Below are positions 1-33,258 of a DNA stretch of 33,258 bases, one piece after another. A program made the position numbers and the translations under genes. Positions within the stretch are counted from its first letter, which is position 1. Each line of letters begins with the position of its first letter. The notes below the pieces were generated by a model. That model was not told where the DNA came from and searched no databases. It saw nothing but the letters and a program-made list of their open reading frames with translations. Source of the stretch: a virus. The stretch spans positions 1 to 33,258 of IMG/VR virus record IMGVR_UViG_3300017971_000583; one strand, given 5' to 3'.

Positions 1-45
1 CCGGTCAAGCGGGAACCGGTCAAGCGGGAACCGGTCAAGCGGGAC
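1..45 (+). repeat. Three tandem 15-bp units
   Basis: The unit CCGGTCAAGCGGGAA occurs at 1-15 and 16-30, and at 31-45 with one changed last base. It is in frame in the partial gene and encodes PVKRE three times. The array may continue to the left of the window. Confidence 0.95.
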
Positions 46-201
46 TCTTCCGGGTTATTTGTGCGAATCAAGGCGAAGTACACAGGCAGATGTAAGGTGT
101 GCATGGGTGTGATTTTGTTGGAGCAAAAGGTTTGGTGGAAACACGGGTATGGGTGTGTGCACGATGAGTGCATGATTGATGATGTGGGGGGTTCAGCATG
201 A
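1..201 (+). CDS. Partial zinc-finger protein (C-terminal end)
   Basis: The first reading frame is open from base 1 to a TGA at 199-201, so the window starts inside this gene and only the last 66 residues are visible. They begin with three copies of PVKRE, then a compact Cys/His region: RCKVCMG, a hydrophobic stretch, then GCVHDEC. The CxxC ... HxxxC spacing resembles the small treble-clef zinc finger found at the C-terminus of many phage DNA-processing proteins; that comparison is from memory. The TGA overlaps the ATG of the next gene (ATGA), so translation is probably coupled. The function of the missing N-terminal part cannot be told. Confidence 0.75.
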   Translation, partial: PVKREPVKREPVKRDSSGLFVRIKAKYTGRCKVCMGVILLEQKVWWKHGYGCVHDECMIDDVGGSA

Positions 202-500
202 CGGGAATTTGTAAAGACTGCGATTTGCGGTACTCTGAGCCTAGCTCTATGGCGCGTAGTTGCTGGGTGGATGGGTTGGTCGTGATCGCCAGGGCATGTT
301 TACCCGATGGACTCAACCCAGATTGCGTGAACACACACTATAGTTGTCGATTTTGCGGTGCTCTTTGGTGGCTGGTTGAGGATTTGGACCCGCATAATCG
401 GGGCCGCTATCTGCACCCTTGGTACCCGGAGTTGGAGGACAAAGATTGGCATTTGGATGATGCGTTGCCTGAGTATTTAGGAGGTAAAAGATGCGAGTGA
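198..500 (+). CDS. Small Cys-rich, probable zinc-binding protein
   Basis: A 100-residue protein starting at an ATG that overlaps the previous stop, with GGGGGG a few bases upstream. It has CKDC at residues 5-8, further cysteines in the middle, and SCRFCG before a WW pair, so a zinc ribbon with two CxxC knuckles is likely. The C-terminus is acidic and aromatic. The last 10 bases overlap ThyX, whose SD (GGAGGT) lies inside this gene. No enzymatic function is recognisable. A role as a nucleic-acid or protein adaptor is only a guess from the zinc motif. Confidence 0.8.
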   Translation: MTGICKDCDLRYSEPSSMARSCWVDGLVVIARACLPDGLNPDCVNTHYSCRFCGALWWLVEDLDPHNRGRYLHPWYPELEDKDWHLDDALPEYLGGKRCE

Positions 501-1252
501 TCAAACCATCTTATGAGATTTGGAACGCGGATATTTTGCGTGATGCCCTTCCAAGAATCGAACGAGCTGCACGGGTGGCATACAAGAGCGAAGACCGGAT
601 AGACTTAGGGAGAGAACCTTGCGCGAAGTGTGTTGGTTCAGGCTGGCTGTTACACAAGTACCCTCATAACGAGCTTGCTGGCGTCCATAAGTGCTCGGAT
701 TGCGAAGGTGTGGGGGGCTTTCAGGTGCGCGAACCGTCGTACCTAACGCTGCTTAGAAAGCTATTGTCAAGAGATCCCCCGCACGTAAGCGTGATTGAGC
801 ATGCATTTTTGACGGTCAAGATTATCTGTGACCGTGGTGTTACCCATGAACTCGTTAGGCATAGGTTAGCAAGCTACACGCAGGAAAGTACTAGATATTG
901 CAACTATACGAAGGAGAAATTTGGCGGCGAGGTGACGTTTATCAGGCCGTTTTTTTGGAATGAGGATACCGCACGCTACAAGATTTGGTTGGAGGCTATG
1001 GCGAATACGGAAAATGCCTATCTAAGTCTTATCGAAAAGGGTGCTTCTGCTCAGGAGGCCAGGTCTGTTTTGCCCAACAGTCTCAAGACTGAGATTGTGG
1101 TCACAGCAAACCTGCGTGAGTGGCGGCACATCTTCAAGATGCGGTGTGATAAGGCGGCGCATCCTCAAATGCGGGAGGTGATGCGGCCGCTTTGGCGAGA
1201 GCTTTCGAAGCTGTTGCCGCTTGTTTTTGATGGTCTGGGTGGGAGCGAGTGA
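491..1252 (+). CDS. thyX: Flavin-dependent thymidylate synthase ThyX
   Basis: ThyX makes dTMP from dUMP using methylene-tetrahydrofolate, FAD and NADPH. The family signature is seen as RHRLASYTQESTRY at residues 123-136, followed by the typical C-terminal block containing SLKTEIV, NLREWRH and KAAHPQMRE, which holds nucleotide- and flavin-binding residues. The length of 253 is near the family norm plus an insertion: residues 44-71 carry CAKCVGSG and CSDCEGVGG, two CxxCxGxG knuckles like half a DnaJ zinc finger, placed between the N-terminal helix (KSED) and the helix leading to VIEHAF. The SD GGAGGTAAAAG stands directly before the ATG. It probably supplies thymidine for phage DNA synthesis. 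Confidence 0.95.
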   Translation: MRVIKPSYEIWNADILRDALPRIERAARVAYKSEDRIDLGREPCAKCVGSGWLLHKYPHNELAGVHKCSDCEGVGGFQVREPSYLTLLRKLLSRDPPHVSVIEHAFLTVKIICDRGVTHELVRHRLASYTQESTRYCNYTKEKFGGEVTFIRPFFWNEDTARYKIWLEAMANTENAYLSLIEKGASAQEARSVLPNSLKTEIVVTANLREWRHIFKMRCDKAAHPQMREVMRPLWRELSKLLPLVFDGLGGSE

Positions 1253-1449
1253 TGGGAAAGCGCGAAAAAATGTCCTCCCTATCTACCCTACCAGCGGAAC
1301 CGGTGGAATGGTGGTTTCGTCACAAGCACAATCCGACCGCTCCGCCCGTGCGGGTGGTAGCGCGGTTATGGTTCGAAGCTCGAGCGGAAGCTTCCAGGCT
1401 TATGGGGATTTGCCCTCAAGAGTTGGAGGTTGTGCAAAATGACGCGTGA
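1252..1449 (+). CDS. Small hypothetical protein
   Basis: A 65-residue protein whose ATG overlaps the ThyX stop (TGATG). A GTG three bases earlier is an alternative start. The sequence contains EWWFRHKHNP and then VARLWFEARAEASRLMG, a pattern I associate with short phage proteins of the type 'W...a.~fdAr.~A...lG' that have no assigned function. It ends 11 bases inside the next gene. Position in a tightly overlapped run supports it as real. Confidence 0.65.
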   Translation: MGKREKMSSLSTLPAEPVEWWFRHKHNPTAPPVRVVARLWFEARAEASRLMGICPQELEVVQNDA

Positions 1450-1813
1450 CTGGTTTATGCTCAACCTGTGGCGTTGGTCTGCTGGGGTTCCGGAGCTCCC
1501 AGCGCACCCTCCTAATCTTGACCTAGACGATTTGAAACGGTCAGAATGGTCCGCTGCGTTTGAGCAGGGGATGCGAGTACGCCTTTTGGTGGGGGCGTTT
1601 CGATACGGGCTTCTTGGGGCATCGGGAAAGCCTCAGTATGACCGTATGGATGATATTCTTCGGCGTGTGGGAGTTTATCGGCGCACCGGTAACGTGGATA
1701 TGCTCTTTGACATCGCCAACGCGGCTTTGCTTGAATTTGTGGAGGGGGTCCATCCTCTAAGGCATTTGGCCAGCGCAGAGCATCATCCCGAGATGGAGAC
1801 CAAAATCCTATGA
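1439..1813 (+). CDS. Conserved phage hypothetical protein
   Basis: A 124-residue protein. The ATG at 1439 is chosen over a TTG at 1430 because GGAGGT sits 8 bases before it. The core reads EWSAAFEQGMRVRLLVGAFR, then YD, RR, Y, TGN and a DIANAALLEFVEG-HP block. I recall this arrangement (FE..MR.RL..GA.RYG ... TGN...DIAN..LLEF.EG.HP) as a conserved family of phage and plasmid proteins without known function, often encoded among nucleotide-metabolism genes. It looks helical, has no membrane segment, and ends in an ATGA overlap with the next gene. Confidence 0.8.
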   Translation: MTRDWFMLNLWRWSAGVPELPAHPPNLDLDDLKRSEWSAAFEQGMRVRLLVGAFRYGLLGASGKPQYDRMDDILRRVGVYRRTGNVDMLFDIANAALLEFVEGVHPLRHLASAEHHPEMETKIL

Positions 1814-2022
1814 GTCGATCCAGATGGCGTCCAATTGCTCGAACCACGAGCAGCGGAAAACAACTCTTTATTTGTTTGGTTTGTGGTCGTACCAGCCCGA
1901 TACCCGACAAGCACTGTCAGGGGTTTTCGGCTACGACTACGGAAGGGCGAAAAGTTTGGGTGCGGTGTGAAGACGTGGAGAAAAACCAGCTGGATGAGGC
2001 GCTACGGCTTGGAATTTGGTGA
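1810..2022 (+). CDS. Small CxxC protein
   Basis: A 70-residue basic protein starting at the ATG that overlaps the previous TGA. It contains LFICLVCGRTSPIPDKHC near residues 19-36, a possible single zinc knuckle, followed by a tail of mixed charge ending in an amphipathic helix. It is too short for a catalytic domain. Another small Cys protein of this early cluster; I do not recognise its family. Confidence 0.7.
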   Translation: MSRSRWRPIARTTSSGKQLFICLVCGRTSPIPDKHCQGFSATTTEGRKVWVRCEDVEKNQLDEALRLGIW

Positions 2023-2033
2023 TGGGGGAATAA

Positions 2034-2510
2034 ATGGGGGTGTACTATAAGGTGTCAAAGGTGGGTACGGTCATCCGGTTTCTCGGTGAGCTTTGCGAAG
2101 AGGGTGTTGTGCGTGAGGTGCGATCGGATGAGGCTTTATCATACGGGGAGGACCCCGTGGTGGGTGTGCTTGCAGAAACTGTGTTTGGTTATCCAGAGAG
2201 TGCCTACAAGTTGGCAATCGCAAAAATGACAGAGGTCCTCGAGCGCCGGCGGCGCATCACAGAGCAGGTGCGGCAAGATCTCGACATTGGATTTACGGAT
2301 GCGTCGGCGTACCAAAAAACGCTACGCAAGCTCAAGTTTCTCGAAGCACAAATGGCAGTGGTGCGGCGGTGCGGTGTCCCGGTGACCGATCGAATCGACG
2401 CTCAAGCTACCGTCCTCTTCTACGCCGAAGATCCGGAAGTGCACAAGCCGGTGGCGCGCAGTCCAGAGTTTCGAAAATCACCGCATAATCCAACAGGCAG
2501 AATAAAATAG
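2034..2510 (+). CDS. Hypothetical protein, mostly helical
   Basis: A 158-residue protein. The ATG at 2034 follows GATGGGGGAATAA, which offers a G-rich SD. The N-terminal 65 residues look like a small alpha/beta or winged-helix fold (VGTVIRFLGELCEEGVVREV). The middle is a charged helix (EVLERRRRITEQV), and the C-terminus is Pro/Arg-rich. I cannot assign a family. It follows the previous gene by 11 bases and precedes the next by 10, so it belongs to the same transcription unit. Confidence 0.75.
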   Translation: MGVYYKVSKVGTVIRFLGELCEEGVVREVRSDEALSYGEDPVVGVLAETVFGYPESAYKLAIAKMTEVLERRRRITEQVRQDLDIGFTDASAYQKTLRKLKFLEAQMAVVRRCGVPVTDRIDAQATVLFYAEDPEVHKPVARSPEFRKSPHNPTGRIK

Positions 2511-2520
2511 GAGGTATGGC

Positions 2521-2961
2521 ATGCCAAGCAAAAAGAATCGTACCGTTTCAAGCGAAGTTTACACACCCGAAGAGCTGGACACTGTGTACGAGTATATACG
2601 CGATGGTATAGAAGAGCGCGATCTAGTTAGAAAATCATTAGAAGCTGTGGGAGGTGCAAGCATATTGCTGCATGCATTTGTGGTAAATGCGTCACCCAAG
2701 TATAACGTAACGGTTGCGGTATTTTATGCCTCTGATGCTGCTGATCATCTAACTGAGGCATTTGGTCTGTACACAGTTATGTGCGAAGACTCGATTGGTA
2801 ATGTGTCGTCTATCATAGACAGTGTTATGGGCGTTCTTAGCAAGCAAAAAGCAGCCTTGTTGATAACTTTGGTAGGATTTCTTGAGGGCACTATATCGTC
2901 GCAGGTGTACGTGCCCACAGAGGACCACGCACGCTCTTTTGCTTGTGCTTTGCCGAATTGA
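2521..2961 (+). CDS. Hypothetical protein
   Basis: A 146-residue protein with a strong SD (AGGAGG) eight bases before the ATG. The N-terminus has an acidic helix (TPEELDTVYEYIRDG), followed by alternating hydrophobic stretches suggesting beta strands and helices (ILLHAFVVNAS, VTVAVFYASD, AALLITLVGFLEG). None is long enough for a clear membrane span. Its bases are more AT-rich than the methyltransferase gene beside it. No family recognised. Confidence 0.75.
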   Translation: MPSKKNRTVSSEVYTPEELDTVYEYIRDGIEERDLVRKSLEAVGGASILLHAFVVNASPKYNVTVAVFYASDAADHLTEAFGLYTVMCEDSIGNVSSIIDSVMGVLSKQKAALLITLVGFLEGTISSQVYVPTEDHARSFACALPN

Positions 2962-2972
2962 GGGGTGTGGGG

Positions 2973-4271
2973 ATGCGTTGGACGGTTCGATGTGGTGATT
3001 GCTTGGAGGTGCTTAGTACTTTTCAGGCGTCTAGTGTTGCTTCGGTGGTGACGGATCCGCCCTATGGTTTGGGTAGTCGTACGCCAAACCCAGCTGAGAT
3101 TGCGGCCTACCTGAAAGGAGGGCGCCTCGATATGGGTGGGGATTTCATGGGTGCTGAATGGGAGTTTCCGCGCATTGCGCACTGGCAGGCGATTTACCGG
3201 GTGATGCAGCCCGGAGCGCACATGTTGGTTTTTGGCGGTACCCGCACGTGGGATCTTGTTTCTCTTGGGCTCCGGATTGCTGGGTTTGAGGTGCGGGACA
3301 CTCTGATGTGGCTACACGGGCGGGGATTTCCGAAGAGCCGCAACATCAGCAAATCCATTGACGCACTTGCTGGGGCTGAGCGCCCCGTGGTGGGGTCCTA
3401 TCGGGTGGGGGGTAATGCTCTCACCCCCACCAAGGTCAAAGGGGGCACCTATGCGACGGGTGCACCCCCAAGTCCAGCTGGAGATCTTGCCATCACGGCG
3501 CCGGCGACCTCGGAAGCTGCCCGGTGGGACGGTTGGGGTACTGCCCTCAAGCCGGCTTGGGAGCCGATCTTGCTGGTGCGCAAACCGTTTGGCGGCACGG
3601 TCACCGGCAACGTACTTGCGCACGGGACAGGGGCGATCAACGTCGATGGTTGTCGAATCCCCACCGATTGGGGTGAACCCGATAGACCCAACAGCTGGAA
3701 GCGCAGCGGACACACCCACAAGCCAGAAGCCCAAAAGATTGCTGCTCCCCCTGGCACTGGGATCAATTGCCACACTGCGGGGCGCTGGCCGGCCAACGTC
3801 ACGTTTTCGCACCTCGAAGGGTGCACAGACCAGGGTTGCGAGGATGCGTGCCCTGTGAGGCTTCTGGACGCTATGGCGGGGGAGCGCAGGAGTGGCGCCC
3901 GAAAGCCAGGAGTTCGGAAAGGCATGGGTTATGGTGGAGGCATGGGGGATGGAGGTCCTGGTATCGATGCATCTTCCGGACTGGCGTCACGGTTTTATTT
4001 CTGCTCGAAAGCATCCTCACAGGAGAGGAGGCAGGGAGTGAAAGCAAACAAGCATGCTACAGTGAAGCCGATCCACCTCATGCGCTGGTTGGTGCGCCTG
4101 ATCACGCCACCTGGACAGACGGTCCTCGATCCATGGGCCGGGTCGGGGACTACAGGGTGCGCGTGCATGGTTGAGGATATGGGGTTTTTCGGAATTGAGC
4201 TCAAACAGGATAATGCAAAGACTGCTCGAAACAGAATTGCCTGGTGGGAAATCCACGGAAAGGAAGTGTAA
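2973..4271 (+). CDS. DNA methyltransferase (N6-adenine or N4-cytosine, beta class)
   Basis: The enzyme should transfer a methyl group from S-adenosylmethionine to an exocyclic amino group in DNA. Catalytic motif IV is DPPY at residues 28-31, and the SAM-binding motif I (DPWAGSGTTG) lies near the C-terminus at about 386-395, followed by FFGIEL. This order (catalytic motif, target-recognition region, SAM motif) defines the beta class. The ATG at 2973 is preferred over a TTG at 2943 because GAGGGGTGTGGGG precedes it. Length (432) is typical for phage orphan enzymes. No restriction endonuclease gene is adjacent, so self-protection or regulation is more likely than a complete restriction-modification system. 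Target sequence unknown. Confidence 0.93.
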   Translation: MRWTVRCGDCLEVLSTFQASSVASVVTDPPYGLGSRTPNPAEIAAYLKGGRLDMGGDFMGAEWEFPRIAHWQAIYRVMQPGAHMLVFGGTRTWDLVSLGLRIAGFEVRDTLMWLHGRGFPKSRNISKSIDALAGAERPVVGSYRVGGNALTPTKVKGGTYATGAPPSPAGDLAITAPATSEAARWDGWGTALKPAWEPILLVRKPFGGTVTGNVLAHGTGAINVDGCRIPTDWGEPDRPNSWKRSGHTHKPEAQKIAAPPGTGINCHTAGRWPANVTFSHLEGCTDQGCEDACPVRLLDAMAGERRSGARKPGVRKGMGYGGGMGDGGPGIDASSGLASRFYFCSKASSQERRQGVKANKHATVKPIHLMRWLVRLITPPGQTVLDPWAGSGTTGCACMVEDMGFFGIELKQDNAKTARNRIAWWEIHGKEV

Positions 4272-4272
4272 A

Positions 4273-4689
4273 ATGACGGTGGGGTTTGATGATCGTGATT
4301 TGGACGATCTAGATAGTATCGTCGGCAAAGTTGGTGAGGGCTTTCGGATGAACATAGATGATGCGATTTCAGAGCTCAACCACCCAGTGGAAGGGTACAC
4401 TCTGGATCAGGCGAAAAAGGTACATATCCAGATGTTGACTGTGTGTTCCCGATTAGCCGATAGGCTTTATGATGAGCCTAACACGAACAAACAGTTGCTA
4501 CGGCAGATTGGTGATGTGTCTGGTCTGGCGGAAAATGTGTTTGAGGATTGGATGGCATGGGCTGCGGAGATCAAACAGATCAGATCTCGTCTAAGAGCGA
4601 TTCAAAACAAGCACAACCGCGCTGTGGTTCGGTTGACCGACACGCTTGCAGACATTCGGGATCAGAGTGACATGGCTTTGGGGGATTGA
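4273..4689 (+). CDS. Hypothetical helical protein
   Basis: A 138-residue protein beginning one base after the methyltransferase stop. The frame is open further upstream, but the ATG at 4273 follows GGAAAGGAAGTG, a convincing SD. The sequence is acidic at the N-terminus (DDRDLDDLDSI) and then almost wholly helical with heptad-like spacing, especially near residues 85-130 (IKQIRSRLRAIQNKHNRAV), suggesting a coiled coil. No catalytic motif. It could be a small structural or DNA-associated protein; no family assigned. Confidence 0.75.
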   Translation: MTVGFDDRDLDDLDSIVGKVGEGFRMNIDDAISELNHPVEGYTLDQAKKVHIQMLTVCSRLADRLYDEPNTNKQLLRQIGDVSGLAENVFEDWMAWAAEIKQIRSRLRAIQNKHNRAVVRLTDTLADIRDQSDMALGD

Positions 4690-4691
4690 GA

Positions 4692-5345
4692 ATGCTGCAC
4701 ACGGTAGAGCTTCCGGGGATGCGTCTTGTTAGTGAGGCCAACGTTCGCCAGCATTGGAGTCGTAAGGCCAAACGCGCCAAAAGCTACCGCTCGGTGGTGT
4801 GCATGGCGTTAGGGCCTCCCTGGAAGGGGGGGCTTCCGGTGTCTATTCTGATCGTAAGGTACGGGCCTCGGAAGCTTGATGACGATAACCTCGTGCGTGC
4901 GTGCAAAGCCGTGCGCGATGGGGTGGCGGATTGGCTTGGTATAGATGACGGTGATGCACAGCTTAGATGGACTTATGCACAGTTTACGGATAAAGTCTAC
5001 GGTGTACGGATTACGGTGAAGGAGGAACGAATGTGGAACAACAAATATTTGATCGACTTCCCGTCGGTCTACACTTCAGGTACCTATGTTTACAGGTATG
5101 CTACCCGAACGGAGGCGACAGATTGGCTTGCAGCAAATGCGGGCAAAATCAAGGCTAGGTTGACCAAGGAATCAGCTGTAGAAGTTGTTTGGGCGCTTAG
5201 CAACTTTCGTTATCCGTTGTTTGAGGAGGGCGGCGCCGATTTGCTGCCGGGAGATGAAGCACTAGTTGTGATTCCGAGTGTGCAACAGGATGGCCCTGGG
5301 CCTGGACGGGATTTGTCTTTCGGGTTTCTGTCTCGCACGTGTTAG
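4692..5345 (+). CDS. RusA-like Holliday-junction resolvase continuous with a DUF1874/B116-like domain
   Basis: A 217-residue protein. Residues 1-110 match the RusA endonuclease pattern: a beta-rich start, LDDDNLVRACKAVRDGVADW at 62-81, and IDDGD at 84-88. RusA uses such aspartates for metal-dependent cleavage of four-way junctions. Residues 114-217 form a second module (TRTEATDWL, a helix, then LLPGDEALVV and LSFGFLSR) that resembles DUF1874, the family of archaeal virus B116 and the cyclic-tetra-adenylate nuclease AcrIII-1. The catalytic His of that family is not at the expected place (Thr instead) and the Asn-Arg pair is missing, so activity is doubtful. A perfect SD precedes the internal Met114, so the second module may also be made alone. 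RusA call about 0.8; DUF1874 call about 0.4. Confidence 0.85.
   Translation: MLHTVELPGMRLVSEANVRQHWSRKAKRAKSYRSVVCMALGPPWKGGLPVSILIVRYGPRKLDDDNLVRACKAVRDGVADWLGIDDGDAQLRWTYAQFTDKVYGVRITVKEERMWNNKYLIDFPSVYTSGTYVYRYATRTEATDWLAANAGKIKARLTKESAVEVVWALSNFRYPLFEEGGADLLPGDEALVVIPSVQQDGPGPGRDLSFGFLSRTC
5019..5033 (+). promoter_or_regulatory. Internal Shine-Dalgarno and in-frame ATG
   Basis: AAGGAGG lies five bases before an ATG at 5031 that is in frame inside the RusA-like gene and falls exactly at the domain boundary. It would allow separate translation of the last 104 residues. The SD bases also encode Lys-Glu-Glu, so chance is possible. Confidence 0.5.
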
Positions 5346-5356
5346 GGGGGTGTAGC

Positions 5357-5809
5357 ATGACGACGCGTAAAACGATCAGCAAAAGGTATTTGGCCCGTGC
5401 AAATAGAAGTTGGGAGCAAAACCCTAGAAACGAGTTACTTGATCCAAGCGACCGGCCTAGCACTCGCGAGGATTGCTCCGACATACCCAGACCGTGCCCG
5501 TATGTCGGCTGTAAATACAACTTGTATCTGGACGTAACTGAGAAAGGATCACTTGTGCTGAATTTTCCTTCCACTCCGGTGGATAAGATCCCCCCGGATC
5601 GTAGTTGCGTTTTGGATATCGTAGAATCGGAAATTCTTTGTGTTTACAATGAGTGCATGAGCTTGTCAATGATTGCGCAATACATGAATTTGCAAAAAGA
5701 GCGTATCCGCCAAATTGAGCGTGATATTCTTGCCAAGATTGCAGACCAGTTTATAGATTACGCACCGGAAGATTTTGACGCGGACGAGCCAAAGCAACAG
5801 GTGGCGTGA
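5357..5809 (+). CDS. Sigma-factor region-4-like DNA-binding protein
   Basis: A 150-residue protein. The ATG at 5357 follows GGGGGGTGTAGC, and an upstream GTG at 5339 is less likely. Residues 47-72 read CPYVGCKYNLYLDV and SLVLNFP; residues 101-129 form a helix-turn-helix with QKERIRQIERDILAKI, the classic sigma-70 region 4.2 ending. I know this arrangement (CPfvgC.~~LylDv ... ERIRQIE) from Myxococcota-type genomes and phages, where it is annotated as a sigma-like HTH protein. It lacks region 2, so it cannot melt a promoter alone and may act as a transcription regulator or RNA-polymerase partner. Acidic C-terminal tail. Confidence 0.85.
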   Translation: MTTRKTISKRYLARANRSWEQNPRNELLDPSDRPSTREDCSDIPRPCPYVGCKYNLYLDVTEKGSLVLNFPSTPVDKIPPDRSCVLDIVESEILCVYNECMSLSMIAQYMNLQKERIRQIERDILAKIADQFIDYAPEDFDADEPKQQVA

Positions 5810-6159
5810 TGGTGTCGACTTTTCAAGAGCTTTCTGAGTTGTTGAAGGCTCAGACTCATCCCCACCACGTCAGCCAGCATACGGTGCTGATTTGGCGATT
5901 TTTGGTGATGAGTTATCATTTGGATCAAGCTCAACGGATTTGGGTGGAAGTTATGATGCACGTGACTGGATCCAGTGAAGAAGATAGTCTCATGGCATTT
6001 GGTGAGATTCGGAAAGCCTTTCGGGATTTGATGGTGCAAAGTCTTGGCACATCTGCACCGCTTGCTGCAACCGTGTGCGCAAATCAAGCTTTTCAAATCG
6101 TGAAACGTGTAGAAGATGATGTAAAACAGTACACGACCAATGAAATCAACAACACGTAG
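5809..6159 (+). CDS. Hypothetical helical protein
   Basis: A 116-residue protein whose ATG overlaps the preceding TGA (TGATG), implying coupled translation. Predicted almost entirely helical (FQELSELLKAQ, VLIWRFLVMSYHLDQAQRIW, FGEIRKAFRDLMVQSL), with no zinc or catalytic motif and no clear membrane span. Its 3' end overlaps the recombinase gene by 20 bases, so the two are made together; an accessory role in recombination or lysogeny control is a context guess only. Confidence 0.7.
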   Translation: MVSTFQELSELLKAQTHPHHVSQHTVLIWRFLVMSYHLDQAQRIWVEVMMHVTGSSEEDSLMAFGEIRKAFRDLMVQSLGTSAPLAATVCANQAFQIVKRVEDDVKQYTTNEINNT

Positions 6160-6943
6160 AGCGTACGCGAAGGATTGGGCGCATTTTGTAGCGTGGTGTG
6201 CAGATTGGGATTTGCCTAGTCTGCCCTCAGAGCCAGCCACGGTTGTGGCGTATCTTGAGGTGCTTGGGGTCGGATTGCCTAGGTGCAGGCAAATTCTTTC
6301 AACAATCACCAAAATGCACACACATCACAGCTTCGAGACTCCATGCAAGAACTCTGAGGTTTTTGAGTTTCTCGCTGCAATACCCAGAAAGAAATCATCA
6401 CGTAAGGTGATTGATTCGAATTTGTTGTTCCGGTTGCTGACTGCACTTCCGGATACCGTCGCGGGAAAACGTGATCGTTTGCTTTTGCTGTTAGGATTTT
6501 CTGGTGCGCTGCGACGTAGTGAAATCGTAGCATTGACGGTGGAGCAGGTGCGCGTTGAACCGGATGGCTTGGTGCTTCTGATTTCGGAAGGAGACTCAAT
6601 CAAGATTCCACGCGGCGAATCTCCGGTAGTGTGTTCGGTGGAGGCCTACCAAGCATGGGTACATGCTGCGCAGATCAAAACAGGTGCGCTCTTCCGCACT
6701 GTGCACTGGTCTAGCAAGTTAGGCCCCGTCTTGGGGCCTGCGAAAGATGGGGGTAAAATCGTGGATCGTGCTCTGAAGCGTGCGCTAAAGAGTTTGGGTA
6801 TAGATCCTGCGGGATACAGCGCTGGTAGTTTACGTGCTGGGTGGGGTGTGGAGGCCGCGGCGCGCAGCGGCAAGGTGTATGCGGCTGCACAAGGGCGTTG
6901 GCGTGCCATATCAAGCATTTATAGGCATCTTGAGAAATTGTAG
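6140..6943 (+). CDS. int: Tyrosine recombinase / integrase
   Basis: Tyrosine recombinases cut and join DNA at attachment sites through a 3'-phosphotyrosine. The 267-residue protein has an N-terminal core-binding part (TRRAYAKDWAHFVAWC, residues 5-20) and a catalytic part: Arg125 in GALRRSE, a likely Lys155 in the hairpin, Arg232 in GSLRAG, Trp254 in GRW and the nucleophile Tyr261 in IYRHL. The His of the usual HxLR box is Gly229, which is unusual for this family. The N-terminal arm-binding domain of lambda-type integrases is missing. No attachment-site repeat was recognised beside it. It suggests a temperate or chromosome-integrated life style, or dimer resolution of a circular genome. Confidence 0.9.
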   Translation: MKSTTRRAYAKDWAHFVAWCADWDLPSLPSEPATVVAYLEVLGVGLPRCRQILSTITKMHTHHSFETPCKNSEVFEFLAAIPRKKSSRKVIDSNLLFRLLTALPDTVAGKRDRLLLLLGFSGALRRSEIVALTVEQVRVEPDGLVLLISEGDSIKIPRGESPVVCSVEAYQAWVHAAQIKTGALFRTVHWSSKLGPVLGPAKDGGKIVDRALKRALKSLGIDPAGYSAGSLRAGWGVEAAARSGKVYAAAQGRWRAISSIYRHLEKL

Positions 6944-6952
6944 GAGGTAAAA

Positions 6953-7579
6953 ATGGAGTACGAGCAAGACCGAGATGATGACTTCTATCTGCGTGAAGAT
7001 TGGCAGGTGTTCGACGAAGCGGGCAAATTGCTTGAGACAGGAACCCCGGAATATCTACGCGTTCGTTGGGGGCATGCTTTTACCAAAGTGCGCGATCCTG
7101 AAGGCAGAGAGCATCCGATGATCGAGGCGGCGAAAGCAGGCATGCTGATTCGCTCTTGGTATGTGGAGCGATCCCACGGGGCCAGGACCACGGTACTTTG
7201 TCGAGGCACACAAGATCAATGCCGTGCGGTGTACGAAGAAGTAGCAAAGCGCCTCAAACCAGGAGCTGGTTGCGTGGCTTTGATGCATCCACGGGGGTTT
7301 CCAGTAGATCAAAGAGCACGCGCGGGGTTTCGTCCCATTGCTGATCCTGATGTCGATGTTGATTCAGAAACCCCCAAGAACTTTGAATTTGCAGAGATCC
7401 CACCGGAGCCCACCGATGATCAGATCGCCGAATCGGTGCAAAAGGTGATGTCTGATACTGAATCGGAACACCCGCCGGAACACCCGCCGGATCCCCCGAA
7501 AAAACAAATCGACACATCGGGGAACGAGGTGGTGCCCCCCGGATCGGTACCGCCCCCCAGATCGGTACCGTCAACATGA
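6953..7579 (+). CDS. Hypothetical acidic protein with Pro-rich tail
   Basis: A 208-residue protein with the strong start context GGAGGTAAAA-ATG. The first 130 residues look globular with short strands and helices (WQVFDEAGKLLETGTPEYLR; ARTTVLCRGTQDQCRAVYEE). From about residue 135 it turns acidic and Pro-rich, ending in tandemly repeated EHPPEHPP and a PPGSVPPPRSVPS stretch that matches DNA repeats. No family recognised. It overlaps the next gene by ATGA. Confidence 0.8.
   Translation: MEYEQDRDDDFYLREDWQVFDEAGKLLETGTPEYLRVRWGHAFTKVRDPEGREHPMIEAAKAGMLIRSWYVERSHGARTTVLCRGTQDQCRAVYEEVAKRLKPGAGCVALMHPRGFPVDQRARAGFRPIADPDVDVDSETPKNFEFAEIPPEPTDDQIAESVQKVMSDTESEHPPEHPPDPPKKQIDTSGNEVVPPGSVPPPRSVPST
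7465..7570 (+). repeat. Two short tandem duplications in a Pro-rich tail
   Basis: GGAACACCCGCC is duplicated at 7465-7476 and 7477-7488. An 18-bp unit ending GATCGGTACCG is duplicated at 7535-7552 and 7553-7570 with one mismatch. Both are in frame and lengthen the Pro-rich tail of the surrounding gene. Confidence 0.95.
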
Positions 7580-8028
7580 AACGCTGTCGTAGTAATCCTC
7601 TGCTTTCTGGGTGGGTGTGTCCAAACTGCGGCCAGGTTGGGGGCCGCCACGGGCGTGGGGGGGCCCGCAGATGTCGGGGGCACAATCGGGGACCCATCTG
7701 CGATGGGTTGGTGTGTCGGTGTGGGGATGGGGTGTGCTATTCGAAATCTGGGGGCCGTGGCTGGCGGCGGTCCCCTTGCCCAAATGCCTACTGTTGGCAT
7801 TGTGGCTGGAAAGGCGAGGTTCGCTCGAGAGATTTCGAGCGGGCCTATGGACACTCGCGGTGTCCTGGTTCTCCCACGGGATGGCATCATGCTTTGGCAC
7901 GTCTTGGCATGAATCCCGAACCTGACGCTCTGCAGTTGGACTTCAGCTGCAGCTACTGCGGTGTGGTTGGAGAGTGCGTGATCCACCCCATCGAAGATAT
8001 CACCTGGAAATACCCGGAATCTCACTGA
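7576..8028 (+). CDS. Multi-zinc-ribbon protein
   Basis: A 150-residue Cys-rich protein starting at an ATG overlapping the previous stop (ATGA). It contains at least four paired-cysteine motifs: VCPNCG, CRCGDGVC, CPNAYCWHCGW and CSYCGVVGEC, with many Gly and Arg between them (GGRHGRGGARRCRG). Such arrays usually bind zinc and nucleic acid. The 5' third is very G-rich in DNA and carries a G-quadruplex-type motif. The frame is favoured over two shadow frames here because of the ordered CxxC pairs and the coupling to the gene upstream. Precise role unknown. Confidence 0.7.
   Translation: MKRCRSNPLLSGWVCPNCGQVGGRHGRGGARRCRGHNRGPICDGLVCRCGDGVCYSKSGGRGWRRSPCPNAYCWHCGWKGEVRSRDFERAYGHSRCPGSPTGWHHALARLGMNPEPDALQLDFSCSYCGVVGECVIHPIEDITWKYPESH
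7639..7663 (+). other. G-quadruplex-type motif
   Basis: Four or more G runs (GGGGG, GGG and a run of seven G) separated by loops of seven and three bases fit the G3+N1-7 pattern. It lies inside the zinc-ribbon gene, just before an 8-bp inverted repeat (CGCAGATG 7666-7673 and CATCTGCG 7695-7702). Confidence 0.45.
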
Positions 8029-8213
8029 ACCCCCAATAGCCAAGCGATTTTTGAGCTGATGCAGGCACAGCGGCTTACATGCGGCATTTGCACAGGTGCA
8101 TGCTTGGCAATTTTAGGCTTGATCAACACGGAACGATCATTCCTTGTTGTAGCCCAAGCGGGTGGTATCGTCAGGATTTTTGTCTATGTGTAAGCCTGCG
8201 GATAAGGTGGGGT

Positions 8214-8918
8214 ATGCCTAACGAAAATCATGCAAAGGTGTGGGTGTATGGGGTTTGCCTAGCCCGTTGGGCTGAGGAAACGCATGCACTTTTGGTTCGG
8301 AGACCCGATTCAGACCAGGATCTGGTTGTGGGGGGTGTGCTCCTTGAAGGATATACGTTTGAGACATATATCACCAGCGCGTACCGTCGGGTCTTTGAGC
8401 AACCTATGGGCGTGTACATGACCTACGGAATCGCCGCTTCGCAAGCGCTAGAGTGTAAGGTAGCATCCCCTACAGTGTACCTTTTGTGCAGTACGCCTAA
8501 GTTGGAAGGGAAACTTAGACCGGATCCTGTAAAGCGCACAGCTCGATGTAATCCCCCCTATGCGTCCGCTCGTTGGGTGCCCATACGGGAAATGGTTGGG
8601 GCAAAATACAACACCAAGCAGTGCAGCATGCTGCAGTACACAATTTTAGCTATGGCCGCGAAATGTGGAGAGGAGCTGGTGCCGGAGACTACTTCGAAAA
8701 AAACCCAACCTGTGCTAACCAAGCTACAGGCGAGGTATTTGGCGCACATACGGTTACATATAAAGGACCACAACCGCCCGCCAACATATAGGGAGCTCGC
8801 ACAGCGGTTTGGGTGCGCGTCGGCCAATGCGGCTAAGGACGTGGTGGATGCTTTGGTGAAAAAGGAATACTTGAGCATCGCACCAGGGGTGAATAGGGGG
8901 ATTGTTTTGGTTGATTGA
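8214..8918 (+). CDS. Degenerate Nudix-like domain fused to a LexA-type winged helix
   Basis: A 234-residue protein. The frame is open from 8079, but ATG 8214 is preceded by AAGGTGGGG and starts where the recognisable domain begins; the 185 bases before it hold no convincing gene. Residues 8-127 resemble a Nudix fold (VWVYGVCLAR, ALLVRRPD, GGVLLEG, then AYRRVFEQPMG), but the REx2EE catalytic glutamates are mostly lost. Residues 168-234 match the LexA DNA-binding domain (LTKLQARYLAHI, RPPTYRELAQRFG, VDALVKKEYL). There is no LexA autoprotease. The plan recalls NrtR-type regulators, in which an inactive Nudix domain senses a nucleotide. A lysogeny or metabolite-sensing repressor is plausible. LexA part about 0.85 sure, Nudix part about 0.45. 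Confidence 0.85.
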   Translation: MPNENHAKVWVYGVCLARWAEETHALLVRRPDSDQDLVVGGVLLEGYTFETYITSAYRRVFEQPMGVYMTYGIAASQALECKVASPTVYLLCSTPKLEGKLRPDPVKRTARCNPPYASARWVPIREMVGAKYNTKQCSMLQYTILAMAAKCGEELVPETTSKKTQPVLTKLQARYLAHIRLHIKDHNRPPTYRELAQRFGCASANAAKDVVDALVKKEYLSIAPGVNRGIVLVD

Positions 8919-8945
8919 TTTTTGCCAGGATGTTAGATTGCGCTC

Positions 8946-9009
8946 GACGCTCGCAGTGGGCCTGTCGGTCTTCGCTATTTTCATCTAACCATTGCGAGCG
9001 TCTTTTTTT
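8946..9009 (+). terminator. Rho-independent terminator
   Basis: GACGCTCGCA at 8946-8955 pairs perfectly with TGCGAGCGTC at 8993-9002, followed at once by seven T (9003-9009). It lies just after the last gene of the left block, which fits termination. The 37-base loop is unusually long and carries ATCTAA, complementary to TTAGAT upstream of the stem. Confidence 0.75.
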
Positions 9010-9037
9010 GCATCCCATCATATTCTAGTCTGAACCA

Positions 9038-9100
9038 CGTGCACTTTTTTGCGTATCGTGTGCACGGATTTGTTGACGCTTCTTAGATCGTGGTTAGATG
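9038..9100 (+). promoter_or_regulatory. Probable promoter and operator region for the right block
   Basis: Between the terminator and the next gene there are: an inverted repeat CGTGCAC (9038-9044) and GTGCACG (9060-9066); a -35-like TTGACG at 9073-9078; and TTAGAT at 9083-9088 and 9094-9099, the latter spaced 15 bases from TTGACG as a possible -10. GGTTAGATG at 9092-9100 is the reverse complement of CATCTAACC at 8982-8990. No SD precedes the next ATG, so a leaderless transcript starting near 9107 is conceivable. Confidence 0.45.
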
Positions 9101-9107
9101 CCAACAC

Positions 9108-9620
9108 ATGGATGAAGTCATCGAACGTCTAGTAGTAGCGCAAACTGAACAAAAACTTGTGCAGATTGGAGAGGAATACATCCCTACGCCCCATCTGCAA
9201 ACACCTTTTCGGGCGCAACCAATATACAAGGTTGTGAAAGAACCCATTGTCTACAAGCGTGGAAAGCGGTTACCTGATCCATCTGGGAAAACTCCTGATC
9301 CTCTGCTCATCAAAGAGATCGTCATGTACACGGTGGATGACGGATCGGTGTACTATGATGTGTTTTCGGTTGGGGAGCCGGGGTCTGTTCCCGCAGACCA
9401 TGATGTTGGGTTTATCACGACCATTTCTGCAGAAGACGTTGTGCGTCGAGATGTGCGCGTCCTGGCAAGCAAAACTATCGAAGAGTTCCGTCAACGCATT
9501 CAGGAAGCCAACGAAAAGGAAGCGGCCGAAAACGCGGCTCAGATGATGCCGGATTTTTCTGGCGAGAAACTACACCTGGGAGGGCCAGAGTATGGCACGA
9601 GTGCCCCCCAAACGCCCTAA
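9108..9620 (+). CDS. Hypothetical protein, first gene of the right block
   Basis: A 170-residue protein. The frame opens at a GTG at 9090, but the ATG at 9108 fits the MDEVIERLV start better. Neither has an SD. The middle part alternates short strands (QPIYKVVKEPIVYKRGKRL, IVMYTVDDGSVYYDVFSV), then comes a charged helix (IEEFRQRIQEANEKEAAENA) and a Gly/Pro-rich end. No family recognised. It overlaps the ribbon-helix-helix gene by 29 bases, so they are co-translated. Position after the terminator and promoter-like region marks it as the start of a new transcription unit. Confidence 0.75.
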   Translation: MDEVIERLVVAQTEQKLVQIGEEYIPTPHLQTPFRAQPIYKVVKEPIVYKRGKRLPDPSGKTPDPLLIKEIVMYTVDDGSVYYDVFSVGEPGSVPADHDVGFITTISAEDVVRRDVRVLASKTIEEFRQRIQEANEKEAAENAAQMMPDFSGEKLHLGGPEYGTSAPQTP

Positions 9621-9837
9621 ATCACGTGTAACCATCACGCTCACCGATGAGACCTTGGAGCTCATATACAATGTCATTGAGCTCCGCGGGGGTGGCTGCG
9701 TCTCGCATGCCATCGAGGAAGCAATACGTACCTGGTATGAGCAGCTGCAAAAGATCCCCGTTCATCGGGTACGCCCAGCAGCCCGCCCATCTAGGGCGCG
9801 CGCAACGTCTGCCTACAGAGGAAATACAGATGACTGA
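9592..9837 (+). CDS. Ribbon-helix-helix DNA-binding protein
   Basis: An 81-residue protein with GGGAGGG before the ATG. Residues 10-50 fit the MetJ/Arc/CopG ribbon-helix-helix pattern: a strand RVTITLTDETLELI, then a helix, a turn with GG, and VSHAIEEAIRTWYEQL. Such proteins dimerise and insert the strand pair into the major groove, usually as repressors. The C-terminal 30 residues are Arg/Ala-rich. As second gene of its unit it could autoregulate the promoter region upstream or the palindrome at 12956; this is inference. It overlaps the following gene by 8 bases. Confidence 0.8.
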   Translation: MARVPPKRPKSRVTITLTDETLELIYNVIELRGGGCVSHAIEEAIRTWYEQLQKIPVHRVRPAARPSRARATSAYRGNTDD

Positions 9838-10156
9838 TACACCCAAGCGCACCCCAAAGTCGGCGGCGTTGCGTGCATTTCGTCGCACTGGGCGCGGGCC
9901 TGCTGATTGTGTTGTGGTGTTCCAGTGCTTCTTGGACCCACAGGACGAAACTTGGGATGTTCAGTATTTATCCAAAAGTTGGGTAGATTATGACGGGGAT
10001 GGATTACCCGACGGTGTGCCTTACGCCGTCGCGAAAGCGCTTGTGGGCGAAAGCGTGACGCGTAACATGGGGCAGGTTGCCGGCAAGGTTGCTACCGATG
10101 TGGGGGCAAACCTGATGGATGAAATCCTAAATCGAATTAGAGGTAGAGGTAGATAA
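9830..10156 (+). CDS. Hypothetical protein with an EF-hand-like loop
   Basis: A 108-residue protein. The frame is open from 9647, but ATG 9830 follows GAGGAAATAC and gives a natural start (MTDTPKRTPKSAA). The N-terminus is basic. Residues 55-66 contain DYDGDGLPDG, which looks like a DxDxDGxxD calcium-binding loop. The C-terminal half is an Ala/Gly/Val-rich helix (VTRNMGQVAGKVATDVGANL) ending in RGRGR, which could associate weakly with a membrane. No family recognised. Confidence 0.7.
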   Translation: MTDTPKRTPKSAALRAFRRTGRGPADCVVVFQCFLDPQDETWDVQYLSKSWVDYDGDGLPDGVPYAVAKALVGESVTRNMGQVAGKVATDVGANLMDEILNRIRGRGR

Positions 10157-10482
10157 TGAACGCATCCCTAACATACGTTGTGGAGGTCTTATACCAAGAC
10201 ATAGACAAGGTGGCGACTGTTATGGAGAACATCGATATTTCTCCGGATGTTGAAGGCATACAACCACCAATTTCGATATGCGAGGACATAACAGCAATCA
10301 ACGGCCGTTTTATCGAGCGTACTGTAAAATACCTTTACAGTGCGGAATTCGAAGACGCGTATCCAACGGTAGACCTCAAGGAAGCGGCCCTAAAGGGCGT
10401 TGGTAAAAACATCATCGCGAATAAGCTCCCGGCAAGGGTGGACGTAATCGCGGCGCAATACGAGTTGAATGATTGCCCATGA
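10156..10482 (+). CDS. Hypothetical protein
   Basis: A 108-residue acidic protein starting at an ATG that shares its A with the previous TAA (TAATG); GAGGTAG upstream can serve as SD. It has mixed alpha/beta character (LTYVVEVLYQDIDKVATVME; FIERTVKYLYSAEFEDAYP; GVGKNIIANKLPARVDVIAA) and no membrane segment or zinc motif. It overlaps the next large gene by ATGA. A virion-assembly role is possible from context only. Confidence 0.7.
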   Translation: MNASLTYVVEVLYQDIDKVATVMENIDISPDVEGIQPPISICEDITAINGRFIERTVKYLYSAEFEDAYPTVDLKEAALKGVGKNIIANKLPARVDVIAAQYELNDCP

Positions 10483-12932
10483 GCAACAAGCCAAGATCCC
10501 CAGCACAACAAGCCGCGATTGCTAAAGCGCAAGCGGCAAGAATGGCAAACCGTGCGGCGCGCCAACGACAGATGGATCTCGATCGCGCCCAGCGTGGAGG
10601 TGAGGAAGAAGAAGCAGACGAGGACGAAGATCGCTCCCCTGATTTATCGATGCCGCACTCTCCAGCACTCGATCGCGCGCGTGTGCAGGACGAGCGCCAG
10701 TTTACCGGGGAGGCACACCATTTCAGCGACCCGGCAGACCCGACGGAAATTTCTCCGGAGGAAGCCATCCAGAAAGGAGCCTTGGATTCTGAATCGGCAC
10801 TGAGTAACGAGATGCTCGATCAAACGTTCAGGAAAAAAGCTATGGGTGAAAAAGTAGCGTGGAACGCTCGGGGCCCCGTCTTGTACAACAGTTGCACGGA
10901 GCTCTGGCTTCCGCGCGCCGGCGACAGAGCAAAGGTTTATTTGTATCAGACCAAACCTCGAGCGGCCGAGCTGGATGTTGTCAACTTGCAGGATATTCCT
11001 GAGTACTCGGATATGATTCGGTATCTCAAACAACGCTTCTGGCACGGTGACGACGCGGAATTCAAGTGGATGATCGTAACAGACGGGCGCCGCATTCGCG
11101 GGCGCGATCTCGTTGCGTTCGCGGCGGATCCTATGGTATCGGCTGCTTGGCGACAGCGTGCTTTGGGCGATGGGGTGTTCGGGCAAATTCCCGGCTACCC
11201 TGAAAGTGCGGCGGCTTCGGTGCTGCCACAACCTGGGTTAGCGCCCACGCGCGCCGATTTTGAGTCGGCTCGACGAATACACAATATCCCCTACATCCAA
11301 CACCAGCAACAAATCCCGCCGCACCCCCCCGGACCACCGGGGACGGCAGGGATCCCACCGCATCTACAGCGCAGGTTACCGCCCCCGTCTTGGAACATGC
11401 CCCGGGGTGGAAACGGTGGGCACCCTCCTGGTGCTCCGATGCCCCAACATGACCCGGGGTACCCCTATGGTGCTTCGATGCCCCAACATGACCCGGGGTA
11501 CCCCTATGGTGCTTCGATGCCCCAATATGATCCAGGTTACTCGCTTGGTGTGCCAGCTCCGGCTCCGGCTCCGGCTCCGGTCCAGCCGGCCCCAGCCCCG
11601 GAGTCGGCTCCGGTCCAGCCGGCCCCGGCCCAGTCTCCAGTCCAAACACCAAAATCCGCAACCAGGGAAGACTCTGATGAAGAAGCAGAAGATCCCCAAA
11701 TGGTTTGGATGCGGGCACAGCTTGAGCGCATGAACGACCGGATGGAGCAATTGATGTCAAAGTTGCAACCCTCGGATCCAATGTATTCCTATGGTGCAAG
11801 TTATCCGATGCCCATACAACAACAGGTAGCACCTACGGATAACAAATTGATCCAGGAAGTAAGCCGCGATATGGCGCTCGTGCAAGGGCAAGTGCATGGC
11901 ATGCAACAGTTGATGCGTGAATTTATGCGTCACATGAATGCCAGCAAACAACAGCTGGATTCTCTTGTTTCGGTGCAGCAAACTACAGCCGCACCAGTAA
12001 TGCCCAGCGGGTACTCAATGCCTGCGCAACTTCCGCAACCCCAACCAATTTCTGCCGCGCCACCAGCAAGCGCGCTTTCGTCTCTGCAGCAACAAATGGG
12101 CGAACTAGAGCAAAGCTATCGCAGCTTCGTCAAGCTTGCGAACACCTTTGGTTTACGGCCGCCCCAATCACCAGTGCAAGGTACCCCATCAGCATCACAA
12201 TCTGTGCATCTAGGTCCTGCCGCGAGTAACGGGAGTGGATCTTTGCTGGATGGGACCACTATGGATCTCCCAGAACAAGCAACACAACCGCACCACCCCG
12301 ACAACAATCCGCCTATTCGAATACAAGAAGCGGGTCCTTGGAGATTTGCATTTGGGCCTGAGGGTAAAATGTTGGGGCCGCTTGAACAAGCTATGTTCAA
12401 CGCGGATAACATCCAAGAGCTTGGCAAAGGATTTTTGCAAAGGGTAGAGGCGGCGAAGAACAACGTCGAACGGCAAAAAACAGACGCACTGGAAAACGAA
12501 TTGATCAATATGCGACGTGCGATGAACCAAATGCAAAATCATTCGCAATCTGAGCAACAATCGATGCTTGGGTATATTGCTCATCTTGAGGGTTTGCTCC
12601 AAGCTTCTGGTAAGCCGCCGATGCAACCAGCACCGATGCCGCCAGCGCCGATGCAACCAGCACCGATGCCGCCAGCACCGATGCAACCAGCACCGATGCC
12701 GCCAGCACCGATACAACCAGCACCGATGCCGCCAGCACCGATACAACCAGCACCGATGCCTCCTGTTCAACCAGCACCGATGCCTCCTGTTCAACCAGCA
12801 CCGATGCCTCCTGTTCAACCAGCACCGATGCCTCCTGTTCAACCAGCACCTATGCAACCATCGCATGATCCTGAAGTACTTGTTTCCGCAGATATGCGCG
12901 AAGCTGAAGACGTGGGATCAAGCTTGTTGTAG
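10479..12932 (+). CDS. Large Pro/Gln/Met-rich repeat protein, probable structural or scaffold protein
   Basis: An 817-residue protein. ATG 10479 overlaps the previous stop. In order: a basic Ala/Arg helix (residues 5-35); an acidic EEEEADEDED stretch; a globular domain at about 100-220 (VLYNSCTELWLPRAGDRAKV, FKWMIVTDGRRIRG); a Pro/Gly/Tyr region with three 13-residue repeats (318-356); Pro-Ala-Pro runs; helical coiled-coil segments at about 400-500 and 640-700; and a C-terminal array of PAPMPP and QPAPMPP units (715-791). No membrane span and no catalytic motif. Low-complexity linkers between coiled coils suggest an elongated assembly or virion protein. No family recognised. Confidence 0.8.
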   Translation: MSNKPRSPAQQAAIAKAQAARMANRAARQRQMDLDRAQRGGEEEEADEDEDRSPDLSMPHSPALDRARVQDERQFTGEAHHFSDPADPTEISPEEAIQKGALDSESALSNEMLDQTFRKKAMGEKVAWNARGPVLYNSCTELWLPRAGDRAKVYLYQTKPRAAELDVVNLQDIPEYSDMIRYLKQRFWHGDDAEFKWMIVTDGRRIRGRDLVAFAADPMVSAAWRQRALGDGVFGQIPGYPESAAASVLPQPGLAPTRADFESARRIHNIPYIQHQQQIPPHPPGPPGTAGIPPHLQRRLPPPSWNMPRGGNGGHPPGAPMPQHDPGYPYGASMPQHDPGYPYGASMPQYDPGYSLGVPAPAPAPAPVQPAPAPESAPVQPAPAQSPVQTPKSATREDSDEEAEDPQMVWMRAQLERMNDRMEQLMSKLQPSDPMYSYGASYPMPIQQQVAPTDNKLIQEVSRDMALVQGQVHGMQQLMREFMRHMNASKQQLDSLVSVQQTTAAPVMPSGYSMPAQLPQPQPISAAPPASALSSLQQQMGELEQSYRSFVKLANTFGLRPPQSPVQGTPSASQSVHLGPAASNGSGSLLDGTTMDLPEQATQPHHPDNNPPIRIQEAGPWRFAFGPEGKMLGPLEQAMFNADNIQELGKGFLQRVEAAKNNVERQKTDALENELINMRRAMNQMQNHSQSEQQSMLGYIAHLEGLLQASGKPPMQPAPMPPAPMQPAPMPPAPMQPAPMPPAPIQPAPMPPAPIQPAPMPPVQPAPMPPVQPAPMPPVQPAPMPPVQPAPMQPSHDPEVLVSADMREAEDVGSSLL
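11430..11546 (+). repeat. Three tandem 39-bp coding units
   Basis: Units at 11430-11468, 11469-11507 and 11508-11546. The first two differ by one base, while the third has drifted in its second half. Each encodes a 13-residue block of the GASMPQHDPGYPY type. Confidence 0.95.
12621..12851 (+). repeat. Pro-Ala-Pro-Met tandem array (30-bp then 24-bp units)
   Basis: About four and a half 30-bp units (12621-12755) pass into four 24-bp units (12756-12851) that replace CCGCCAGC by CCTCCTGTT. Neighbouring units differ by one base at most, which suggests recent expansion. All units keep the reading frame. Confidence 0.93.
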
Positions 12933-12955
12933 CTAGATTATTCGGGCAATTTGCG

Positions 12956-12975
12956 TTATCGTTATGTAACGATAA
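12956..12975. promoter_or_regulatory. 20-bp palindrome, operator candidate
   Basis: TTATCGTTA and TAACGATAA form a perfect 9+9 bp dyad around the centre TG. It sits in the 55-bp gap before the first membrane-protein gene, three bases upstream of its SD (GAGGTG at 12978-12983). A dimeric repressor or activator site is likely; as RNA it could form only a short hairpin. Confidence 0.65.
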
Positions 12976-12987
12976 ACGAGGTGTCCG

Positions 12988-14046
12988 ATGGTAGATTTTG
13001 CGTGCTCACCGGCTCTTTTGGCAACAAGCCGGTTTTATCCATACGACATGATACACCGCGGCGAATACCCAATAGATCGGGTTTATCGCCCCGGGTATTG
13101 TGAGGCACTGGTCGATTTGCCTCATGGTGCGTGTCCTGGGTGGAACTACCGCCCTTGGGCACCACCACCCCCAAGAGGGCAGAGTGGGAACATTCCATAT
13201 CGCCATCATCCAGACTATGCTAAGTATGTGTGCCCTCCAACTCCGCGTGATATGGTGACGCCCAAAGATGTCCCGCCTGGGAGGTCTTATGGCGGGCAAG
13301 CTGTTGGAGTGGTCGTCCCGGGTGGTGATCCGTTTGGGTTGTCACCAGTGCAAACCACCATGCCAGGTAGCGATCCGTTTGGGTTGTCACCAGTGCAAAA
13401 TGCTACCCCGGGGCGGGATCCGTCTGGTGGTGCTCCTCCCGGCAAAGTGTACCCAGGCAGTGACCCCTTCGGCGGTGCCCCCTTCGGTGGTACTCCGCCC
13501 AGCCATGTTTACCCAGGGAGCGATCCTTGGGGCGGTACTCCCTACGGTGGTGCTCCGCCCAGCAACGTTTACCCTGGCAGTGATCCATCTGCACAAGCGA
13601 ACGGAGACACCCCTACTTTGCTTGGCACGCTTGGTTGTGGTGTGCGAAAAAAGTGCAATCCGGCATATTCTCCAAGGTACCGCAGTTTGCGCAACACTCT
13701 TCGAAGACAGTACCACGATTGGGCATATTCGCGAGCGATGGCGCGCCTCACGAGCACTCAAGCTCATTGTGCGCATCCTGTGATATCTGGGATGTTTGCT
13801 GGGCGTGCACCAAATGGGCAGCTTTCACAGACATTCGAAGAGGGGTTGGGCGAGACACAGCACCTAACTAGGCTTCCGACCTTACCCGCGATGACAATAG
13901 ATCGGGATGTTTATTTCCCTAAAGACGTCGATCAAGCAGCCCAAAAAACAAATGAAAAAGACGAAGGGTTGTCTGGTTTGGCAATTGTTGCGTTGGTTGT
14001 TGCTGGTGGGGTTGGCCTGTATGCTGCCTCGAAAGCTTTTAAGTAG
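12988..14046 (+). CDS. Pro/Gly-rich virion protein with C-terminal membrane anchor
   Basis: A 352-residue protein with SD GAGGTG before the ATG. No signal peptide. The N-terminal 100 residues are aromatic and Pro-rich (YRPGYCEALVDLPHGACPGW). Residues about 105-195 hold some seven repeats of the PGSDPFGG type with linkers GGAPPSNVY. A Cys/Arg-rich part follows (GCGVRKKCNP, RYRSLRNTLRRQYHDW), then acidic and polar residues. The last 24 residues are one hydrophobic helix (LAIVALVVAGGVGLYAASK) ending AFK. The pattern, with a long soluble N-terminus and a single C-terminal helix with positive end, recurs in several genes downstream and suggests a protein of an internal virion membrane. Confidence 0.8.
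   Translation: MVDFACSPALLATSRFYPYDMIHRGEYPIDRVYRPGYCEALVDLPHGACPGWNYRPWAPPPPRGQSGNIPYRHHPDYAKYVCPPTPRDMVTPKDVPPGRSYGGQAVGVVVPGGDPFGLSPVQTTMPGSDPFGLSPVQNATPGRDPSGGAPPGKVYPGSDPFGGAPFGGTPPSHVYPGSDPWGGTPYGGAPPSNVYPGSDPSAQANGDTPTLLGTLGCGVRKKCNPAYSPRYRSLRNTLRRQYHDWAYSRAMARLTSTQAHCAHPVISGMFAGRAPNGQLSQTFEEGLGETQHLTRLPTLPAMTIDRDVYFPKDVDQAAQKTNEKDEGLSGLAIVALVVAGGVGLYAASKAFK
13315..13590 (+). repeat. Degenerate PGSDPFGG-coding repeats
   Basis: About seven imperfect in-frame copies of a unit encoding PG(S/G/R)DP(F/W/S)G followed by a Gly/Pro linker. Spacing is 36 to 60 bases and copies are diverged, so this array is older than the arrays at 12621 and 25540. Confidence 0.85.
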
Positions 14047-14052
14047 TACAAT

Positions 14053-15591
14053 ATGCACATGGACATCATCAGACGCCCACACCCAAGGGGGGAACCAGGG
14101 ACACGGATCAGCCTGTCAGAAGTAGCCAAAAGAGCAGCGGAAGGGCGGCTTGATCCGAGAGTGAGGGCTTGGGCTATCGAAAAGCTTGTTCAAGGTGGAA
14201 ACCCAAGAGCACCAAAAGACAAAGCAGCCATCCTCCTAGATGCGCTCAGACGCGAACGCATCTATGTGCCGGACCCTGTCGATGCAGAATTTATACCTTC
14301 TGCGGCGTGCACCTTGGAAGGGTGCGAAGGGTTGAAATTTCTTGGTGAAGACTGCGATGGGTTGCTTGTGAGCTACCTTGCGGCTTGTGGTGCGATTGGC
14401 ATTGAGGGCGCGGTCGTGGGTCACGGGTATTCAGAAGATGGGCAGCTGTCTCATGTGCTCGCCGCGGTGTTTGATGGGGGTGTCTGGACGCTATGTGATC
14501 CAAGCACAGCCCAACCTTTCGGACAGGTAGACCGCCCGGTTCGGGAGCGCTGGATTGCTGTACCTGGCGGCCAAGTTATGTGTGATAACGTAAACGGCAA
14601 GCCTTGTGACTTGCACACCATGGGAAGCGGGCTAACGACTATGAGAGAACACGGCGATTTCGTGGGAGTAGGGCGTCCGTCCGGATTGATTGGGCGTTCT
14701 TCGTCGGGATTGATTGGGCGTCCTTCGTCGGGATTGATTGGTGCCTACGCCGGTTTCGATCAAGTAGATCAAGTGCGCATGGCTGAGGACGCCAGAAATG
14801 CCGCCAACAAGCTGGATGCTATGGTTGTGGAGGCTGTTCGAGTGCACGAAGAGCTTAGATTTCTGCGTGAAGACTTGGAGAACCGATCGATTGTGGATCA
14901 AGCCCGCGATCCTGGTCCTGGTGTCTGGACACAAGCAGACGAAGATTACTTTCGGACGTTGATCTCCGCATCGAGGCTTGCTGTAGAGTACGGCCACGAG
15001 GGGGCGTCAGGTTTGCGGCCTATCGCTTGGGACACTGAGCTGAACACAGTGGTCATTGGTGGTGAGCAGAGTAGAGACGTGCGTCTTGGAATCGACAACC
15101 AAGGCACTGTTTACGTTGTGCAGCCCGGTCAAATCCCATCGGCGATGTCTCCTCCGGCTGGTCTGGTGGGGGCTCCGCTGGCTGGAATCTGGGCAGTCGC
15201 CGTGATGGTTGTCGCGTTGTCCGGACTTGGAGGCATGTACTTTTGGTGCGACAAGGAAAAAGCAGCTCAAAAGGTGATACTTCAGACAGACGAAGTTGTG
15301 CGCGCACGTGAGCTTGAACGCGAACACGGGCCAGATGAGGGAGCACGCCGGGCAGCCGCAGAGCGCGAGCAACGGATAAGGGTAGCACAGGCTAGAGCAC
15401 AAGCAGCAGCAGCCACGCGACCTTCGACCATATCGGAGGTCACTGATCTGATCAAGATCGGCACGATGGCGATTGTGGGCACCGCAGCAATAGGGTTGGG
15501 TGTCTACGGCGGGGTGGAGCTCTATAGGTACCTGAAAGGTACGCCGCGCCGTCGGGGTGGTGCTTTCGCACAGGTACCCAAGCGAGGCTGA
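14053..15591 (+). CDS. Membrane protein with a transglutaminase-like cysteine-protease domain
   Basis: A 512-residue protein starting 6 bases after the previous stop without a clear SD (ATG 14059 is an alternative). Residues 65-165 fit the transglutaminase/bacterial cysteine-peptidase fold: Cys101 in EDCDGLLVSYLAA, His134 in SHVLAAVFDGGVW and Asp149 in CDPS form the usual Cys-His-Asp triad. Three GLIGR/SS repeats (about 211-230) follow, then a helical region and two hydrophobic segments: about 375-400 (GIWAVAVMVVALSGLGGMYF) and 475-495 (IGTMAIVGTAAIGLGVYGG), separated by a charged Arg/Glu/Ala coiled coil. The C-terminus is basic. It could process virion or cell-wall proteins or be a non-enzymatic structural fold. 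Confidence 0.82.
   Translation: MHMDIIRRPHPRGEPGTRISLSEVAKRAAEGRLDPRVRAWAIEKLVQGGNPRAPKDKAAILLDALRRERIYVPDPVDAEFIPSAACTLEGCEGLKFLGEDCDGLLVSYLAACGAIGIEGAVVGHGYSEDGQLSHVLAAVFDGGVWTLCDPSTAQPFGQVDRPVRERWIAVPGGQVMCDNVNGKPCDLHTMGSGLTTMREHGDFVGVGRPSGLIGRSSSGLIGRPSSGLIGAYAGFDQVDQVRMAEDARNAANKLDAMVVEAVRVHEELRFLREDLENRSIVDQARDPGPGVWTQADEDYFRTLISASRLAVEYGHEGASGLRPIAWDTELNTVVIGGEQSRDVRLGIDNQGTVYVVQPGQIPSAMSPPAGLVGAPLAGIWAVAVMVVALSGLGGMYFWCDKEKAAQKVILQTDEVVRARELEREHGPDEGARRAAAEREQRIRVAQARAQAAAATRPSTISEVTDLIKIGTMAIVGTAAIGLGVYGGVELYRYLKGTPRRRGGAFAQVPKRG
14683..14745 (+). repeat. Tandem 24-bp units (GLIGRxSS)
   Basis: Units at 14683-14706 and 14707-14730 differ by one base, followed by a partial third copy from 14731. 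They form a short Gly/Ser linker between the transglutaminase-like domain and the helical part. Confidence 0.93.
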
Positions 15592-15594
15592 GCC

Positions 15595-16443
15595 ATGTCC
15601 TACAAGGACGTTTTTATATTTTGGAACCACGGGCCGATTCCCAATGATGCGCGCCCGATGTTCAGACGGCCAACCGCGTTTCTGAACATGGGGAGTCCCC
15701 CCGGAAGACACCCAGACTTTCGGGGTTCTGTCCTTGCACTTGGTCATAGACCAATCCGTGAGGCCATACGGACCAAGCTTCCTGGTGTCCAACCCCTACG
15801 CATAGGCCTTCTTGGTTTTTCTGCGTCTTGCTCTGGTGTCCGTACGTTTTTATCTTCCGCAGATGGGGGTTATGTGGACACGGTGATTTGCATAGACGGT
15901 ATTCATTGCCAGTCTGTTTCGTATCCTGCGGTCCGAGGGGGATATCTTGGGCCGTATGTGGCTTTTGGTAAACTTGCCGCTTATGGTGTGCCACCATTTT
16001 CGAATGTGGTCGCGGGTAACAGGTTACTTGCAATCACCAATTCCCAGGCAGACGGCCCGCCTGGGCAAGACCCAACAAGCGTGACCACACAAGAGATAAC
16101 AGAGGGCATTCTTGCGGGGTACCCATACATTTCGAACACTCTGCCCGAAGTGCTCTATCACGACCCGTCCAGACACCCTTGGACCAATCCAGCTGGACGG
16201 CAAAGGTGGCCGGACGGCAACGTCACTCAGTGGGGGCGCCACACATACGAAGATCCCCCCATCGAATGGGCCGTGAATGTTGGAGGCTTTTACGCGCTTT
16301 CCTATCGAAAGGTAGATCCTACCTCGATAGGCGATCACCGCTATCAAGCCGCTGTTGTTTTGCCGGCAGTTGTGGGAGCGCTTGCGGCTAACCGTTGGTC
16401 TATTATTCCCCCCGAGGGGGGTGTTTGCATGGTGGGCGCATGA
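15595..16443 (+). CDS. Alpha/beta-hydrolase-like protein
   Basis: A 282-residue protein with GAGG seven bases before the ATG. It opens with a strand and an oxyanion-like turn (VFIFWNHG). Residues 69-78 form the nucleophile elbow RIGLLGFSAS, with Ser76 in GxSxS, followed by a strand and VICIDGIH (Asp101). A candidate catalytic His is in GRHTYEDP near residue 213. No signal peptide; the end is hydrophobic but without a clear anchor. The fold includes esterases, lipases and cutinases, so a lipid, capsule or envelope substrate is possible; substrate unknown. Its stop overlaps the ATG of a putative muramidase, which suggests a joint role in envelope attack. Confidence 0.75.
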   Translation: MSYKDVFIFWNHGPIPNDARPMFRRPTAFLNMGSPPGRHPDFRGSVLALGHRPIREAIRTKLPGVQPLRIGLLGFSASCSGVRTFLSSADGGYVDTVICIDGIHCQSVSYPAVRGGYLGPYVAFGKLAAYGVPPFSNVVAGNRLLAITNSQADGPPGQDPTSVTTQEITEGILAGYPYISNTLPEVLYHDPSRHPWTNPAGRQRWPDGNVTQWGRHTYEDPPIEWAVNVGGFYALSYRKVDPTSIGDHRYQAAVVLPAVVGALAANRWSIIPPEGGVCMVGA

Positions 16444-17297
16444 CAGTTCGACGGTGTCTAGGAGATGGGGGAGCAGTTGTCCCGAGGGGTTGGCTGGGTG
16501 GTGATGGCCCGGACGCTCCGCTTTCTTGGGGGGATGCTTACCCGGGGTCTGGGCCGGATCCGGGAGAAGCCGAACGACAATCAAGAAATCTGGCTGATGT
16601 GCCTGGGTGCCCAGATCAGGCGTGTTTGGATATTTGGGCGCGGCTAGTGCTTGAGGCGGCTTGGAAAGCGCTTGGGTACAACCCAAGTGAAACCGTGATC
16701 CAATCTTCGCAAGCAATCTCACGTATGCTTGCGAACTATGGATGGCCCGGGTTTCCTCGTGCAGTGAGGGGTTCTCGCGATATGAGCAAATGGTGGGGGC
16801 ATCACAACTGGGGCGCGGTGATTTGTGAAACGTGTGTTGAGACCAACACGTGTTTTGCGCCTGCGTTTGTTGATATGATCGAAGTACGTGAAGGAGGATC
16901 CGTTCGCGAGATTTCTGCGTGTTTCGAGCATGCAAACAACAATGATGCGGGAGCAAAAAGATTTATTGAAGTGTTGCTAGGTAGTGCGCCTGCTGCAAAC
17001 TACGCAATGCTTGAAGACGGCGATGCATCTTTGATTGCACGAAGTATTTTCAAGACCACCACCGATCGGCAAGCTGCCATCGATGCTGAGCTCATCACGC
17101 GCCATGCGTACGCGATTGCTCAGAATCAAAACCGCGCGTGTCTTGTGCGCACCAAAGATCCTATTCTGCTTGGCCATGTTCAAACAGAATGGACCAGAGA
17201 TCTGCCAGAGCTCCCCCAACCGTGTTGGATACTTGGTGCGTTTGCTGGTGCTGCGCTACTTGGAGGCATCCTATGGGGCGTAAATCGCACGGTTTGA
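16440..17297 (+). CDS. Putative peptidoglycan hydrolase (glucosaminidase/muramidase-like) with C-terminal anchor
   Basis: A 285-residue protein; ATG 16440 overlaps the previous stop (ATGA). Residues 60-230 resemble lysozyme-like glucosaminidases: a helix with IQSSQAISRML where catalytic domains carry Q.aleTGWG, then HHNWGAVICETC at 121-132 (the common NNWGAI turn), FAPAFVD, a helical stretch and a DASLIARSIF end like the 'aGdp.aiA.am' block. The expected catalytic Glu could not be placed with confidence. Residues about 262-281 are one hydrophobic helix (ILGAFAGAALLGGILWG) ending NRTV. A membrane-anchored enzyme for entry or lysis is plausible. The assignment rests on pattern memory. Confidence 0.7.
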   Translation: MTVRRCLGDGGAVVPRGWLGGDGPDAPLSWGDAYPGSGPDPGEAERQSRNLADVPGCPDQACLDIWARLVLEAAWKALGYNPSETVIQSSQAISRMLANYGWPGFPRAVRGSRDMSKWWGHHNWGAVICETCVETNTCFAPAFVDMIEVREGGSVREISACFEHANNNDAGAKRFIEVLLGSAPAANYAMLEDGDASLIARSIFKTTTDRQAAIDAELITRHAYAIAQNQNRACLVRTKDPILLGHVQTEWTRDLPELPQPCWILGAFAGAALLGGILWGVNRTV

Positions 17298-17764
17298 TCC
17301 TCCAAGATGAATCTGGGCACTTCTTTTTGACACGTGGTGATCACGTCAAATTTGATCTTGAAGATGGTCGCCTTGTAGATATTCCAAACAACTGGATGAT
17401 GTATCAGGACGTTCTTGGTGGCGTGCTACCGGTGTGCACAGTTATGATCGCACCGTATGCACTACGTAATGGGTTTGTCCACATAGAAGATCCCGCATTT
17501 GGGTCTATAGTAAACGCTTATTTTGGTCATGATGTACGTATCAAACTTGGTAAAGTAAAGCTGCCACAAGGCGATTGGTCTGAACTAGGACGTGTTGCAC
17601 GAATTTACTATGCTCGCAGCGGTGAGTATTGCGGCAAATATCATCATGATTTCAAGTTAGAAGCGCCTCCTGTGCGCCTGATGACAACACAAAAAAGCAC
17701 GAGCTACATGGTTGTACTCCCTCGTGGTTGTGTCGTGGATAGCCACGGTTTTGTTTGGCCGTAG
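17273..17764 (+). CDS. Hypothetical beta-rich protein
   Basis: A 163-residue protein. The frame is open from 17138, but ATG 17273 has a good SD (GGAGG at 17262-17266) and begins a typical sequence (MGRKSHGLILQDESGHFF). The remainder is mostly short strands (HVKFDLEDGRLVDIP, VRIKLGKVKLPQGDW, YMVVLPRGCVV), suggesting a beta sandwich or barrel. It overlaps the membrane anchor of the preceding gene by 25 bases. A minor virion protein is the most likely role by position; no family recognised. Confidence 0.75.
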   Translation: MGRKSHGLILQDESGHFFLTRGDHVKFDLEDGRLVDIPNNWMMYQDVLGGVLPVCTVMIAPYALRNGFVHIEDPAFGSIVNAYFGHDVRIKLGKVKLPQGDWSELGRVARIYYARSGEYCGKYHHDFKLEAPPVRLMTTQKSTSYMVVLPRGCVVDSHGFVWP

Positions 17765-17792
17765 CCCCCCAATATACGGATAAAATTTGATG

Positions 17793-17920
17793 CAGCTTGA
17801 GTTAGCCCCAAGCTGATGATAGCCTTGTAGTGTCAATTGGTTTAGGTTTTTGCATGTTTGGGCGCTCTTCAACACACCCCACGAGCCATCTCCCATTGGT
17901 GTTGGGGAGCGCCCCACAAC
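17793..17920. repeat. Two inverted repeats in the gap before the basic protein gene
   Basis: CAGCTTG (17793-17799) and CAAGCTG (17809-17815) form a 7-bp stem. GTTGGGG...CCCCACAAC (17901-17920) forms a second stem with one bulge. No T run follows either, so they are not standard terminators. The 171-bp gap shows no other gene and no tRNA. Confidence 0.6.
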
Positions 17921-17935
17921 TCGGTTGGCCTAGCG

Positions 17936-19612
17936 ATGCCCCAGACATCTAAAGCGAAACAGGTCAGCAAAGCACAAGGGTTGCTCGCGAAGAAACAAGC
18001 TTCTTATGCAAGCGCAGTTTCTCGTAAAGCAAAAACTGCTGGGCGCAAAACCTCCTTAGAGCGCGCCAAAAAAACGCAGCCCAGAAAGCACACCAAACGG
18101 GCAACGCGCGGGCGACTTTCCGCAAGTCGCACAAATCCGAGCAAACGGAAGACATCGCGGGCAACGCAACCGAGGAAAACCTGTCCGGCTCGATGTGTTC
18201 CGATAGAGTTGAAATATAAGGAGGCAAATCCCATGGCAGTAGCAGGAGCGGCCGCACAAGTTGAAGCGGAGAAGAAAAGACTTGCTGGACGAAAACGCCG
18301 CAAGACCAGACGCCGGACGACCAAGAAGACCGGCACCACGACCGCTCGAAAGCGGACTACTCGGCGGCGGCGCCGGCGCACCACCCCGCTTTACAAAATG
18401 CAACAGAGTGTTGTGCGTGCGCGTCGACGCAAGCCAACTCGCAAGCAGAAGCGTACTGTTCCCACTGGGAACTACGCCGGACGCAAGGCGGTCATTTCGG
18501 TTCGACGCAGGTATTCTCTGAGTAACCCCACCGTCATGTACAAGCACATGGCTGCGGGAGCCATCGGGCTGGCCGTAGGTTACGGGTTGGCTGAGGTGGT
18601 GGATCGTGCGGTAGCTACGCGTGCGCCCAAGAATGCCAACAAGGCACTGTACGGCCCCCAAGCCAGTGCAGCCATCGCCAAGAAAGCTGACGGGACCAGA
18701 ATGGCGGTTTCCGGTTTGGGCACCGCGGTCTTGGCTCTCGGCTCTTACATGGCGAAGAAAAAGAGCCCGGTGGCGGCTTGGTCTCTGGGTGGTGCCGCGG
18801 CTGGGTTCGGGGTCAAATTCCTCGACCAGTTGCTGTTCGATGTGATTGCGCCAGCGGTTTGGAAGGTCAAGAGCCCCACTGAGGACAGCTATGCAAACCG
18901 CTTGTTCCCCGACAAGCAGGATGCACCCGCAGCCTCGGCGCTGCCGCCAGAGGGTACCGTGGCTACTTTTGGCACGGCCGGACCACAGATTCCTCGATAC
19001 GGACTGCCTGGTGCCGTGCATGCTCCGCAAGCACAACAACAAGCACTTTATGTACAGGGACACCACCACCCTTTTCTGGGAACTCCGGCAGCAACCAATA
19101 ATGGCGCGGTTGCCGGAGCTCAGGGCGCCGTAGGTGGTTGTGGCTGCGGCCAGAACTATGGCCAGGCTGCTGGGTATGACCTTGCAAAGACTTTCCCGCT
19201 TTGCACAGCAGGTTGCCAAGGCACGTGCAAATGTGGTGCGGCTGTCCCCGGAGTAACTCCTCCGGTAACATGCTCATCATGTGCAATCGAGATCCCAAAA
19301 TTGGTGTCTCCCCAGCTGCCCACGCCTGGGTACCATCTTGTACCGACACCGCAACAAATGCAGGTGCCTGTAGTCGCAAATCAAGGCTTGCACGTTCCGA
19401 CATCTTGGCCCAGTGATGCACTCCCACAAGGAGGTGCTCCTGCAAATGCAGTGTTAGCTCGCCCTGGTGTCGGTGAGCCCCAAGTCGAGGCCCCCCAAGC
19501 CGCGGCTCCTCAAGCCGAGGCTCCTCAAGCCGAGGCTCCTCAAACAGCACAACCCGCCCCGATCAACGACATGTTGGCGGTGGCCCAACGACGGAGACAC
19601 GCCAGACGGTAA
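17936..19612 (+). CDS. Histone-like basic protein with hydrophobic core and Cys-rich part, probable virion protein
   Basis: A 558-residue protein from ATG 17936, which lacks an SD. An in-frame ATG at 18233 has a very strong one (TAAGGAGG) and would give 459 residues. Residues 1-95 are Lys/Arg/Ser/Thr-rich (SRKAKTAGRKTSLERAKK) like histone H1 tails, and 115-200 are again highly basic (RKRRKTRRRTTKKTG). Three hydrophobic or Gly-rich segments follow (AAGAIGLAVGYGLAEVV; VSGLGTAVLALGSYM; AAWSLGGAAAGFGVKF), then a Cys-rich stretch (GGCGCGQN, CTAGCQGTCKCG, CSSC) and an Ala/Pro/Gln repeat tail (EAPQAEAPQ). It may link the genome to the inner face of a membrane or capsid. Confidence 0.78.
   Translation: MPQTSKAKQVSKAQGLLAKKQASYASAVSRKAKTAGRKTSLERAKKTQPRKHTKRATRGRLSASRTNPSKRKTSRATQPRKTCPARCVPIELKYKEANPMAVAGAAAQVEAEKKRLAGRKRRKTRRRTTKKTGTTTARKRTTRRRRRRTTPLYKMQQSVVRARRRKPTRKQKRTVPTGNYAGRKAVISVRRRYSLSNPTVMYKHMAAGAIGLAVGYGLAEVVDRAVATRAPKNANKALYGPQASAAIAKKADGTRMAVSGLGTAVLALGSYMAKKKSPVAAWSLGGAAAGFGVKFLDQLLFDVIAPAVWKVKSPTEDSYANRLFPDKQDAPAASALPPEGTVATFGTAGPQIPRYGLPGAVHAPQAQQQALYVQGHHHPFLGTPAATNNGAVAGAQGAVGGCGCGQNYGQAAGYDLAKTFPLCTAGCQGTCKCGAAVPGVTPPVTCSSCAIEIPKLVSPQLPTPGYHLVPTPQQMQVPVVANQGLHVPTSWPSDALPQGGAPANAVLARPGVGEPQVEAPQAAAPQAEAPQAEAPQTAQPAPINDMLAVAQRRRHARR
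18217..18235 (+). promoter_or_regulatory. Strong internal Shine-Dalgarno with in-frame ATG
   Basis: TAAGGAGG ends 8 bases before ATG 18233, in frame within the basic-protein gene. It may be the main start, or a second one giving a form without the first histone-like block. Confidence 0.6.
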
Positions 19613-19622
19613 GCTGATCGAT

Positions 19623-19678
19623 TTCGGAGGCTTTCAACGTAGCTAGCAAATTCGGCGGCTTTCAACGTATCTAGCAAA
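19623..19678 (+). repeat. 28-bp tandem duplication upstream of the capsid candidate
   Basis: The unit beginning TTCGG and ending CTAGCAAA occurs at 19623-19650 and 19651-19678 with two mismatches. It is non-coding and ends 15 bases before the ATG at 19694, close to the SD (AGGAGAT). It may be a protein-binding or RNA element controlling the next gene. Confidence 0.9.
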
Positions 19679-19693
19679 ATTACAGGAGATTGA

Positions 19694-20983
19694 ATGATGC
19701 CAGCGCAAAACAAACTGAATATTCCCTGCCGAACGATGAATGATTTGCAAATGTGCCTCGACGCGGATACGCATTGCGTGCCCACTGTCGAGTTCAGCGT
19801 GCGTAACTTCCACGCACCCTTGGTGCAAGACGACATCGACTTTTTGTCGGCGCCTGAGATCAACCTGTTTTCCATTCGTGAGCAGACGGCACAAGCCAGC
19901 GCTCGAAATACGATGGCGTATTCCAAAGCGCTGTCGGATCCCACGATCACATTCGACATTCCTTTTGTGATGCTGGGCATTTGTGTGTACGCGTACGCCG
20001 ATCCACACTCGCTGGTGATCGAAGGTAACCAATTTGGCCCTCAAAACCTGTTTGGCGCTGGTGCGGGACAATTCAATCAATTGCCAGCATCTCCGATGAG
20101 CCTGCGCAACACTCCTGGCCTTCTTGGTGGGTTGTTCAACGCGCAGGAACCCCCCGAAGGCTTGATTGTGTGCCCGTCACAGATTGAGTGGGGCGGTCCT
20201 GTATGGCGAGCGATGTGGGCATTTCTGCATGCTTATCGCCTCAAGATGTACTGCTACAACAACACTTATGAGGTGCTGCTTGACGAATCTTTGGCCGATC
20301 TGGGCAACTGCTGCTCGCAGGTTGATTGGAGCGGCTTTGGCGATAGCAAAGCGTCTCATATTCGCCGAACACGCGATGTAAACGACTATCTGCTTGCAAA
20401 TGCTGCTGGATTCCCCGGTGGTGTTGATCCTGGATTCTTCGTACCGATCAACAGCGCGCAGGGCGCCGATGGCGAAATCACACCTCAGAGATACGTGGCC
20501 GACAACACCGCTTACGGCCGCCCGCAAGCGTACCCCGCGGTTGAGCAATGGTACCGGTTGCCCTGCCCCATCCCCTTCCCCTCGATCCCACAACCCAAAC
20601 TGAAGGTGGTGCTCTATCGCGCAGCCGGCGATGAATACTACTTGCAGCGCATGCTGGAAGAGATGTCAATCGATCAGTGCCTGAATCCTGTTCCTGGTAT
20701 AGCTTCCGCAAACTTCCCGATCAATGAGCCTGACGATATCGTCGCAGTTGCTGACGGTGGTTATGGTGGCATGACCAGAATCCCCGCGGGGCCCTTCCGC
20801 CTTGGAATTGGCTTCAAGGGATTCGAGGCGCGCGAGAGTGTTTGCGAAGAGATGTATCGCGCGATCTCCGGTGATACTGCAAAGCTCATGACACAACAAG
20901 GACGATTGGTGCAATCACCGCACGGCGGCACCATGTGCGTTCCTGTTGGCGTGATGGGCCCCAAAGACCAAGGAAACCGCTGA
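19694..20983 (+). CDS. Candidate major capsid protein
   Basis: A 429-residue protein with SD AGGAG six to eight bases before ATG 19694 (a second ATG follows at once). It has no membrane span, signal peptide or low-complexity repeat, unlike its neighbours, and balanced composition with many predicted strands (ITFDIPFVMLGICVYAYAD, LKVVLYRAAGDEYYLQRML, FRLGIGFKGFEARE). It is the largest fully globular protein in the structural block and is flanked by regulatory repeats on both sides, as expected for a highly expressed coat protein. No HK97 signature is visible; a jelly-roll coat protein is possible but unproven. The function is inferred from context. Confidence 0.78.
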   Translation: MMPAQNKLNIPCRTMNDLQMCLDADTHCVPTVEFSVRNFHAPLVQDDIDFLSAPEINLFSIREQTAQASARNTMAYSKALSDPTITFDIPFVMLGICVYAYADPHSLVIEGNQFGPQNLFGAGAGQFNQLPASPMSLRNTPGLLGGLFNAQEPPEGLIVCPSQIEWGGPVWRAMWAFLHAYRLKMYCYNNTYEVLLDESLADLGNCCSQVDWSGFGDSKASHIRRTRDVNDYLLANAAGFPGGVDPGFFVPINSAQGADGEITPQRYVADNTAYGRPQAYPAVEQWYRLPCPIPFPSIPQPKLKVVLYRAAGDEYYLQRMLEEMSIDQCLNPVPGIASANFPINEPDDIVAVADGGYGGMTRIPAGPFRLGIGFKGFEARESVCEEMYRAISGDTAKLMTQQGRLVQSPHGGTMCVPVGVMGPKDQGNR

Positions 20984-21043
20984 TCTCAGTTCGTCTTGCA
21001 CTGACTCATCCGAGAATGACCGCTAACTAGAACCCAGGTTTCC

Positions 21044-21088
21044 CCGTGCGGTCCCCATCTTTCGCAGGGGAGACCTACCGCACGGAGG
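21044..21088 (+). promoter_or_regulatory. Stem-loop overlapping the SD of the next gene
   Basis: CCGTGCGGT (21044-21052) pairs with ACCGCACGG (21077-21085), with an inner CCCC/GGGG helix. The right arm shares two G with the SD GGAGG (21084-21088) of the gene at 21096. There is no T run. It could tune translation, or act as a processing or stability element between two coat-protein genes. Confidence 0.65.
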
Positions 21089-21095
21089 ATACAAA

Positions 21096-21707
21096 ATGAT
21101 CGGCGGCTGGGCAAATCTCGCAGACAATCTTCGTACCATCGCCCTACTCAATCCGCGCCTTGCCCTCATGATGGCAAAGGGCCAACCAATGGCCCCGCGT
21201 TCGTATCAACTCAATATCAATTGGGATGATGCCGGGACTGTGGGGTCAATCGTCACGACTGCATTCCAAGAGCGGTTTTACCAACCGGTCTGGATTCAAC
21301 AATTTGTCTACAACATCCGCGCACCTCAGGCCAACAACGGATCACTTTTCAAGCCAATCATCGACGCGTACCGAAACGAAACTCCTTGGATCAATGTGAG
21401 CCTTAGAATCGAGGGCCCGGATCGATTCCAGCTGACGGAAGGCTATATCGCGCTCGAAAACATCGCGACAACTCGCGGCAACGATCGTGATCTGCTCAAC
21501 AACGCGTGGGTGATTGATCAAGACCAAAATCTTTTCGTGGATGCGATTCTGGATCGTAACCTGGCAGAAGATGAAATCCCCTATGTTCTACAAATGACGA
21601 TGACGGGATTGGAACTAAGCGGGTGCAATCTTCGACAGGTGGGGTACCAGGAAGCCGTTTGCGCTTTGAAGGAAATGGGCCTGTATCCACAATTCCAAGC
21701 AAAGTGA
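21096..21707 (+). CDS. Putative capsid-associated protein
   Basis: A 203-residue soluble protein with SD GGAGG before the ATG. After a short N-terminal helix (LADNLRTIALLNPRLALMMA) come many strand-like segments (SYQLNINWDD, VWIQQFVYNIRAP, PWINVSLRIEGPDRFQLTEG, PYVLQMTMTGLELSG), compatible with a single jelly roll. No anchors or Cys clusters. It sits between the 429- and 258-residue proteins. These three may form the capsid together, as in virus groups with two coat proteins. No family recognised. Confidence 0.75.
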   Translation: MIGGWANLADNLRTIALLNPRLALMMAKGQPMAPRSYQLNINWDDAGTVGSIVTTAFQERFYQPVWIQQFVYNIRAPQANNGSLFKPIIDAYRNETPWINVSLRIEGPDRFQLTEGYIALENIATTRGNDRDLLNNAWVIDQDQNLFVDAILDRNLAEDEIPYVLQMTMTGLELSGCNLRQVGYQEAVCALKEMGLYPQFQAK

Positions 21708-21714
21708 GGCCCAA

Positions 21715-22491
21715 ATGGCGGAATGTGCAAGGTACCAACGCGTAGTCAAATCCACAGTGCAGTATGACCCGACGCTGCAATTTGTGGGCGGGTCACCTTG
21801 GCCGGGGGATTTGAGCGCTTCTGGTCTTGTGCTGCCCGTAGCACCCACCACATCGAGCGAACTGCGCTACCTGGTGCGCCTTTGCGGCTTGCGCTTGGGG
21901 CCGTATGTCCGCTGTGTTGTTCGGTGGGTGCGTCAACTGCTGACGATCGGAACCGAATTACCGACCGAACAAGGCGGAGCTGTGATTCCCGTCGAACAAG
22001 AGGTGATCAGCCCAACTTGGCGGTTTATAGACGGAAATGTTAGTTGGCACCTTCGAAAGCTTGCTGTAAAGCGTGGTACATACATTCGACAACCGTCGGA
22101 TGTTGTCGCATTTCCGCCTTACACTGCTTTGCAAGAAGGTCAGCTTTCTGGCATTCTCACCCGTCAGGTGACCCCATACATCCCGCTAAATGGCGGAATT
22201 CCCCCTGGTGAGGATATTGGTGGGCTTGGAAATATGCGTGATATGCGGTATCCGTACGCCAACGGTGTTTTGCCCAACGATCTCAATCTTGAGGTGGTTG
22301 GGCCCGCCGATGTGATTTTCTTCGCATCAGTTTGGCAGACGGATCCGGAAACACGCCCCAATCCCCCCGATCCAGGGAACACGTCAGCGCTCAGACCAGA
22401 AGACAGATTTGTGCTGCAATATCCAGAATCGCGCTACTGGCGGATCGGTGCAGAAATGCTTTTGGATGTTTGCAATCCGGAGCCTAGATGA
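21715..22491 (+). CDS. Putative capsid-associated protein
   Basis: A 258-residue soluble protein starting 7 bases after the previous stop. Strand-like segments prevail (SELRYLVRLCGLRLGPYVR, SWHLRKLAVKRGTYIRQP, LEVVGPADVIFFASVWQT), with Pro-rich loops and no membrane span. The length and position suit a second coat protein or a vertex (penton) protein. No family recognised. The sequence TGATG at its stop offers a start in another frame that leads nowhere. Confidence 0.72.
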   Translation: MAECARYQRVVKSTVQYDPTLQFVGGSPWPGDLSASGLVLPVAPTTSSELRYLVRLCGLRLGPYVRCVVRWVRQLLTIGTELPTEQGGAVIPVEQEVISPTWRFIDGNVSWHLRKLAVKRGTYIRQPSDVVAFPPYTALQEGQLSGILTRQVTPYIPLNGGIPPGEDIGGLGNMRDMRYPYANGVLPNDLNLEVVGPADVIFFASVWQTDPETRPNPPDPGNTSALRPEDRFVLQYPESRYWRIGAEMLLDVCNPEPR

Positions 22492-22524
22492 TGCATAGGT
22501 TGCCAGAATGCAGGAGGTGTAAAG

Positions 22525-23301
22525 GTGGCTAGTGAACTACAGGTACTTGATTCCTATGTCATCGTAGAGGACTTGGGGATCGAGGTAACAGAAAATGATC
22601 CAGTATATCGGCAAATGCTGCAAAGCCTCTATGTCGATTTGTCACGCCCAGAAGCGGAGTGCTTGATCTATTTTGCCAAGGTGCCTAAGATTGCTACCGG
22701 GCAAAGCAAACTAGGCATGGGGCGAGTCATTGCCAAAGCCAAGTCTTTGATAGCCTTGGCGCAAGAAGCTATGCATCGAATTTATGCTGGCCGTTTGGCG
22801 GTTGCTACAGATGGTAACTGGAAGTGCATGGATGCTTGGGCATTGGCTATGCTGCAACCAGGTATTAGTGGCACTGACCCCACCAACGATGGTGCAGTTG
22901 TTGCTATGATGCCTTTGGACAGTCCAAGCTTGAAGTATTTGCTCGATAATTCGATGCTCCTGCAGTGGGCTGTTCGAGAAGAAGCATTGCGGCAGAACGA
23001 TAAAGAATTCGATTCTGCTACGTTTGGTGTCCAAGCGTTTGATTCGATATTTGTCAACGCGCCTGTTCCTCAGGAGTGCGCTCAGTATGGGTGGGTGATT
23101 GTATCCCCCACGGGTATGCCGAAAGATTGCCCCCCGGGTGAGGTGTGGCTTCCTGAGGACCAAGCTTGTGGTGCTTCTGGGTTGGCTCTGACCTCCACGG
23201 GATTGGCTGAGAAAACAGATTACTCCACCGCGGCATGGGTCGTCGGAGGGCTTGCGGTGGCTGGTTTGGCGTGGTGGGCATTTGGCAAAAAACGGAGGTA
23301 A
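22525..23301 (+). CDS. Virion membrane protein with C-terminal anchor
   Basis: A 258-residue protein starting with GTG at 22525, supported by AGGAGGT eight bases upstream. The first 190 residues are globular and mainly helical (LIALAQEAMHRIYAGRL, WKCMDAWALAMLQPG, LLDNSMLLQWAVREEAL). Then comes a two-Cys module (DCPPGEVWLPEDQACG, about 207-222) that recurs in the next two proteins. Residues 234-254 form one hydrophobic helix (AAWVVGGLAVAGLAWWAFG), and the protein ends KKRR. It lacks a signal peptide, so insertion is C-terminal with the basic tail probably inside. Role in the virion inferred from context. Confidence 0.8.
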   Translation: MASELQVLDSYVIVEDLGIEVTENDPVYRQMLQSLYVDLSRPEAECLIYFAKVPKIATGQSKLGMGRVIAKAKSLIALAQEAMHRIYAGRLAVATDGNWKCMDAWALAMLQPGISGTDPTNDGAVVAMMPLDSPSLKYLLDNSMLLQWAVREEALRQNDKEFDSATFGVQAFDSIFVNAPVPQECAQYGWVIVSPTGMPKDCPPGEVWLPEDQACGASGLALTSTGLAEKTDYSTAAWVVGGLAVAGLAWWAFGKKRR

Positions 23302-23302
23302 C

Positions 23303-24688
23303 ATGAAAACCTACATCCATCCATGCCCAAGTGGGGGTGTGCAGCGCTACACATACGTGGTGCAGCCTGGAGATACCCCCGAGCTTATCTCTCACAAGCT
23401 CACAGGACGCGACGACCTATGGCCTGGACTTGTAGGTGCTAACCAGCATCATAAGCCCATTGTAGACCATCCTAAAGCCCGCTACGCCACGTTTGAGAAC
23501 CTATCCCCGGGAGAGCATCTCTTCGTACCTGCCAAATGGGGGCAGCTTGGCGAACCTGCTTACGACCAGCTGGCTGGTGTGCTGGGTGCTACCCTGGGAG
23601 CCATGGCGCCTGGGTTGCAAACCCAGATTCAGAGCCAGCTTCCCGGTTGGCAAATGCCTAATGGACCCAATGGGGTGCCTTACTCTCCCCAAAACGTGGG
23701 CAACGTGATCGTGGGGTGGCTGCCGTACCTGTCGAGGATGCCCAATCCTCCCCCCACGCAAACATCATGGCCAACGGATTTGACCCAATGGGATTTTGGG
23801 ACGCTTGCCAACGCTTACCGGTCCGCATCGGATTTGCTTCGCCAAGCACAGGTTCCACAGGCAAACACAACGGTCTTTCGCAGTATCCCGTGGGATGCGG
23901 TGCCCTGGCAGTCGTTTCCATGGCACGTGATCAACGGTGCTGTACCTCCCCAAATGCTTCCGCAGGTGTGGTCTTTCTTCGTCAACTCGATGAACATGCC
24001 GAACGTAATGCGGCCCATGACGTGGTCCGCAAAGAACCACACGCCTAATTTCTTTGAGACCGACTGGACGAGCGGCAACGTGTCAAATGTGCCCTGGGAA
24101 GCAATCGCTTGGGAAACCATAGACCCGGATTTGTTCACGGATACCAGGGTGCACGCGTGCTTCGTGCAAGATGAAGCCGCAGCAAGAGCGCGTCTTGCCC
24201 AAATGATGGATCACAAAGAGTGCTTCGTTGGGCAAGGCCCCGCCAAGTTTGCGGCATATCTCTGCAAACAACCCGATGGGACCTATCGAGACTTGGAGGC
24301 ATGCAGCGCCGGGCCCGTACCTCCTACCGGCGCCTGCCTGCCTCCCATGGAGTACAACCCCACCACCGGCGCCTGTGAGGCACCGGTACCGCAACAGGGT
24401 GTTTGCCGGGAAGGTGAATTTTGGGATACTGCCACCGGTCGGTGCATTCGGTATCAATGCCCTCCCGGACAATACCTGGACCCGGCCACCGGGCAGTGTG
24501 TTTCGTACACGCTGCCCCCCGCTGTCGTGGGGCCTACCCAACTCCCCCCAGGAACCACGCCCACTCCGGGAGTGGTGCCGACGGGCGTCGAGGAAGCAAA
24601 ACCTGACAATACCGGCCTGTATGTGGCACTGGGCGCCGGTGCTTTGGTGCTTGTTGGGCTGTTTGCTGCGGCCAAAATGAAGAAATGA
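23303..24688 (+). CDS. Membrane-anchored LysM protein
   Basis: A 461-residue protein with SD GGAGG before ATG 23303. Residues 15-78 form a LysM domain (YTYVVQPGDTPELISHKLTG ... SPGEHLFVPAKW), which binds N-acetylglucosamine in peptidoglycan. The middle is rich in Trp, Pro and Asn with repeated PWDAVPWQSFPWHVI / VPWEAIAWETID blocks. Then come Cys modules (CLPPMEYNPTTGAC, CREGEFWDTATGRC, CPPGQYLDPATGQC) and a Pro/Thr linker. The last 26 residues form a hydrophobic helix ending AAKMKK. It overlaps the next gene by ATGA. It probably displays a cell-wall-binding head on a membrane-anchored stalk. Confidence 0.85.
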   Translation: MKTYIHPCPSGGVQRYTYVVQPGDTPELISHKLTGRDDLWPGLVGANQHHKPIVDHPKARYATFENLSPGEHLFVPAKWGQLGEPAYDQLAGVLGATLGAMAPGLQTQIQSQLPGWQMPNGPNGVPYSPQNVGNVIVGWLPYLSRMPNPPPTQTSWPTDLTQWDFGTLANAYRSASDLLRQAQVPQANTTVFRSIPWDAVPWQSFPWHVINGAVPPQMLPQVWSFFVNSMNMPNVMRPMTWSAKNHTPNFFETDWTSGNVSNVPWEAIAWETIDPDLFTDTRVHACFVQDEAAARARLAQMMDHKECFVGQGPAKFAAYLCKQPDGTYRDLEACSAGPVPPTGACLPPMEYNPTTGACEAPVPQQGVCREGEFWDTATGRCIRYQCPPGQYLDPATGQCVSYTLPPAVVGPTQLPPGTTPTPGVVPTGVEEAKPDNTGLYVALGAGALVLVGLFAAAKMKK

Positions 24689-26712
24689 CCTACAACCAAG
24701 CTTGCCCTGGGCCTCTATCCGATAAAGTGCAACCGTATTGGGTACAGGTTACCCGATACGTAGCCCGTGATGGTCTGCCTAACCGGGATGAGTTGGCGTT
24801 TATGTCGTGGTTCTTCGACGAATTCGAAGATTCCAAGCTGCAAGAGCTCATTTCAGCCAACGCGGACCACGTGGGGGGCTTTTATCTGGATGGGGGTCGG
24901 TGTCGATTTCGAAATTTCGAAGGATTTATTCGAATTCCTGGTGATTGGCCCGAACCTAAGTCTGGCGACATCTGGTTGCATGTAGTGCCGTACTACCCCA
25001 ACCCAGAGCCTTGCAACCCGGGGCTTCCTGTGGAGGCCAAATCTCAATACGTGTACGTGGTTGGTGCTGATGACACTCCTTGGGGGGTCGCTCGCAAGTT
25101 TGGTGAGCCTGCAAAGAGCTGGATCAAGCTGCGCGGGGCAAATCTCGAGGATAATTTCGAAACGCAGTCAAAAGACGTATCAGTGTGCACCTGGAAACAA
25201 TGGGGTCCGGGAAAGCGCCTGAAAATTCCCTTGGCGTGGAATGACCCACCCCAAGGGAGCAAGGTGTGGCAAAATATCGAGGTGGTATCCTCTGGCTCGA
25301 TTGCCGGACCACCGACAAGAAGAGGTGAAATGATGCACACGCACATCGTTGGAAATGAAACACCGCGAATGATCGCGGAAAAGTATGGTATTGATCTTGA
25401 GGACCTATTTGCGGTCAACCCGCACTTGAGGGTGGTCCAGGATGATCGCACCGGATGGAAGACGTGGCACCCGAAAGACTTTCGGGTCGGAATGGGCGTG
25501 TTTATCCCAATCACACGCCGGGTTCAGCCCTCTATTGGTGGTCCATGGAGAGCGCAGGATCCGGATTACGTTCCGGGCCCCTGGAGAGCGCAGGATCCGG
25601 ATTACGTTCCGGGCCCCTGGAGAGCGCAGGATCCGGATTATGTCCCGAGTACTATTGGGTATTCGCAACAACCTGTCCTTCGAGGGCCCAATGGGCTGCA
25701 TGATCCCACAGCATGGGGACCGCAACAACCTGTCCTTCGAGGGCCCAATGGGCTGCACTCCTTAGGAGGCTATGATCCATTTCCAGAAAATGGACAAATC
25801 GGGGAGTGCTCAGACAACGCGTGTCAGTGCCGATGCGGGGGGTCGTGTGCTGTGACGCCCCAGCCCCCCGGATGGGGAGGCCATGTTGGGGCTGCAGGGG
25901 ATAAGTGCGATTGTGGCAGCGTGACGCCTCGAGAAGATGTGCGCTATATCGTCGGGGACGAGTACCCGGGCGCGGTTGCAGTGAAATTTGGTCGCGATTC
26001 AAGCGATCATGGTCAAATCCGTGCGGCCAACTTCGATTGGCCTATGGGGTGTTGGCGAAACAACCAAAACGTTTGTGTTCTCAAGGGCTGGAAGCCAGGC
26101 ATCAAAATCAAGCTTCCGCTCGATTGGTTTGGGCCTGGGGAGGAATTTTGGAGCCCCGCGGTCTACAATCAGCTGTACTTCCGAGATGCGGCCGGCCAGT
26201 GGACGATTCCCTACGTTCGAGGCAGTCTTCCTGTTACTGGGGGGCAGTGCCCACCGGGAACAGTCCCACATCCCACGATTCAAGGCTTGTGCGTGCCTGG
26301 CACCACCGTTCCCGGTGGAGGTACGCCGGGAGGTGGGGGCACGGGGCCAATATCCGGGCAGTGCCCAGTAGATGCGCCCACAGGATCACAATGGGTGCCA
26401 GGAGTGGGGTGCGTCACTCCGTCTGGTATTCCTGCCGTTGGGGGGCGATGTCCCCCTGGATTGACGCTTGCGGGCAATGTGTGCATGCTGCCCGGAACAG
26501 TTCCCGGAACAGTTCCCGGGGGAGTGCCCGGTGTCACCCCAGTTGGGGTTCGAGAAACGAAAGAAGAAGGTTGGCCCATGTGGGCTTGGGCTCTTCTTGG
26601 TGCGGGGGCTGTAGGTGTGGGCGCGTTGGCCTACCAGAAACTGGGCAAACCCACCAGGAAACGCCGCAAGCCGCGCAAAACGACAAGAAAATCGAAAAAA
26701 CCCCGCAGATAG
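24685..26712 (+). CDS. Membrane-anchored protein with three LysM-like domains
   Basis: A 675-residue protein coupled to the previous gene. LysM-like domains lie near residues 115-180 (YVYVVGADDTPWGVARKFG), 217-280 (HTHIVGNETPRMIAEKYG) and 417-485 (RYIVGDEYPGAVAVKFG). Between the second and third are three GPWRAQDPDYVP repeats, two QQPVLRGPNGLH copies and a Cys cluster (CSDNACQCRCGGSC). The C-terminal part holds CPPGT/CPVDAP/CPPGL two-Cys modules, a Gly/Pro/Val linker, one hydrophobic helix (ALLGAGAVGVGALAYQ) and a long Lys/Arg tail (KRRKPRKTTRKSKKPRR) that could bind DNA on the inner side. Several LysM copies suggest avid peptidoglycan binding. ATG 25333 has an SD-like GAGGTG and is in frame. 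Confidence 0.85.
   Translation: MTYNQACPGPLSDKVQPYWVQVTRYVARDGLPNRDELAFMSWFFDEFEDSKLQELISANADHVGGFYLDGGRCRFRNFEGFIRIPGDWPEPKSGDIWLHVVPYYPNPEPCNPGLPVEAKSQYVYVVGADDTPWGVARKFGEPAKSWIKLRGANLEDNFETQSKDVSVCTWKQWGPGKRLKIPLAWNDPPQGSKVWQNIEVVSSGSIAGPPTRRGEMMHTHIVGNETPRMIAEKYGIDLEDLFAVNPHLRVVQDDRTGWKTWHPKDFRVGMGVFIPITRRVQPSIGGPWRAQDPDYVPGPWRAQDPDYVPGPWRAQDPDYVPSTIGYSQQPVLRGPNGLHDPTAWGPQQPVLRGPNGLHSLGGYDPFPENGQIGECSDNACQCRCGGSCAVTPQPPGWGGHVGAAGDKCDCGSVTPREDVRYIVGDEYPGAVAVKFGRDSSDHGQIRAANFDWPMGCWRNNQNVCVLKGWKPGIKIKLPLDWFGPGEEFWSPAVYNQLYFRDAAGQWTIPYVRGSLPVTGGQCPPGTVPHPTIQGLCVPGTTVPGGGTPGGGGTGPISGQCPVDAPTGSQWVPGVGCVTPSGIPAVGGRCPPGLTLAGNVCMLPGTVPGTVPGGVPGVTPVGVRETKEEGWPMWAWALLGAGAVGVGALAYQKLGKPTRKRRKPRKTTRKSKKPRR
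25540..25647 (+). repeat. Three tandem 36-bp coding units
   Basis: Units at 25540-25575, 25576-25611 and 25612-25647, nearly identical, encode GPWRAQDPDYVP three times between LysM-like domains two and three. Confidence 0.96.
25664..25757 (+). repeat. 37-bp direct repeat
   Basis: An identical 37-bp segment beginning CGCAACAACCTGTCC occurs at 25664-25700 and 25721-25757. It encodes QQPVLRGPNGLH twice. The exact identity points to a recent duplication. Confidence 0.96.
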
Positions 26713-26725
26713 GTTACCCTATCTG
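26706..26725 (+). promoter_or_regulatory. Hairpin between stop and next start
   Basis: CAGATAGG (26706-26713), loop TTAC, CCTATCTG (26718-26725): a perfect 8-bp stem that contains the stop codon of the LysM gene and ends one base before the next ATG. No SD is visible there, so translation of the next gene may depend on ribosomes opening this hairpin. Confidence 0.6.
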
Positions 26726-26726
26726 A

Positions 26727-27179
26727 ATGTTTCGCGCTGTCCGAATAAATACCTCAGATCACGCCCTAAAGAAAGCCTGGCAAGGCTTCATGCGACGCCT
26801 CGAGACCACGCTAGAGGTGATTCGGGTAACGAATTCTACCAATCTGGTGATCCCATCGGGATCGATAGTCAAGCTCGTTGCTGGGGGCCCTCGTCGATGC
26901 GAACCTGCACTCTGCAATGATGTGAATTGGTGTGGGGTTTTGACCGAAGAGTGCCCCCCCGGTCTAACCGCGTTGTGCCAGCATACAGGACTTTCGTGTA
27001 TGCGATTTGAAGAGAGTACCCCTCCCGCGGAGGGGTCGCCCGTGTACATCTCTCAAACTCCCGGGTTGGCAACGTGTGCACTACTCCACTCTGGATCCAG
27101 AGTTGGAATTTTGGCTGATGTGACAAAATTCAAGCTGCGTGGGCAATGCGCAAGCGTGCTGCTAACGCGTGGTGTATAG
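26727..27179 (+). CDS. Beta-rich Cys-containing structural protein, possible decoration protein
   Basis: A 150-residue protein without SD, starting right after a hairpin. After an N-terminal helix (ALKKAWQGFMRRLE) the rest is strand-like: TNLVIPSGSIVKLV, NWCGVLTEECPPG, SPVYISQTPG, SRVGILADVTKF. The layout 'vpsGsvV.l.....~v~~a...~~~~~GvLt....~G..~.v...G...~~' resembles small beta-barrel phage decoration proteins (DUF2190-like); this similarity is by eye. Eight cysteines may form disulphides or bind metal. No membrane span. Likely a virion component. Confidence 0.72.
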   Translation: MFRAVRINTSDHALKKAWQGFMRRLETTLEVIRVTNSTNLVIPSGSIVKLVAGGPRRCEPALCNDVNWCGVLTEECPPGLTALCQHTGLSCMRFEESTPPAEGSPVYISQTPGLATCALLHSGSRVGILADVTKFKLRGQCASVLLTRGV

Positions 27180-27210
27180 GTTGTGGTAGGCTAACGTCTT
27201 GGAGGTAAAA

Positions 27211-27405
27211 ATGGCTGGGAAAGTTATCAAATGCGAGTTGAGTTTGTGCTGTTCAAACAAGGGAGGATGCCCGCGTGTGCGGGTGCATACCGACGAAAGT
27301 GTCTCCATCATTGATGACGATGGGAAAGAAATAGCACTCACCAAAGAGCAAACCCTGCTCATGCTGAAAGACTTGCGATACTTGGGGTTTGGTGACCCAA
27401 AGTGA
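27211..27405 (+). CDS. Small Cys-containing hypothetical protein
   Basis: A 64-residue protein. ATG 27211 is chosen because GGAGGTAAAA directly precedes it; a TTG at 27199 is part of the same open frame. It has CELSLCCSNKGGCP near the N-terminus, a possible metal or disulphide knot, then a two-stranded part (RVRVHTDESVSIIDDDGKEI) and a helix with KEQTLLMLKDLRYLG. Its stop overlaps the GTG start of the next gene. No family recognised. Confidence 0.7.
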   Translation: MAGKVIKCELSLCCSNKGGCPRVRVHTDESVSIIDDDGKEIALTKEQTLLMLKDLRYLGFGDPK

Positions 27406-27737
27406 CTCCAACAATGGAGCTGTGGCTTCTTTTGCTCAGCTGTGTTGGGCTCACCGTAACCATCACCGGAAGCCATATTGCAACACCTTTCCGAAATCTG
27501 TTTCCGCCACCAATCGGATCGCGTGGTGTGCAAGAAGGTGAGCATCGCCCGTCGTTGCTCACGTGCCCCTTGTGCACTGGGTTTTGGGTGGGGTTAGCGC
27601 ATGGGGTCTACTCGGACGCAAAGCTCGGCGCAGACGATCCAATCGGATTTCGATTGGGGACTGTGATCATGATCGCGTTTGCCGGATCGATCCTTTCATA
27701 CGTCGCTGGTGTTTGGCTACACGAACACGATCGCTGA
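27402..27737 (+). CDS. Two-span membrane protein with CPLCTGFW motif
   Basis: A 111-residue protein starting at GTG 27402 (overlapping the previous stop, GTGA) or at ATG 27414. Hydrophobic segments: about residues 5-24 (MELWLLLLSCVGLTVTITGS) and 85-105 (TVIMIAFAGSILSYVAGVW). Between them lies LLTCPLCTGFWVGLA; CPxCxGFWxG is a motif I associate with DUF1360-type small membrane proteins found in phages and Firmicutes. The role is unknown; holin-like action or membrane structure are possibilities. Ends HEHDR. Confidence 0.7.
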   Translation: MTPTMELWLLLLSCVGLTVTITGSHIATPFRNLFPPPIGSRGVQEGEHRPSLLTCPLCTGFWVGLAHGVYSDAKLGADDPIGFRLGTVIMIAFAGSILSYVAGVWLHEHDR

Positions 27738-27740
27738 GTG

Positions 27741-27766
27741 ATTTGTGCGCAAAAGCTTGGTATACT
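27741..27766 (+). promoter_or_regulatory. Extended -10 promoter candidate
   Basis: TGGTATACT at 27758-27766 fits the extended -10 form (TGN TATAAT-like) in the 48-bp gap before the gene at 27786, whose SD GAGGAG follows. No good -35 box at the right distance is visible. Confidence 0.4.
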
Positions 27767-27785
27767 CCTTTGAGGAGCACAAAGC

Positions 27786-28697
27786 ATGCGGCGCAAAAAA
27801 CCTCATCGATACAGCGGGCTTCTGGGGCGCACGCCACTCAATCCCTTGGGATCAACACCTACAGCACCAACCTTCCTCAACGTTAGTGGTTACAGCACTA
27901 CCAACGGCGGGTCCAGAGGTTCTCGATCGGGGCAACCCATGCCCAGTTTGACCCCGTTGACCCCGTTGACCCCGTTGACCCCGTTGACCCCAATACTTCC
28001 CTCGCATCCTGCAACTCCGATGACTCCAATGCTTCCATCAAATGGCTTCCAGCAGCAACCCAGTCTTCCAGGCCGACCACCGCCGCCCACTGGGCAAGTC
28101 CCCAGTGCCCAACCGGGGGAAACTCCGCAAGCTGACCCGCTGGCAGATGTTCGATGCTACGAACACCAACAGCAGGAAACGTTTTTTGCTAACGTGCGCA
28201 CCACAATCGAACACGAAATCAAACGTGCTGCTGGGGTATTTGAGCTTACCTCATCCGACAGAGAACATGTTGGGATGCTCGTTGAAGCCTTCAAGATAGG
28301 GCAGGTTGTGCCTGGTTACTTCAGAGCAGGGCCAGGGCAACCATGCTCAATGGATTGGTCGCAGCTTGCGTGTTTTGCTCGATGGTACAGTCGTCTGGAT
28401 GGGGTAGGACGGGATGAGGTGTTGTTCGAACTCACCCAGGGCAACCCATGGCCTTGGACGCAACCTACCGAGTATCCCTACCCACCTCCACCTGATCCGT
28501 GCCCTGAAACACCAACGCCCCAACAAGTAGGTTGGTGCTGCCCCCCGCAGGTGTATGGTGATCCGCAGTACACCCAAGAGTTCCCCTGGATTCCAAAGGA
28601 AGACAAATCCAATTTGGTACCCTTTTTGGTGGGTGCTGGTGCTGTAACTGCGATCCTTGTTGGTGTAGCCATTCTTGCTTCTGGTTCTAAGAGGTAA
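27786..28697 (+). CDS. Membrane-anchored virion protein, paralogue of the 28927 gene
   Basis: A 303-residue protein with SD GAGGAG. The N-terminal 110 residues are basic, then Ser/Thr/Pro-rich, with a PLTPLTPLTP array. Residues 118-265 form a domain with PCSMDWSQLACFARWYSRL, GNPWPW and CCPPQVYGDPQY. The same pattern appears in the protein encoded at 28927 (PCSQSWNWPGWACFCNWYWWL, GNYHTW, CPGPVLNDPRY), so the two are divergent paralogues. The last 27 residues are one hydrophobic helix (LVPFLVGAGAVTAILVGVAI) ending SGSKR. No signal peptide. Probable virion membrane protein; family unknown. Confidence 0.8.
   Translation: MRRKKPHRYSGLLGRTPLNPLGSTPTAPTFLNVSGYSTTNGGSRGSRSGQPMPSLTPLTPLTPLTPLTPILPSHPATPMTPMLPSNGFQQQPSLPGRPPPPTGQVPSAQPGETPQADPLADVRCYEHQQQETFFANVRTTIEHEIKRAAGVFELTSSDREHVGMLVEAFKIGQVVPGYFRAGPGQPCSMDWSQLACFARWYSRLDGVGRDEVLFELTQGNPWPWTQPTEYPYPPPPDPCPETPTPQQVGWCCPPQVYGDPQYTQEFPWIPKEDKSNLVPFLVGAGAVTAILVGVAILASGSKR
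27948..27992 (+). repeat. Five tandem 9-bp units
   Basis: TTGACCCCG five times (the last unit ends in A), encoding LTP repeats. The unit is a multiple of three, so changes in copy number would alter linker length without breaking the frame. Confidence 0.96.
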
Positions 28698-28700
28698 AAC

Positions 28701-28925
28701 ATGTACACCACAATATGCCCAAACTGTGGACGCTGTGCTCAATGTGGACGTGCGCATTATGGGACAGTGGCGGGAAACGGCGTAGACGAGCAACAGCTTG
28801 CACAGCAATCCGCTGCAGCGCAACACTCTTCTGGGTCGCATCCAGCACTTTGGCTGATGGCCGCGGCAAGCCTAACAGGCGCAGTCATTGAGGTTTTACG
28901 GTATACATCGAAGAAGGGGAAGTGA
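28701..28925 (+). CDS. Zinc-ribbon protein with one membrane span
   Basis: A 74-residue protein with SD GAGGTAAAAC before the ATG. The N-terminus has CPNCGRCAQCG (Cys6, 9, 12, 15), a compact zinc knuckle; a polar Gln/Ala/Ser linker follows; residues about 47-65 are hydrophobic (PALWLMAAASLTGAVIEVL), and the end is basic (RYTSKKGK). It lies between the two paralogous membrane proteins and shares their C-terminal anchor plan, so it may assemble with them. No family recognised. Confidence 0.75.
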   Translation: MYTTICPNCGRCAQCGRAHYGTVAGNGVDEQQLAQQSAAAQHSSGSHPALWLMAAASLTGAVIEVLRYTSKKGK

Positions 28926-28926
28926 T

Positions 28927-29898
28927 ATGAACGGCATGATGCAAGCAGGGTTTGAAAATTGCGTTCGTCAGCTTGGCAGCCGCGGGCTATGCGAAAAAAT
29001 TATGCACATGTCGACCACGCAGTATTCCAACGGTCGGCAACAACCCCGCGTGCAGTGTATGGACACTTGGGGGCCTGGATCAGTAGCAATCGCAAAAAAC
29101 ATCGCCAGCAGGGAAGCCGCTCGTATGTGGGGGTGGATCCCTCCCTCCAAGGAAGAAATCTTCCAGGCTGCGGATCGTCTGGTTCAAATGATGAAACAAC
29201 ACGATTCGGGGGTGTACTCTTCGAAACCGTGTAGCCAATCGTGGAACTGGCCGGGGTGGGCTTGCTTTTGCAACTGGTATTGGTGGCTCACACCAGAATC
29301 CCGAGCAGAGCTCGACCGGGACATCTACGCGGGCAACTACCACACGTGGGCATACTGGGCGATGCACTTCCAAGAGCTATGTCCTGGTCCCGTGTTGAAC
29401 GACCCCAGGTATGCTGTGGTCCCCCATCCGGGTGAGGTAGCCCACAACACTTGGGCCCCCGAGTGGCGGCGTCAAACCGCGGCCGCCAAGGCCGGAGCTG
29501 CCCCACAGGGCGCCCAAGCGCAGGCAATCTATGATACAGCACCCCCAACATGGGCGCCCCAACCTTGGCCCCTCCTGAGCCTCGCAACGGGGGCTACCCC
29601 TTCCATCCCTGGGGTCCCTATGCAACCCTGTGAGCCCTTCCCACAGTGTGTGGACAACAATCTGCAACAAATGGGGTTACCTCAACCTTGCCGCCCGTAT
29701 CCTGGTTGTATGTGGAGCGCCGCCGAAACTCTGGCAAACGCCAGCCCTGCCATTCAAACCACATCGACGCCGAATCGATGGGGGAAGTATCAAGCTGTAG
29801 CTCAAAAAGAAGACACAGATAAAACCAAATCCATAGTGTGGCCACTCCTTATAGGAGCAGGCGCAGCAATAGGTGTGGTGTATCTGCTTGCAAAGTGA
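28927..29898 (+). CDS. Membrane-anchored virion protein, paralogue of the 27786 gene
   Basis: A 323-residue protein. ATG 28927 follows GAAGGGGAAGTGAT; the open frame begins at 28888 inside the preceding gene. The N-terminal 170 residues include ARMWGWIPPSKEEI, PCSQSWNWPGWACFCNWYWW, GNYHTWAYWAMHF and CPGPVLNDPRY, aligning with the domain of the 27786 protein. An Ala/Pro/Gln-rich part with CEPFPQC and CRPYPGC follows. The last 22 residues are a hydrophobic helix (IVWPLLIGAGAAIGVVYLLAK). A very Trp-rich core and paired cysteines suggest an extracellular or capsid-facing module. Family unknown. Confidence 0.8.
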   Translation: MNGMMQAGFENCVRQLGSRGLCEKIMHMSTTQYSNGRQQPRVQCMDTWGPGSVAIAKNIASREAARMWGWIPPSKEEIFQAADRLVQMMKQHDSGVYSSKPCSQSWNWPGWACFCNWYWWLTPESRAELDRDIYAGNYHTWAYWAMHFQELCPGPVLNDPRYAVVPHPGEVAHNTWAPEWRRQTAAAKAGAAPQGAQAQAIYDTAPPTWAPQPWPLLSLATGATPSIPGVPMQPCEPFPQCVDNNLQQMGLPQPCRPYPGCMWSAAETLANASPAIQTTSTPNRWGKYQAVAQKEDTDKTKSIVWPLLIGAGAAIGVVYLLAK

Positions 29899-29907
29899 GA
29901 GGGTATC

Positions 29908-31221
29908 ATGAAGATTCGACAGCCTAAAGACAATTCACATCTTTCAATACGCCAAACGTTGAATAGAGTGCAGGAAGACACTGCATCTGAGGTGGCCGCG
30001 GTAGCTGAGGATTCGTGCAAAGTCAAAGTTGACCAAAGTGATAATTCTTGCGCCTACCTACTATCCAAACTCGTAGGTGGCACCAATATCAATCTTGTAC
30101 AACAAGATCCGGGAGGCGATGACTCCCTTCGAATCGATGCCACCGGTGCGGCTGCTGACGTTTGGGTGAAAGTAACCGGGGCTGATACCACTGCGGATTT
30201 CCTCGACAACAAGGTAGTCCCCGGAGACGGACTTATTCGAACCATCGTGAACCCTGGGCTCAATGAGCAATATCAGCTCGACGTGGTAGCCAACGGTGAC
30301 GGAAGCATTCAGATCAATGCCAACGATGTCCAGGTGGGAGTGTTGGCAACAGATGGGCAGCATGGCAACCGGGGCGGGGGAGCCCTGCATGCTCTTGTTG
30401 TGGGCGGTGGAGCTCATGGCTTCATGGATGAAGCTGACAAAACCAAGCTAGATGGGGTAGCTCCCAGCGCCACGAATACGCCACTATCTGGTGCAAATCC
30501 GGTGCAAATAGACGCTGGCGATACTGCGGTTCCAGGGGTTGGAACGAATGCTTCCAGAGATGATCATCAGCATCCAGTAAATACAGCCGTAGCCGGAACT
30601 ATTCAAGATATTGCGCTGGCTGCATCGGCAGGTGTATCGCAAGAAATTCCTCGTGGAGACCATGTCCACGCGCACGGAAATCAACCCACGGGACCAGCTT
30701 TGCTGCATGCTTTGGCAGTTAGCGGCGGAAATCCTGGTTTTATGTCGGGAGCAGACAAGGCCAAATTAGATGGATGTAGAATATCGGGATACGGCCAAAT
30801 TTATTTGGCTCATCCAAGCGCAGTACCGGTGTTAGCAGTTGTTGGCGCGCCCGTGTATACTTTAGTCAACATTTTTGATAGTGTGTCAACCTTCCTAAAC
30901 ACCGCTCCGCAATTGGGACCCACCTACTCTATACAGGCTAATTTGGCGGGTCTGTGGAAGCTTTCTTTTTCAATGTCTTTTCTGTCAAGTGTGGCGCAAG
31001 AGATCGATATTCAGTTTAGAAAGCTTGGGGGGCCTGCTTTAACTGGTTGTGCCATAAGGCAATACAACAGCGCGGTTCCTGCAAACGAAAGCTCTGTTGC
31101 TTGCACATTTTTGGAGACGTTAGCATTCGGAGACCAAATACAGGTAGAAATAGCAGGGATAAATTTGCCAGCGAATTTATCCATTCGAGATGCCGCTTTT
31201 TTCATGGAGTTTATGGGGTAA
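29908..31221 (+). CDS. Spike/fibre protein with HxH motifs and a C1q/TNF-like tip
   Basis: A 437-residue protein with GAGGG nine bases before the ATG. The N-terminus (KDNSHLSIRQTLNRVQED, residues 6-23) matches that of the two pectate-lyase-like spikes downstream and may be the docking motif. Two GFM-ADKxKLDG motifs (about 171-182 and 286-297) are common in phage fibres and collar spikes. DDHQHP (about 215) and GDHVHAHGN (about 250) resemble metal-binding HxH stalk motifs. The last 140 residues alternate strands (WKLSFSMSFLSSVAQEI, FGDQIQVEIAGINL) like a C1q/TNF-type trimeric head. It probably binds a receptor. No transmembrane segment. Confidence 0.82.
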   Translation: MKIRQPKDNSHLSIRQTLNRVQEDTASEVAAVAEDSCKVKVDQSDNSCAYLLSKLVGGTNINLVQQDPGGDDSLRIDATGAAADVWVKVTGADTTADFLDNKVVPGDGLIRTIVNPGLNEQYQLDVVANGDGSIQINANDVQVGVLATDGQHGNRGGGALHALVVGGGAHGFMDEADKTKLDGVAPSATNTPLSGANPVQIDAGDTAVPGVGTNASRDDHQHPVNTAVAGTIQDIALAASAGVSQEIPRGDHVHAHGNQPTGPALLHALAVSGGNPGFMSGADKAKLDGCRISGYGQIYLAHPSAVPVLAVVGAPVYTLVNIFDSVSTFLNTAPQLGPTYSIQANLAGLWKLSFSMSFLSSVAQEIDIQFRKLGGPALTGCAIRQYNSAVPANESSVACTFLETLAFGDQIQVEIAGINLPANLSIRDAAFFMEFMG

Positions 31222-31262
31222 TTCCAACAATCAAGACATAAAAAAAGAGAGGCATAAAAAAC

Positions 31263-32543
31263 ATGAGTACTCTTCCAGTCATAAAAAGTAATGCAAGATT
31301 AGATGTACAGCAGGCGCTTAACTATATCGCGAAAAATTCCGGAAACTTTGTAGCTGGAGGAGATTTGACAGGGACCCAGCTTGATCAAGTGGTAACTGGA
31401 ATTCAAGGGCGTCCAATTTCTCCTGTTGTTGCAACCCCGTCTCAAGCTCTCATTTGGGACGGGGCAGCTTGGACTCCTTCAGATTTGCCCGCTGATGATG
31501 ACATTTACAATGTCAAATATTATGGCGCTGTGGGAGACGGTGTTGCGGATGATGCGCCTGCTATTCAGCTTGCAATAGATGCACTTTTGGCAGGCTGGGA
31601 AACAGGCACGGTATTTTCCACATTGTATTTTCCTCCTGGTGTGTACAACCTAGAAAGCACAATTGTGTTTTCTGCTACCGTTGGGTCACCAGCTTTTATC
31701 AAATTTCAGATAAAAGGAGCAGGGCGAGACAGCACGATCATTCGAGGTGTTCCTAGCACGCTAGATTTGTTCCAATTTTTGAATATAGGTGTGCTTTACA
31801 TTGCAGGGCTCACCGTAACCGACATGACTTTCAAGGATTGTCAGAGAGCTTTTACCATAACCAGCCCTACATATTCACAGTTTATCAACTGTGGCTTCTC
31901 CAACAACGACGTGAATCAAGACGTCTATGGGATCGAGCTCACCGGAAACGTTGCCTTCATAAGATTTGAAAATTGCTACTGGTATGACACCGGCAATATC
32001 ATCACAGGCGTTGGCATAATGTCTATTGAAAACTCAGTGTTTGAAAACACTGGGGGGATGAATTTTCAAGGGGGTCTAACTTTTGTCGACAACAGTTTTT
32101 CTGGTGACAACTACGATCGTAACAATCCTACTGGGTTCTTTTCCATGGGGCCAGCATTCATGCATGTGGGTGGTGGCTCAAGGGTGACCGCTTTAGGAAA
32201 CGATTTTGGAAAAATCGAAGTGAATCACAACTTCTTCACAACAGATTTTCCAGCAGGGCTTTTTATCACAGGGAACACCGTGCGTTTAAATGGAGGCACG
32301 TTCTTAAAGTCAAGAAGGATCTTTTCCAACTACTCTATTTCTGTTGTTGGTAACGTCGTATATGCAGCAGATCTTGACGGAGTATTTTGGGACATTGCCC
32401 TCAATGCAATAAATAATTGCATTTGCTCAAAAAATCAATTTGTAGTAAAAGAAGACGACGGGATAACGCTTTATGTCGATAACACATTGTTTAATGCGAA
32501 CAACAAAAACGTTGTGAGACGCAACGTGTACAGGGCAGGGTAA
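31263..32543 (+). CDS. Pectate-lyase-like tailspike / depolymerase
   Basis: A 426-residue protein with SD GAGAGG. Residues 8-25 carry the shared docking motif (KSNARLDVQQALNYIAKN), followed by FVAGGDLTGT. Residues 82-100 are the pectate-lyase superfamily entry motif (YNVKYYGAVGDGVADDAPA), which opens a right-handed beta-helix; repeated short strands with Asn, Gly and Phe continue to the end (FINCGFSNNDVNQ, SIENSVFENTGG, LGNDFGKIEVNHNFF). Such trimeric spikes bind or cut surface polysaccharide. Catalytic residues cannot be assigned. Bases here are more AT-rich than in the block before. Confidence 0.88.
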   Translation: MSTLPVIKSNARLDVQQALNYIAKNSGNFVAGGDLTGTQLDQVVTGIQGRPISPVVATPSQALIWDGAAWTPSDLPADDDIYNVKYYGAVGDGVADDAPAIQLAIDALLAGWETGTVFSTLYFPPGVYNLESTIVFSATVGSPAFIKFQIKGAGRDSTIIRGVPSTLDLFQFLNIGVLYIAGLTVTDMTFKDCQRAFTITSPTYSQFINCGFSNNDVNQDVYGIELTGNVAFIRFENCYWYDTGNIITGVGIMSIENSVFENTGGMNFQGGLTFVDNSFSGDNYDRNNPTGFFSMGPAFMHVGGGSRVTALGNDFGKIEVNHNFFTTDFPAGLFITGNTVRLNGGTFLKSRRIFSNYSISVVGNVVYAADLDGVFWDIALNAINNCICSKNQFVVKEDDGITLYVDNTLFNANNKNVVRRNVYRAG

Positions 32544-32546
32544 AAA

Positions 32547-32744
32547 ATGGCACTTGTAGACACAAAGACCTATCTGGATCGACGTGCAGACGCGGTAGAT
32601 TCTACAGCCCCGACAGGCGGCACGCACAAAGTAGGGGATATCGTCTGGAACGAAACCCCAACTCCTGGAGGTTACATTGGTTGGGTATGCACCACTGCAG
32701 GCACCCCGGGGACCTGGAAACAATTTGGAGCGATAGCTCTTTAA
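32547..32744 (+). CDS. Small spike-cap-like protein
   Basis: A 65-residue protein three bases after the spike gene, with GGGCAGGG upstream. The sequence GTHKVGDIVWNETPTPGGY IGWVCTTAG-TPGTWKQFG resembles the short module usually found at the C-terminus of phage spike and fibre proteins (kvGDi.~N~.P..gg~~gWvCt~~GtpGtWk.fg). Here it is a separate gene between two spikes. It may cap the spike, or be a remnant of a longer spike gene. Confidence 0.78.
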   Translation: MALVDTKTYLDRRADAVDSTAPTGGTHKVGDIVWNETPTPGGYIGWVCTTAGTPGTWKQFGAIAL

Positions 32745-32796
32745 GAATGCAAATTTTTGCTCTCCTCACAACCAAGTACGAAGGAGCCTACTGGCT

Positions 32797-33258
32797 ATGT
32801 CAAACTTTACATTACGCAATAATAGTAGATGGGCCATTCAGCAGGCGCTAAATTACATTGCAAAAAATGCTGGGATTTTTGTTGCAGGAGGAGATCTGTC
32901 TGGAACAGAGGCTCTTCAAACGGTTGTGGGGATGCAAGGGCGCCCAGTGTCCTCCGATCCTCCCGTCGTAGGACAGACGCTGCTTTACAGCGGAGTAAGT
33001 TGGTTACCACAAGACCTAGATGTGGGCACAAATCGATACAACGTGAAGACCTATGGAGCAGTAGGGGATGGGGTAAATGATGACGCTCCGGCAGTCCAGC
33101 TTGCTCTTGACACTCTTTTGGCTGATTGGGCGACGGGGACGAATTACACCACGTTGTATTTCCCTCCGGGAAATTACAGGTTGGAATCCACAATCAATTT
33201 CACTGCGAATGCAGATGCTTTGCTCAACTTTCAGATTCAAGGAGCTGGAAGAGATAGC
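32797..33258 (+). CDS. Second pectate-lyase-like spike, partial (3' end beyond window)
   Basis: ATG 32797 with SD AAGGAG (32781-32786) opens a frame that runs to the window end (154 codons visible). The product begins SNFTLRNNSRWAIQQALNYI, then FVAGGDLSGTEALQTVVG, and YNVKTYGAVGDGVNDDAPA, closely parallel to the protein at 31263 over its whole visible length, including TLYFPPGNY and IQGAGRDS. It is a tandem paralogue. The first 60 residues are well conserved, and the distal part, which decides specificity, is outside the window. Confidence 0.9.
   Translation, partial: MSNFTLRNNSRWAIQQALNYIAKNAGIFVAGGDLSGTEALQTVVGMQGRPVSSDPPVVGQTLLYSGVSWLPQDLDVGTNRYNVKTYGAVGDGVNDDAPAVQLALDTLLADWATGTNYTTLYFPPGNYRLESTINFTANADALLNFQIQGAGRDS

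Follow-up and report, generated by a model that had tools for sequence, protein, structure and literature searches.

How should an open reading frame be read that begins as a phage resolvase, runs on well past the point at which most of its relatives end, and carries a second start signal at that border? The question is raised by a single virus record, whose 33,258 bases are hereafter called the window. On the forward strand, positions 4692-5345 form one open frame of 217 codons, from the ATG at 4692 to a stop ending at 5345, and encode 217 residues. Frame reading and a match to phrog_34 divide the product into residues 1-113 (4692-5030, forward strand), which form a RusA-like Holliday junction resolvase, and a contiguous C-terminal module of 104 residues (5031-5345, forward strand), referred to below as the tail.

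The first part of the window also encodes ThyX, a DNA methyltransferase, an integrase-like protein and a sigma-region-4 protein. Farther along, 19 different proteins of 8079-33258 were scanned against PHROGs, with matches at E ≤ 0.01 for three only: a repressor-like protein (8079-8918), a tail-spike-like protein (31263-32543) and, weakly, a protein at 29908-31221 (E 0.0036). No PHROGs match to terminase, portal or capsid was found among the 19. In the virion-like half (12988-29898), the most hydrophobic 19-residue stretch has a mean hydropathy of 1.6 or more and ends no more than 8 residues from the C-terminus in seven proteins, most of them with a short basic tail (12988-14046, 16434-17297, 23297-24688, 27402-27737, 27786-28697, 28701-28925 and 28927-29898); the C-terminal hydrophobic stretch of 22525-23301 lies just below the 1.6 threshold. 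Since such stretches occur together with almost no PHROGs matches, this half may encode an undescribed kind of virion, perhaps a membrane-containing one. Two repeat features were also recorded. At positions 1-44, where the record begins, a 15-bp unit (CCGGTCAAGCGGGAA) is repeated perfectly in tandem 2.9 times, which may mark an assembly end or belong to a repeat array. Positions 10473-12932 encode an 819-residue protein rich in Pro, Gln and Met with several in-phase tandem repeats (units of 15, 24, 30 and 39 bp).

The RusA-like character of the N-terminal part was confirmed. When the whole frame was compared with PHROGs, residues 17-111 matched phrog_34, the RusA-like Holliday junction resolvases, at E 1.2e-8, and residues 1-113 alone did so at E 6.2e-9. 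The same family was matched by 7/8 members of the alignment of closer relatives (A5). In virus contigs, 238 of 380 candidate stretches retrieved with alignment A2 matched, as did 115 of 148 retrieved with A5 (80 kept in each case), with identities of up to 57%; in genome contigs, RusA relatives were present in 5/257 candidate stretches. Phage relatives include those of BcepMigl, Mx8 and Mx9. Across A2 and A5, D63, D65, N66, K72, D76, D85 and D86 are invariant, and we take the conserved acidic residues to be active-site positions. Judged by its sequence, this part belongs to a divergent RusA clade, because Pfam gave no credible match for it (nor for the C-terminal part), the Pfam RusA model was matched at E ≤ 1 by 0/8 members of A5, and a profile of eight relatives found no solved RusA among PDB sequences.

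Where the resolvase domain ends was judged from its relatives. Those with a match at E ≤ 1e-6 were extended to their own stops, with same-phage duplicates counted and one locus (L071) left out of the stop counts since a contig end cuts it, which leaves 137. In 110 of these the stop lies at most 10 residues beyond position 113; it lies 11-30 residues beyond it in 8, 31-60 in another 8 and more than 60 in 11. Tails longer than 30 residues thus number 19, and no resemblance between any of them and that of the window was seen (best BLASTP E 4.0; best E 0.31 with a DUF1874 HMM). That relatives mostly stop near 113, and that their tails are unlike the window's, argues that residues 114-217 are an add-on to the RusA domain. 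Phage RusA-like resolvases such as Burkholderia phage BcepMigl gp66 and Myxococcus phage Mx8 p24 thus align along the domain to about residue 113 and share its conserved Asp, Asn and Lys positions, but the window frame adds 104 residues unlike any tail in the 137. As an observation apart, six RusA relatives (L091, L094, L096, L097, L101 and L102) carry a different C-terminal tail of about 90-100 residues that is common among themselves.

At this usual end of RusA, sequence inspection and a motif scan place a perfect Shine-Dalgarno-like AAGGAGG (5019-5025, forward strand), separated by a 5-nt spacer from the in-frame ATG that follows at 5031. The initial annotation had described a RusA-like resolvase at 4692-5345, a signature ending near residue 110, a frame running on into a C-terminal module, and AAGGAGG five bases upstream of an in-frame ATG at residue 114, and in this it was supported. 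The forward strand was scanned for AGGAGG followed, after 5-7 nt, by an ATG or GTG opening an ORF longer than 60 residues. Six places were recovered (491, 2521, 4038, 5031, 6953 and 22525), of which four (491, 2521, 6953 and 22525) are starts in the gene list of this analysis and one (4038, spacer 6, in-frame GTG) falls inside the methyltransferase gene; a seventh match, GTG 5033, opens 41 residues only. The start signal at 5031 thus looks like more than chance. RNA folding around it is neutral (z -0.38). Codon usage in residues 114-217 is coding-like and close to that of the RusA part (0.115 vs 0.118 bit per codon), and the other five frames of the stretch score negatively, which makes it very probable that the tail is genuinely coding.

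Comparison of loci suggests how such an arrangement could arise. In 119 distinct RusA loci, ORFs of at least 50 residues were sought whose start is led by a Shine-Dalgarno sequence and lies no more than 30 nt from the rusA stop; 66 of the loci have one. The next start lies in the +2 frame in 50 of these (mostly as an ATGA/GTGA overlap), in +1 in 14, and in the same frame in 2. At one of the two same-frame loci (L038), the rusA stop adjoins the next ATG, back to back and in frame. The window has this layout, but with the sense codon CGA (5028-5030, forward strand) directly 5' of the internal ATG, where the stop would stand. Together, the ends of the RusA relatives and the starts adjoining them point to 5031 as the usual operon junction, here in frame and without a stop. 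The simplest history would be that an ordinary operon junction lost its stop, either in the virus itself or through an error in the sequence, and one record fits both.

The reading that we prefer, with a probability of roughly one half, is that two ordinary phage genes, a rusA-type gene and a small gene behind it, share one frame with no stop between them, giving both RusA fused to an orphan tail and a 104-residue product with a start of its own. Initiation at 4692 would yield a 217-residue RusA bearing the small protein as a C-terminal tail, and initiation at 5031 the 104-residue protein alone. By analogy with its family, the RusA part would cut Holliday or other branched junctions that form while phage DNA replicates or recombines; the tail would most likely be an accessory module carried along through stop loss. 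A precedent is offered by two-polypeptide phage endolysins, for which an in-frame internal start and the experimental demonstration of both products are reported (PMC9430671). On paper the two arrangements are alike: a single frame contains an internal start equipped with a separate ribosome site, and the full-length product and its C-terminal counterpart end at a common stop. The enzyme, however, is a different one, and at the RusA locus the two products are predicted from sequence. Should the tail self-associate, the free protein could assemble with the fusion in the manner of the endolysins. A RusA with a passenger tail, accompanied by a separately started 104-residue protein, would be the most economical mechanism.

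What, then, is the tail? Relatives were sought widely. None was found in virus contigs by peptide patterns, in genome contigs, in 788 genomes (392 and 396) from the two phyla to which G001 and G002 belong, or in 50 records of viruses that carry RusA. Against phages, tblastn gave no relative (hits to 28 records, none better than E of about 1), and likewise plasmids (one record, E 3) and five genomes from which RusA loci came (one match, E 0.37). A match in one genome at E 0.002 (L220) lies antisense to a 901-codon open frame and was dismissed as chance-level; alignments crossing a stop in RusA-bearing virus records were inspected and judged spurious. By these comparisons the 104-residue tail is a sequence orphan in the collections searched.

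The initial annotation had seen in the tail the order of DUF1874, the STIV B116-like family that includes the AcrIII-1 ring nuclease SIRV1 gp29 and Csx1-Crn2, and this was not confirmed. PF08960 (DUF1874) gave no match to the tail at E ≤ 10 and none in six frames of the window, nor did phrog_5063 match the tail, although each recognized 19/19 control members; BLASTP of the tail against SIRV1 gp29 returned nothing at E ≤ 100. In a first test with a DUF1874 profile HMM, the tail score was reached by 42 of 1000 shuffles. With a set of 50 distinct proteins, drawn from 15 proteins of annotated viruses and plasmids and 42 virus-contig loci, the HMM score was -1.1 bits, a value that 112 of 2000 shuffles attained and 33 of 187 ordinary control ORFs surpassed. 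The hhalign score of 17.3 was reached by 2/150 shuffles and 7/187 control ORFs, and with -glob the tail score was reached by 47/150 shuffles. Membership gains no support from these local statistics. The string LLPGDEALVV, which carries much of the DUF1874 impression, is not diagnostic, because a codon-pattern scan for strings of this type found 19 virus contigs and no recognizable DUF1874 protein at the string in any of them; PGDEALV was accordingly discarded as a family mark.

A weak collinear signal does remain. When the tail was aligned semi-globally to a PSSM built from the 50 proteins, its score was reached by 3/1500 shuffles and 1/301 control proteins, and its Z of about 3.9 by 0/187 controls. 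Seven known members reached Z of 20 to 50 versus about 4 for the tail, even though proteins at least 45% identical to the member in question were removed from the profile used to score it. The test was run after the other statistics and on a family chosen by eye beforehand, so its p-value is optimistic and its weight small. The collinear resemblance to DUF1874 is, at most, faint and marginal.

From the single sequence, AlphaFold gave a tail model of low confidence (pLDDT 39.7) whose helix and strand order is similar to that of B116. With 19 DUF1874 rows supplied, pLDDT rose to 83.4 and pTM to 0.78, and the best structural match was 2j85 (TM 0.75); against 6scf_A, VIA-align gave Z 12.9 and an rmsd of 3.1 over 98 residues, and viral models, including Erwinia phage proteins, were matched as well. 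The supplied alignment dictates the fold, however, and the result is therefore circular: the guided model is compatible with B116 and no proof of it. The Foldseek comparison with B116 suggested at the outset, run with the single-sequence model, returned no B116 among the best 50 of 56 matches and is uninformative at that pLDDT.

A distant B116 fold that has lost ring-nuclease chemistry and serves as a binding or structural module is therefore possible, but doubtful. It would be compatible with any of the three gene models considered here (two products, a stop missing in error, or a single fusion). Tail and family share a similar length and the Gly-Asp motif. The semi-global score, the order of secondary structure and the guided model speak for the distant fold; the silence of the family models that recognize every control, ordinary local scores, the distance from known members and the low-confidence Foldseek outcome speak against it.

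The preferred reading, two genes in one frame, has its strongest competitor in error: the rusA stop may be missing in the assembly only, through a sequencing or consensus mistake, with two ordinary adjacent genes in the real virus. We regard this as somewhat unlikely. The window is a single record, and since no second copy of the virus was found in virus or genome contigs, the missing stop could be a metagenome assembly error; sister viruses sought through other genes of the window were likewise not found. Such an error would also suit the relatives, most of which end at the border and many of which are followed there by the start of the next gene, and a sense codon placed where L038 has its stop. 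The rest of the frame, however, is undamaged, and neither side of the border is abnormal in its coding statistics.

An unlikely alternative to the two-product reading is a single 217-residue fusion protein, in which AAGGAGG and the ATG would be a coincidence of Val-Lys-Glu-Glu codons. That 11 of the 137 relatives have RusA tails of more than 60 residues counts against two products and makes a plain single-product fusion possible, and the signal inside the methyltransferase gene provides a comparable case within the window. The site at 5031 nonetheless coincides with the domain border, and listed gene starts account for four of the six comparable signals.

Two functional proposals for the tail fare worse. 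There is a slim chance that RusA is fused to a B116-like module without ring-nuclease chemistry and with the second start kept. Free modules would then associate with the fusion, either giving RusA a surface that binds nucleic acid or nucleotides or sequestering a cyclic-nucleotide alarm signal at the site of phage DNA processing. No paper combining RusA with DUF1874, AcrIII, B116 or ring nuclease appeared among the literature matches listed. The other proposal is catalytic. None of the DUF1874 signatures SA[IV]GH, NR and RLxEG is retained in alignments of the tail: in the semi-global alignment it has T-K at the G-H columns, a gap at N-R and Q.../D-G at R-L-x-E-G. The catalytic His is indeed absent, as had been noted, but in two alignments its column carries Lys159, and the Thr said to replace it (Thr158) lies one position off, on the preceding Gly column. 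In published accounts, Csx1-Crn2 H495A does not degrade cA4 (PMC7293037) and SIRV1 gp29 H47A is called inactive with cA4 binding retained (PMC7213978). Because these relatives need the His that the tail alignments lack, cleavage of cA4 by the tail is very unlikely, a role as an anti-CRISPR ring nuclease is unlikely, and the anti-defence module envisaged in the initial annotation gains no support. An active AcrIII-1-type enzyme degrading cA4, for which that first resemblance is the one argument, is scarcely credible.

As it stands, the finding is modest and concerns one metagenomic record. If real, the locus would represent a resolvase gene that possibly makes two products by an in-frame internal start of the endolysin type, and it would illustrate how a small neighbouring gene can turn into a domain when a single stop disappears. 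Should the tail prove to be a degenerate B116 fold, that fold would extend beyond ring nucleases.

Follow-up and report, generated by a model that had tools for sequence, protein, structure and literature searches.

Virion genes of an apparently undescribed lineage of large, probably tailless phages with a predicted internal membrane

Tailless membrane phages are thought to stand close to where many large eukaryotic DNA viruses originated, and an FtsK/HerA-type packaging ATPase is present in most dsDNA jelly-roll phages. PRD1 (Tectiviridae, 15 kb) has the double jelly-roll protein P3, the ATPase P9, and the inner-membrane lytic transglycosylase P7, and P23-77 (17 kb) and the Halopanivirales are membrane phages with two small coat proteins. 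Prokaryotic double jelly-roll viruses, as surveyed, are small (7-18 kb), and the FLiP and Odin group, which includes the ssDNA phage FLiP, has double jelly-roll coats without a packaging ATPase (PMC5894146). The membrane phage SSIP-1, previously an orphan, is icosahedral (PMC6260650), with a 43.8-kb circular dsDNA genome, a diameter of ~100 nm, and T=49. The one relative recovered here has a genome of ~72 kb, well above the usual size of such phages.

We analyzed a stretch of 33,258 nucleotides (the window; IMGVR_UViG_3300017971_000583, positions 1 to 33,258), with a focus on the block at 12988-29898 (Table 1). According to our best reading, the window belongs to an apparently undescribed lineage of large, tailless phages that have an internal membrane and work like PRD1 or SSIP-1, and whose membership of Varidnaviria is not established. 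The genes from 10.5 to 33 kb very probably encode the virion of such a phage, in which a protein shell would enclose an inner lipid vesicle.

Table 1. Virion-block genes of the window. Proteins are named in the text by gene start; r numbers are ORFs of the 72-kb relative.
Coordinates	Strand	Feature	Evidence
10473..12932	+	P/Q/M-rich, partly coiled-coil protein, 819 aa	r64346 homologue, E 1e-7 to 2e-9
12988..14046	+	C-anchored protein, 352 aa, PGSDPFG repeats, tail ASKAFK	C-terminal span KD 2.11
14053..15591	+	Transglutaminase-like protein, membrane spans, basic tail	Homologue of SSIP-1 virion protein gp34
15595..16443	+	Soluble alpha/beta-hydrolase-like protein, GFSAS motif	34% identical to r69078
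16440..17297	+	C-anchored protein, 285 aa	C-terminal span KD 1.82
17276..17764	+	Conserved soluble protein, 162 aa	36% identical to r4422
17936..19612	+	Very basic N-terminus, weakly hydrophobic glycine-rich middle	35% identical to r4847
19694..20983	+	Coat candidate 1, 429 aa	47-50% identical to r6404, E 1e-122 to 1e-131
21096..21707	+	Coat candidate 2, 203 aa	48-49% identical to r7724
21715..22491	+	Coat candidate 3, 258 aa	42% identical to r8424
22525..23301	+	C-anchored protein, 258 aa, tail KKRR	C-terminal span
23303..24688	+	LysM-type C-anchored protein, 461 aa	28% identical to r10885
24685..26712	+	LysM-repeat C-anchored protein	LysM E 4.5e-4; homologues r12046, r22374
26727..27179	+	Small protein, N-terminal SD..L...W..L motif as in the relative's spikes	r13353, r12833
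27402..27737	+	DUF1360-like membrane protein, two spans	Pfam E 7e-4; 37% identical to r17266
27786..28697	+	C-anchored protein with WxxLACFxxWY domain	r18433 E 4e-15; paralog of 28927
28701..28925	+	Small C-anchored protein, 74 aa, tail RYTSKKGK	Span KD 1.64
28927..29898	+	C-anchored protein with WxxWACFxxWY domain	Paralog of 27786
29908..31221	+	Spike/fibre candidate	Position; N-terminal motif resembling 31263
31263..32543	+	Spike with pectate-lyase-like beta-helix	PF12708 E 9e-14
32797..33258	+	Second beta-helix spike, cut by window end	60% identical to 31263 N-terminus

C-terminal anchors and their controls

A sequence-only reading of the window had proposed at least seven proteins (genes at 12988, 16440, 22525, 23303, 24685, 27786, and 28927) with one C-terminal span and mostly Lys/Arg ends, all of which were present as described. 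The further spans that it assigned were recovered in the 14053, 27402, and 28701 proteins but not clearly in the 17936 protein, which is only weakly hydrophobic (peak KD 1.37). A C-terminal hydrophobic span occurs in 11 of the 18 proteins of 12988-29898, where residue shuffling predicts 1.4, and in 1 of 22 in the early half of the window. The counterpart region of the 72-kb relative has 13 such proteins among 37 (expectation 2.7), and the remainder of that genome has 2 among 34. The spans are absent from the virion regions of the tailed phages lambda, P22, T7, and Mu (0/74; Fisher p = 6e-10), and SSIP-1 has the same pattern as the window (10/24 virion-block proteins). This signature, common to SSIP-1 and absent from the tailed controls, supports the proposed likeness to known tailless membrane phages. 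Short basic tails free of acidic residues were found in both genomes, and about nine proteins of the block are predicted to be true C-anchored proteins with such tails, from which we infer an internal membrane.

The collinear relative and the link to SSIP-1

A motif common to two paralogs of the window led to the relative, IMG/VR contig IMGVR_UViG_3300009506_000017 (72,434 bp), which is perfectly collinear with the window over 15 genes in the same order. Because its two ends fall in one gene, the contig looks like a complete circular map, but the ends are in shifted frames and do not overlap; a lineage genome of ~72 kb, circular or circularly permuted, is suggested, the window itself being a fragment. 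With this second genome, the phage can be called a lineage, and a large one, as had been surmised from the window. The relative adds (i) a C-anchored SLT transglycosylase, for which the PRD1 P7 region is the closest reference (SSIP-1 likewise has a C-anchored SLT-like protein, gp54); (ii) an M15-type endolysin (r17700), nearest to a P23-77 endolysin; and (iii) LysM proteins. No relative was detected in the genome_contigs collection or with a spike N-terminus as probe. Scans with the 19694/r6404 alignment (A4) and with alignment A7, and a gp34/14053 alignment run against viral and genome contigs, yielded no relatives apart from SSIP-1 and the 72-kb contig. The gp34-matching record MT839222 was rejected as a relative; it appears to be a bacterial transglutaminase locus. 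Matches of ThyX, methyltransferase, and topoisomerase pointed to no consistent host.

The 14053 protein, 50% identical to r67675 of the relative, is the sole link to a studied membrane phage: by sequence it is homologous to the virion protein gp34 of SSIP-1 (blastp 5e-5, hhalign 89.5%), which is itself C-anchored. Transglutaminase-like domains are widespread, which weakens this link. The predicted catalytic triad Cys101-His134-Asp149 is conserved in the three-way alignment. Both blocks contain many C-anchored proteins, end in spikes, and follow a similar order, from a coiled-coil protein and the transglutaminase through membrane proteins, a hydrophobic protein, and small coat proteins (candidates in the window) to the spikes. 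The 10473 gene, possibly encoding a scaffold or internal protein, lies ahead of the transglutaminase-like gene, and gp33 has the corresponding place in SSIP-1.

The common gp34-type protein, the similar order, and the equal C-anchor enrichment would fit genuine membership of the SSIP-1 group, with its two single-barrel coat proteins, instead of a separate lineage; this is a narrower version of our best explanation. However, the other virion proteins, the coat candidates included, have no sequence or profile similarity. The SSIP-1 coats gp45-gp47 and ATPase gp40 have no window counterpart by blastp, Smith-Waterman, or hhalign, and none was found in SSIP-1 for the LysM and WxxLACFxxWY proteins. 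We therefore regard true membership as unlikely. A similarity of the 17936 protein to SSIP-1 gp44 was not significant, and one of the 19694 protein to gp1 (0/1000 shuffles, but one of 576 pairs) was dropped when profile comparison gave no support.

Tail, head, and packaging genes

The sequence-only reading had seen no portal, terminase, tape-measure, sheath, or baseplate gene, and neither the window nor the whole 72-kb relative has a recognisable gene for a tail or a tailed-phage head. In both, no large terminase was found by PHROG and Pfam scans or six-frame searches with PF03237 and PF03354. The portal and HK97-fold coat families (PF04860 and PF05065, at the sequence level), the tape-measure family (PF10145), and FtsK (PF01580) were likewise absent; controls were positive throughout. 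At this sequence level, none of the features that the reading itself had named as counterevidence (an HK97-type coat, or an adjacent terminase, portal, or tape measure) was found in the window or in the collinear, apparently complete relative. The FtsK/HerA-type packaging ATPase that it expected was not found in the window or the relative either; this absence counts against our reading but is shared with the FLiP and Odin group, whose genomes are far smaller. The window has no detectable Walker-A protein; in six frames of the relative, a confirmed Walker A occurs, besides a SNF2 helicase, only in one AAA_25 protein and one Mg-chelatase-type AAA protein. PRD1 P3 and P9, a protein-primed polymerase, and P23-77 VP16/VP17 and its packaging ATPase were also not detected.

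A tailed phage could also show these absences if it had diverged so far that its terminase, portal, and tail genes escaped detection; it would then have an unusual set of virion or lysis proteins with membrane anchors. Most proteins are indeed orphans, the 10473 protein has a weak tape-measure match (E 0.041), and the spikes match PHROG "tail" families. However, these spike-type matches are the only PHROG tail matches, and beta-helix spikes are found on any virion type. The absence of all six families against positive controls, the few Walker-A proteins, and the lack of C-terminal spans in the four tailed phages make a tailed phage highly improbable. We propose, tentatively and with less than even confidence, a family- or order-level lineage of ~70 kb tailless membrane phages, with coats that share no sequence relationship with known coat proteins and with packaging that uses neither an FtsK/HerA-type nor a terminase motor.

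Shell candidates, spikes, and proposed delivery

The three globular proteins noticed at 19694-22491 have counterparts in the relative and, at 42-50% identity, are better conserved than any other soluble protein, with the 19694 protein ranking first. Judged from sequence, they most likely build the shell. The 21715 protein is strand-rich by crude propensity, although Chou-Fasman propensities were not discriminating, and single-sequence AlphaFold models of the 429-aa and 203-aa proteins were unusable (pLDDT 31 and 38). No match to the candidates was found in phage and plasmid collections, in profile searches of the PDB, or in profile comparison with SSIP-1, P23-77, PM2, and PRD1 coats, which also counts against our reading.

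Such a shell would be lacking in a pleomorphic or plasmavirus-like particle, a spiked membrane vesicle, which the dominance of membrane-anchored proteins, the missing packaging motor, and a transglutaminase-like domain in a Geoglobus pleomorphic virus protein might suggest. We consider this particle very improbable: the three candidates are soluble and adjacent and resemble a shell module, SSIP-1 has the same signature and gp34 in an icosahedral virion, and 72 kb would, to our knowledge, be very large among membrane-only viruses.

Among the other proteins, the 15595 protein is probably a soluble hydrolase and possibly an esterase/lipase (weak PDB match 6a6o, E 0.1): its C-terminal hydrophobic stretch is missing in its homologue, and the domain is fused to SLT in r3027 of the relative. 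The 17936 protein is a candidate DNA-condensing core protein, and the 26727 protein, by its motif, a candidate spike base. LysM is common to the 23303 and 24685 proteins, the latter with a basic tail of 25 residues (15 K/R).

In the shelled, membrane-containing particle that we favor, about nine tail-anchored proteins would enter the host membrane post-translationally via one C-terminal helix, and the vesicle would form inside the shell, with the soluble N-terminal domains between membrane and coat and the short basic tails facing the DNA. The 17936 protein and the long 24685 tail may help condense the genome. The LysM proteins, together with the relative's transglycosylase and M15 peptidase, both C-anchored, would attach to the cell wall and open it while the extruding membrane delivers the DNA in the manner of PRD1, whose spike and membrane-delivery logic is alike. 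The beta-helix spikes would dock through short N-terminal motifs.

This lineage, with at least two genomes, would give SSIP-1 its first relative, in one virion protein. It indicates that tailless membrane phages of ~72 kb are possible and raises the question of how a genome of that size is packaged when no motor can be recognised. A cluster of C-anchored proteins whose basic tails lack acidic residues may serve as a genomic signature for finding more such phages.

Membrane anchors in the proposed virion block

The sequence-only reading had assigned a soluble N-terminus and one hydrophobic C-terminal helix to 7 proteins of the proposed virion block (18 proteins), and this helix was found in all 7. 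Overall, C-terminal spans were present in 11 of the 18 block proteins, versus 1.4 expected from residue shuffling inside each protein. By the same measure, spans occurred in 1 of 22 proteins in the left part of the window, in none from the tailed-phage controls lambda (0/24), P22 (0/13), T7 (0/15), and Mu (0/22), and in 10/24 and 4/9 proteins of the membrane phages SSIP-1 (Salisaeta icosahedral phage 1) and PM2. The tails beyond the span contain 1–15 Lys/Arg and almost never Asp/Glu, and acidic residues often precede the span. Two of the 11 are weak cases, 15595 (genes are named by their start) and 27402, which has two spans; 15595 is probably a soluble hydrolase, and its homologue has no span. 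We put the true tail anchors of the block at about nine. Protein 17936, also proposed to carry spans, is hydrophobic, but weakly so.

The window is the entire IMG/VR record (33,258 bases), without end repeats; it is a fragment, since a gene is interrupted at each end. All predicted genes lie on the + strand, and tRNAs and Rfam matches were absent. The left third encodes ThyX, an N4/N6 methyltransferase, a sigma-70 region 4 protein, a LexA-type DNA-binding domain, and a tyrosine recombinase (weak match), and the right two thirds gave family matches only to LysM, DUF1360 (weak), and a pectate-lyase-like spike.

Features of the window and of stretches L022, L023, and L025 of its relative
Feature	Location	Detail
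Virion block	window 12988–29898	proposed virion genes
ThyX-type thymidylate synthase	window 491–1252	cysteine-rich insert CxxC..CxxC; weak DnaJ zinc-domain match
28-bp repeat, two in tandem	window 19623–19678	TTCGGaGGCTTTCAACGTAgCTAGCAAA; immediately 5' of 429-aa coat candidate; possible regulatory site
Recent in-frame tandem repeats in virion-block proteins	window 10473–12932	MQPAPMPPAP
	window 12988–14046	PGSDPFG
	window 24685–26712	GPWRAQDPDYVP
Alpha/beta-hydrolase-like domain, GFSAS motif	window 15595–16443; L022 3027–4397; L025 9078–9851	in relative, fused to SLT transglycosylase and C-terminal membrane helix
1233-aa protein	L023 8046–11747	GNAT and Mg-chelatase-type AAA domains
N-terminal motif SD..L...W..L	L022 12833–17164; L023 5600–7519; window 26727–27179	several spike-like proteins

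A collinear relative and the search for packaging genes

The virion proteins had no tblastn match in a collection of 50,697 phage records, and five of these proteins, also searched in 72,556 plasmid records, had none there either. IMG/VR pattern scans built on single proteins yielded no relative. The paralogs 27786 and 28927 have WxxLACFxxWY in common; a DNA pattern for this motif retrieved ten contigs, including one true relative, L017 (IMGVR_UViG_3300009506_000017, 72,434 bp). Scans of viral and genome contigs with window/relative alignments added no member; in the collections searched, the lineage, previously proposed to be undescribed, was seen only in the two IMG/VR records.

Fifteen window genes have homologues in the relative, in identical order after rotation and without rearrangement (identities: 19694, 47–50%; 21096, 48–49%; 21715, 42%; 14053, 50%); the left-hand window genes lack counterparts there, except for the small gene 10156 and 10473. 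Both contig ends fall in one LamG-like gene of a tandem family, and the joined end pieces form one protein aligning with the neighbouring gene's product, save for a frame offset at the break; the relative's map is therefore probably circular, or circularly permuted, and close to complete. C-terminal spans occur in 13 of 37 proteins of its virion part versus 2 of 34 elsewhere. Additional C-anchored proteins include r3027, which combines an SLT transglycosylase and a hydrolase-like domain in one fusion and whose closest reference match is the PRD1 P7 region, and r17700 (an M15-type endolysin), whose closest is a P23-77 endolysin. The remainder encodes an SNF2 helicase, a topoisomerase-like protein, a RepA-like AAA_25 ATPase, a Mg-chelatase-type AAA protein, and RadC.

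The earlier reading saw no terminase, portal, or tape measure in the window, and ORF HMM scans and six-frame family searches detected none in the relative either. These searches also found no HK97 coat or FtsK families in the relative, whose ORF set was chosen greedily, such that small genes may escape and the six-frame search compensates for the tested families only; control genomes were positive in the same terminase, portal, HK97, tape-measure, and FtsK searches. The suggested FtsK/HerA-type packaging ATPase was found in neither window nor relative. Six-frame Walker-A candidates were absent from the window and in the relative comprised only the AAA_25, Mg-chelatase-type, and SNF2 proteins. 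Packaging may rely on a divergent motor, on one that the host provides, or on either the AAA_25 or the Mg-chelatase-type ATPase. Double jelly-roll viruses without an FtsK/HerA-type ATPase exist, but are small (PMC5894146).

Coat candidates and comparison with SSIP-1

Proteins 19694 (429 aa), 21096 (203 aa), and 21715 (258 aa), being conserved, soluble, and suitably placed, most likely together form the coat. PDB profile searches for a coat fold gave no match, and single-sequence AlphaFold models of the 429- and 203-aa proteins had pLDDT values of 31 and 38.

SSIP-1, a membrane phage whose class is uncertain, has a 44-kb genome and ~100-nm, T=49 particles (PMC6260650); it is placed by others among two-coat-protein viruses (PMC4958249, PMC6356626), with gp40 as predicted packaging ATPase (PMC4124505). 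Its comparable block comprises coiled-coil gp33, gp34, membrane proteins, hydrophobic gp44, small structural proteins gp45–gp47, and then terminal spikes. Protein 14053 and gp34 (annotated as structural) have in common a transglutaminase-like domain with a Cys-His-Asp triad (blastp 5e-5 among 415 SSIP-1 ORFs; hhalign 89.5% with a two-sequence profile); the relative's 14053 homologue matches gp34 independently (E 1e-3), and gp34, too, has a membrane helix at its C-terminal end. Since this is the sole supported pair, the sequences point to resemblance plus one homologous protein, not to membership in the SSIP-1 group.

Proposed virion assembly and standing of the lineage

A signal peptide is not required in tail-anchored proteins, whose C-terminal helix enters the membrane post-translationally and whose N-terminal domain remains cytoplasmic. 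We infer membrane origin, topology, cell-wall crossing, and spike docking, as well as coat identity. As in PRD1, the phage membrane would derive from the host membrane, and the shell would enclose it within the cytoplasm; soluble N-terminal domains would then face the shell and basic tails the DNA, in agreement with the basic, acid-free tails. The LysM proteins, SLT transglycosylase, and M15 peptidase would sit on a membrane that must traverse the cell wall at infection. N-terminal motifs common to the spikes may serve in docking, and SD..L...W..L suggests a common virion docking peptide.

The relative's genome is about 72 kb, versus 44 kb in SSIP-1 and 7–18 kb in a published survey of double jelly-roll phages (PMC5894146). 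This size, the packaging motor not found, and the unmatched coat candidates set the lineage apart, probably at family level. Tailless, membrane-containing phages are a known kind; the lineage itself appeared in the collections searched only as the two IMG/VR records.
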